A stretch of 41,571 nucleotides of DNA from Boseongicola sp. SB0665_bin_10 (lineage in GTDB: Bacteria > Pseudomonadota > Alphaproteobacteria > Rhodobacterales > Rhodobacteraceae): positions 1 to 41,571 of the forward strand of contig VXSG01000056.1 in the NCBI GenBank assembly GCA_009838075.1. Direction: 5' to 3'. Made by a program: the position numbers and the translations under genes. Shown piece after piece: positions 1-41,571 of this stretch; position 1 is the first letter of the stretch; each line of letters begins with the position of its first letter. The notes under the pieces are model-generated. The model ran no database searches. It was not told where the DNA came from and was given only the letters and a program-made list of their open reading frames with translations.

Positions 1-191
1 ATGCCCGGCGTCAAGGAAAATCCGACAAAATCTAGCGTGGGAAGGCCCTGCGAAATATTGGGGGATCGTTGACTGAAACTTCGGAACGCGGCATGTTCGG
101 GACAGCCAGAAGGGCGGGGTTCCTGCCGATCTTCGCAAGGGCATCGGGCCAATGGCCCCGTGGAAGACCGCCGCGTGGGCGGGAAGACATG

Positions 192-266
192 ACGAGGCGT
201 CCGGGATTGACGCGTCTGCACGGCGAGAAGCGTTGGGGTTGCCCACTTCACCGACCCGTGAAATCA
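192..266 (+). repeat. Upstream copy of a tnpB 3' tail (repeat copy 1)
   Basis: This stretch matches positions 801-876 over about 75 bases with roughly 80% identity by eye and one indel. Both copies begin ACGAGGCGTC and end GACCCGTGAAATCA, with the TGA at the same place. At protein level one frame reads RRPGLTRLHGEKR here and RRQGLARLHGERR in the second copy, which resembles the C-terminal tail of TnpB-type proteins. It is probably the 3' remnant of a second, otherwise deleted element. Confidence 0.55.
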
Positions 267-409
267 GCCGGGGCCGGAACGAACACGTTTCAGCCAACGG
301 TATAGATTCCCAAATCTTGCCCGCTCCCTGTTCTAGATCGGGGTGCGGGCGGCTGTTCCTGCCGCAGCGGCCCACGCGACGCGGCGCCAGAAGGGGAGCA
401 GGCGTCGGG

Positions 410-876
410 AGAGGTCGAGGCGCCTGGCCAGATGTTGGCGCAGAAGCATCCGGAACCAACCGCGTGATTCTGGGCACGGGCTGGACGGCGCTGAAGGGGA
501 CAATTGGCGACAAGCCGGCGAACGTGATCGTCGTTCCCGCCATGCACATTTCTCGTAAATGCCACGAGTGCGGGGCGGTCAAAGCCGCGAGCCGCAGGAC
601 TCGGGACGGCTTCGCTCGCATGGCCTCGTGCGCTTCGAGAATCGGAAATGAACCAAGAGGTGGCTGTGGGCAAGTTGGACGCGGATTCCTGTGGGAAAAC
701 CGTCTCTTGCCTCTCGACGCCTGCGGCCATGCAGTCCATGCAGATTTCAATGCGGCGAGGAACATTTGGGACAGGACCTTCCGGCGCATCGCTCCGATCA
801 ACGAGGCGTCAGGGACTGGCGCGCCTGCACGGCGAGCGGCGCTTGCGCTGGCAACCTCTACTGACCCGTGAAATCA
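410..876 (+). pseudogene. tnpB: Decayed IS200/IS605-type TnpB (RuvC-like nuclease) C-terminal remnant
   Basis: TnpB is the transposon-encoded RNA-guided nuclease of IS200/IS605 elements. Recognisable pieces in order are a GEVEAPG stretch near 410-430, then in another frame NRVILGTGWTALKG (about 455-500), VIVVPAMHISRKCHECGAV (about 525-585, first zinc-ribbon CxxC) and ACGHAVHADFNAARNIW (about 720-770, second zinc-ribbon half and the family's DxNAAxNI signature). Between the two zinc halves there are roughly 25-30 extra residues, and the early part needs a frameshift near 450. The N-terminal two thirds of a normal protein (about 400 aa) is missing. It is therefore a dead fragment and not a functional nuclease. 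No TnpA gene is present nearby. Confidence 0.72.
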
Positions 877-1089
877 TTGCTTGCGACAGCCTGACGGTCC
901 GTCAAGTTGGGCATATAGGTCCCGTAGCCAAGGGTTGGGGTGATCCTCGACGGGCGAGCGACCTCCATGTGTCTCGCAAGGTGTCCCGTTGACCAGGGTC
1001 GCTGCCAAGTCCATTTGACAGGGCGGTCAGGGCGAGAATGACGGTTCGGGGGCGGAAACCCCGCGACCCTGTCCTCGTTGCCGGCGCGT

Positions 1090-1674
1090 TCAGGTCAGCC
1101 CGCCTTCCGCGTCAATTTCGCCTCTCGCAAGTGCCACGACGCCGGTACGTGCCAGTTCCTCGAGGCCCAAAGGCCGCATGAGATCCGCGAATGCGTCGAT
1201 CTTGCGGGACGTGCCGGTCACCTCGAACACGAAACTGTCGAGCGTTGAATCCACGACCTGTGCGCGGAAGATGTCCGCGAGCCGCAGGGCCTCGACGCGG
1301 ACATCGCCCCTTCCTACAACGCGGAAGAGGGCAAGCTCCCGTTCGACCGCCACGCCCTCGGTTGTCAGGTCGTGCACGTCGTGAACCGGCACCACCCTGC
1401 CGAGCTGCGCCTTGATCTGCTCGATGACCGATGGCGTGCCGGTCGTCACGACGGTGATCCGGCTGCGGTGTCCGGTGTGGTCGATTTCCGCCACTGTCAG
1501 GCTTTCGATGTTGTAGCCACGTCCCGAAAAGAGACCGATGACGCGCGCAAGGACACCTGCCTCGTTGTCAACGATCAGGGCTAGCGTGTGCCGTTCCATT
1601 CCCTGCTCATGGTAGTCACGGAGATCGTATGCGGAATGGCTCGACGAACCTTTCTTGATGTTCAATTGTGACAT
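1090..1674 (-). CDS. ilvN: Acetolactate synthase small (regulatory) subunit
   Basis: The 194-residue protein is the regulatory subunit of acetohydroxyacid synthase, which activates the catalytic subunit and confers valine feedback inhibition in branched-chain amino acid synthesis. An ACT domain spans about residues 28-100 (HTLALIVDNEAGVLARVIG, then GRGYNIESLTVAE), followed by the small-subunit C-terminal domain to about 190. The chosen ATG lies just after a purine-rich AGAAGAAG ribosome site; an upstream open frame exists but reads through the tail of ilvB. The roughly 25-residue N-terminal extension before the ACT domain is common in alphaproteobacterial homologues. It is downstream of ilvB with an 83-bp gap and is presumably co-transcribed. 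The symbol ilvH is equally used. Confidence 0.95.
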   Translation of the reverse strand: MSQLNIKKGSSSHSAYDLRDYHEQGMERHTLALIVDNEAGVLARVIGLFSGRGYNIESLTVAEIDHTGHRSRITVVTTGTPSVIEQIKAQLGRVVPVHDVHDLTTEGVAVERELALFRVVGRGDVRVEALRLADIFRAQVVDSTLDSFVFEVTGTSRKIDAFADLMRPLGLEELARTGVVALARGEIDAEGGLT

Positions 1675-1757
1675 GTCGCTTCTTCTGTCCCGATGGAGTT
1701 CCGGTGTTCTTGCAGGCGCACGCGATGCCGCCCGTGCACAGGCCGCATATGCATGCC

Positions 1758-3521
1758 CTAGACCAGCACGGCGCCGCCTTCCTTGATCGCGTTGCCCGTG
1801 TCCGCATTCTCGCCGAGCAGCATCTTGTTGTGCGGCTCGCCGGACGGGATCATCGGAAAGCAGTTTTCGTGCTTCTCGACCACGCAATCCACGACGACAG
1901 GTCCGTCATGGGCCAGCATTTCCTTGATCCCGTCGTCCAGATCCGCCGCATCGTCGATCATTATGCCCTTCGCCCCGAAGGCATCGGCGAGCTTGACGAA
2001 ATCCGGCAGGGCTTCCGACCAGGAGTGCGAATAGCGCTCGCCGTGCAGCAATTCCTGCCACTGGCGGACCATGCCGAGCCGCTCATTGTTCAGGATGAAC
2101 TGCTTCACGGGCAGGCGATACTGCACCGCCGTGCCCATTTCCTGCATGTTCATGAGCCAGGACGCCTCTCCGGCCACGTTGATGACCAGGGCGTCGGGAT
2201 GTGCCATCTGAACGCCGATGGAGGAGGGAAAGCCGTAGCCCATGGTTCCGAGCCCGCCGCTGGTCATCCATCGCTTGGGGTCGTTCATGCCCATGTACTG
2301 GGCAGCCCACATCTGGTGCTGGCCGACTTCCGTGCAGATGTAGCGATCGGGATGGTCCTTGGTCAGGGCCTCCAGTCGCTGAATTGCATGTTGCGGCCGG
2401 ATGGTGCTGCCCGTCTGCTCGAACTTGAGGCAATCGACCTTGCGCCATTCGTTGATCCGCTCCCACCACTCCTTTATCGCCGGGGCGTCTGTCGTCGCGC
2501 CTCGCGAGTTCCAGACTTTCAGCAGGTCTTCCAGCACATGCCCGACGTCGCCGATGATCGGCAATTCGACATGGATGACCTTGTTGATCGAGGAAGGGTC
2601 GATGTCGATATGGGCCTTCACGGAGTCCGGGCTGAAGTCCTGGACCCGACCGGTGATCCGGTCGTCGAAACGTGCGCCGACGTTTATCATGAGGTCGCAG
2701 TCGTGCATGGCGAGGTTCGCCTCGTAGAGCCCGTGCATGCCAAGCATTCCAAGCCAGTTCTGTCCGTTGGCCGGATAGGCGCCCAGCCCCATGAGCGTGG
2801 ACGTAACGGGAAAGCCCGTCTTGTCCACCAGCCGCCGCAGAAGTTCGCATGCCCGGTCGCCGGAATTGATGACGCCGCCACCGGTATAGAAGATCGGACG
2901 CCTTGCGGTCTCGATCGCTTCCGCCAACGACGTGATGACCTCGATGTCTCCCTTGACTTTCGGCGCATAGTGGCCCGTCTGGGCAGCCTCGGGTCCGACA
3001 TATGTCCCCGAGGCGAACTGGACGTCCTTCGGGATGTCGACGAGCACCGGACCGGGCCTGCCGTTCATGGCGACATGAAAGGCCTCGTGGATCGTGCTTG
3101 CGAGCCTGTCCGTTTCCTTCACCAGCCAATTGTGCTTCGTGCAAGGTCGCGTGATTCCGACAGTATCCGCCTCCTGGAAGGCGTCGTTGCCAATCATGAA
3201 TGTCGGAACCTGTCCGGAAAGCAGGACGATCGGGACCGAGTCCATGAGTGCGTCGGTCAGGCCCGTGACGGCGTTCGTCGCGCCTGGCCCGGACGTGACC
3301 AGGACCACGCCGGGGCGCCCCGTGGAGCGGGCATAGCCTTCGGCGGCGTGGACCGCGCCCTGTTCGTGGCGCACGAGGACGTGCCGGATCCGGTTCTGCT
3401 GAAAAACCTCGTCATAGATTGGGAGCACGGCTCCGCCCGGATAGCCGAATACGACGTCGACTCCCTGGTCCTGCAACGCTCTCACGACCATGCTCGCGCC
3501 GGTCATCTGCTCTTGTTCCAT
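1758..3521 (-). CDS. ilvB: Acetolactate synthase large (catalytic) subunit
   Basis: The 587-residue ThDP enzyme condenses two pyruvates, or pyruvate and 2-oxobutyrate, as the first committed step of valine, leucine and isoleucine synthesis. Visible landmarks are FGYPGG near residue 25, the ThDP-activating glutamate in VRHEQGAVHAAEGYAR (E53), TSGPGATN, and the C-terminal ThDP/Mg site VAGEASWLMNMQEMG followed by LNNERLGMVRQW. The metal site reads GEA where many families have GDG; I recall this variant as usual in Rhodobacterales. The start was set at MEQEQMTG because longer in-frame starts run through the attenuator hairpin. It is preceded by a leader peptide and terminator, so attenuation by branched-chain aminoacyl-tRNA supply is likely. 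Confidence 0.96.
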   Translation of the reverse strand: MEQEQMTGASMVVRALQDQGVDVVFGYPGGAVLPIYDEVFQQNRIRHVLVRHEQGAVHAAEGYARSTGRPGVVLVTSGPGATNAVTGLTDALMDSVPIVLLSGQVPTFMIGNDAFQEADTVGITRPCTKHNWLVKETDRLASTIHEAFHVAMNGRPGPVLVDIPKDVQFASGTYVGPEAAQTGHYAPKVKGDIEVITSLAEAIETARRPIFYTGGGVINSGDRACELLRRLVDKTGFPVTSTLMGLGAYPANGQNWLGMLGMHGLYEANLAMHDCDLMINVGARFDDRITGRVQDFSPDSVKAHIDIDPSSINKVIHVELPIIGDVGHVLEDLLKVWNSRGATTDAPAIKEWWERINEWRKVDCLKFEQTGSTIRPQHAIQRLEALTKDHPDRYICTEVGQHQMWAAQYMGMNDPKRWMTSGGLGTMGYGFPSSIGVQMAHPDALVINVAGEASWLMNMQEMGTAVQYRLPVKQFILNNERLGMVRQWQELLHGERYSHSWSEALPDFVKLADAFGAKGIMIDDAADLDDGIKEMLAHDGPVVVDCVVEKHENCFPMIPSGEPHNKMLLGENADTGNAIKEGGAVLV

Positions 3522-3548
3522 TGCGCTTGTCCTCTGTGTACCACGCAC

Positions 3549-3574
3549 AAAAAAAGCCCCCGAGTTTCGGGGGC
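3549..3574 (-). terminator. Intrinsic terminator / attenuator hairpin before ilvB
   Basis: On the minus strand GCCCCCGA pairs perfectly with TCGGGGGC (3556-3574) around a 3-base loop and is followed by seven U residues (3549-3555). It sits between the leader peptide (3601-3651) and the ilvB start (3521), so it is an attenuator and not an end-of-gene terminator. An alternative antiterminator is visible: 3609-3617 is a perfect 9-base complement of 3572-3580, which overlaps the first terminator arm. A further GGGG at 3622-3625 can pair with the next C residues (3569-3571). Confidence 0.88.
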
Positions 3575-3600
3575 GCATGGGTGTCCGTTCAGGGATTCCG

Positions 3601-3651
3601 TTACCGGTCCATGCGCCATGTCCCCACAAGTACTACGGCCATTGTTCCCAT
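3601..3651 (-). CDS. ilvBN leader peptide
   Basis: This 16-codon reading frame (MGTMAVVLVGTWRMDR, TAA stop) has four consecutive regulatory codons, Val-Val-Leu-Val (GTA GTA CTT GTG), in the middle. A ribosome stalled there for lack of Val- or Leu-tRNA would leave the antiterminator arm at 3609-3617 free. A ribosome reaching the stop codon would cover that arm and let the terminator at 3549-3574 form. The frame is too short for routine gene calling. The start codon could instead be the second ATG, giving a 13-residue peptide. Confidence 0.8.
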   Translation of the reverse strand: MGTMAVVLVGTWRMDR

Positions 3652-3676
3652 CGTCGGACTCCAATTCAAGGCCAAG

Positions 3677-3704
3677 ACACTAGCAGCGTCGAAATTGGCG
3701 TCAA
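3677..3704 (-). promoter_or_regulatory. Putative promoter of the ilvBN operon
   Basis: On the minus strand TTGACG (3699-3704) is followed after 16 bases by TAGTGT (3677-3682). Transcription would start about 15-20 bases before the leader peptide ATG. The -35 box matches the sigma-70 consensus at five of six positions; the -10 box is weak. Confidence 0.5.
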
Positions 3705-3774
3705 CCGGTAAATTTGCATTTCTTGCGTTTCGCCTGCCGCATGCGAAACATCCTTCGCGATCTGTCGTGCCGCC

Positions 3775-4698
3775 TTACCAATTGCTGGCGTGGCCGCCAC
3801 GACCGTTCCGGGGGCGTGCAGCCTTCCGGTTGCTTGGCTGCTGTGCCGCGGGCCTTGGCCCGCGCGGCGCTTCAGGACGAACCGGCCGGGTGTCTGGAAG
3901 GCTGATGCGCGCCACCTGTTCCGCAACCGGCGGGGAAGCCGTACGATCCTGGTTCGGCGAGTGCTGCTTCGGGTCGCCAAGATCTTTCCACTCGCCGTCG
4001 GAGTATATCTCGACGGCCGCAAAGTTTGCCTTGTATGTCATCTTCGCCGAACCGGGCACCCAGTAGCCGAGATAGACATAGGGAATTCCGGCATCCCGTG
4101 CGATCCGTATGTGGTCCAGAATCACGTAGGTTCCGAGGCTGCGGCCTGCCATTTCCGGATCATAGAAGCTGTAGACCATGCTCAACCCGTCATCGAGCAC
4201 GTCGGTCAGGCATACGGCGCGGAGCGTGATGTTGTCCCCCTTTCTGGATGTGTACTCCACCACCCGCGAGCGAACCGGCGTTTCCTCGATCATCGCCGCG
4301 AACTCGAAGATGTCCATGTCGGCCATGCCGCCGTCCGCGTGCCGGCTGTCAAGATAGGCGCGAAACAGGGCGTACTGCTCCTCCGTCGCCCAAGGCGACA
4401 TTGCTTCACGGACGAGCGAAGAATTTCTCCGGAACGTCCGGCTCTGGCTTCGAGACGGAGCGAAGTCCTTCACCCGGATGCGGGCGGAGAGGCATGCCGA
4501 GCACTCGGCGCAGGAAGGTCGATAAAGCACGTTCTGGGATCGGCGGAACCCCTGCTTCGAAAGGGAATTGTTCAGTTGTTCCGCATAGTTGCCCTGAAGT
4601 GACGTGAACAGCTTTCGCTCCATCCGGCCATCGAGGTAAGGGCAGGTCTGGGGCGCAGTCACGTAGAACTGCGGCGCGATGGGAAGAGTATGCCGCAT
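3775..4698 (-). CDS. bpt: Aspartate/glutamate leucyl-tRNA-protein transferase
   Basis: The protein transfers leucine from Leu-tRNA to proteins with N-terminal Asp or Glu, marking them for ClpS/ClpAP degradation (bacterial N-end rule). It belongs to the ATE1-like family: the N-terminal [20 protein letters not shown] block and the [11 protein letters not shown] cysteine cluster (about residues 60-70) are typical, as is the C-terminal [18 protein letters not shown]. The first 250 or so residues match the usual family length. A further tail of about 55 residues rich in Arg, Pro and Ala is extra and probably disordered. The stop lies about 70 bp upstream of the ilv promoter, so it is transcribed in the same direction but separately from ilvBN. 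Confidence 0.9.
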
Positions 4699-4765
4699 GG
4701 CCTTCCGCTTGTCTTGCTCGACACGAGACTAGCAAGCGGAAGCCGCGCCGCCAATCCAAAACAGG

Positions 4766-5227
4766 TCAGGCCGTTCCGGACCTGCGACGATTGACGGCAA
4801 CCGTGCGGAGAACCACGTCGGTCAGGCCTTGCCTTCTTGCCGTGAGAAGCATCATTCCGATGGAGATCATCTGCAGCGGAAAGGTCAGCACCGAGGCGAA
4901 GTAGCCTGCAGTGTGCAGCAGCGCGGTTGTTCCATCGAGCCTCGAGCCGTCCAGCCCCCGGATCTCGATTCCCACGAGGATCATTCCCGGCGTCGCCGAG
5001 GATGACGCGAGCGTCGCCCAGCGGTAGAGAAAGCTGATGCATGCATAGACGGCCGGCAGGAAAAGCAGCGCTGTCAACAGTGTGAAAGCCACAATCGCGG
5101 CGGTGGCCAGCGAGATCAGGAAGACATCCAGGCACCAGGCGAGAAACCGCTTCAAGGGCACGTTTCGATAGAGGCCGTTGTCGTGCTCAGCGCCTGACTG
5201 GTCGATCGGGTGCTCCAGGGACGTCAT
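4766..5227 (-). CDS. RDD family membrane protein
   Basis: The 153-residue inner-membrane protein has an RDD-like domain: LKRFLAWCLDVFLISLATAAIV begins the first helix, a second long hydrophobic segment follows (AFTLLTALLFLPAVYACISFLY), and TPGMILVGIEI is the family's conserved turn. A third hydrophobic stretch is near residues 105-130. The ATG is preceded by GGAGG, which decides the start. RDD proteins have been linked to transport and ion tolerance, but no function can be assigned here. It lies between bpt and the DUF2852 gene, with gaps of about 70-80 bp on both sides, probably one transcript. Confidence 0.85.
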   Translation of the reverse strand: MTSLEHPIDQSGAEHDNGLYRNVPLKRFLAWCLDVFLISLATAAIVAFTLLTALLFLPAVYACISFLYRWATLASSSATPGMILVGIEIRGLDGSRLDGTTALLHTAGYFASVLTFPLQMISIGMMLLTARRQGLTDVVLRTVAVNRRRSGTA

Positions 5228-5309
5228 GTCGGAATTCCTCCGTCTTGGAATCGCTGGCGGCCCGTTCCGCATCGGAAGGGCCGCCGCTCCTGGGATTCGG
5301 ATGCCGGGC

Positions 5310-5732
5310 TCACGCCCTGACAGTGTCGGGGTCGATGTCGGCGTCACGAGCCTTTCTGGCGCGATCGGCCATGAACTGGTCGAACTCCGCCTTGTCCTTC
5401 GCGTCACGCAGACGCTGCAGGAAGGTCTCGAACGAATCCTGTTCCTCTTCCAGGCGTCGCAGCGTGTCTGCCTTGTATGCGTCGAAGGCGGCGTTGCCGC
5501 TGGACTTCATGGCGGCACGAATGTTGCCGTATTTCTTGCGCTTTTTGTCGAACATGCCCTTGCTCCAGATCATGTAGGCCAAGAGTGCCAGGCCGATTGG
5601 CCAGAAGAAGATGAAGCCGAGGATCATCGCCGCGATCCAGGCTCCCTTGCCACGCTCGTCCATCCACCGCTCGAAACGGCTGAACCAGCTTGCGAAGCCG
5701 GAAGTGGTGGCATTGAGTGTCGCGTTTGTCAT
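5310..5732 (-). CDS. DUF2852 family membrane protein
   Basis: This 140-residue protein has one or two transmembrane segments (AWIAAMILGFIFFWPIGLALLAYMIW, residues about 33-58). A basic KKRKKYGN stretch and a charged helical C-terminus follow (DAYKADTLRRLEEEQDSFETFL...RDAKDKAEFDQFMADRA). This pattern is that of the alphaproteobacterial DUF2852 family, whose function is unknown. The start is fixed by AAGGAG eight bases before the ATG. It is the first gene of the minus-strand DUF2852-RDD-bpt set and has its own promoter and a palindrome in the 5' leader. Confidence 0.88.
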   Translation of the reverse strand: MTNATLNATTSGFASWFSRFERWMDERGKGAWIAAMILGFIFFWPIGLALLAYMIWSKGMFDKKRKKYGNIRAAMKSSGNAAFDAYKADTLRRLEEEQDSFETFLQRLRDAKDKAEFDQFMADRARKARDADIDPDTVRA

Positions 5733-5755
5733 CCCTTGTGCTCCTTGGGTTTGCA

Positions 5756-5776
5756 GATGTGAATGTCTTTCACATC
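5756..5776. promoter_or_regulatory. Perfect 8-5-8 palindrome in the DUF2852 gene leader
   Basis: GATGTGAA-TGTCT-TTCACATC is a perfect inverted repeat 24 bases upstream of the DUF2852 ATG, downstream of the putative -10 box. It may be a protein operator or a stem-loop in the 5' untranslated RNA. The half-sites resemble the CRP/FNR type (TGTGA...TCACA), but with a 7-base instead of 6-base spacer. Confidence 0.5.
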
Positions 5777-5822
5777 TTCGATATCGTGCGTGCGCCGCGA
5801 AGTTCAAGGCAGAATGTGACCT

Positions 5823-5852
5823 ATTTTAACATTATTTGCGTAACTTGCTGAA
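5823..5852 (-). promoter_or_regulatory. Putative promoter for the DUF2852-RDD-bpt genes
   Basis: On the minus strand a TAAAAT -10 box (5823-5828, five of six consensus bases) lies 18 bases after TTCAGC (5847-5852). The surrounding 60 bases are distinctly AT-rich compared with the window. Confidence 0.4.
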
Positions 5853-6238
5853 AAGACGGAGAACAAATTTGTTCAAGGAGCATGTCGCGGCACGAATCTC
5901 GCGGTTGGCTGCCAGTCGCCAACGTGAGGCCACAAGGATCGATCTCGGCGTTCCGAATGCGGCGTTCACGGTCGGCTAGCTCTGCGCTCCAGCGCGACAG
6001 GAAAGTCTTGACCGGCGGTTCGGAACATTCCAGCACGCTTCGGCATGGGCCTCTGCGTCGAGACGGCAGCCTAAGGTCTGCGCGATTCGTTCCCGGATTC
6101 GGGCAGAGCGGTGCCCACCGTGCGCCTGCGATCCCGAATGCACCAAACATGTGTCATCTGACTCAAGGATCCTCTGGCGCGGCCGGGGACTGCCCTCTCC
6201 TGCGCAGACTCGGCAAGGGCTTCAAGACCATGTGCCGT
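5853..6238. other. Intergenic, no gene recognised
   Basis: Several frames are open here but none resembles a protein family, and neither strand shows a convincing ribosome site. It separates two minus-strand units. I see no terminator with a U tract and no repeat. Confidence 0.5.
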
Positions 6239-7024
6239 TCAACAGCTTTCTGCCGGGCCAACGCGATAAAAGGTCGGGCGCCTCTCCACGAAGACATTCC
6301 TGAAGAATGCCAGGCGGTTCGGCATGATTTTCCGCACCCGTTCCTCGACGGCGCCGGGCAGGCGCCCGGGATGGAACAGAAGAGCCCAAGCGAACAAGGC
6401 TGACTCCGCCATGTCCTCCTGGTCCGGCCTCTCCCTGGCATACTCGGTCACGAAATCGCCGTCGGCGCGCTGTGCCCGTTTCCATTCCGCGCTCGCCGAC
6501 ATCGGATAATCCATGGTTGCATGCACGGCTTCGTGGAACACGGTCTCCTCGAGGTCATTGTTCCGCAGCCGCCTTGCCATGTTTCCGGAATACAGCACGA
6601 AGAAGCGGCCCTTGTCTTCAGCATAGGCCGTCAGGCCCCCCTGATGTATGACCACATGATCCAGCTTCGATCTCATGATCGTCGGGAGCTTTCCTACCGG
6701 GCCCGCCGACTGCAGGGCGAGCTTGCGGGCGGCGTCCCGCGAGCCGACGTCAGGATGCACCCAGATCCCCACGGAAGTTCCATCCTTGTACTTTGCGGAA
6801 AAGGAGAACACGCCATCGGCATGCAGCTCGTCTCGACGGCGGTCGGGCATTTCCGCACGAATCCTCCCTTCGTACTTGATGCAGGCAAAGACTCCGGGAT
6901 CGCTGGACATAATGAAGTCTAGGTCGTTTGAGACCACCGAGTTCGGGAAAATCGGTTCGGAAGCCGCATGACTCGACAACATTGCAAACAGTATCAGGCT
7001 GGCCGCGGCCGCAGTCAGGCGCAT
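6239..7024 (-). CDS. Secreted protein with HEAVH zinc-metalloprotease motif
   Basis: The 261-residue protein begins with a signal peptide (MRLTAAAASLILFAMLSSHA, cleavage near residue 21), so it is exported. FHEAVHATMD at residues 163-172 is an HExxH zinc signature; the acidic residues in EDMAES (E203, E207) are candidates for a third ligand. One early cysteine (C48) is in FACIKYEG. The family is not one I can name. A peptidase role is inferred only from HExxH. The start was chosen because the signal peptide begins exactly there and GGAGG lies nine bases upstream. It is a single-gene minus-strand unit. Confidence 0.7.
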   Translation of the reverse strand: MRLTAAAASLILFAMLSSHAASEPIFPNSVVSNDLDFIMSSDPGVFACIKYEGRIRAEMPDRRRDELHADGVFSFSAKYKDGTSVGIWVHPDVGSRDAARKLALQSAGPVGKLPTIMRSKLDHVVIHQGGLTAYAEDKGRFFVLYSGNMARRLRNNDLEETVFHEAVHATMDYPMSASAEWKRAQRADGDFVTEYARERPDQEDMAESALFAWALLFHPGRLPGAVEERVRKIMPNRLAFFRNVFVERRPTFYRVGPAESC

Positions 7025-7872
7025 GGAAAACAGCCTCCACGGACGTTGACGTTGTAACCTGGGAGGACATAGGGCATCCGAACCGATCGAAGCAAGCACT
7101 GCACGCCGCTGTTGCAAAGGCCGCATGACGGCGACACGGTCCGCACGCGTCGGCAACGGTGCCGCATCGTCCTCATGATTCCCTTGATCCAGACGATGCG
7201 GTCCTCTCGGATTGCAAGTCGGCCATGGGCAAGGGGCGACGTTTCCGCCCACTGCGGTCTGCCCGTCGTCATTCGCAGTGTCAATTGATCGTCGGATCAT
7301 CACGTCGCCGCCGACGCTGCCGGCGGTTGCCTCGGGCATCAAGGTGATGGACCCAGTGACTGGCCTTTCCAGGGCAATGAGTTCGCCTGCATCGGCAACT
7401 TCGTCCCGATCTCTTTCCTGCTGCATTCAGAACCGCTCCCGGTCCATGTCGCTCTGCCGTCATCGTGCCGTGCAAGGTCGCCGTCGCCCGTCACTCAGTG
7501 TCACCCAACGACGACACCGGCTCCGCGTCCGTGACCAGCATGGCCTGCCACCGACAGACCTATGCCAATTGCTCCGTGATCTTGGCAAGCCTGCCACGTG
7601 TCCTTGCGCTCATTCCGTGATCAAGGGGACAGAGACGTGCCAAGATGCGATGTGCGCCCGGCACCAGGCCAGCGGCGCACTTCGGGCTTCGGGATCCTTG
7701 GCGCCATTCTCGAACTGCCGGATTCGCCTGGACACGGCGGATTCGAAGACGCGGATCCAGCGTGCCGCGACCGAGCGTCATTCGCGTCGTGCGGTGGTCT
7801 CCAATCGGCGAAGGGCCGACGTCCGTGCAATTTCTGGGGACAACCCGGAAGATCGCAAAAGGGGATGTCTTG
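7025..7872. other. Long gene-poor interval
   Basis: About 850 bases have open frames on both strands but no recognisable protein, signal or codon pattern. Arginine- and serine-rich translations suggest chance open frames in GC-rich DNA or a fully decayed gene. No tRNA-like or repeat structure was noticed. Confidence 0.5.
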
Positions 7873-7903
7873 TTGCCTTGAGTTCTCGGGCGGGACATAT
7901 AGT
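7873..7903 (+). promoter_or_regulatory. Putative promoter of the 7.9-14.0 kb operon
   Basis: TTGCCT (7873-7878) precedes CATATAGT, giving either CATATA with a 17-base spacer or TATAGT (7898-7903, five of six consensus bases) with a 19-base spacer. The first ATG of the operon follows about 27 bases later. Confidence 0.4.
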
Positions 7904-7929
7904 TTGCCGAGCGAATTCCAGGGCCGGGA

Positions 7930-8901
7930 ATGGCAGACATGACCAAGCTGAAAGGCATTTTCGCGGCGATGTGCACGCCGATGGATGACCAGGGCGACGC
8001 GATAGATCTTGGTCGCTACCGGGCGCACGTGGATGACATGATCGAGGCCGGACTGCACGGGCTCGTGCTTGGTTCGGGTACGGGCGAATACGCCTATCTG
8101 GCGGACGACGAACGCCGCCGCTTGATCAAGGAAGGTGCCAAGCATGTGAGCGGCCGGGTTCCGACGATTGCGCAGACCACGGCGATGAGCACGCGGGACT
8201 GCATCGACAGCGCACTGTTCGCGCAGGACGCGGGCGCCGATGCGCTGATGGTCCTGCCTCCCTTTCTAGAGCCCCCGAACGAACGTGGCGTCATGTACCA
8301 TTACACCGCGATCGCCAAGTCGGTGAGCATCCCGATCGTGATGTACAACGTCCCTGAACAGGCCGCCCCGATGACGGAAGACCTGTACCGCAGGCTGCTG
8401 GCGGTCGAGAATCTCGACTACATAAAGGACAGTTCGGGAGACTTCGTGGCGCTCCAGAAGCTGATCGGCATCGGCGGCAACGTGATGAACGGATCCGATC
8501 CCTACGCGGTCCACAGCCTGATGTCCGGGTGCGTCGGCATGATATGGGGCGCCGCGAACTTCATGCCGCACGAATGTGCGCAGCTCTACGATCTGGTTGC
8601 GGCGGGCAAGCATGCCGAAGCTCTCGCGCTTTGGGACAAAATGAAGGCCATCTGTCTCTGGCTTTCGGGCAACGTGCATGACGTGGACTACCTGACGGGC
8701 GTCAAGGCGGCCACGCGCCTGACCGGCCGGGACATGGGCGGAGCACGCAAGCCTCTGCCTCCGGTGCCGGGCGCCGCCCGCCACGACATCAAGCTGGCGC
8801 TCAGCAAATTGCCAGTGAACCGCACCAAGGTCGATCGGCTGGTCTGGCGTGACTGGCAGGAAGAACGTGACTGGCTCGTCCAGTCCTATCGCAACAACTG
8901 A
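7930..8901 (+). CDS. DapA/NanA-family class I aldolase or dehydratase
   Basis: The 323-residue TIM-barrel protein belongs to the dihydrodipicolinate synthase superfamily, which forms a Schiff base with pyruvate-like substrates. The lysine is K166 in DYIKDSSGD, the active-site tyrosine is Y139 in VMYNVPEQ, and GSGTGEYAYL (48-57) replaces the usual GTTGE substrate loop. True DapA is unlikely in this catabolic operon. Family members deaminate pyrroline-hydroxycarboxylate (hydroxyproline pathway), dehydrate 5-keto-4-deoxyglucarate, or cleave keto-deoxy acids; all three would feed a semialdehyde to the next gene, an aldehyde dehydrogenase 12 bp downstream. A second in-frame ATG three codons in could be the real start. 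Confidence 0.85.
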   Translation: MADMTKLKGIFAAMCTPMDDQGDAIDLGRYRAHVDDMIEAGLHGLVLGSGTGEYAYLADDERRRLIKEGAKHVSGRVPTIAQTTAMSTRDCIDSALFAQDAGADALMVLPPFLEPPNERGVMYHYTAIAKSVSIPIVMYNVPEQAAPMTEDLYRRLLAVENLDYIKDSSGDFVALQKLIGIGGNVMNGSDPYAVHSLMSGCVGMIWGAANFMPHECAQLYDLVAAGKHAEALALWDKMKAICLWLSGNVHDVDYLTGVKAATRLTGRDMGGARKPLPPVPGAARHDIKLALSKLPVNRTKVDRLVWRDWQEERDWLVQSYRNN

Positions 8902-8913
8902 GGCTTGCCCAAA

Positions 8914-10383
8914 ATGGCCGAGAACAAGAAATCCTATCCCACAAAGGCCGTGATCGGCGGGCGGTCCGTCGACGCGACAGGGCGCAAGACGTTCGAAACC
9001 GTCAACCCCTCGACCGGCAGGGTCCTGGCGGAGATCTCCGAATGCACGGCCGCCGACGTTGACAAGGCGGTGGCCGCGGCGCGCCAGGCCTTCGATGAAG
9101 GGCCTTGGCCACGGATGTCGCCAGCCGAACGCAAGACGACATTGCACCGTTTCGCGACGGTAATCGAGGCGAATGCCGACGAGCTTGCCGAACTGGAAGC
9201 CATGGAAGGGGGCAAGCCGATCGCCGACGCACTGGGCATCGACCTGCCAGAGACGGTCGCCACGATTCGCTGGCATGCCGAAGCCGTCGACAAGATCTGC
9301 GACAAGATCACGCCGTCCGGTCCCGGCACTCTTTCCATGGTGGTGCGCGAGCCCATTGGCGTGGTGGCAGCGGTTCTGCCATGGAACTTTCCCGTCATGA
9401 TGGCGGCCTGGAAACTCGGCCCCGCGCTTGCCGAAGGCAACACGATGGTGCTGAAGCCGGCCGAGCAGACATCGATGTCGACGATCCGCCTGGCCGAACT
9501 CGCGACCGAAGCGGGCGTTCCCGACGGCGTGATCAACGTCGTGCCCGGGTTCGGCGAGGTGGTGGGCAAGGCGCTTGGCGAGCACATGCAGGTTGATTGC
9601 GTCGGGTTCACGGGTTCAACGGAAACAGGGCGGCTGTTCCTGCAATACGCGGCGGACTCGAACCTGAAGCGGGTCCTGCTCGAATGCGGTGGCAAGAACC
9701 CGATGATCGTCATGCCGGATGTCGAGGACCTCGACCTGGTCGCGGACCATGCCGTGAACGCCGCCTTCTGGAACATGGGAGAGAACTGCTCGTCGAACAG
9801 CCGCCTGCTGGTACACGAGGGCCTGCACGGCGAACTGGTCGACCTGATCGTCGAGCGTGCACAGTGCTGGGTGGTCGATGATCCCCTGAAGGCAGCGTGC
9901 CGCGTTGGGCCGCTTATCGAGAAGGCGCATTTGGACAAGGTCCTGGGCCATATCGAACAGGCCAAGAAGGACGGGGCCAAACTGGTCCATGGTGGCAGGC
10001 GGGTGCTCGCGGAGACGGGCGGCTACTTCGTCGAGCCGACCATTTTCGACGAAGTCACTCCCGAGATGCCGCTCGCGCGCGAAGAGGTGTTTGGCCCGGT
10101 GCTTGCCGTCATGACCTTCAGGACGCCGGAGGAGGCCATCGCGATGGCCAATGACACCGACTACGGTCTGGCCGCGTCGGTATTCGCGCAGTCGAACAAG
10201 ACCGCGCACAATGCGGCGCGGCAGTTGCGGGCCGGAACGGTATCGGTCAACTGCTATGGCGAGGGCGATCAAGGCACGCCCTTCGGCGGCTACAAGCTGT
10301 CCGGATTCGGCGGGCGCGACAAGTCGCTCGCCGCCCACGACCAGTACTGCGAATTGAAGACCGTGTGGATGGATCTCGGCTGA
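8914..10383 (+). CDS. NAD(P)+-dependent aldehyde dehydrogenase
   Basis: The 489-residue enzyme oxidises an aldehyde to the acid. PWNFP (N158), the GSTETGR nucleotide loop (234-240), the general base in LLECGGKN (E257) and the nucleophile in GENCSS (C292) are all present, so it should be active. The PFGGYKLSGFGGRDKS C-terminal block resembles gamma-glutamyl-gamma-aminobutyraldehyde and betaine-aldehyde type enzymes. An upstream TTG at 8905 is in frame, but GAGG at 8900-8903 is better placed for the ATG at 8914. It shares an operon with a DapA-like lyase and an FAD oxidase, consistent with oxidising a semialdehyde from amine or amino-acid breakdown. Confidence 0.93.
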   Translation: MAENKKSYPTKAVIGGRSVDATGRKTFETVNPSTGRVLAEISECTAADVDKAVAAARQAFDEGPWPRMSPAERKTTLHRFATVIEANADELAELEAMEGGKPIADALGIDLPETVATIRWHAEAVDKICDKITPSGPGTLSMVVREPIGVVAAVLPWNFPVMMAAWKLGPALAEGNTMVLKPAEQTSMSTIRLAELATEAGVPDGVINVVPGFGEVVGKALGEHMQVDCVGFTGSTETGRLFLQYAADSNLKRVLLECGGKNPMIVMPDVEDLDLVADHAVNAAFWNMGENCSSNSRLLVHEGLHGELVDLIVERAQCWVVDDPLKAACRVGPLIEKAHLDKVLGHIEQAKKDGAKLVHGGRRVLAETGGYFVEPTIFDEVTPEMPLAREEVFGPVLAVMTFRTPEEAIAMANDTDYGLAASVFAQSNKTAHNAARQLRAGTVSVNCYGEGDQGTPFGGYKLSGFGGRDKSLAAHDQYCELKTVWMDLG

Positions 10384-10391
10384 GGCCGACG

Positions 10392-11708
10392 ATGAAGATC
10401 AAGCGGCTTCCGAAAATGGATGACAACAACGGCTGGCTGAACATCCTGCCGCCATTGCCGCCACCCGATTCGGCCCTGGGCGAATTCCGGTTCGATTTCG
10501 CCATTGTCGGAGCCGGGTATGTCGGCCTGGCCGCAGCGCGCCGCCTGGGTGAACTGTTGCCGGATTGCAGCATCGTCCTGCTGGATGCCGGGCGGGTCGG
10601 AAACAACGCGGCGGGACGCAGCTCGGGCTTTGCCATCGACCAGGCGCACAACATTCGCGCAAGGGACTTCGCCGGCGTCGTTGATGCCGAAAGGGAGCAG
10701 CTTGCCGTCAACCGGGCAGGGCAGGACTACCTGCGCGAGGCGGTTCGATCTCATCGGATTCCATGCGACTGGGACGAGGCCGGCAAGATCCATGCGGCCG
10801 CGACCGTTCGCGGAGCCTCCAGGCTGAACGCGTATGCCAAGTCGCTGGACCTTCTTGGCGCGGAGTATGACAGGCTTGATGCCGACCGGTTGAAGGAGAT
10901 CACGGGCTCGGAATTCTACATCGCCGGTCTTTACACCCCGGGCACAATCCTGGTGCAGCCGGCCGCACTGGTTCGCGGACTTGCAACGACCCTGCCTGGC
11001 AATGTGACGCTCTTCGAAGACAGCCCGGTAACAGCGATGGATCTCGGGGTCCCGCACCGGCTGACCCTGCCGGGGGCGGCTGTCCAGGCTCGCACCCTGA
11101 TACTGGCCAACAACGGGTTTGCCGGGCAGTTCGGCTACTACCGAAAGGAGCTGCTGCCCATTGCCACCTGGGGCAGCCTGACCCGACCGCTGACCGGCGA
11201 CGAAGCCAGGATCCTGGGCGGCAGGAGCAGCTGGGGCATCGTTCCTGCCGACCCGTTCGGCACCTCTGTACGGCGAATGACCGATGGCCGAATCCTGATC
11301 AGGAACGTTTACAGCTACAATCCCGGCCTGAATCCCGTGGAGCGGGACCGGACATGGTCGCGGGCGCGGCACGAGACGTCCCTGCGCAACCGTTTCCCGA
11401 TGCTGCCTGGCCTGCACTTCGATCACACCTGGGGCGGCCCGTTGTGCCTTTCCCGCAACGGCGAACCGGTCTTCGGAGCGCTGGAGACCGACGTCTTCGG
11501 GGCTTTCTGCCTCAACGGGGTCGGGATCGCGCGCGGGACGATATACGGAAAGCTCCTGGCAGAGATGGTCGTGGGCGTCTCGACTCCCTTGCTCGACATC
11601 ATGCTGAAGGCGGGGCGACCGTCCGGGACGCCGCCGCAGCCGTTTCTCGGCTGGGGCGTGCGGCTGAATTTCGCCAAGCGTCGCCATGACGCAGGATTGG
11701 AGATGTAG
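10392..11708 (+). CDS. FAD-dependent amine/amino-acid oxidoreductase (DAO family)
   Basis: The 438-residue protein has an N-terminal dinucleotide fold, FAIVGAGYVGLAAARRLGE (GxGxxG at residues 40-45), and the downstream GNNAAGRSSGF segment of the D-amino-acid oxidase / gamma-glutamylputrescine oxidase group. The C-terminal flavin-contact block is NGVGIARGTIYGKLLAE. Such enzymes oxidise a secondary or primary amine to an imine or aldehyde. It starts 8 bp after the aldehyde dehydrogenase with GAGG upstream. An ATG-less extension upstream overlaps that gene and is not needed. Partners suggest oxidation of a demethylated betaine product or a cyclic amino acid, but the substrate is not visible. Confidence 0.88.
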   Translation: MKIKRLPKMDDNNGWLNILPPLPPPDSALGEFRFDFAIVGAGYVGLAAARRLGELLPDCSIVLLDAGRVGNNAAGRSSGFAIDQAHNIRARDFAGVVDAEREQLAVNRAGQDYLREAVRSHRIPCDWDEAGKIHAAATVRGASRLNAYAKSLDLLGAEYDRLDADRLKEITGSEFYIAGLYTPGTILVQPAALVRGLATTLPGNVTLFEDSPVTAMDLGVPHRLTLPGAAVQARTLILANNGFAGQFGYYRKELLPIATWGSLTRPLTGDEARILGGRSSWGIVPADPFGTSVRRMTDGRILIRNVYSYNPGLNPVERDRTWSRARHETSLRNRFPMLPGLHFDHTWGGPLCLSRNGEPVFGALETDVFGAFCLNGVGIARGTIYGKLLAEMVVGVSTPLLDIMLKAGRPSGTPPQPFLGWGVRLNFAKRRHDAGLEM

Positions 11709-11710
11709 GA

Positions 11711-12498
11711 TTGGACTTCCTTGGCAAGACAGCCTTGGTGACTGGCGGAACCTCGGGGACCGGTGCGGCAACCGCTCGAGTGCTGGCCGAGGTCGGGCAA
11801 ACGTTGTCGTCGCCGGCCGCAACGAAGGCGCTGCCAGAGAGCTTTGCCATGAGATTTCCGGAGAAGATCGTCAGGCGACATACGTGCTTGGCGATGTCGT
11901 GGACCCTGAATTCGCCGCTGCGGCAGTCAGTGCCTCAGAAAGCCGGTTCGGCGGGCTGCATGTTCTTGTCAACGCCGCCGGCGCGATCATCAGGGGCACG
12001 GTTGGGGAAACGTCCGACGATGAATGGAACAGGATGATGTCCGTCAACGTCACTGGCACGTTCTTCATGTCCCGGGCAGCCATTCCCGCGCTGCGTCGGT
12101 CCGGGGGCGGCAGCATTGTCAATCTGGGGTCCACTGCAGGGCTGTTCGGCTGCCCGGACCTTGCAGCCTATTGTGCCGGCAAGGGCGCAATCGTGAACCT
12201 GACTCGAGCCATGGCGCTTGACCATGCGCACGAGAGCATCCGCGTGAACGCCATTGCACCGAGCTGGGTCGACACCGAGATGAACGAAGGGTACTTGGCG
12301 CGAATTCCGGATCGTGCCGCGGCAGAAAGGCAGTTGTGCAGTCTGCATCCGCTGGGGTGGATTGGATCTCCGTCGGACATCGGTGATGTCGCGGTCTGGT
12401 TGGCCGGTGGCCAATCGAAATTCGTGACAGGGCAAGTCATTCGGGTCGAGGGAGGACGCATGGCGAAGCTGCCGCTCCCGGCCGCATTCAATGTTTAG
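11711..12498 (+). pseudogene. Short-chain dehydrogenase/reductase with a one-base frameshift
   Basis: The gene would encode an NAD(P)-dependent SDR of about 262 residues. The frame starting at TTG 11711 gives the cofactor motif LVTGGTSGTGAATARVLAEVG and then fails. The remainder, ANVVVAGRNEGA through NAAGAIIRG, the catalytic serine in NLGSTAGLFG, YCAGK (YxxxK) and the family C-terminus, is in another frame. Restoring one G in the GGG run at 11795-11797 joins them exactly. Everything else looks intact, so this is either a very recent inactivation, a phase-variable G run, or a sequencing error. It begins 2 bp after the FAD oxidase stop and ends 9 bp before the methyltransferase. Confidence 0.85.
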
Positions 12499-12507
12499 GC
12501 CAGGCTC

Positions 12508-14043
12508 ATGAGCGGCGCGTTGACTCGGCCAGGGCGGCGCGGCCGCGACGCGAGACGCGACTCCCGCATGTCGAAGCAGCTTCGATTCATGCCGGAGACG
12601 GAGCGAGGCATCCCCTACGTGGACTTGTTGACGCCTGATCAGGTTGACCGAATTCACCGTGAGACCATGACCCTGCTTCGGGAGAAGGGCGTGGAGTTCC
12701 GAGATGACGAAGCGGTCCAGGCTTGGCGGCGCGCGGGAGCGGAGGTTCAGGGTCATCGCGTCCGGATCGATGAACAGCTGTTGATGCAACTGCTTTCGAC
12801 GGCACCCGAGAGCTACACGATGCATGCGCGAAATCCGGAAAGGTCTGTCTCGCTTGGCGGGCGCAAGCAGATACTGACCCCGGCCTATGGTGCGCCAAAC
12901 GTGCTCGACCTCGACGGGGTTCGCCGATCTCCGACCATCGCGGACTTCAACGACTTCGCGAAGCTGGCACATATGTCGCCTGGCATGCAGATGTCGGGCG
13001 GCGTGTTGTGCGAGCCGTTGGACGTTCCCGTGCCCAAGCGGCACCTGCACATGGTCTACGGCTTGATCCGACATTCCGACAAGCCCTTCATGGGCATGGT
13101 TACCGCCCGCGAGCGGGCGGAGGACAGCGTCAGCATGGCCGAAATCGTGTTTGGCAAGGACTTTGTTCACGAACACACGGTCATGACGTCGATTGCCAAC
13201 TGCAACTCGCCACTGGTCTGGGACCAGACCATGCTGGACGCGATCAAGGTCTACGCGGCGGCGAACCAGGCGGTGCTGTTCACGCCGTTTGTTCTCAGCG
13301 GAGCCAGCACGCCGGCCAGCACGATCGGTTCGCTTGTGCAGATCAGCGCCGAAGCACTTGCCGGAATTGCATTCTCGCAGATCATCCGTCCAGGGACGCC
13401 AGGAGTGTTCGGGCAGTGGATCGGAGCGGTTTCGATGAGGTCTGGCGCCCCGATGGCCGGCACCCCGGAGATCGATCACATCAATCTGCTGGTTGGCCAG
13501 ATGGCGCGTCACTACAAGCTGCCATGGCGTTGCAGCGGCGCTTGCTCGAGCTCCAAGATCCTTGACGCTCAGGCCGGGTACGAGGCCGCGCGGAATCTCT
13601 TTGGAGCCGCGCTGGCTGGCGCCAACTTCATACTGTCGACCGCAGGTTATCTCGAAGGCGCCCTGTGCCAGAGCTTCGCGAAATTCACGGTTGATGCCGA
13701 GCAGGCGGAAATGACGCACAGGTTCTTGAGGGGGATAGACTTTTCGGAGCTTGACGACGCGTTGGCGACGATACGCGAAGTCGAGCCTGGAGCGCATTTT
13801 CTCGGCACAAGGCACACGCTGGAACACTTCGAAGAGGCGTTCATCATTCCCGAACTCATGCATCACGACAGTTACGAGCAGTGGGAGGCAGAAGGTCGGC
13901 TGGACGCAAACGAACGAGCCGTCCGAAAGACAAGGTCCATGCTGGCGGAATATGAAGCGCCTGCCCTGGATCCGGCAATTGACGAGCATCTGCGTGACTT
14001 CATTGCCCGGCGTGAACTCGAGATCGGCGACGCCATCATGTGA
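12508..14043 (+). CDS. MttB-family (trimethylamine/betaine) corrinoid methyltransferase homologue
   Basis: The 511-residue protein belongs to the MttB superfamily, whose members move a methyl group from a quaternary or tertiary amine to a corrinoid protein. Family features are the Arg-rich N-terminus, IPYVDLLTPDQVDRIHRE, ILTPAYGAPNVLDLDG, and the C-terminal EDDALAT...HTLEHF...ELMHHDSYEQWEAEG block. There is no in-frame amber codon, so it is a non-pyrrolysine member like the glycine betaine and proline betaine enzymes. No corrinoid-binding partner or reductive activator is encoded nearby. It closes the five-gene operon. Start 12508 was preferred to 12568 because the basic N-terminus is typical of the family. 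Confidence 0.88.
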   Translation: MSGALTRPGRRGRDARRDSRMSKQLRFMPETERGIPYVDLLTPDQVDRIHRETMTLLREKGVEFRDDEAVQAWRRAGAEVQGHRVRIDEQLLMQLLSTAPESYTMHARNPERSVSLGGRKQILTPAYGAPNVLDLDGVRRSPTIADFNDFAKLAHMSPGMQMSGGVLCEPLDVPVPKRHLHMVYGLIRHSDKPFMGMVTARERAEDSVSMAEIVFGKDFVHEHTVMTSIANCNSPLVWDQTMLDAIKVYAAANQAVLFTPFVLSGASTPASTIGSLVQISAEALAGIAFSQIIRPGTPGVFGQWIGAVSMRSGAPMAGTPEIDHINLLVGQMARHYKLPWRCSGACSSSKILDAQAGYEAARNLFGAALAGANFILSTAGYLEGALCQSFAKFTVDAEQAEMTHRFLRGIDFSELDDALATIREVEPGAHFLGTRHTLEHFEEAFIIPELMHHDSYEQWEAEGRLDANERAVRKTRSMLAEYEAPALDPAIDEHLRDFIARRELEIGDAIM

Positions 14044-14191
14044 TGCGGGCCGGGCGCGGCCCAAGCATGTGCTTCGGTGCTGCGGCAGCGACGCAGCCGA
14101 CAGCGCTTTCGGGGAGCCTCAGGTCGGGGACCAGGCGCGCAGACGCCAGGCATTCGACTGGATTCTCCGTCGACGTTCCGCTGTTCGGCCC

Positions 14192-14626
14192 CTACTTGAC
14201 CCGCGTCCAGGTTTGCGCCTTGCAGAAGACCAGCACGCAGCCTGAGACATTCAGCGTGTCGTGGTCCTTCACTTCAAGTTTGGAACGGTAGACTTGGCCG
14301 TCCTCGGGATTGTAGATCCGGCCCTTTGTCCACTTGCCGTCGCCGGTTTCGGTGAAGCCCGACATCATTACAAGCCCGAGAAGAGGCCGGGTCCGCAGCG
14401 CCTCGTTCTTGTTCTTTTCGTCGAGCTTCAGCGTGCCGTCCGAATTGTGCGGCTCGGTGAACCAGGCGATCTTGCCACAGAGCTTCCCGCCGCAGTTCCA
14501 GATCTCGATATGCGAATTTCCGTCCGGGGTCAGCCATACGCCCGCAGGTTCGGCAATGCCGACGCCGGCCAGGGAAATCGTTGCCACGAGCCCGGCGAGG
14601 ACTGCCTTCGATAGCTTCTTGATCAT
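14192..14626 (-). CDS. DUF2147 secreted protein
   Basis: The 144-residue protein has a clear signal peptide (MIKKLSKAVLAGLVATISLAGVGIA, cleavage at about residue 25). Its mature domain starts EPAGVWLTPDGNSHIEIWNCGGKLCGKIAWF and ends KAQTWTRVK, the layout of DUF2147 proteins. Two cysteines in NCGGKLCG and two near the end (SGCVLVFCKAQ) could form disulfides. The family's role is unknown; it is periplasmic or secreted. GGAGGT seven bases before the ATG sets the start. It is monocistronic and convergent with the methyltransferase operon. Confidence 0.9.
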   Translation of the reverse strand: MIKKLSKAVLAGLVATISLAGVGIAEPAGVWLTPDGNSHIEIWNCGGKLCGKIAWFTEPHNSDGTLKLDEKNKNEALRTRPLLGLVMMSGFTETGDGKWTKGRIYNPEDGQVYRSKLEVKDHDTLNVSGCVLVFCKAQTWTRVK

Positions 14627-15029
14627 GAATTCCACCTCCAGAACCCTCCGCGGAGTCTCGCCATTGCCGCCGTGCGGAGGTTGTCGGTCATGCGCCGCTC
14701 TGCCGCGGCAAGGGGCGAATCCGCATGCGTGACGGCAAATCCGGCCCAAATTGACGGCGACGGTCCGCACGAGGCGCGCTGTCTCTCCCGGAACGGGTGC
14801 TTGGGTTCTGTCTCCCGTTGCTGATGCCCGACGTACGGCCCAAGGCCGGCTCCGTGCAAGCGTAAGCGAGCCTGTCCAGATTTTCAACATCCTGCCAGGC
14901 ACATCCTGCCAAGCGCGTCGTGACGGCGCGAATATGCGGAGGCAGGTCGGGCCATGCCTGCGGGCGGGCCTGCGTCGGGCATTGGCGGCCACTTGGCCGG
15001 GTTGCGGGTCATGCAGTCGGCGCAACGCA
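14627..15029. other. Intergenic, no gene recognised
   Basis: About 400 bases between two minus-strand genes. Open frames are present on both strands but have no family resemblance. It presumably contains the promoter of the DUF2147 gene; no clear boxes were found. Confidence 0.45.
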
Positions 15030-15500
15030 TCAGGTCGTGAATTCCGCCACCCTGGCGCCGGAGATCTCGGTCAGCCGCTCCGGCGCCACGGCAAAGATGT
15101 GCCTCGGCGTTCCGGCGGCCGCGTAGACGAGGGCGAATTCCAGGAGCTTCGGGTCGAGGAACACGAGCGAAGGCGTCAGGTGGCCGACCGGCGCGACCCC
15201 GCCGATCGCAAATCCGGTCTTGTCGCGAACGAAGCCGGCGTCGGCGCGACCAAGCGCCTCTCCGGCAGCCGCGGAAGCCTTCTCGCCATCGACGCGATTC
15301 CCGCCTGCGGTGATGAAGAGGACGACCGATTCGCTTTCTTCGCCGCGAAAGACGATTGACTTGGCTATCTGGTCGATTTCGCAACCTGCCTCTCGGGCGG
15401 CGTCGCCCGCCGTCCGGGTCTCGCCCGACATTTCGAGTATCTCGCAGGCGAGACCTGCGGATCCCAGCGCTGCGGTGACTCGTGCCAGACTCGTGCTCAT
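15030..15500 (-). CDS. YbaK/ProX-type aminoacyl-tRNA deacylase
   Basis: The 156-residue protein is a stand-alone editing domain of the YbaK/EbsC family, which hydrolyses mischarged aminoacyl-tRNA such as Ala- or Cys-tRNA(Pro). Typical blocks are QIAKSIVFRG (the conserved lysine at about residue 47), VLFITAGGNRVD, GFAIGGVAPVGH (the conserved GGV-P-GH motif) and VYAAAGTPRHIFAVAPERL at the end. It acts in the cytoplasm on charged tRNA. The start is the ATG beginning MSTSLARV; the longer open frame upstream lacks family similarity. Genes on both sides are unrelated. Confidence 0.9.
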   Translation of the reverse strand: MSTSLARVTAALGSAGLACEILEMSGETRTAGDAAREAGCEIDQIAKSIVFRGEESESVVLFITAGGNRVDGEKASAAAGEALGRADAGFVRDKTGFAIGGVAPVGHLTPSLVFLDPKLLEFALVYAAAGTPRHIFAVAPERLTEISGARVAEFTT

Positions 15501-15665
15501 GTGATTTTGCTGCAAGGTTTCCCGGTTCGTTGCAAGGGCGATCGCGGCGGCTCGCGGCTGGCCAGGCCTGAGCAGAAATTCCGGAGTTCGAGCTTGCATG
15601 GGCTGTTGGCAGGATCGCGTCGATTGGATAGCTTTGCGCAATGTGCAGGAACGGACCACGGAAAG

Positions 15666-15932
15666 ATGCGCGACGACATTGATCCGAAGGGATTGATCCG
15701 CGAGAGCTATCGGATCGAGGGCATCAAGGCGCCTGAGTGCCGCTCGATTTTTCTCGAATGGGCGATTTCAAGCCCGGAAGGCCGCGAGGCGACCGATGTC
15801 GTGGCCTTGCTGCTTGACCGTCACGGCAAGGATTTTCCGGACCATCCAATGACCAAGGTCCTGGAAGCCGCCATGCAGCCTGCCTTGCAAGTCGGTCGGC
15901 GTGGCGGTGCACGGGCGCGTCGCCGCGCTTGA
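15666..15932 (+). CDS. Conserved small hypothetical protein
   Basis: An 88-residue acidic then basic protein beginning MRDDIDPKGLIRESYRIEGI. The first 70 residues (ECRSIFLEWAISSPEG, VALLLDRHGKDFPDHPMTKVLEAAM) resemble a small conserved protein I associate with Rhodobacterales, with no known function. The last 15 residues are Arg/Gly-rich. No signal peptide or membrane segment is seen. The reading frame continues upstream, but the conserved part begins at this ATG after GGAAAG. It is divergent from the YbaK gene, 165 bp away. Confidence 0.7.
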   Translation: MRDDIDPKGLIRESYRIEGIKAPECRSIFLEWAISSPEGREATDVVALLLDRHGKDFPDHPMTKVLEAAMQPALQVGRRGGARARRRA

Positions 15933-16161
15933 GACGACGGCAAGCTCAGGGCCACGGGCGGACTTGCAGGGTCACCCGGACGGGTGGCAGGGCGACTGGC
16001 CGGCTGGATGGACGTCAGCGAGGGGCATGAAGTGCCGCCAGCGATCGGGAGGGGCTCCGGGTCCGTTGTTGTCGCCATCGATAGGATGCTAGTCACTTCG
16101 ACAATTCGGATTGATTCCGTCGCTTCGTCGGATGAACTCGTGACTTGGGATATCCTGTGAA

Positions 16162-16794
16162 ATGACCAGACGACTCTTGATTTATGGCGACAGCAACAGC
16201 TTCGGAACCGCACCGCAGAAGTACCTGGAATCGCGGCCCGTGCATCCGCCGGGCGCCCGCTGGGGCGACGTGCTGGCCACCGGCCTTGGCGCGGATTGGG
16301 ACGTCGTGGTGGAGGGATTGCCGGGCAGAACGTCCGTCCTTGACGATCCGGTTGAAGGGGCGTTCCGCAACGGGCTGACCGTGCTGCCCGCAATCCTGCA
16401 TTCCCACGAGCCGATCGACGTGCTTGCCATCTGCCTGGGCACGAATGACCAGAAACACGCGTTTGGCATGAACGCACAGGACATTGCGCTGTGCGTCGCG
16501 CGCCTGGTCAGGGAAGCGCGGCTCTCGGGTGCGGTCGGAATGACGTTGGCCATCGCACCGCCGCCGCTTCGACCCGCAGGCGACTTTGCCGAAATGTTCT
16601 CCGGCGCGGAGGCGCGGGGGGAAGGACTGTCGGACCGGATGGAACGATTCGCGGGGGAAGAGGGCGCCGCGTTCTTTGACGCCGGTACCGTGATCGACGT
16701 GGATCCGCTGGACGGAATTCATTGGAGCGAGTCCGCGCATGGCAAGTTGGGTCTGGCGCTGATCGATGTCGTGAAAGGACTGGTGGAGCCGTGA
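16162..16794 (+). CDS. SGNH/GDSL-family hydrolase (esterase)
   Basis: The 210-residue cytoplasmic esterase has all four SGNH blocks: GDSNSFG with the nucleophilic serine at residues 10-16, the glycine in VEGLPGRT, LGTNDQKH with the oxyanion asparagine, and DGIHWSESAHGKLG with the catalytic Asp-His pair near the end. It resembles arylesterase/thioesterase-like members. The stop codon overlaps the GTG start of the carnitine dehydrogenase gene (GTGA), so the two are translationally coupled. That makes an acylcarnitine or betainyl ester/thioester a reasonable substrate guess, without direct evidence. Confidence 0.9.
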   Translation: MTRRLLIYGDSNSFGTAPQKYLESRPVHPPGARWGDVLATGLGADWDVVVEGLPGRTSVLDDPVEGAFRNGLTVLPAILHSHEPIDVLAICLGTNDQKHAFGMNAQDIALCVARLVREARLSGAVGMTLAIAPPPLRPAGDFAEMFSGAEARGEGLSDRMERFAGEEGAAFFDAGTVIDVDPLDGIHWSESAHGKLGLALIDVVKGLVEP

Positions 16795-18206
16795 GGAAGG
16801 GTACGACGGCAATCATCGGCGGCGGCGTGATTGGCGGCGGATGGGCCGCGCGATTCCTGCTGAACGGCTGGAATGTCAAGGTGTTCGACCCGGATCCGGA
16901 GGCGAGGCGCAAGGTCGGCGAAGTGATCGGGAATGCCCGGCAATCGCTGCCGATGCTGTATGAGCGCTCGCTGCCGGAAGAAGGTGAACTCGTTTTTGCG
17001 AAGTCCGTCGCCGAGGCCGTCCTCGGCGTCGATTTTGTTCAGGAGAGCGTGCCGGAACGGCTGGACCTGAAGCGCAAGGTCTACGCCGAAATCGAGTCAG
17101 CGGCCCCGAGCGTGCCCCTGGGATCGTCCACGTCCGGCTTCAAGCCTTCCGATCTGCGGAAGGGGCTTGCGTCTGGATCTCGGTTGCTTGTCGCCCATCC
17201 GTTCAATCCGGTCTACCTGCTTCCCCTCGTGGAACTGGTGTCCGGCGGCGGCGACGCAGACATCCTGGCGTCAGCGTCGCGGATCTTGACGTCAATCGGA
17301 ATGCGGCCCTTGGTCGTTCGCGCGGAGATTGACGCCCATATAGCGGATCGGTTTCTTGAAGCGGTCTGGCGTGAAGCGCTTTGGCTGGTAAGGGATGACA
17401 TTGCGACCACCGGCGAGATCGATGACGCGATCAGGCTTGGGCTGGGTCTCAGATGGGCGCAGATGGGCCTCTTCGAGACTTACAGGATTGCTGGCGGCGA
17501 GGGCGGGATGGCGCATTTCGTGGAGCAGTTCGGCCCGGCGCTCGAGTGGCCGTGGACCAAGCTCACGGATGTCCCGGAACTGACGCCGGGCCTCGTGAAG
17601 AAGATTGGTGATCAGTCCGACGTGCAATCCGGGGGGCGCTCGATCCGCGAACTCGAAGCGCTGCGGGACCGCAACCTGGTGGCGTTGCTGCGAGCCCTGA
17701 AGCGCGAGGGCAGCGCGGCGGGCCGCGTGATCGCCGACCACGAAGCGAATCTCGGCGGCGAGGATCTGGGGCGGATCCCAATGATCACCGTGCGACGCAT
17801 GGTGCCGTCGGACTGGACCGACTACAACGGGCACATGAACGAGAGCCGTTACGGGCAGGTTTTCTCGGATGCCGCAGACGCGGTTCTTGCCCACGTTGGG
17901 GCGGGCCCGGACTACGTGTCGTCCGGGCGGAGCTTCTTCACCGTTTCTACCAAGATAGATTACCTATTGGAGACACGTGCGGGCGAAACCGTCCAGGTCT
18001 TGACGCGGGTTCTGATCGGCGAGGGCAAGAAGCTCAAGCTTGGCCACGAAATGCGGCGCGCATCCGACGGGAGCGTGCTGGCGACCTGCGAGCAGTTTCT
18101 CTTGCATGTGAGCCTTGAGACCCGGAAATCCTGCGACCCGGAACGGCCCGTGGGAAATGCAATCAAGGAAATTGCCGACGCGCACGGACACGGCCAAGAG
18201 TCGTGA
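16791..18206 (+). CDS. lcdH: L-carnitine 3-dehydrogenase fused to a hotdog thioesterase
   Basis: The 471-residue protein has two parts. Residues 1-315 are a 3-hydroxyacyl-CoA-dehydrogenase-type enzyme: IIGGGVIGGGWAARFL (NAD fold), VQESVPERLDLK, HPFNPVYLLPLVELV, and GLGLRWAQMGLFETY. Residues 325-455 are a hotdog domain (TDYNGHMNESRYGQVFSDAAD with the catalytic aspartate region). This fusion is known for carnitine dehydrogenases of alphaproteobacteria, which oxidise L-carnitine to 3-dehydrocarnitine; the C-terminal domain hydrolyses betainyl-CoA to glycine betaine. The GTG start overlaps the preceding stop. The expected cleavage enzyme (BKACE/DUF849) that links the two steps is not in this window. 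Confidence 0.88.
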   Translation: MRKGTTAIIGGGVIGGGWAARFLLNGWNVKVFDPDPEARRKVGEVIGNARQSLPMLYERSLPEEGELVFAKSVAEAVLGVDFVQESVPERLDLKRKVYAEIESAAPSVPLGSSTSGFKPSDLRKGLASGSRLLVAHPFNPVYLLPLVELVSGGGDADILASASRILTSIGMRPLVVRAEIDAHIADRFLEAVWREALWLVRDDIATTGEIDDAIRLGLGLRWAQMGLFETYRIAGGEGGMAHFVEQFGPALEWPWTKLTDVPELTPGLVKKIGDQSDVQSGGRSIRELEALRDRNLVALLRALKREGSAAGRVIADHEANLGGEDLGRIPMITVRRMVPSDWTDYNGHMNESRYGQVFSDAADAVLAHVGAGPDYVSSGRSFFTVSTKIDYLLETRAGETVQVLTRVLIGEGKKLKLGHEMRRASDGSVLATCEQFLLHVSLETRKSCDPERPVGNAIKEIADAHGHGQES

Positions 18207-18333
18207 GGTCGCCTTCTGGTTCAAGCTGAGTCACGGGGACGGACCGTGGCCCGAAGCGGGTGACGGGTTTCAGGTCTCGCGGAACGATGACGGCCGGTCT
18301 CGTTTCCGCCGCAGGAGTTGCATCTGGCTCTGG

Positions 18334-19143
18334 TCAGTCCGGCGCTTCGTCGTGGATCCCGTCGGCACAGAAGGCGCCGCCCTGGAAGACGGCGTTCACA
18401 TCGTCGCCGGGTGGCGGGTCCATTTCGGCGTCGAGCTTGTCGCGGAACACTTCGGCGTTGTCCTTGGGTTGCCAGCCGAGGTAGGACACCTCGCGGTTGT
18501 CCCACCAGTTCGCAGAGTTGGCCGAGGCGCCATAAATGATCGGACAGCCCAGGCGAGGGACCATGAAAATCCGCTCGATCAGGCGGATGAAGTCGTCGTG
18601 GCTCATCCACGTCGACAGCATGCGGTGACTGAGGGGTTCGGGAAAGCAGGATCCAATGCGGATCGACGCGGTCTCGATCCCGAACTTGTCGTGATACATG
18701 CTGGCCAGAGCCTCCCCGAACACCTTGGACACGCCGTAGAGTCCGTCGGGGCGCGTGAGCGCATTCGCGTCAAGCCGTTCCGACTGCTTGTGAAAGCCGA
18801 TTGCGTGGTTTGACGAGGCGAATATGATCCTCGGCGTCACCGAGGACTTTCGCGCGGCCTCGTAGAGATTGTACATGCCATCCAGGTTCGCGGCCCGGAT
18901 CGTCGACCATGGTGCCTCGGTGGCCTGGCCACCCATGTGGACGATGCCGTCGCAGCCTTCGACCATCGTCTCAACAGCTGCCCTGTCTTCGAGCGAGCAG
19001 TAGACAACCTCCTCGTTTTCGCGTGCCTCGCCCAGCCCCCTGCGGGCGGCGACCCGCATCCTTTCCGCGATGTGGGTCAGCCGATCGCGGCAGACGGCGC
19101 CCAGGTTTCCGTTTGCGCCGGTTATCAGCAGATTTTTCAGCAT
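18334..19143 (-). CDS. udh: Uronate dehydrogenase
   Basis: The 269-residue NAD-dependent enzyme oxidises glucuronate or galacturonate at C1 to the aldarolactone, the first step of the oxidative uronate pathway. LLITGANGNLGAVCRDRL is the NAD fold and IIFASSNHAIGFHKQ holds the catalytic serine region. DGLYGVSKVFGEALASMY has the YxxxK pair. RIGSCFPEPLSHRMLSTWMSHDDF and GASANSANWW closely resemble characterised Agrobacterium-type Udh proteins. GAGG precedes the ATG; a 14-residue upstream extension is not needed. It is convergent with the carnitine gene. No aldarate-pathway genes are adjacent, though the DapA-like and aldehyde dehydrogenase genes at 7.9-10.4 kb could in principle serve it. Confidence 0.9.
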   Translation of the reverse strand: MLKNLLITGANGNLGAVCRDRLTHIAERMRVAARRGLGEARENEEVVYCSLEDRAAVETMVEGCDGIVHMGGQATEAPWSTIRAANLDGMYNLYEAARKSSVTPRIIFASSNHAIGFHKQSERLDANALTRPDGLYGVSKVFGEALASMYHDKFGIETASIRIGSCFPEPLSHRMLSTWMSHDDFIRLIERIFMVPRLGCPIIYGASANSANWWDNREVSYLGWQPKDNAEVFRDKLDAEMDPPPGDDVNAVFQGGAFCADGIHDEAPD

Positions 19144-19301
19144 GGTTTCCTCATCTCGGTCTCTTGCGTGGTGCAATTCTGGCATGAAACATTCCGGACG
19201 GCACGGCGCATTTCAGGTGTTTCGGAGTGGCTGCGCCCTGCGGCGAGAAAATCTTGGGACGCATCGTTCGTTCACCATTGCCAATGCAGCGCAGAATGAA
19301 G

Positions 19302-20294
19302 TCAGGCCTGGCGCTGCCGCCTGTCCTTGAGCCGTTCGTGCGCGCCGGTCGTCCCGTCGTGGAAGGTGCCGAACCACTTGTCCCAGGGCATTTCGAGATT
19401 TCCGTAGTTCACCTCGAAATACCGATGATGCATCTGGTGGTGAAACGTTCCAAGTGCGAGCCGCTTTCGGTCCTTGACCAGGAGGTTCTCGAATCCTGCA
19501 TGGGACGTCGCGGCGGTCAGCGCTTGATGCTGCATGTGAAACAGGATGTGCACCGGACTTGCCGGCACAACGACGTGTATGAGAATGGAACTGAAGAACA
19601 GGACATGCTCGACCGGGTGCATCGACAGACCCGACCACGGGCCGACATTGACGTTCCGATGGTGCAGGGCGTGAGCCAGTCGATAGAGCGGCCCCCAGTG
19701 CAGCGCACGGTGAATCCAGTAGAAATGCAAAGAGATCCAGACCGGCGTCAGCGCGAAAAGGGCCATGAACCAAATCGGGCTGTCCGACCAGGCCAGCACT
19801 GGCGCCAATCCGTTTCCCATCGCCCAGAACAGGAGCACCTCGTATGCAGTCCATGTTCCGACCCCGCTGGTCAGCGTCCAGAACATGTTGTCACGCACCT
19901 GGCCGCCGAAGGTGAATTGACGCCCCTTCACCATCAAGGCGCGTGGATCAAATTTCAGCCTGTCTCCCTGCAGCTTGGCTCGATAGAGAAACCAGTGCAG
20001 GCCGCCCGCGACGATCGTCATCAGCGCCAGGTTCCGCAGCAGGAGGGCGCCTATCCAATCCCATGAGAGCGACTTGGTCACTTCAAGGGAAGGTTGCAGC
20101 CACAGCCAGCAGATCAGCGCCAGTACGGTCAGGATCGAATTCTCGGCAAGCCGGAACCATCGTGCAGCGACCCAACCCAGCATTCGCCCTGGATCCAATG
20201 GCCAGCTGAAAAATGGAGACACCTCTATCGGCACCTCTGGCACATGATGCCAGCCGGGAAGATCTGGATTTGTCCGTTCGGTGCCGTCCTGCAT
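19302..20294 (-). CDS. Fatty acid hydroxylase / sterol desaturase family membrane protein
   Basis: The 330-residue integral membrane di-iron enzyme has the three histidine boxes: HFYWIHRALHW, HALHHRNVN and HHQMHHRYFEVNYGN, with a further MHPVEH between the second and third. Hydrophobic helices occur at about residues 50-70, 85-105, 140-160 and 175-195. The family hydroxylates or desaturates lipids using oxygen at the membrane face. Its closest functional subgroup cannot be told from sequence alone; bacterial members act on fatty acids, sterols, carotenoids or alkylglycerols. It is monocistronic, upstream of udh on the same strand with a 158-bp gap. Confidence 0.88.
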   Translation of the reverse strand: MQDGTERTNPDLPGWHHVPEVPIEVSPFFSWPLDPGRMLGWVAARWFRLAENSILTVLALICWLWLQPSLEVTKSLSWDWIGALLLRNLALMTIVAGGLHWFLYRAKLQGDRLKFDPRALMVKGRQFTFGGQVRDNMFWTLTSGVGTWTAYEVLLFWAMGNGLAPVLAWSDSPIWFMALFALTPVWISLHFYWIHRALHWGPLYRLAHALHHRNVNVGPWSGLSMHPVEHVLFFSSILIHVVVPASPVHILFHMQHQALTAATSHAGFENLLVKDRKRLALGTFHHQMHHRYFEVNYGNLEMPWDKWFGTFHDGTTGAHERLKDRRQRQA

Positions 20295-20678
20295 TGCCCT
20301 TGTCGCGGTGTTGGATCGTCAGCTTACAGGCTCCAAGCGTAAACTGTCACAATTTGAGCAGCAATTTGAAACTGCGCCCGCAGCCGGTTGAGCCGCGTGC
20401 CGTCTTTCGCGTCACTGCTCGGTCCCGTCGGGCCTTCGGTGAACGGTCCCGTTGGCCGCAGGTCGCCTGCATGCCCATCTTCCCGATTTCGTTGCCGCGA
20501 CAGGGATGCAACCCCTATGCGCGGGTCACGTCGTCCGGAATGGCGAAGCTGAACGTCTTCGCGTCAGGGTGGAAAGGTCCTTTGCCGCTGCGGTCGCCGT
20601 GATCCATGTTGCCGGCACCTTGAAGTCTGCCGGCTCGGACAGGGCACAAGTCCGAGCCATTTCCTTGCAGGCTTGGCG
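20295..20678. other. Intergenic, no gene recognised
   Basis: About 380 bases between the hydroxylase gene and the broken nucleotidyltransferase. The first 60 bases are AT-rich and may carry the hydroxylase promoter. No repeats or terminators with U tracts were found. Confidence 0.45.
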
Positions 20679-21520
20679 TCAGAACCCAAGATCGGCGCCG
20701 TCCGTCGCAACAGACGCCTTTGGCATCTCGCTGGAAATTTCTGGAGAGGTTGGCCAGGCACCCGTCCTGGCGCCGGCATGAATTCTGTAGTGTCCCGGGT
20801 CGACATTCCCGAATTCCGGGGCGCAGGGAGTTCCTTGGAGACTTGCAAACAGGCCGAATTCGAACTGCGGCGGAATGGAGCCAATCCACGCTTGCGCGCT
20901 GTCGCAGGTCTCGCGAAGCCAATTGTTGAGGTCTCCGGCATCAACCTTCCGGATCAGGCTTTCCTCGTCAATCTGCTCCTGGCGCAGAGCCGCTTTCCTG
21001 CGAAGTTCCTGGATGATCATGTCCGGGCTGCGACCTGGACTCTTCTCCGCCGCCGCCCATGCGACAGGGCCAAGCGGAAGGATTCTTTCGGTAATCGTCT
21101 TCAGGTCAAGGATGCCTCGCGTTTCGTTCCTGTCAATGGCGGCGATGATCTTGTTGCACGCCTGGTCAACCGGATGGAGTCGGTATCCGAAAGTTTCATC
21201 CTTCTCCGTCGGGAAAAACCTGTAGTCACTGTCGGAACTCCGGTCTACGCGAGTCGAGTCCCGGTCCGTGCCGACCAGGGCACGACGGAACGTATCGTTC
21301 CTTCTGTGCCACTTTAGGGAAAGACCTGCCTGCCGCAGCGAATTCCCGTCCCAATCCGCCACGCGGTCCAGGTCCTCCTTCCTGTCGGAAAAGGGTCGAT
21401 GTCATCGGAAAAGCGGTCCGTGTCCACGTTGAGAACGGCTCCGCCCGCGACGTAGTTCTCCGGATCCCTGTTGGCGGCGTCAGCTCTGAGGATGCGCTTC
21501 TGCAGATCCGTCAATGGCAT
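20679..21520 (-). pseudogene. AbiEii-like nucleotidyltransferase, frameshifted
   Basis: The N-terminal part, MPLTDLQKRILRADAANRD then YVAGGAVLNVDTDRFSDDIDPF, is a nucleotidyltransferase start with a GG...DxD metal site of the AbiEii/AbiGii toxin-like superfamily. It is in one frame; the rest (DRKEDLDRVADWDGN onward, RFFPTEKDETFGYRLHPVDQACNKI, ILDLKTITERILPLGPVAWAAAEK) is in another. The break lies at about 21385-21395, where one base seems to be missing after the DIDPF codons. Full length would be about 280 residues. Normally such enzymes act as toxins or tRNA-modifying transferases paired with a small upstream protein; here the partner also carries a stop codon. Confidence 0.78.
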
Positions 21521-21716
21521 TGCAGATCCCCTCGAGCTTGCGGGCGAAAGCGTATTCCTCCTTTCAGCCGTGCAGCTTGAGGCGACAGGCAACAATTCGG
21601 AGATTTTCGGTGTTGGGATTGTCAACCGGACTCATGTTCCAGAGACATCTGGTCCCGTAACGACGGTACGCTTCATGAAACGCATCCCGCATTTCCTGGC
21701 GTGAATTTCCGGTCAT
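21480..21716 (-). pseudogene. Small partner protein of the nucleotidyltransferase, interrupted by a TGA
   Basis: Reading from ATG 21716 (AAGGTGA upstream) gives MTGNSRQEMRDAFHEAYRRY, then GTRCLWNMSPVDNPNTENLR and IVACRLKLHG, followed by TGA at 21564-21566. The same frame continues KEEYAFARKLEGICNAIDGSAEAHPQS to a TGA at 21480-21482. The whole 78-codon frame looks like one protein with a single nonsense change, most simply GGA to TGA. It overlaps the nucleotidyltransferase start by 41 bases, the usual layout of a two-gene toxin-antitoxin-like cassette. The small protein's role as antitoxin is inferred from position only. Confidence 0.68.
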
Positions 21717-22159
21717 CGCATCACCTTCGGCTGTCATTGGTCGCCAGCCGCCTCTCCGCCCTGAACTGCGGGGACTTCATTGAGGCTTCGTGGTCCCGAA
21801 AGCAGGCTGCGGAACTGCGCCGGAAAGGCAAGCGGCCGTCGCAGCGACCCAATTGAAATCTGCCCCCTGTGGGCTGAACTTGGCCAACTTCACCCCCGAA
21901 GGGCGACCGACAGGAGAGCCACAGGACACGTGACCGACGAGTCGACTTGTCGAACGCGAGCCTTTCTGGACGTGCTCGCCGTGTCCGGCGACTGGCGCCC
22001 TGCGGATGGTCGCCCGCACGCACGGAATGGAAGTCACGGGCGGGTCAATTGGCCACGGGCCTGATGGCTTCGCCATCGTTACGGCTTGCGATGCGCTGGT
22101 CGGTCAGACGAATGCCGGATGGCCAAGTCAAATGGAGCTGCAGGGTGAGAGACATGATC
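21717..22159. other. Intergenic, divergent promoter region
   Basis: About 440 bases between the broken cassette and the acyl-CoA dehydrogenase operon. Arginine- and serine-rich chance frames occur on both strands. Nothing matches a gene; a degraded mobile or ORFan sequence cannot be excluded. Confidence 0.45.
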
Positions 22160-22189
22160 TTGACGGCAACTGTCGCGCGCGGCTAATGT
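22160..22189 (+). promoter_or_regulatory. Putative promoter of the acyl-CoA dehydrogenase operon
   Basis: TTGACG (22160-22165) and TAATGT (22184-22189) are 18 bases apart. The start of transcription would fall inside the operator at 22188-22203, consistent with repression by steric block. Confidence 0.45.
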
Positions 22190-22203
22190 AACCATACAGT
22201 TAC
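22188..22203. promoter_or_regulatory. TetR-type operator, site A
   Basis: GTAACCATACAGTTAC is an inverted repeat (GTAAC, 6-base spacer, GTTAC) 15 bases before the ATG of the acyl-CoA dehydrogenase. It shares arm sequence and spacing with sites at 36786, 36888 and 41116, and its left arm with 27586. Confidence 0.7.
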
Positions 22204-22217
22204 TAGCGGGACTTGCG

Positions 22218-23357
22218 ATGCGGATATCCGACACGAATGCACAGGTTCGTGACGCGGCACGTGCCTTTGCCGAAAACGCGATACGCCCCGTCGCGGTGGA
22301 ACTTGACGCGGAAGAGCGGTTTCCGGGCGAGCTCTACGAAGAGATGGGCCAACTCGGCCTCTTCGGGATCAGCGTTCCGGAAGAGATGGGAGGCCCTGGA
22401 CTGGACACGCTGGCCTACGCCCTGGTGATGGAAGAGCTTTCGCGTGGATATGCCTCGGTCGCAGACCAGTGCGGGTTGATCGAGTTGGTCGCAACCCTTC
22501 TTGTGCAACATGGCACCGCGGCGCAGCGCGAGCGCCTGCTCGGCGACGTGATGGCGGCAAGGACCAGGGTCGCGTACTGCATAACGGAGGCGGAGGCGGG
22601 GACCGATGTTGCAGCAATCCGCACCGAAGCGGTTCGTGACGGCGAAGGGTGGATCCTCAACGGCAGCAAGATCTGGATACACAATGCGCCGGTGGCTGAT
22701 GTCGGCTTTGTTCTGGCCCGTACGGACCGGGAAGCCGGGCACCGGGGCATGTCAATCTTCATTGTCGACCTCCACGCCTCGGGAGTCGAGAAGGGCCCCA
22801 GGGAGCACAAGATGGGACAGCGGGCCAGCCAGGTAGGGGCGCTGTCCTTCTCCGACGTGCGACTCGCTGAAGATGCGCTCCTGGGCGAAGAGGGCCGGGG
22901 CTTTCACGTCATGATGAGCGTGCTCAACAAGGGGCGCGTTGGCATTGGTGCGCTCGCCGTAGGCATTGCCCAGGCGGGTCTGGAGGCCGCGCTGGGATAC
23001 GCGCAGGAACGTCACCAGTTCAAGCAGGCGATTTCGGAATTCCAGGGGATCCAGTTCATGCTCGCTGACATGGCAAAGGACATCGAGGCCGCGCGTCTCC
23101 TCGTTCATTCGGCGGCGGAAAGGGTTGACCGGGATCAGGATCCGACAATGGCTTGCAGCATGGCGAAGTGCTTCGCAAGCGACATGGCGGTGCAGCGGAC
23201 GGCTGATGCGGTTCAGGTTTTCGGCGGTTCGGGATATATCAGGGGCATGGAAGTGGAGCGACTGTACCGAGATGCGAAGATCACGCAGATCTACGAGGGC
23301 ACGAACCAGATTCAGCGCACGATCATCGCGCGCGAACTCCTGAAGAACGGGGCATGA
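22218..23357 (+). CDS. Acyl-CoA dehydrogenase
   Basis: The 379-residue FAD enzyme would introduce an alpha-beta double bond into an acyl-CoA. Hallmarks are CITEAEAGTDVAAIRTEA (flavin and substrate loop), GWILNGSKIWIHNA, the arginine-containing RHQFKQAISEFQGIQF, VQVFGGSGYIRGMEVERLYRD and the catalytic glutamate in QIYEGTNQIQR close to the C-terminus. It opens a four-gene operon; the stop overlaps the next start (ATGA). The operator at 22188-22203 lies immediately upstream. The acyl chain is unknown; neighbouring sugar-type genes argue against ordinary fatty-acid oxidation. Confidence 0.94.
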   Translation: MRISDTNAQVRDAARAFAENAIRPVAVELDAEERFPGELYEEMGQLGLFGISVPEEMGGPGLDTLAYALVMEELSRGYASVADQCGLIELVATLLVQHGTAAQRERLLGDVMAARTRVAYCITEAEAGTDVAAIRTEAVRDGEGWILNGSKIWIHNAPVADVGFVLARTDREAGHRGMSIFIVDLHASGVEKGPREHKMGQRASQVGALSFSDVRLAEDALLGEEGRGFHVMMSVLNKGRVGIGALAVGIAQAGLEAALGYAQERHQFKQAISEFQGIQFMLADMAKDIEAARLLVHSAAERVDRDQDPTMACSMAKCFASDMAVQRTADAVQVFGGSGYIRGMEVERLYRDAKITQIYEGTNQIQRTIIARELLKNGA

Positions 23358-24130
23358 TCGTGAGCGGTCAGGCGGCACTGGTGACTGGATCGACCCGAGG
23401 AATCGGCTTGGGAAGCGCCTTGGCCCTCGCGCGGCAGGGATTTGCGGTGGCGGTGAACGGGCCGGCCGATGATGGCGAATTGGCGGCGGCTGCGGAGCAG
23501 GTCGCCGCAACGGGCGCACGTGTTGCCGCCATCCCGCTTGACGTGGCGGATCTCGACGCTCACGGCGCTGCCATTGCCGACGCGGAAGACGCAATCGGTC
23601 CCCTGACCACGCTCGTGAACAACGCTGGCGTCAGCGTGATGACTCGTGGCGATCCCGTCGACGTTTCCGAACAAAGCTGGGATCGGTGCATGGCGGTCAA
23701 TGCCAAGGCGATGTTCTTCATGACGCAGGCGTTTGCAAGGAGGCTGCTGGCTCGGAATCGGGACGCGTCGCTCTTCCATTCAATCATCAACGTCACGTCG
23801 TCCAATGCGGAGGCGGTCGCAGTCGCGCGCGTGGAGTATTGTGCCTCAAAGGCGGGGGCGGCAATGGTGTCCAAGGCTTGGGCAGTGCGGCTCGGAGCCG
23901 AGGGCATTGCGGTCTACGACGTGCGGCCCGGCGTCATTGACACGGACATGACTTCGCCGATGATCAACGAGTATGCGCGCAGGGCCGGGGAGGGGCTGAC
24001 GCTCGTTCCGCGCGTGGGACAACCCGGGGAAGTCGGCGAAGTCATCGCGTCGCTCGCATCCGGGAAGCTCCCCTACACGACCGGTCAGGTCATACATGCC
24101 GATGGCGGCATGCTGGTGTCGAGGTTCTGA
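23354..24130 (+). CDS. Short-chain dehydrogenase/reductase (FabG-like)
   Basis: The 258-residue oxidoreductase has LVTGSTRGIGLGSALALARQG (cofactor loop), LVNNAGVSVMT, the catalytic INVTSSNAEA...VEYCASKAG (Ser-Tyr-Lys), VRPGVIDTDMT and a C-terminal TGQVIHADGGM. It most likely oxidises a 3-hydroxyacyl-CoA or a sugar hydroxyl with NAD(P). It overlaps the acyl-CoA dehydrogenase by 4 bp, so it is translationally coupled. The unusual 3-ketoacyl-reductase-like position next to a dehydrogenase suggests it takes the 3-hydroxyacyl dehydrogenase step of the CoA route. Confidence 0.93.
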   Translation: MIVSGQAALVTGSTRGIGLGSALALARQGFAVAVNGPADDGELAAAAEQVAATGARVAAIPLDVADLDAHGAAIADAEDAIGPLTTLVNNAGVSVMTRGDPVDVSEQSWDRCMAVNAKAMFFMTQAFARRLLARNRDASLFHSIINVTSSNAEAVAVARVEYCASKAGAAMVSKAWAVRLGAEGIAVYDVRPGVIDTDMTSPMINEYARRAGEGLTLVPRVGQPGEVGEVIASLASGKLPYTTGQVIHADGGMLVSRF

Positions 24131-24131
24131 A

Positions 24132-25283
24132 ATGAAGATTTCGCTTCCTGGCGCCGGTGGCTCACTTGAGGACTACGTCATGCAGGGCACGCCGATCGAG
24201 GCCGAGCCGTTGGGCCCCGATCCGGTCCGGGTCGTGCTTTCGGCCGCGCACGTGGTGGCAGATCCCTTCACTGGCAACGATCCGTCCGGGCCGGCAACGC
24301 TCGACTGGGAAGCGACAATGGCGTTTCGCCGCCACTTGGCAGGTCTGGGCCTTGGCATCGCCGAAGCGATGGATACGGCGCAGCGAGGAATGGGTCTCGG
24401 CTGGCCGGAGGCGCTGGAACTCATTCGGCGAACGAAGGCGGAGTTTCCTGACGCCCTGGTGTTCAATGGCTGTGGCACAGACCACCTGATGCCGGGCGAC
24501 GCGCAAAGCCTCGACGACGTTCGGCGCGCGTACCTGGAACAGGTCGAGGCAGTTCAGGACATTGGCGGACGCGTGGTCGTCATGGCCAGTCGTGCCTTGG
24601 TGCAGGTCGCGAAAACGCCGGAAGATTACGTCCGGGTCTACGAGGACGTGTTGGCGACCTGCGAGCGGCCCGTGATCCTTCATTGGCTGGGTGACATGTT
24701 CGATCCGGCGCTTGCCGGTTATTGGGGCAGCGATCGCTTCGAGGCCGCGCTCGAGACGGTGCTCGCCGTAATCGGAGCGAACGCTGCGAAGGTTGACGGC
24801 ATCAAGATCTCCCTCCTGGACAAGGAGAAGGAGATCGTCATGCGCCGCCGCCTGCCCGAAGGCGTGAAGATGTACACTGGCGACGACTTCAACTACCCAG
24901 AGCTGATTGCCGGCGACGAAATCGGGTACAGCCATGCGCTGCTTGGCATCTTCGACCCGCTGGCCGTTGCCGCCGCCAAGGCCGTTGGCCAGCTGGGGCG
25001 TGGGGATGTGGCGGGCTTCCACGCGACACTGGAACCGACGGTGCCATTGGCGCGCCTCATTTTCCGTGCGCCGACGCAGCATTACAAGGCGGGCATCGTG
25101 TTCCTTGCATGGCTGAACGGATTCCAGGAGCATTTCGTGATGCCGGGGGGAGCCCAGTCGATGCGGCCCTTGCCATATTTTGTCGACTGCTTCCGGTTGG
25201 CGGATCAGGCCGGGCTCCTTTCGGACCCGGATCGTGCCATTGCGCGGATGAGGGCGCTCATGGGGCTCTATGGCATTGCGTGA
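24132..25283 (+). CDS. DUF993 family TIM-barrel protein
   Basis: The 383-residue protein resembles DUF993, a distant relative of the dihydrodipicolinate synthase fold with few or no characterised members. Recognisable stretches are RVVLSAAHVVADPFTGND, MDTAQRGMGLGWPEALELI, VFNGCGTDHLMPG, ILHWLGDMFDPALAGYWG, DGIKISLLDKEKEI (a candidate Schiff-base lysine) and KMYTGDDFNYPELIAGD. An aldolase- or lyase-type reaction is plausible from the fold. It follows the SDR by 1 bp and overlaps the next gene by 14 bp, so it belongs to the same pathway. Substrate unknown. Confidence 0.82.
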   Translation: MKISLPGAGGSLEDYVMQGTPIEAEPLGPDPVRVVLSAAHVVADPFTGNDPSGPATLDWEATMAFRRHLAGLGLGIAEAMDTAQRGMGLGWPEALELIRRTKAEFPDALVFNGCGTDHLMPGDAQSLDDVRRAYLEQVEAVQDIGGRVVVMASRALVQVAKTPEDYVRVYEDVLATCERPVILHWLGDMFDPALAGYWGSDRFEAALETVLAVIGANAAKVDGIKISLLDKEKEIVMRRRLPEGVKMYTGDDFNYPELIAGDEIGYSHALLGIFDPLAVAAAKAVGQLGRGDVAGFHATLEPTVPLARLIFRAPTQHYKAGIVFLAWLNGFQEHFVMPGGAQSMRPLPYFVDCFRLADQAGLLSDPDRAIARMRALMGLYGIA

Positions 25284-26124
25284 CTTTACGGGCGACCTCG
25301 GCGCGTTGGCCCTGAACACGGCTACGCTTGGCCATAACCTCGACGGTTACGGTGCGGGCTGGCCTGTGGAACGCGTGATCGACGCCTGTGCCGAGCGCGG
25401 CTTTGCCGGCCTGGTGTTTTGGCGGCGCGAGATCGGTACGCGCGCGCATGAAATTGGCGAGCGCGTCCGCGCCAGCGGCATGAAGGTCGTGGGGCTTTGT
25501 CGAACCCCGTACATCACCGGTCCCGGCGCCCCCTCAACGCTTGACGAGGCACGCGAGTCCGTCGACATGGCGGCTGCGCTTGGGACCGATGTGGTCACAA
25601 TCGTGACCGGCGGCACCGAACTTGGCACCAAGGGTGTCGAGGAAAGCCAGAAACTTCTGGCTGAGCGCGTCGCAAGCCTTGCGGAATACGCGGCAAAGTG
25701 CGGCGTCCATCTGGCCCTGGAGCCACTCAACCCAATGTTTGGCGGCAGCAGGACATGCCTGTTCACAGTGGCCGAGGCAATCCGCGTCTGCGACCAGATT
25801 GGCGCGCCAAATGCTGGCGTGGCAATCGATGTCTACCATGTCTGGTGGGACACGACCCTGACCGCTACGCTGCATGGGGCAGGCTCGCATCGGATTCTCG
25901 GATACCATTTGTGCGATTGGCTCGCCGATACCGGCGACATGCTTCTGGACCGCGGCATGATGGGCGACGGTGTCGCGGACCTGAAGAACATCCGGCGTGC
26001 CGTCGAAGGCGCGGGATACGAGGGCGCGTGCGAAGTCGAGGTGTTTTCGGCCGGCAACTGGTGGCAACGTGATCCGGCGGAAGTCCTGGACACGGTTGTC
26101 GAGCGGTTCAGGACCCAATGCTGA
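25270..26124 (+). CDS. Sugar isomerase/epimerase-like TIM barrel (AP-endonuclease 2 fold)
   Basis: The 284-residue protein has the metal-binding pattern of the xylose-isomerase-like family: a glutamate in LALEPLNPMFGG, aspartate and histidine in VAIDVYHVWWD, a histidine in ILGYHLCDW and a glutamate in ACEVEVFSAGNWW. Family members epimerise or isomerise sugars and inosose, or act as lyases on 3-keto-glycosides. The ATG lies inside the end of the DUF993 gene (14-bp overlap). Clustering with GMC and zinc dehydrogenases that could make a 3-keto sugar makes a lyase or epimerase role attractive but unproven. Confidence 0.88.
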   Translation: MALRDFTGDLGALALNTATLGHNLDGYGAGWPVERVIDACAERGFAGLVFWRREIGTRAHEIGERVRASGMKVVGLCRTPYITGPGAPSTLDEARESVDMAAALGTDVVTIVTGGTELGTKGVEESQKLLAERVASLAEYAAKCGVHLALEPLNPMFGGSRTCLFTVAEAIRVCDQIGAPNAGVAIDVYHVWWDTTLTATLHGAGSHRILGYHLCDWLADTGDMLLDRGMMGDGVADLKNIRRAVEGAGYEGACEVEVFSAGNWWQRDPAEVLDTVVERFRTQC

Positions 26125-26298
26125 CTGGATTCGGAAGTGCATTCCGGACGCAGGTGCAGAATGCCGCGCCTGCAGGCCCAAGAGATCGACATGCATGCCG
26201 GCAAAGGCAGGCATGTTCCAGTCGGACGAATCGAGTGAACTGGATGCCGCCGCGGGACGGGCGCAGAGAGCCGGCCGCACTTGCAGACGGAGAAGGCG

Positions 26299-26724
26299 AT
26301 GGATGCCGATGAAGTGATTGCGCGCTACAGGCTGGAGCCGCATCCCGAGGGCGGCCACTATCGCGAGACATTCCGTGCCTCGGCAGCCAATGGCGGGAGA
26401 GGGTCCGTCTCGGCGATCTACTACCTCCTGAAAGCCGGAGAGACTTCGGCGTGGCACCGCATCGACGCTGTCGAAATCTGGCACCACTATGCCGGCGCAC
26501 CGCTGCGTCTCTCGCTGTGTTCCGATGGCACGACCGTTTCCGAGCGCCTGCTCGGTTCGAGCGATGGCGCTGCACCGCAGGCGGTCGTGCCTGTCGGCTG
26601 CTGGCAGAGCGCTGTATCCTTGGGCGAATGGACGCTTGTAGGTTGCACGGTCGCGCCCGCCTTCGAATTCTCCGGCTTTGAACTCGCTTCTCCGGAATGG
26701 CGGCCTGGAATGCCGTCAGCCTGA
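26299..26724 (+). CDS. DUF985 cupin
   Basis: The 141-residue single-domain cupin has the DUF985 layout: YRLEPHPEGGHYRETFR, SAIYYLLKAGETSAWHRID, EIWHHYAGAPLRLSL, VVPVGCWQSA and GWTLVGCTVAPAFEFSGFELA (here EWTLVGC). Family members have unknown function; some bind sugar-nucleotide-like or small ligands. GGAG six bases before the ATG supports this start over an in-frame TTG at 26281. It is 174 bp after the isomerase gene, with a weak hairpin (CATGCC/GGCATG, 26194-26215) between, so it may be a separate unit. Confidence 0.88.
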   Translation: MDADEVIARYRLEPHPEGGHYRETFRASAANGGRGSVSAIYYLLKAGETSAWHRIDAVEIWHHYAGAPLRLSLCSDGTTVSERLLGSSDGAAPQAVVPVGCWQSAVSLGEWTLVGCTVAPAFEFSGFELASPEWRPGMPSA

Positions 26725-26873
26725 TTGCATGGTTGGCGCCGCAACCCTGCGCCGCCTCCGGCAGCGTCCCCGGCGCAGGAGGCGGCCGGAAGCTTCACGA
26801 CGGACGCCGAAGACTCCGGATTGCGAACCCGGAATCCCGGCAATTCAGGCGGCAGCAGGACAAGGCGGCGTTG

Positions 26874-27512
26874 TCAGGAGAGCACGAGCCGCATGACTGT
26901 GTCGATGTTGAAGTCGAGACGGCTTTCGAGCGCCTTCGAGTTCATGAAGTCGCGTTCGAAAAGAATCGTGCCGGTGAACCGGTTTGTCAGGTAGTAGTAG
27001 CCGATGGCCGCGATCGTGATGTTGAGTTGCACGGGATCGATGCCCGGACGGAAGACTCCGTCGGCAACGCCGCGGTCAAGGACTTCCTGAACCATGCTGA
27101 CAAACCTGCGGCTCGCTGACCGCAATCGCTCGGACTCCTTCAGGTGCTTGCCACGATGCAGGTTCGCGCTGTTGACCAGGGTGATGAATTCCGGGTTGTC
27201 GAGGCAATACGCCCATGTGAAACGGACAAGACGTTCAAGGGCCTCGCGAGGAGGCAGGTGGTCAAGCTCCAGATCCTGTTCGGCGCTGCGAATGTCAAGG
27301 TAGGCTTCCACGAGGACCGTGCGAAACAGGTCCTCCTTGCCTCCAAAATAGTGATAGATCATGCGCTTGTTGGCACAGGCCCTCTTGGCGATCTCGTCCA
27401 CGCGCGCGCCGGCGAGGCCGAGTCGCGCAAACTCCGACTTGGCGGCCGCAAGAATCCTGGCCCTTGTTGCGCTTGCGTCGCGGGTCCGAGGCTGTTCCTC
27501 CACAACTCTCAC
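26874..27512 (-). CDS. TetR-family transcriptional regulator
   Basis: The 212-residue repressor has an N-terminal helix-turn-helix at about residues 18-64 (RARILAAAKSEFARLGLAGA, VDEIAKRACANKRMIYHYFG, GKEDLF) and a helical ligand-binding C-terminal domain (RFTWAYCLDNPEFITLV...FVSMVQEVLDRGVADGVFRPGIDP). The GTG start follows AAGGA; an ATG one base off-frame is followed directly by a stop. It is divergent from the ABC importer. The GTAAC-N6-GTTAC palindromes in nearby promoters are the natural binding-site candidates, with a partial copy in its own promoter region. The ligand may be a pathway intermediate, perhaps an acyl-CoA. Confidence 0.92.
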   Translation of the reverse strand: MRVVEEQPRTRDASATRARILAAAKSEFARLGLAGARVDEIAKRACANKRMIYHYFGGKEDLFRTVLVEAYLDIRSAEQDLELDHLPPREALERLVRFTWAYCLDNPEFITLVNSANLHRGKHLKESERLRSASRRFVSMVQEVLDRGVADGVFRPGIDPVQLNITIAAIGYYYLTNRFTGTILFERDFMNSKALESRLDFNIDTVMRLVLS

Positions 27513-27550
27513 ATGCGTTCCTTCAAGTCCGGGGATCGCGTCACGTTCAA

Positions 27551-27568
27551 CTTATAACCCACTTGACA
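27551..27568. promoter_or_regulatory. Divergent promoter elements, tetR / ABC importer
   Basis: Plus strand: a perfect TTGACA -35 box at 27563-27568 with the operator-like site at 27586 occupying the -10 position. Minus strand: TATAAG (27551-27556) is a good -10 box for tetR, without a clear -35 box. Confidence 0.45.
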
Positions 27569-27585
27569 GGAAAGAGAAGCAAGAA

Positions 27586-27601
27586 GTAACTAACTGGTGC
27601 G
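27586..27601. promoter_or_regulatory. TetR-type operator, degenerate site B
   Basis: GTAACTAACTGGTGCG keeps the left arm and the CTGGT core of the palindrome found at 36786 and 36888, but its right arm is changed (GTGCG for GTTAC). It lies 18-33 bases after the TTGACA -35 box, between tetR and the importer genes. Confidence 0.5.
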
Positions 27602-27718
27602 CTACTGACCGAATCGCCGCTGCTGCCCGCTGGCCGGGCATGCCGGGGGGAATTCGGCCGCAAGCGAGACTGAATCAGAGCCTCATCTTGGGCTCGTGAA
27701 AATGGGAGAGGAACGTCT

Positions 27719-28828
27719 ATGTCCTTCATCAAGAACTTCATTGAGCAGGAGACGGTATCACGTCGGAACTTCCTGCTTGCCTCGGCCTATGGCATTTCCG
27801 GCGCCGCGGCGATGCGCATGTTCGGCCCATCGCCGGTGCAGGCGGCAACCTTTGCCGATCCGACCATTGCCTGGTCCTACCGCAACCGGACGAACCCCTA
27901 CTGGAACGAGATCGTGTCCGGCGGGGAGGCCTTCGTCGAGAGCCTCGGCAAACCTAAGGAATTCCTGACGCACCTGATCAACGAGGGCTCATCGGAGAAG
28001 TCGCTGGCCGACGTCAAGGCGCTGCTGGCAAAGACCAACGGCGAACTGGCTCTTGCCATCGACACCAACGACGCTCCGAACGCTCGCCCGGTGGTCGAGG
28101 CCTGCGTCGAGGCGGGGGCCTATGTGTCCACGCTCTGGAACAAGACGGACGACCTGCACCCGTGGGATTTCGGGGACAACTATGTCAGCCACATGTCCTG
28201 GTCGGACGAAGGCCCAGCGGAACGCACTGCGCGCATTCTGCTCGATGCGATCGGCGGAAAGGGCGGCGTCGTGCATCTTGGCGGCATCGCCTCGAACAAC
28301 CCTGCGATCGAGCGCCTGGACGGCCTGAAGAACGCGCTGAAGGACTATCCGGACGTCGAGCTTCTCGACGCGCAGCCGGCCGACTGGGACACCCAGAAGG
28401 CGGCGCAGATCATGGCCTCGTTCATCACGCGCTACGGCGACGAAATCACCGGCGTGCACTGCGCAAACGACACGATCGGCTACGGCGTTCTCGAGGCGCT
28501 TCGCGCCGAGGGCATGGACATACCGATCGTCACCTACGACGGCAACCCGCAGGCGGTCGACCTGGTCGCCGAGGGCAAGATCCTGGCAACCGTCTTCACC
28601 AACCCGCATTGGGGCGGCGGCATCACCGCGTCGCTCGCCTATCACGCTGCCGTCGGGCACTTCAAGCCGTCGGACGAACCGCACGAGCATCGGGAGTTCT
28701 ACGGGCCGACGATCTTCATCACGCCGGACGACGCGCGTGAATTCAAGGCGAACTACCTTGACAACGTGCCGACCTACGACTGGCAGGACTTCTGGGGCCC
28801 GTCGAACGGCCAGATCATGTACAAGTGA
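27719..28828 (+). CDS. ABC transporter sugar-binding protein (Tat-exported)
   Basis: The 369-residue periplasmic binding protein belongs to the ribose/xylose-binding type I fold. It has a twin-arginine signal, SRRNFLLAS (RR at 15-16), with cleavage near residue 43 after VQAA. The mature part starts ADPTIAWSYRNRTNPYWNEI, and VHCANDTIGYGVLEALRAEG and VTYDGNPQAVDLVAEGKI are family hallmarks. GAGG precedes the ATG. It heads a five- to six-gene operon (binding protein, permease, ATPase, permease, dehydrogenase, cupin). Ligand probably a sugar, polyol or glycoside. Confidence 0.93.
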   Translation: MSFIKNFIEQETVSRRNFLLASAYGISGAAAMRMFGPSPVQAATFADPTIAWSYRNRTNPYWNEIVSGGEAFVESLGKPKEFLTHLINEGSSEKSLADVKALLAKTNGELALAIDTNDAPNARPVVEACVEAGAYVSTLWNKTDDLHPWDFGDNYVSHMSWSDEGPAERTARILLDAIGGKGGVVHLGGIASNNPAIERLDGLKNALKDYPDVELLDAQPADWDTQKAAQIMASFITRYGDEITGVHCANDTIGYGVLEALRAEGMDIPIVTYDGNPQAVDLVAEGKILATVFTNPHWGGGITASLAYHAAVGHFKPSDEPHEHREFYGPTIFITPDDAREFKANYLDNVPTYDWQDFWGPSNGQIMYK

Positions 28829-28938
28829 CAAGGTGACCCGTGGGCGCGGCCGGGCAAGCCGGTCGCGTCGCCTTGACACTTGACAGGAACCCTGTTGCGG
28901 CCCTTCCAACGAGCGGGTCAGGCACGGAGGGCCGGACG

Positions 28939-29982
28939 ATGACCGACATGTCCGCACAGACGGAACCGCTCGGAGGCCTGCTGACGAGGGACCGCATCGT
29001 CAAATGGGCTCCGATCCTCGTGCTCGTCGCGCTGGTGCTGCTGTTTCCGTTCTTTGAATTCCTGGAAGATCTTCTCGAGGGCAAGGATCACTTCTACCTT
29101 CTCGATTCGCGGTTCTTCTCCATTCGAAACGCGGCTCGCATCGGCATCGCGGCCGCGCCGGCGCTCATGGTGGCCGTCGGCGTGACCTTCATCATCATCA
29201 TGGGCTCCATCGACCTTTCGATGGAAGGCACGATCTCGGTCTGCGCCGTGCTCTTCGCCTTCGCATTCCTGGGCTGGGGCGGCACCTTGGCCAGCTGGGC
29301 CTGGCTGGCGATCCCGACGGCCCTCCTGGTCGGGGCGCTGCTGGGCTTCGTCAACGGGCTGATCCATGTCCGGCTCAAGATCCCGAGCTTCATGGCGTCC
29401 CTGGCCATGGGTTTCGTGGGCACGGGGTTCGCCTTGGTCCTGACCGGCGGCGACCGCCTGCGCGTCGAGGACGAACTCTTCCGTTCGCTCCTGACGGAGC
29501 GCTGGCTGAATTTCCCGATCATGTGCCACGTGGCGCTCGCCTTCCTTCTGCTTGCCTGGTTCATCCAGTCCCACACCGCTCTCGGTCGGAACTTCTATGC
29601 GGTGGGCGGCGGCGAGCAGTTGGCGCAATCCAGCGGCCTGAACGTGGCCCGCGTGCGGGTCATGGGATTCACGCTTGCCGGCATCTTCTTCGCCGTGGGC
29701 GCCCTGCTGGCCGTGGGCCGCATCGGCATTGCCGAGACTGCAACCGGCAACAACTTCATGTTCGTGTCGATCACTGCCGTCGTGGTCGGCGGCACGGCAC
29801 TATGGGGCGGGATCGGCGGCGTCTGGAACACTCTCGTCGGCGTGCTGATCGTCAATGTCATCAACAACGGAATGGTCGTGATCGGGTTGCCGTCGTACGT
29901 GCAGGACGGCGTGCTCGGCACGCTCGTGATCCTGGCGGTCGCGCTTTCGACCAACCGCAAGTCCGTCACCTTCGTCAAGTAG
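28939..29982 (+). CDS. ABC transporter permease (ribose type)
   Basis: The 347-residue inner-membrane permease has about eight to ten hydrophobic helices. The conserved GVTFIIIMGSIDLSMEGTI, VNGLIHVRLKIPSFMASLAMG and the C-terminal GGTALWGGIGGVWNTLVGVL blocks are those of the RbsC/AraH/XylH family. The start ATG follows GGAGG; the frame extends upstream without family similarity. It pairs with the second permease at 31510, suggesting a heterodimeric channel. Confidence 0.92.
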   Translation: MTDMSAQTEPLGGLLTRDRIVKWAPILVLVALVLLFPFFEFLEDLLEGKDHFYLLDSRFFSIRNAARIGIAAAPALMVAVGVTFIIIMGSIDLSMEGTISVCAVLFAFAFLGWGGTLASWAWLAIPTALLVGALLGFVNGLIHVRLKIPSFMASLAMGFVGTGFALVLTGGDRLRVEDELFRSLLTERWLNFPIMCHVALAFLLLAWFIQSHTALGRNFYAVGGGEQLAQSSGLNVARVRVMGFTLAGIFFAVGALLAVGRIGIAETATGNNFMFVSITAVVVGGTALWGGIGGVWNTLVGVLIVNVINNGMVVIGLPSYVQDGVLGTLVILAVALSTNRKSVTFVK

Positions 29983-29992
29983 GACCGGCTCC

Positions 29993-31498
29993 ATGTATGC
30001 CCTGAACAAGGTAGACAAGCACTTTCCTGGCGTTCACGCGCTGAAGGCCGTGGATTTCCAGGTCGGCCGAGGCGAGATCGTGGGTCTCGTTGGCGAGAAC
30101 GGTGCCGGAAAGTCCACCCTGATGAAGATCATTTACGGCGCCTACCAGCCCGACAGCGGCTCGATCACGATCGACGACACGACCATGCGCTTCCAGAACC
30201 CGCGCCAGGCCATGAATCACGGGATCGGGATGGTGTTCCAGGAACAGTCGCTGATCACCAACCTGACGGTCATGGAGAACATCTTCCTGGGCTACGAGCA
30301 GCAGTTCGTGAAGTTCGGCATCGTCGACTGGAGGGCCATGGCGAAGGCGGCGCGTCACCAGTTGGCAAAGGTCAAGCTTGACGTCGATCCCTCCGCCGTG
30401 ACGTCGCAGCTTTCCTTTGCGCAGCGCCAGCTCGTGGAGCTGGCGAAGGTGCTGACGCTCGAGGAGCGGATCGACGGAGATCTGGTCATCTTGCTGGACG
30501 AGCCAACGTCAGTGCTCGCCAAGGAAGAGGTGGAGCTTCTGTTCCGGCTTGTTCGCGACCTGGCAAAGCGGGCGTCCTTCATTTTCGTCAGCCATCGCAT
30601 CGACGAGGTCCTGGAGCTTTCGGACCGCATCTACGTCATGAAGGACGGTGCGGTTGTCGACGTGGTTGGCAGCGACGCGGCCGACGTGGACGACATCCAG
30701 CACAAGATGGTGGGCCGGGAAGTCGACAAGGAGTATTACCGCGAGCAGAAGCAAGCCCCGTACGCGACCGACAAGCCATTGATTCGATTTGACAACGTGA
30801 GCATGGACAAACGCTACCGGGACATCTCTTTCGACCTGCATCGCGGCGAAGTCCTGTGTCTCGTCGGCACGGAGGGTTCCGGTCGCGAGGCGATCCTGCG
30901 CACGATCTACGGGCTTGAGGCACCGACATCCGGCACCGTCACGATCAAGGGCGAGCAGGTCACGCGTTTTGCCGCCGCCGACGGGGTGGCACGGGGTGTC
31001 GGGTACGTGCCGCGAGAACGCAAGGTCGAGGGAATCGTGAACGGCATGAACGTCTACGAGAACATGACGCTCAGCCAGTTGAAGAAGTACTCGGACCTTG
31101 GCGTTCTGCGCGTTGGCGACGAAAAGGAGATGGCAAGGGACTGGGTGGACAGGCTTGCGATCAAGACGCCGGACATCCGCAAGGATTGTGGCGGCCTGTC
31201 CGGAGGCAACCAGCAGAAGGTCGTGCTGGCAAAATGGCGTTCGGGCGGGTCGGACATCATCCTTCTCGACCATCCCACGCGCGGGCTGGACATCGGCGCC
31301 AAGGAAGACGTCTACGAGATGGTTCGCGAAATGAGCGGCGCCGGCGTTGGCATCGTTCTGGTGGCCGACACGCTGGAAGAGGCGATCGGCCTTTCGCACA
31401 CGATCATCGTCATCAAGGACGGCGAGTTCCAGAAGCGCTTCGACGGGACGCCCGGCGCGAAGCCATCGCTCTATGACCTCGTCCACCACATGATCTGA
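29993..31498 (+). CDS. ABC transporter ATPase (double nucleotide-binding domain, RbsA type)
   Basis: The 501-residue ATPase has two domains. Site 1 has a normal Walker A (GENGAGKST, 34-42) and Walker B (VILLDEPTS), but its signature reads LSFAQRQL. Site 2 has LSGGNQQKV as a good signature, but its Walker A is GTEGSGRE (no lysine) and its Walker B is ILLDHPTRG (His for the catalytic Glu). One composite site is therefore likely competent, as usual for this family. It follows the first permease by 10 bp and precedes the second by 11 bp. Confidence 0.94.
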   Translation: MYALNKVDKHFPGVHALKAVDFQVGRGEIVGLVGENGAGKSTLMKIIYGAYQPDSGSITIDDTTMRFQNPRQAMNHGIGMVFQEQSLITNLTVMENIFLGYEQQFVKFGIVDWRAMAKAARHQLAKVKLDVDPSAVTSQLSFAQRQLVELAKVLTLEERIDGDLVILLDEPTSVLAKEEVELLFRLVRDLAKRASFIFVSHRIDEVLELSDRIYVMKDGAVVDVVGSDAADVDDIQHKMVGREVDKEYYREQKQAPYATDKPLIRFDNVSMDKRYRDISFDLHRGEVLCLVGTEGSGREAILRTIYGLEAPTSGTVTIKGEQVTRFAAADGVARGVGYVPRERKVEGIVNGMNVYENMTLSQLKKYSDLGVLRVGDEKEMARDWVDRLAIKTPDIRKDCGGLSGGNQQKVVLAKWRSGGSDIILLDHPTRGLDIGAKEDVYEMVREMSGAGVGIVLVADTLEEAIGLSHTIIVIKDGEFQKRFDGTPGAKPSLYDLVHHMI

Positions 31499-31509
31499 GG
31501 ATCCGGTCC

Positions 31510-32454
31510 ATGAATCTAGAACGCATCAAGCCGCACTTCCCTTGGATGACGTTGCTGGCGCTGGTCTGCGTTGTCGGGGCGGCGAACCCGGCGTTCTTCG
31601 ACCCGCTTGGCCTCCTGTCGCTGGTCACCGACGTCGTGCCGCTCTTCATCATGGCGCTCGGCATGACATTCGCGATCTACATCGGCGGCATCGACCTGTC
31701 GGCGCAGCAGGTGGCGAACATGGTAACGGTCGTGGCTACGGTATATCTTTCGCAGTTTGGCATCGGCGTGGCGGGGATCTGCATTCTCGCAGGCTTCGTC
31801 TTCGGGGCGGTGTCGGGTTACGTGACCACCCGGCTCTACGTGCCGTCATTCGTCTCGACGCTCGCGATGGGCTTCGTTGCGCTGTCTGCCGCCAAGTACC
31901 TGTCCGGCCAGCGGGCGCTTTCCATGGACGTGACCGAGAGAAACACGAGCTTTGGCTGGATGTTCGACAGCACCGTCGGCGTGCCGCACCAACTGGCCAT
32001 CGCGGCCGCACTCCTGGCTTTCGCGTGGTTTCTCCAGACGCGGACGAGCTTCGGGCGCGCGCTGAAGGCCGTCGGTTCAGGGGAACTCGCGGCGGTGGCC
32101 TCGGGGCTGAACGTCGATCGCGTGAAGATCCTCGCGTTTGCGATCTCCGGAGCCTTTGCGGGGATTGCCGGGCTGCTGTTCTCGGTCAAGCTGTCGGGCG
32201 GCGACGCGAACCTGGCGAACGGCTTCCTGCTGCTGGCCATCGTGGCCGTGCTCGTCGGCGGCACGCCTCTGACGGGCGGGGTTGGCGGCGTGGTCAACAC
32301 GGCCATCGGAACGTTGATCGTCATGGTGATCCGCGCGGCCATGGTCTACCTCGAAATCAGCGCGACGCAGCAGCAGATGGTCTTTGGCGTCGTCTTGATC
32401 GTCGCGATCGCGCTGACCATCGATCGCAGCAAGCTCAGCGGGGTCGTCAAGTGA
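31510..32454 (+). CDS. ABC transporter permease (ribose type), second
   Basis: The 314-residue membrane permease of the RbsC family has hallmarks GMTFAIYIGGIDLSAQQVANM, VTTRLYVPSFVSTLAMGFVAL and VLVGGTPLTGGVGGVVNTAIG. It is shorter than the first permease and shares its fold. Its stop overlaps or abuts the start of the zinc dehydrogenase gene. Both permeases and the ATPase make one importer. Confidence 0.92.
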   Translation: MNLERIKPHFPWMTLLALVCVVGAANPAFFDPLGLLSLVTDVVPLFIMALGMTFAIYIGGIDLSAQQVANMVTVVATVYLSQFGIGVAGICILAGFVFGAVSGYVTTRLYVPSFVSTLAMGFVALSAAKYLSGQRALSMDVTERNTSFGWMFDSTVGVPHQLAIAAALLAFAWFLQTRTSFGRALKAVGSGELAAVASGLNVDRVKILAFAISGAFAGIAGLLFSVKLSGGDANLANGFLLLAIVAVLVGGTPLTGGVGGVVNTAIGTLIVMVIRAAMVYLEISATQQQMVFGVVLIVAIALTIDRSKLSGVVK

Positions 32455-32462
32455 CGGGTTCA

Positions 32463-33506
32463 ATGCGCGCGGCGGTGCTTGTCGAGCCGGGCCGGTTCGA
32501 GCTGCGCGAGGTTGCCCGTCCCGATCCGGGGCCGGGCGAAGCGCTGATCCGCATCGCGCGCACTGGCATCTGCGGCACAGACATGCACATTTTCCACGGG
32601 GCCTACGCGTCCGAGAGCCTGCCGATGGTGCCGGGTCATGAGTTCACCGGCCATGTCGCTGCGCTCGGACAGGATGTCGAGGGCATCGAGGAAGGCCTGC
32701 CCGTCGTCGTCGACATGAACATCGGCTGCACCCGCTGCTACTGGTGCCGCCAGAACGAGATCCTGAACTGCCCGAAGATGCAGCAGATGGGCATCACAAT
32801 CGACGGCGCCTTCGCGGAATTCCTCTCGGTGCCAGCCCGGCTGGTCATACCCGCCCCGGGACACGTGGCGCCCGAGGTCCTTGCGCTTACCGAGCCGCTC
32901 GCCTGCGTCGTGCGCGCCGCGCGCAAATCGAAGGTCACATTCGGCCGATCGGTAGCCGTCATCGGTGCCGGTCCCATCGGCAACCTCCACGTCCAGCTCA
33001 TGCGCACGATCGGTGCGGCCCCGATCATCGTTTCGGACATCAGTCCCGAGCGTGTGCAGATGGCTCTCGATGCCGGAGCCGATGTCGGCGTCAGTGAACC
33101 CGCGGAGCTGAATGCGGCCGTGATGGGCGCCACCGCCGGGCGTGGCGCGGACATCGTGATCGAAAGCGTCGGCAGTCCGGCGCTCTACGCGGAAGCTCAG
33201 GAACTCGTGCGCAAGGGCGGTCATCTCATGGCCTTCGGACTGACCGAGCCGGGCGAGTCCCTCGACCTGGACATTCTGACGACGATCCTGGAGGAAAACT
33301 CGGTTCGGGGTTCGGTCGCCGGCATGGGCGAGGACATGCATGACGCGCTGACACTGCTCGTCCATGGCAGGATCATGACCGCGCCCTTCACGGGTGCGGC
33401 CTATCCGCTCGGCGACATCCAGGCGGCATTCGACAGCTTTGCCGATCGGCCACAGGATCTGAAGACCCAAATCGTGATGCATCAGGATCAGGAGAAAGCC
33501 CCATGA
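32463..33506 (+). CDS. Zinc-dependent medium-chain alcohol (sugar/polyol) dehydrogenase
   Basis: The 347-residue enzyme resembles sorbitol and threonine dehydrogenases. Catalytic zinc ligands are in GICGTDMHIFHG and GHEFTGHV; structural zinc cysteines are in CTRCYWCRQNEILNC. The NAD site is VAVIGAGPIGNLHVQLM. It would oxidise a hydroxyl of the imported sugar or polyol. A GTG at 32451 overlapping the permease stop is an alternative start four codons upstream. It overlaps the cupin gene by 4 bp. Because it sits in the importer operon, it probably acts early in the pathway. Confidence 0.93.
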   Translation: MRAAVLVEPGRFELREVARPDPGPGEALIRIARTGICGTDMHIFHGAYASESLPMVPGHEFTGHVAALGQDVEGIEEGLPVVVDMNIGCTRCYWCRQNEILNCPKMQQMGITIDGAFAEFLSVPARLVIPAPGHVAPEVLALTEPLACVVRAARKSKVTFGRSVAVIGAGPIGNLHVQLMRTIGAAPIIVSDISPERVQMALDAGADVGVSEPAELNAAVMGATAGRGADIVIESVGSPALYAEAQELVRKGGHLMAFGLTEPGESLDLDILTTILEENSVRGSVAGMGEDMHDALTLLVHGRIMTAPFTGAAYPLGDIQAAFDSFADRPQDLKTQIVMHQDQEKAP

Positions 33507-34060
33507 AGACAGAAGCATACGGCTCCAGGCCGGAAGGCCGCATTCCCAACAGCCGCTTTCCGTTGCTGGTGCATCGTGATGCCATCCCGGGAGGCGGCGC
33601 CGACGCGATCAAGGCCCGGTTTCGCGAGAACTGCTGGTCGAACAACTGGGAGTATCCCGGGATCTACAGGTATGCCCATTTCCATTCCACGAGCCATGAG
33701 TGCCTGGGATGTGCCGGTGGCTGGATGGAGTTTTCGCTTTCCGTCGAGGGCTGGACGCGCGTGAGGCTCGGTGTCGGCGACGTCATCGTGATGCCCGCCG
33801 GGGTGAGCCATGAGATGGTGGACTGTTCCGACGACATAATGATGGTAGGCGGCTATCCAGATGGACGCGACTGGGACAACATCCAGGAGAGGTTCTTGAC
33901 GGACGAGCTGTTTCGCCAGGCGGCGAAGCGGATCATGATGCTGCCGATTCCGCCAAGGGATCCGGTGACAGGAGAGGCGCTTCACCAGTGGCTTGACGCG
34001 CCGTCTTCGGTGGATGGCGGCTGGAACGATTTTCGTGACGGGCTGGATGCCACGTCATAG
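33503..34060 (+). CDS. Cupin-domain protein
   Basis: The 185-residue cupin has a conserved beta-barrel segment. HFHSTSHECLGCAGGWMEFSL gives the histidine/glutamate metal motif 1 and VGDVIVMPAGVSHEMVD gives motif 2. Many relatives bind a metal and act as isomerases or sensors on sugars or acids; the function here is unknown. The ATG overlaps the dehydrogenase stop (ATGA), so the two are coupled. It ends 177 bp before the GMC oxidoreductase gene. Confidence 0.85.
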   Translation: MKTEAYGSRPEGRIPNSRFPLLVHRDAIPGGGADAIKARFRENCWSNNWEYPGIYRYAHFHSTSHECLGCAGGWMEFSLSVEGWTRVRLGVGDVIVMPAGVSHEMVDCSDDIMMVGGYPDGRDWDNIQERFLTDELFRQAAKRIMMLPIPPRDPVTGEALHQWLDAPSSVDGGWNDFRDGLDATS

Positions 34061-34199
34061 AGGGGACGAGGCTTCATGCGTCGAAGGTCACGCCATCACG
34101 CATCGCCGGGGAGCAAGTGCATTGCCGCTGCCACTTCAGGCCTGAATTCACTTGCACTCGCCGGCAAGTCTGGTTCCGGTGCACGAAATCTCTCTTGCA

Positions 34200-34217
34200 C
34201 GGCCGCGAATGCGGCCG
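34200..34217. promoter_or_regulatory. Perfect hairpin in the leader of the GMC gene
   Basis: CGGCCGC-GAAT-GCGGCCG forms a 7-bp GC stem with a 4-base loop, 20 bases before the GMC ATG. There is no U tract, so it is not a standard terminator; it may slow ribosome access or end/process the upstream transcript. Confidence 0.45.
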
Positions 34218-34237
34218 GCAACCATGGGGTTGGATAG

Positions 34238-35839
34238 ATGACGGAAGCGGGCTTCGATTACGTGATTGTCGGTGGCGGGTCAGCGGGCTGCGTCCTGGCG
34301 AACAGGCTGAGCGAGGATCCGGACGTGCGGGTTCTTCTTCTTGAGGCGGGCGGCAGGGACCGACATCCGCTCATTCACATGCCTGTCGGTTTCGCGAAGA
34401 TGACGGACGGACCGCATACCTGGGGATATGCGACGGCGCCGCAGAAAAACGCGAACAACCGCGAAATCGCCTACGCGCAGGCACGGGTGATCGGAGGTGG
34501 CTCTTCAATCAATGCGGAGGTTTTCACGCGCGGCAACCCGGTGGACTACGACCGCTGGGCGGAACAGGAAGGCTGTGACGGCTGGACGTTCAAGGACATA
34601 CAGCCATACTTTCTCCGCTCGGAGGGCAATGCCATTCTCTCGGGAGACTGGCACGGGACCGACGGACCGCTCGCGGTCTCGAACATCCCCGACCCGCAAC
34701 CGATGACGCGCGCATTCGTGCAGTCGTGCCAGGAACTCGGCATTCCGTACAACCCGGACTTCAACGGACCGGTTCAGGCGGGGTGCGGCGTATACCAGAC
34801 CACGACCAGATACGGTCGGCGCTGCTCTGCCGCCGTCGGCTACCTGAGGCCGGTTCTGGACCGGTCGAACCTCACCGTGGAGACCGGCTGCCTCGTCGAG
34901 CGAATCAAGTTCGATGGCACGCGCGCCGTAGGTGTCGCGTATTCGCGCGGCCGCGCACGCAAGACGGTACGGGCGGAGATCGAGATCCTGGTGACTTCCG
35001 GGGCGGTCGGGACGCCGAAGATCATGATGCTTTCAGGCGTCGGACCCGCGGCGCACCTGCGCGAGCACGGCATCGATGTCGTGCATGACCTGCCGGGTGT
35101 CGGCGAAAACCTGAACGATCATTTCGGCATCGACATCGTGGCCGAGCTGAACGGGCACTACAGCCTGGACAAGTACAACAAGCCGCATTGGGCGCTTTGG
35201 GCGGGCATGGAATACGTGCTGTTCCGCTCGGGCCCGATCACGTCCAACGTGGTCGAGGGCGGTGCGTTCTGGTTCGCTGGTGATGACAGGTCGGTGCCCG
35301 ACCTGCAGTTCCACTTCCTCGCGGGTGCCGGAGCCGAGGCCGGAGTTCCTAGCGTGCCCAAGGGCTCGTCGGGCATCACGCTCAATTCCTACACGGTCAG
35401 GCCAAAGAGCCGCGGCACTGTGCGGCTGCGCTCTGCCGACCCGTCGTCGCCGCCTGTCGTGGACCCGAATTTCCTGGCCGAGCCGGACGATCTCAGGACG
35501 AGCGTTGAAGGCGTGAAGATCAGTCGCGAGATCTTCTCGCAGCCCTCGCTTCAAAAGCACATCAGGACCATCAGGTGTCCTGATGATGGCGTGAAGACAC
35601 AGGCGGACTACGAAGCTTACGCGCGGCAGTACGGGCGCACATCCTACCATCCGACCTGCACGTGCAAGATGGGCAGCGACGAGATGTCAGTGGTCGACCC
35701 GCAATGCCGGGTTCGCGGCCTGGACGGGATACGCGTCTGCGACAGTTCGATCATGCCGAGTCTCGTGGGATCGAACACGAATGCACCAACGATCATGATT
35801 GCCGAGAAGGCAAGCGACATGATCCGGGGCAATCACTGA
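34238..35839 (+). CDS. GMC-family FAD oxidoreductase
   Basis: The 533-residue enzyme of the choline/glucose dehydrogenase family starts with YVIVGGGSAGCVLANRLSEDP (FAD fold), and has ARVIGGGSSINAEVFTRGNP (GMC signature 1), VTSGAVGTPKIMMLSGVGP (signature 2) and TSYHPTCTCKMG with the catalytic histidine. The C-terminal FAD block is VCDSSIMPSLVGSNTNAPTIMIAEKASD. No signal peptide is seen, so it is cytoplasmic. It could oxidise an alcohol or a sugar hydroxyl, for example to a 3-keto sugar. It is the last plus-strand gene before a convergent aldo/keto reductase. Confidence 0.93.
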   Translation: MTEAGFDYVIVGGGSAGCVLANRLSEDPDVRVLLLEAGGRDRHPLIHMPVGFAKMTDGPHTWGYATAPQKNANNREIAYAQARVIGGGSSINAEVFTRGNPVDYDRWAEQEGCDGWTFKDIQPYFLRSEGNAILSGDWHGTDGPLAVSNIPDPQPMTRAFVQSCQELGIPYNPDFNGPVQAGCGVYQTTTRYGRRCSAAVGYLRPVLDRSNLTVETGCLVERIKFDGTRAVGVAYSRGRARKTVRAEIEILVTSGAVGTPKIMMLSGVGPAAHLREHGIDVVHDLPGVGENLNDHFGIDIVAELNGHYSLDKYNKPHWALWAGMEYVLFRSGPITSNVVEGGAFWFAGDDRSVPDLQFHFLAGAGAEAGVPSVPKGSSGITLNSYTVRPKSRGTVRLRSADPSSPPVVDPNFLAEPDDLRTSVEGVKISREIFSQPSLQKHIRTIRCPDDGVKTQADYEAYARQYGRTSYHPTCTCKMGSDEMSVVDPQCRVRGLDGIRVCDSSIMPSLVGSNTNAPTIMIAEKASDMIRGNH

Positions 35840-35939
35840 TCGAGAGCGCTGTCGCCAAGGAAGTTCCGGACGAGATCCACCTTCTCCGGAAAGAATCCGC
35901 AATCGGTGAATGCAACCGGTCTTGCACGGAACGGAGCGG

Positions 35940-36758
35940 TCAGTCCCACTTGGGCGCCCAAGGCACCAGGTCTTCGCCGACGATCCGATAGCCTGTCTTG
36001 GTGAGCTTCTCGATTCGCGCCATGTCCACGCTGGACAGAGTGAAGTCCATGATGTCGAAATTCGCCCGGATGTTCTCGGGATTGGTCGACATGGTGTTCA
36101 CGCTGACGCCTTTCTGGACGATCCATCGCAGCACCACCTGGCCCGCCGTCTTTCCGTATGCAGCGCCGATCTCGGCGAAGTCGGGGTGCTTGAACACCTC
36201 GCCGCGAGCGACCGAGCAATAGGATGACAGCGGAATGCCAACCTCGTTGGCGCCAGCGAGCAGCCGGTCCTGGTTAAGGAGCGGATGGAACTCGACCTGG
36301 TTGGTCACGATTGGTGCGTCGACGATGGATGTCGCGTCCTTCATCATCTGGGCCGTGTAGTTCGACACGCCGATGTACCTTGCCAGCCCCTGGTCATGTG
36401 CGGCCTGCAGAAGCTTCAGCGACGGCGCAATGTTGCCGTCCATCGGAGGCCAGTGCAGCAGCAGAACGTCCACGCAGTCGACCTGCAACGCCTTCAGGCT
36501 CTGCTCGACCGACGCCATGAATCCGTCCTCTCCGAAATTGTCCGGATGAACCTTTGTCGTGATGCAGAGATCTTCGCGCGGGATGCCCGTTGCCTTCAAT
36601 GCTCCACCGGTCTCGCGCTCGTTTCCGTACATCTGCGCAGTGTCGAATGCCCGGTAACCTGCTTCGGCCGCGGCAAGAATCGCCCGTTTCGCGACATCTC
36701 CTTCCAGCGGAAAAGTGCCGAAGGCGCGCTGATGGGTCTTTTGGAAGTATATGTTCAT
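35940..36758 (-). CDS. Aldo/keto reductase (first)
   Basis: The 272-residue enzyme has the AKR tetrad: aspartate and tyrosine in DTAQMYGNE, lysine in ITTKVH and histidine in VLLLHWPP. RYIGVSNYT, TNQVEFHPLLNQ and the C-terminal PENIRANFDIMDFTLSSVDMARI are as expected. It would reduce a carbonyl with NADPH. GGAGGAG six bases before the ATG sets the start. It is divergent from the CoA-transferase gene; operator C lies 28 bases upstream of its ATG. It is convergent with the GMC gene. Confidence 0.93.
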   Translation of the reverse strand: MNIYFQKTHQRAFGTFPLEGDVAKRAILAAAEAGYRAFDTAQMYGNERETGGALKATGIPREDLCITTKVHPDNFGEDGFMASVEQSLKALQVDCVDVLLLHWPPMDGNIAPSLKLLQAAHDQGLARYIGVSNYTAQMMKDATSIVDAPIVTNQVEFHPLLNQDRLLAGANEVGIPLSSYCSVARGEVFKHPDFAEIGAAYGKTAGQVVLRWIVQKGVSVNTMSTNPENIRANFDIMDFTLSSVDMARIEKLTKTGYRIVGEDLVPWAPKWD

Positions 36759-36785
36759 CGGTCGCTCCTCCAAATCCATCCCGTT

Positions 36786-36801
36786 GTAACTCACTGGTTA
36801 C
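36786..36801. promoter_or_regulatory. TetR-type operator, site C
   Basis: GTAACTCACTGGTTAC, 5-6-5 inverted repeat, 28 bases upstream of the aldo/keto reductase ATG. Same arms and spacing as sites A and D. Confidence 0.75.
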
Positions 36802-36854
36802 TTGAAGGGAAGGCCCGCATGCCCGAGGGTTGACTTTTTTCCGGCATTCCGTGC

Positions 36855-36883
36855 TTGTTTCGAAACTCCGGGCTTGGCATAGT
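36855..36883 (+). promoter_or_regulatory. Putative promoter of the CoA-transferase operon
   Basis: TTGTTT (36855-36860) and CATAGT (36878-36883) are separated by 17 bases, so transcription would begin inside operator D. TATAAC at 36887-36892 is an alternative -10 box. Confidence 0.4.
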
Positions 36884-36887
36884 TCAT

Positions 36888-36903
36888 ATAACCAACTGGT
36901 TAC
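36888..36903. promoter_or_regulatory. TetR-type operator, site D
   Basis: ATAACCAACTGGTTAC, with TAACCA...TGGTTA almost fully symmetric, is 33 bases upstream of the CoA-transferase start. It covers the predicted transcription start. Confidence 0.75.
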
Positions 36904-36936
36904 TTATGGCAGCAGCGCATCTTTGGGGAGGCCGTT

Positions 36937-38508
36937 TTGACAAAGCAGAAGAGTGCAGCCGATGCCGTCGCATTGATCCCGGACAACGCAATTGTCGCCA
37001 TCAACTCCTCGAGCGGGTTGTGCTGCCCTGACCTGGTGCTACAGGCGCTAGGCGAAAGATTTGAAGCCGAAGGATCTCCGACCAACCTCACGTCGATTCA
37101 TCCCATCGCCGCCGGGGACATGTTCGGCGTCAAGGGTGTGGACCATATCGCGAAGCCCGGATGCCTGTCGAAGATCATCGGCGGTAGCTATCCGTCGGGC
37201 CCATCCAGGTCCGACCCGCCGCTCATCTGGCAGATGATCGCTTCGAACCAGGTCAAGGCTTACAACCTGCCTTCAGGCATCGTCTTCGACATGTTGCGGG
37301 AGGGAGCCGGGCATCGCCCCGGGGTCCTTACCAAGGTCGGCATGGACACGTTCGTGGACCCCGACCAGGAAGGCGGCGCCATGAACGCCGCCGCCGCCGC
37401 CGAGCCCATCGTCAAGCGCGTGGAATTCGAGGGCGAAGACTGGCTTTACTTCGCCGCGTTGCGCCCTGACGTCGCCATCATTCGCGCGACGACCGGCGAC
37501 GAACGCGGCAATCTCGGCTTCAAGTCCGAAGGCGCCTATCTCGGCGCGATGGAGTTGGCGCTCGCCGCGCACAATTGTGGCGGAACCGTCATTGCCCAGG
37601 TGCGGCATGTGACGCAAAATGGCTCGCTGCGTCCCCACGATGTCCATGTGCCCGGCATTCTTGTCGATGCACTGGTCGAGGCGCCGGACATGCTGCAGAC
37701 CACCGCAACGACCTACGATCCGGCGATATCCGGTGAGCTCATCCGCCCGATCGACAGTTTCCGGAAAATGGACTTCGGCGTACCCAAGATCATTGCGCGG
37801 CGCGTGGCACAGGAACTTTGCAAGGGATGGGCGGTGAACATCGGTTTCGGCGTGTCGGCCAACGTGCCGCGCGTGTTCATCGAGGAAGGCTGCCACGGCG
37901 ATGTCACCTGGGTGATCGAGCAGGGCGCGATCGGCGGCGTACCATTGCTGGACTTCAAGTTTGGTTGCGCGGCCAATGCCGACGCCTTCGTGACTTCGCC
38001 GCACCAGTTCACCTACTTCCAGGCCGGGGGCTTCGACGCATCGCTATTGTCGTTTCTCGAAATCGACGCGGACGGCTCGGTCAACGTGTCCAGGCTGAAA
38101 TCGACCCCGCACAGGACGGCGGGCGCCGGTGGATTCGTCGACATCACGGCTCGGGCTCGGCGGATCGTGTTCTCCGGAACTTTCAACGCCGGCGCGAAAA
38201 TGCGCATCGAAAACGGCAGGCTGGTGATCGACGCCGAGGGACACACGGCCAAGGTCGTGCCCAAGGTGGACCATGTCTCGTTCTCCGGACGGCGTGCGGT
38301 CGCAACGGGCCAGGAAGTCACCTATGTCACCGAGCGCTGTGTCATGCGGCTGATGGAGGATGGGCTCGAAGTGTGCGAGATCGCGCAGGGCGTGGACGTG
38401 CAGCGTGACGTGCTTGATCAGGCGGAAACGCCGCTAAAGGTGGCTGACGACCTGCGCGTGATGGACGCGGCGCTCTTTGATCCGGCCCCGTTCGGGCTCA
38501 TGCCATGA
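36937..38508 (+). CDS. Acyl-CoA:carboxylate CoA-transferase (fused alpha-beta subunits)
   Basis: The 523-residue family I CoA-transferase joins both halves (alpha to about 250, beta from about 280). The beta half contains FIEEGCHGDVTWVIEQGAIGG, whose EQGAIGG glutamate fits the catalytic residue that forms the thioester intermediate. It would activate a carboxylic acid using acetyl-CoA or succinyl-CoA as donor. It starts with TTG, preceded by GGGGAGG at ideal spacing; no ATG is nearby. It overlaps the enoyl-CoA hydratase by 4 bp. It is probably the entry step of the CoA branch. Confidence 0.9.
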   Translation: MTKQKSAADAVALIPDNAIVAINSSSGLCCPDLVLQALGERFEAEGSPTNLTSIHPIAAGDMFGVKGVDHIAKPGCLSKIIGGSYPSGPSRSDPPLIWQMIASNQVKAYNLPSGIVFDMLREGAGHRPGVLTKVGMDTFVDPDQEGGAMNAAAAAEPIVKRVEFEGEDWLYFAALRPDVAIIRATTGDERGNLGFKSEGAYLGAMELALAAHNCGGTVIAQVRHVTQNGSLRPHDVHVPGILVDALVEAPDMLQTTATTYDPAISGELIRPIDSFRKMDFGVPKIIARRVAQELCKGWAVNIGFGVSANVPRVFIEEGCHGDVTWVIEQGAIGGVPLLDFKFGCAANADAFVTSPHQFTYFQAGGFDASLLSFLEIDADGSVNVSRLKSTPHRTAGAGGFVDITARARRIVFSGTFNAGAKMRIENGRLVIDAEGHTAKVVPKVDHVSFSGRRAVATGQEVTYVTERCVMRLMEDGLEVCEIAQGVDVQRDVLDQAETPLKVADDLRVMDAALFDPAPFGLMP

Positions 38509-39287
38509 GCGAGTCACGGATATCGCTGACGATTGACGGTGCGATCGGGCAACTTCGGATTGCCAGGCCCGAAAAGCTGAACGCGCTGGACGCTGCCATG
38601 GTGGACGATCTTGCCGCGCGGTGCAGGGAGATCGAGCACCACGACGGCATCCGGGTTGTCGTTCTTTCGGGCGCGGGCAAGGCATTCTCCGCCGGCGGAG
38701 ACATCGAGGCCTGGTCCGCGGCGAGTCCGGAACGGTTCGGGCGGCACTGGATTCGCGACGGGCATGCGGCCTTCGACGCCCTGGCGAGACTGCGCCAGCC
38801 TGTCATTGCCGTCCTGGACGGGCACGCCTTGGGCGGCGGACTTGAACTGGCGGCCTGCGCGGACATTCGCATCGCGGAGGAACAAGTGAAGATCGGTCAA
38901 CCGGAATCCGGCCTTGGCATTGTTCCCGGCTGGTCAGGCACGCAACGTGCCGTCCGGCGCTTTGGCGCGCAGACCGTGCGACGCATGGCGTTGTTCGGCG
39001 AGGTGCTTGCGGCCGAAGAGGCGTTGAAGCTCGGCATCGTTGACCAAGTCGTGCCCGCCGGGACCGGTGCGGCGGCGGCGGCGGAGTTGGCGCGGGCCGT
39101 CCTGAGACGTGGGTCGCGGGCGACGGAACTCGTGAAGATGACGATCAACGCGGCCGAAGGCGAGGAACGCGAGCGCGTTCTCGAGGCAATCTCGGGTGCC
39201 CTGGCGGCAGGCACGGATGAACTGGCCGAGGGGCTTGCGGCGTTTCGGGAAGGCCGCAAGCCCGACTTTGGAAAGGGCGACACTTGA
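38505..39287 (+). CDS. Enoyl-CoA hydratase/isomerase family protein
   Basis: The 260-residue crotonase-fold enzyme has GKAFSAGGDIEAW (oxyanion loop), LDGHALGGGLELAACADIRIA and QPESGLGIVPGWSGTQR with the second catalytic glutamate (E in PESG). The C-terminal half is helical. It should hydrate a 2-enoyl-CoA. ATGA overlap with the CoA-transferase shows coupling, and its own stop overlaps the TTG start of the next gene. Confidence 0.93.
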   Translation: MSESRISLTIDGAIGQLRIARPEKLNALDAAMVDDLAARCREIEHHDGIRVVVLSGAGKAFSAGGDIEAWSAASPERFGRHWIRDGHAAFDALARLRQPVIAVLDGHALGGGLELAACADIRIAEEQVKIGQPESGLGIVPGWSGTQRAVRRFGAQTVRRMALFGEVLAAEEALKLGIVDQVVPAGTGAAAAAELARAVLRRGSRATELVKMTINAAEGEERERVLEAISGALAAGTDELAEGLAAFREGRKPDFGKGDT

Positions 39288-39595
39288 TTCGACATCTGGT
39301 CGCCCTGAGGTTCAAGGCCGGCACGCCCGAAGACGTGAAGCGGGGGCTCATGAACGATCTTGCCCGGCTGGACCAACGGATCGACGGCATTCTCGAATTT
39401 CGGGCGTGCCCGAACATCAGTGTCGAGGATCCGCTGGTGCGCGGCTATCGCGATCTTTTCTGGTTCGATTTCCGGGATGCATCCGTGCGCGACGCATATC
39501 TCGCTGACGAAGTGCATCAGAGGATCGGTGCACGGCTTGTCGCCGAGCTCGAAGGTGGTTCGGATGGCGTGTTCGTTCTCGATTTCGAGATGTGA
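39284..39595 (+). CDS. Dabb-domain (stress-responsive alpha/beta barrel) protein
   Basis: The 103-residue protein begins MIRHLVALRFKAGTPEDVK and has RACPNISVEDPLVRGYRDLFWFDF and YLADEVHQRIGARLVAELEGG, the order of Dabb (pfam07876) proteins. Dabb proteins are small dimeric barrels; some act on polyketide-like or aromatic substrates, most are uncharacterised. The TTG start overlaps the enoyl-CoA hydratase stop (TTGA), after GGAAAGGG. Only 6 bp separate its stop from the convergent MaoC gene. Confidence 0.85.
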   Translation: MIRHLVALRFKAGTPEDVKRGLMNDLARLDQRIDGILEFRACPNISVEDPLVRGYRDLFWFDFRDASVRDAYLADEVHQRIGARLVAELEGGSDGVFVLDFEM

Positions 39596-39601
39596 CGCCG
39601 A

Positions 39602-40051
39602 TCAGCGATAGGCCAGCAGGCGGTTGGTGCCGGATTGCACGCTCTCGCCGTGCTGGTTGGTGACATCGAAATCGAGCGTCAGGACGGCCTGATTTTCCTG
39701 TCTTGCCCTTTCAATTGCCGCAATGGTGATTGTCACTGCAATCCGGTCCCCGGCGAGCACGGGCCGATGGAAGCTCCAGTGCCAGTCCAACGAAGCCCTG
39801 GCGCGAAACTGTGCAGGCGCCCGGTTCTTCAACCCGTCGATCAAGGAAAGCACGAGCAGCCCGTGCGCGACCCGCGCATCAAATCCATGGCGGCGGGCTG
39901 CCTCGTCGGACATGTGAATCTCGAACCTGTCGCCCGTCATGTCGGCGAAGGCGTCGATCATCTCCGCCGTGACGGTCATGGACCCGCAATCGATGCGATC
40001 CCCGCGTGCAAGAGTGGCTGCGCCGTGGCGGCCCGGAGGAAGGAGGCGCAT
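39602..40051 (-). CDS. MaoC-like dehydratase (hotdog fold)
   Basis: The 149-residue protein resembles MaoC/PhaJ-type 2-enoyl-CoA hydratases: MIDAFADMTGDRFEIHMSDEAARRHGFDARVAHGLLVLSL, with the catalytic Asp and His in the DRFEIH part. It would hydrate or dehydrate an acyl-CoA. It is 31 bp downstream of the second aldo/keto reductase on the minus strand, so probably co-transcribed and under operator E. A longer frame upstream overlaps that gene and lacks family similarity. Confidence 0.87.
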   Translation of the reverse strand: MRLLPPGRHGAATLARGDRIDCGSMTVTAEMIDAFADMTGDRFEIHMSDEAARRHGFDARVAHGLLVLSLIDGLKNRAPAQFRARASLDWHWSFHRPVLAGDRIAVTITIAAIERARQENQAVLTLDFDVTNQHGESVQSGTNRLLAYR

Positions 40052-40082
40052 CGCGATGCCGTCCTGTCGTGCCGGTCTCGTT

Positions 40083-41099
40083 TCAGGCCGGCACGGGTGC
40101 ATCTTCGCGCAGCAGATTCATTTCCTTGAGCTCCGACCAGAAGTCGGCCGGGATCGGATGACTGAACCACGCCAGGTTTTCTTGCAGTTGCTCGACCGTG
40201 CGCGTGCCGGCGATGAAGCTCGGTATCGCGGGATGGGCGACAACGAATTGCAGCGCAGCGGCGGGCAGGGGCACGCCGTGGTCGGCACAGACCTGTTCGA
40301 TCTTTCCGACCCTTTCCATGATTTCCGGCGGTGCCGGCGCGTAGTTGTACTTTGCACCTTCGATCGCACCGGTTGCGAGGACCCCCGAGTTGAAACCACC
40401 GCCGATGACCACGGCAGCGCCGCGTTCCTCACAGAGCGGCAGGAATTCTTCCAGCGATTCCTGCTCCAGAAGCGTGTAGCGTCCGGCAAGAAGAAAGCAG
40501 TCGAAATCACGTTGCTTGAGCGCCTCGTGGCAGACCTCCCACTCGTTGACGCCGACACCGATGGCCTTGACCACGCCTTGATTGCGCAGTTCTTCCAGGG
40601 CGGCCCAACACGTGTCCATGGCTTGACGAAAGACATCGGGCTGTTCGTCGCCCCGCGTGAAGCGATCGACGTCGTGGATGAAGCAAATGTCCATCCTTTC
40701 GAGATTCAGCCTCTGCAGGCTGTCCTCGAACGCCCTCATCGTGCCGTCGTAGCTGTAATCGAAATGCAACGTGAACCGGCCTGCATTGGTCCAGGGCGCA
40801 AAGTCTATGTCGTCCCTTCGGGCAGGCTTCAGGACGCGGCCCACCTTGGATGACAGCACGAAGTCATCGCGGTTCTTCCAGCGCAGGCCGTGGCCGGTGC
40901 GCAGCTCCGAGAGTCCATGGCCGTACATCGGTGCTGTGTCATAGTAGCGGACTCCAGCGGCCCATGAAGCCTGTATCATCCCGTCAGAGGTCTCTTCGTC
41001 GATCTCGCGAAAGATGTTGCCAATGGGCGCCGTGCCGAATCCGAATGCCGTGACCTCCAGGTCGACGCGACCGAACTGCACCAAGGAATCAGGTTGCAT
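40083..41099 (-). CDS. Aldo/keto reductase (aldose 1-dehydrogenase-like, second)
   Basis: The 338-residue enzyme resembles D-threo-aldose / L-fucose 1-dehydrogenases and pyridoxal dehydrogenase-like AKRs. The tetrad is in DTAPMYGHG (Asp, Tyr), VLSSKVGRVL (Lys) and ICFIHDVDR (His). PSFIAGTRTVEQLQENLAWF is the C-terminal cofactor region. It would oxidise a free sugar at C1 to the lactone. GAGGAG precedes the ATG. Operator E lies 17 bases upstream of the start, overlapping the promoter. Confidence 0.92.
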   Translation of the reverse strand: MQPDSLVQFGRVDLEVTAFGFGTAPIGNIFREIDEETSDGMIQASWAAGVRYYDTAPMYGHGLSELRTGHGLRWKNRDDFVLSSKVGRVLKPARRDDIDFAPWTNAGRFTLHFDYSYDGTMRAFEDSLQRLNLERMDICFIHDVDRFTRGDEQPDVFRQAMDTCWAALEELRNQGVVKAIGVGVNEWEVCHEALKQRDFDCFLLAGRYTLLEQESLEEFLPLCEERGAAVVIGGGFNSGVLATGAIEGAKYNYAPAPPEIMERVGKIEQVCADHGVPLPAAALQFVVAHPAIPSFIAGTRTVEQLQENLAWFSHPIPADFWSELKEMNLLREDAPVPA

Positions 41100-41115
41100 G
41101 CGCGTTTCTCCTCAA

Positions 41116-41131
41116 GTAACTGTCTGGTTAG
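41116..41131. promoter_or_regulatory. TetR-type operator, site E
   Basis: GTAACTGTCTGGTTAG, one mismatch in the right arm of the GTAAC-N6-GTTAC palindrome, just upstream of the ribosome site of the second aldo/keto reductase. On the minus strand CTTGCC, 16 bases, TTTAAC forms a plausible promoter whose -10 box abuts it. Confidence 0.68.
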
Positions 41132-41571
41132 TTAAATGGCGCGCGACGATCCGGCAAGAGGTTTTTCCGGTCAGGCGTCATCGGTGAAATTCCGGGGTGC
41201 CGACGTCGTCGCCAAGGGCAGGGCAAGGGCATGAACGAAGCATTGGGCAAATCCGAATTTGCGTCGCAGCTGTCGAATGGGAAAGGGTGTTCAGCCGCGT
41301 CGCCGTGTTTTACCAGTCAGCGGGTTCCGGACTCGAAAGCTGCGGACTGCAAGTGAACCGGGAAGTTCGAAGTAGCTGCAGCCACTCACGAAATTCGGCA
41401 AGCTGCAAGAGGTGCAGCTTCCGGGGGACGTGCGAAGCCGGTGTATTCTCTGCGAAAGTCTGGTGGAAGCGGAGCCCGCGAAGGACCCTTGATGCGGTTG
41501 TGGGCCGCTTCCCGGGTCAGGACTTTCCCACGCTATCGCTGATCTCGCGGACGGCCAGCAGACGGACGGGG
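41132..41571. other. End of window, no gene recognised
   Basis: About 440 bases with no recognisable gene. AAGCTGCA-AGAGG-TGCAGCTT (41400-41420) is a perfect 8-bp hairpin without a U tract; a related AGCTGCAG occurs at about 41374. A gene may start beyond the window. Confidence 0.45.

Follow-up and report, generated by a model that had tools for sequence, protein, structure and literature searches.

A TetR-family regulator in a Boseongicola gene cluster probably acts as an autoregulated repressor of a local catabolic regulon, working through 16-bp operators that precede the enzyme genes of the same cluster. The window, i.e. the whole stretch of DNA analysed, comprises 41,571 nucleotides (contig VXSG01000056.1). 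We assign this reading a probability of about 0.86, and the local regulon proposed in a preliminary description of the window is supported as far as sequence reaches; DNA binding, the direction of control and the ligand are predicted on the same basis. Such a regulon would be an ordinary kind of control, unusually well supported by many-genome comparison. The less ordinary part of the system is a conserved asymmetric operator. The features concerned are listed below, with gene assignments based on Pfam unless stated otherwise.

22188..22203: candidate operator GTAACCATACAGTTAC, 14 bp before the start of ACAD and downstream of a genus-conserved TTGAC box
22218..23357, + strand: acyl-CoA dehydrogenase (ACAD), first gene of its operon
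23354..24130, + strand: short-chain dehydrogenase (SDR)
24096..25283, + strand: DUF993 protein, whose P. versutus orthologue is annotated as dihydrodipicolinate synthase family
25270..26124, + strand: xylose-isomerase-like TIM barrel protein
26874..27512, - strand: TetR-family regulator (TetR_N and TetR_C_29; Pfam and orthologues), the proposed repressor
27586..27601: candidate asymmetric operator GTAACTAACTGGTGCG (reverse complement CGCACCAGTTAGTTAC) in the divergent region between tetR and SBP
27719..28828, + strand: sugar-type ABC substrate-binding protein (SBP), which heads the importer operon
28840..29982, + strand: ABC permease 1
29993..31498, + strand: ABC ATPase
31510..32454, + strand: ABC permease 2
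32463..33506, + strand: zinc alcohol dehydrogenase (ADH; translation and Pfam)
33503..34060, + strand: cupin-like protein (weak match below the Pfam cut-off)
34238..35839, + strand: GMC oxidoreductase
35940..36758, - strand: aldo/keto reductase (AKR1), start re-assigned to the ATG at 36758
36786..36801: candidate operator GTAACTCACTGGTTAC, 27 bp before the re-assigned AKR1 start
36888..36903: candidate operator ATAACCAACTGGTTAC, 33 bp before the CoA-transferase start
36937..38508, + strand: acyl-CoA:acetate/3-ketoacid CoA-transferase (CoAT; Pfam and orthologue annotation), first gene of its operon
38505..39287, + strand: enoyl-CoA hydratase (ECH)
39284..39595, + strand: Dabb (stress-responsive A/B barrel) protein
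40083..41099, - strand: aldo/keto reductase (AKR2)
41116..41131: candidate operator GTAACTGTCTGGTTAG, 16 bp before the AKR2 start

The preliminary description had reported four palindromes with common arms and a 6-base spacer, each at the promoter or start of a different transcription unit. All four are found exactly in place, 14–33 bp before four different start codons, once a single gene start is corrected. The open reading frame of AKR1 as originally called begins at 36794 and overlaps the site at 36786, whereas the ATG at 36758 is preceded by GGAGGAG, is common to six of seven aligned sequences and is likely the true start. The sites are near-perfect inverted repeats with fixed arms and a variable centre. 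The region of the site at 22188 is largely invariant across seven sequences of the genus, the sites at 36786 and 36888 lie 102 bp apart (start to start) in all seven genus regions that have both, the window included, and the conserved footprints adjoin TTGAC boxes. A sigma-70 promoter scan returned three promoter-like places against 3.1 expected, none of them at the operator sites. Evidence from the window alone is weak: GTAACN6GTTAC with up to two mismatches has seven matches where 3.63 are expected, and 4 of 100 shuffles reach seven.

Evidence for clustering at the level of the genome is strong. The exact arms (GTAACN6GTTAC) occur three times in the 4,798,335 bases of the whole genome, twice within the window, and arms with at most one mismatch occupy 16 distinct places, four of them in the window (binomial P of about 9e-6). 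The tight core motif TAACYNNNNRGTTA, which was defined after the sites of relatives had been seen, occurs five times in 4.80 Mb; four of these sites, the fourth at 41117, are in the window (P of about 3e-8). A motif common across the genome, which the preliminary description had held to speak against a local regulon, is not what the scan finds. The sites are essentially confined to the linked cluster in this genome, but not in the relative G036, which carries 17 core sites. The possibility that the fifth core site (C24:52533) belongs to the regulon as a remote member was set aside; the site stands just upstream of an open reading frame resembling a RelE/HigB-type toxin (judged by eye) and looks unrelated.

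The same operator emerges from the comparison of related loci (90, including the window, after ten duplicates of genomes already in the set had been dropped). In a motif-free enumeration GTAAC-N6-GTTAC is the top 5-mer palindrome, present in 22 of 36 orthologous upstream regions, against at most two in shuffles that preserve base content only. A core site precedes 46 of 51 orthologues of ACAD, CoAT and AKR2 (five are without), whereas among 297 control genes from inside the clusters a single one has such a site. Some of the genomes from which the core and asymmetric patterns were learned are also in the test samples, and the cases are not independent, since AKR1 and CoAT share one upstream region, as do ACAD and AKR2 in some genomes. 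With AKR1 included the count is 60 of 69 target regions (nine without), where AKR1 orthologues were measured from the query start at 36794, overlapping the gene's own site; what they pick up in the genus is therefore mostly the site on the CoAT side of the common region. Sites recur at orthologous starts in genomes of the same genus and in four further genomes with other gene orders (G009, G021, G033 and G036); the recurrence spans Rhodobacterales and Hyphomicrobiales despite differing gene order. The same system is found on pTAV3 of P. versutus and on pSymA of Sinorhizobium meliloti 1021.

According to the preliminary description, conservation of the motif in relatives lacking this tetR would refute the link to the regulator. 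The genome comparison brings no such refutation: the site before CoAT largely tracks tetR, while two tetR-negative genomes (G195 and G257) keep core sites. In a sample of 26 genomes that encode a close CoA-transferase, a core site precedes CoAT in 17 of 18 tetR-positive and 1 of 8 tetR-negative genomes. The figures stood at 16 of 17 and 2 of 9 until G133 was reclassified as positive on account of a fragment of tetR at the edge of a contig, and G140 is counted as negative despite a weaker tetR relative (2.6e-56 with the alignment). None of 31 more distant homologues of CoAT, of which 30 come from genomes lacking this tetR, is preceded by a core site. The same-genus genome G001, with only distant matches to tetR, CoA-transferase (41%) and ACAD (38%) and no match to AKR2 at E 1e-60, has no core site. 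Among the exceptions, G195 carries core sites at CoAT as well as in the region of ACAD and AKR2; a missing contig is the likely explanation, because its contig stops inside permease 2 and no SBP was found. For the core site at ACAD in G257 a missing contig is only possible, since seven of the eight tetR-negative genomes are without SBP. In the tetR-negative G110 the site before CoAT has exact arms but is not a core site, and the tetR-positive G036 has none there, yet 17 core sites genome-wide. Relatives without this tetR have 0 to 11 core sites per genome; together with G036 this means that the number alone is not diagnostic.

The regulator itself belongs to the TetR/AcrR family (PF00440, 47.6 bits, cut-off 24; PF17938, 141.9 bits, cut-off 26.2), and its recognition-helix stretch ANKRMIYHYFG shows almost no variation among orthologues. 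A candidate palindromic operator beside the regulator's own or the adjacent gene, as is typical of the family, is the copy at 27586, which is weak when judged in the window alone. The preliminary description had called this copy degenerate. It is present between tetR and SBP, and is better described as a conserved asymmetric variant. Scored with a matrix derived from the remaining sites it reaches only 6.2; the four palindromes score 26.3–30.4, and values of up to 17.5 arise in shuffled windows. Judged by this sequence alone, the copy lacks significance. Its support comes from conservation: the asymmetric pattern is present in 63 of 81 tetR upstream regions, and the asymmetric 17-mer in 13 of 248 genomes of the family, namely 12 of 20 tetR-positive (missing from eight) and 1 of 228 tetR-negative. 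The asymmetric operator AAYGCACYANNTRGTTACTT shares the right half TRGTTAC with the symmetric sites and bears a conserved GTA-to-YGC change in one half. Where tetR lies beside CoAT (L178, L213), and also in some loci where it lies beside SBP (L191, L217, L129), the region adjoining tetR has a symmetric or near-symmetric site instead. At somewhat less than even odds, selection in Rhodobacterales and Hyphomicrobiales may have preserved the asymmetric form as a weakened half-site, which would set a hierarchy with regulator and importer basal and induced first, and the CoA-pathway enzymes tightly off under symmetric sites.

As binding by TetR is a prediction, and sites occur in G257 and G195, where no tetR was detected, the symmetric sites could be bound by a regulator encoded elsewhere, with TetR controlling its own promoter and the importer only. 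We consider this improbable: the tetR-side operator and the symmetric sites have the TRGTTAC half in common, symmetric or near-symmetric sites stand next to tetR in the five loci just named, the CoAT site tracks tetR, and no second regulator was detected among the scanned cluster proteins. The last point agrees with the earlier statement that tetR is the only transcription factor of the block; a Pfam scan of 21 predicted proteins of the block and its edges found no other. Still less credible is a shared promoter or RNA-level element in place of protein operators. Proximity to start codons (14–33 bp) and to conserved TTGAC boxes would fit such an element; near-perfect inverted repeats whose arms are fixed while the centre varies argue against it, as does the fact that CoAT orthologues in genomes without tetR largely lack the sites. 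A merely fortuitous likeness of unrelated sequences, with which the only mildly unusual number of matches in the window is compatible, is practically negligible given genome-wide clustering and cross-species conservation.

For the autoregulated repressor we hypothesize the following mechanism. TetR would bind the 16-bp operator (consensus RTAACYANNTRGTTAY) as a dimer and block RNA polymerase at the ACAD operon, AKR1, the CoAT operon and AKR2, and would control itself and the ABC-importer/ADH/GMC operon via the asymmetric operator at 27586. Release may be triggered by a compound of the pathway, which might be the substrate taken up or a CoA thioester. In the corresponding pathway a sugar- or polyol-like compound would be imported, oxidised to an acid, activated with CoA and degraded in a manner resembling beta-oxidation. 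This would tie about a dozen enzymes, including the DUF993 protein, into one pathway, and would give both an operator and a regulon to a TetR clade whose function was not found described in the searched literature. The presence of the same system in the laboratory-tractable S. meliloti 1021 makes the ligand of the regulator, and thereby the substrate, directly testable. The conserved asymmetric operator may serve as a natural case in which to examine how the strength of an operator sets the order in which import and catabolism are induced.

Among known systems, RutR, the E. coli pyrimidine regulator, is likewise a TetR-family protein. Its consensus has the same inner CCA-NN-TGG as the operator described here, and the outer half-site bases differ; the RutR box string had no match in the literature searched, which excluded most subscription papers. 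Identity with RutR is ruled out, however, by the score of our TetR protein against TIGR03613 (1.1e-13, 51.5 bits, cut-off 368); the S. meliloti orthologue reaches 57.9 bits against the same cut-off. Nor is there linkage to pyrimidine-utilisation (rut) genes, the neighbours being the ABC importer, ACAD, CoAT, ECH, AKR and GMC genes, and the targets of RutR are unlike those found here. RutR, too, binds a palindrome of about 16 bp (PMC10891134). A proteobacterial comparison of the TetR-family regulons FabR, FadP, LiuQ, PsrA and RutR (PMC5343134) yields, in its accessible part, comparative-genomic regulons of the same kind as ours, none of its TetR groups there having the gene content of this cluster; the accessible part of PMC11387232 contains no description of this regulon. 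Searches on DUF993 returned nothing, in texts that excluded most subscription papers, and those on the gene content, asymmetric TetR operators, TetR regulons and S. meliloti locus tags (guessed) returned no description of this regulon.

KstR, KstR2, PaaR and PsrA are TetR repressors of CoA-dependent catabolism. Their operators differ from the one described here, and sequence similarity is weak only (7.9e-6 to the KstR2 chain, 7.6e-6 to the PsrA model). The likeness lies in the local control of an acyl-CoA pathway, in operators placed by gene starts, and in a ligand that is likely a CoA thioester or the substrate.

Four palindromes of 16 bp are present in the window where the preliminary description placed them, and each stands at the start of a different transcription unit:

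22188: before the acyl-CoA dehydrogenase gene (ACAD), 14 bp between site and start codon
36786: before the first aldo/keto reductase gene (AKR1), 27 bp from site to the re-assigned start, ATG 36758
36888: before the CoA-transferase gene (CoAT), 33 bp between site and start codon
41116: before the second aldo/keto reductase gene (AKR2), 16 bp between site and start codon
26874-27512 (-): TetR-family regulator gene (tetR), the proposed repressor
27586-27601: asymmetric copy between tetR and the ABC substrate-binding protein gene (SBP)

Gene order, from which the operon boundaries are deduced, gives a first operon of ACAD, SDR, DUF993 and TIM barrel, followed by tetR in the opposite orientation. 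The importer operon comprises a sugar-type ABC system (SBP, permease, ATPase, permease), a zinc alcohol dehydrogenase, a cupin-like protein and a GMC oxidoreductase; then come AKR1 (-), CoAT with enoyl-CoA hydratase and a Dabb protein, and finally AKR2 (-). Pfam revealed no second regulator among the cluster proteins scanned, in agreement with the earlier view of tetR as the sole transcription factor of the block. The annotated cluster on Paracoccus versutus pTAV3 additionally contains a glycerate kinase, an aldehyde dehydrogenase and an electron-transfer flavoprotein subunit, and the S. meliloti locus an aldehyde dehydrogenase relative and a protein matching glycerate 2-kinase models with scores below their cut-offs. 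Together with the gene content, these additions suggest a pathway of sugar- or polyol-like import, oxidation to an acid, CoA activation and beta-oxidation-like steps, with glycerate among the products.

At 24096-25283 the DUF993 gene adjoins the TIM-barrel gene; in G014 (locus L137), relatives of both genes lie close to a TetR of 42% identity, so the two may be paired again there under a related regulator with a different operator. Outside the cluster, an ORF near the window edge (152-871) matches the Cas12f1-like/TnpB TNB domain and is probably a transposon-associated TnpB piece, and a separate upstream block (7930-14043) encodes a DHDPS-family protein, an aldehyde dehydrogenase, an FAD oxidoreductase, an SDR and an MttB-family methyltransferase.

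Within the window alone the palindrome count is mildly unusual: GTAACN6GTTAC with up to two mismatches occurs 7 times versus 3.63 expected, and at least 7 times in 4 of 100 shuffles. In the whole genome of 4,798,335 bases there are three exact copies, two of them inside the window, and 16 distinct places with at most one mismatch, four of them inside. The tighter core pattern TAACYNNNNRGTTA, set only after the sites of relatives had been seen, occurs five times, four in the window (binomial ~3e-8); hence the motif is not common across the genome. The sole core palindrome outside (L132:7533, G000:C24:52532) lies closely 5' of an ORF whose product, judged by eye, looks like a RelE/HigB-type toxin, and is possibly the operator of this toxin-like module itself.

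In genomes of the same genus, every available region 5' of ACAD, AKR1, CoAT or AKR2, or between tetR and SBP, retains its site, with the single exception of L120, where tetR has no SBP next to it. Sites are also present in four other genera (G009, G021, G033, G036) despite a different gene order. A TetR-alignment scan of named genomes kept 80 loci of 347 relatives, mostly Rhodobacterales and Hyphomicrobiales according to record titles; 44 of the 80 carry core sites (67 in total), many loci extending only 10 kb from tetR, with target promoters outside. For systematic scoring across 90 loci (10 duplicates dropped), the 250 bp upstream of each orthologue were searched for core sites, taking orthologues of at least 58% identity with at least 150 bp of upstream sequence.

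Core sites upstream of target orthologues (at least 85% identity; more distant; loci missed)
ACAD: 7/7; 11/14; L196, L213, L215
CoAT: 7/7; 11/12; L130
AKR2: 4/4; 6/7; L125
AKR1, measured from 36794, which overlaps its own site, and so mostly registering the site that faces CoAT in the common upstream region: 7/7; 7/11; L130, L186, L196, L215

The totals are 46/51 without AKR1 and 60/69 with it, versus 1/297 for ten cluster-internal control genes (ABC, perm1, perm2, SDR, DUF993, TIM, ECH, Dabb, cupin, GMC). A motif-free search over all 5-mers and spacers of 0-12 in 36 upstream regions ranked GTAAC-N6-GTTAC top (22 regions), whereas no palindrome exceeded a count of 2 in 100 base-content shuffles.

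The AKR1 and CoAT sites (36786-36903) start 102 bp apart in all seven genus regions with both, the window included; some other genomes have a single site or slightly altered spacing in this divergent region. DNA looping between the two sites is possible. A GMC oxidoreductase gene likewise has a core site 5' of it in seven loci (L124, L126, L151, L167, L207, L220, L221), which suggests a larger regulon in these relatives; in six of the seven this gene is a second copy, sharing about 50% identity with that of the window.

Conservation of the sites irrespective of this tetR would speak against a local regulon. CoAT (at least 66% identity) was found in 26 of 248 sampled family genomes, 17 of them with a tetR orthologue (E ≤1e-60), to which G133 was added for a tetR fragment at a contig edge. 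A core site lies within 300 bp before CoAT in 17 of 18 tetR-positive genomes (all but G036) versus 1 of 8 tetR-negative ones (G195; Fisher 9e-5), or in 16/17 versus 2/9 with G133 still counted as negative. Core sites thus cluster at orthologous promoters where tetR is present, and at CoAT they are largely not conserved without it. However, tetR-negative G195 has another core site in the ACAD/AKR2 region, G257 has one before ACAD, and G110 carries an exact-arm, non-core site before CoAT; G140 was scored as negative though a weaker TetR relative is present. An assembly gap likely accounts for the missing tetR in G195 (contig end inside perm2) and G188 (contig start inside the ATPase gene), and is only possible for G257; despite its likely gap, G188 has a CoAT that is not preceded by a core site. 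Seven of the eight tetR-negative genomes (all but G140) yielded no SBP, and hence tetR and importer tend to be absent together. Distant CoAT homologues (56-61%) have sites in 0/26 and 0/5 cases, the 26 comprising 25 from tetR-negative genomes and a second copy in G108. In same-genus G001, tetR, CoAT and ACAD matches are all distant, AKR2 and SBP are unmatched at E 1e-60, and core sites number zero. Since genome-wide core counts run from 0 to 11 in relatives without this tetR and stand at 17 in tetR-positive G036, the evidence rests on placement and not on number.

The copy at 27586, on the minus strand CGCACCAGTTAGTTAC, scores 6.2 on the symmetric-site matrix while shuffled windows reach up to 17.5, and therefore proves nothing from the window sequence alone. 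The pattern GCACYANNTRGTTA nevertheless recurs upstream of tetR in 63 of 81 regions (67 under a looser pattern), usually as TAAYGCACYANYTRGTTACTT; one half is the standard TRGTTAC, and the other carries YGC where GTA is expected. In 11 of 14 regions without the pattern the usual SBP is not seen adjoining tetR; in the other three (L191, L217, L129) its place between tetR and SBP is taken by a symmetric or near-symmetric site. The 17-mer GCACYANNTRGTTACTT, derived in part from genomes overlapping the test sample, is present in 13 of the 248 sampled family genomes, 12 of them tetR-positive (Fisher 2e-14), and is missing from 8 of 20 tetR-positive genomes; its backward control matched 1/248. The G087 copy lies at the CoAT promoter, and the copy in tetR-negative G107 is more than 1.5 kb away from any cluster gene. 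The asymmetric operator also occurs at L298:24646 and L297:19805. Given its recurrence and the tracking of tetR by the 17-mer, the copy between tetR and importer, previously called degenerate, is a conserved variant and not a product of decay. This may suggest graded control of importer versus enzymes.

The genus sites form conserved blocks beside TTGAC boxes, with TTGAC[TG] 18 bp before TAA[AT]GTAAC at ACAD and TTGACA 17 bp before the asymmetric site at SBP. A sigma-70 scan called no promoter at these regions, so the promoter assignments stay putative. Most TetR proteins repress by blocking RNA polymerase. As the sites overlap the likely promoters or follow closely behind them, bound TetR would likewise block RNA polymerase and repress. 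The recognition-helix stretch ANKRMIYHYFG is near-identical in orthologues of 63-95% identity and differs in the four TetR relatives of 39-46% identity. Taken together, the comparative evidence supports the interpretation of the sites as operators of a local tetR-controlled catabolic regulon.

The regulator belongs to the TetR family, and in a literature search of partial coverage its regulon was not found described. Similarities to RutR lie in the HMM ranking and in the size of the palindrome, about 16 bp (for RutR according to PMC10891134), but the protein scores 51.5 bits versus the RutR cut-off of 368, and its gene sits among unrelated genes. It would work in the manner of other local catabolic TetR repressors. 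The same system is found on pSymA of S. meliloti 1021, which puts bench tests within reach: the TetR there shares 68% identity with that of the window, ACAD and CoAT are preceded by core sites, and tetR adjoins the asymmetric operator.
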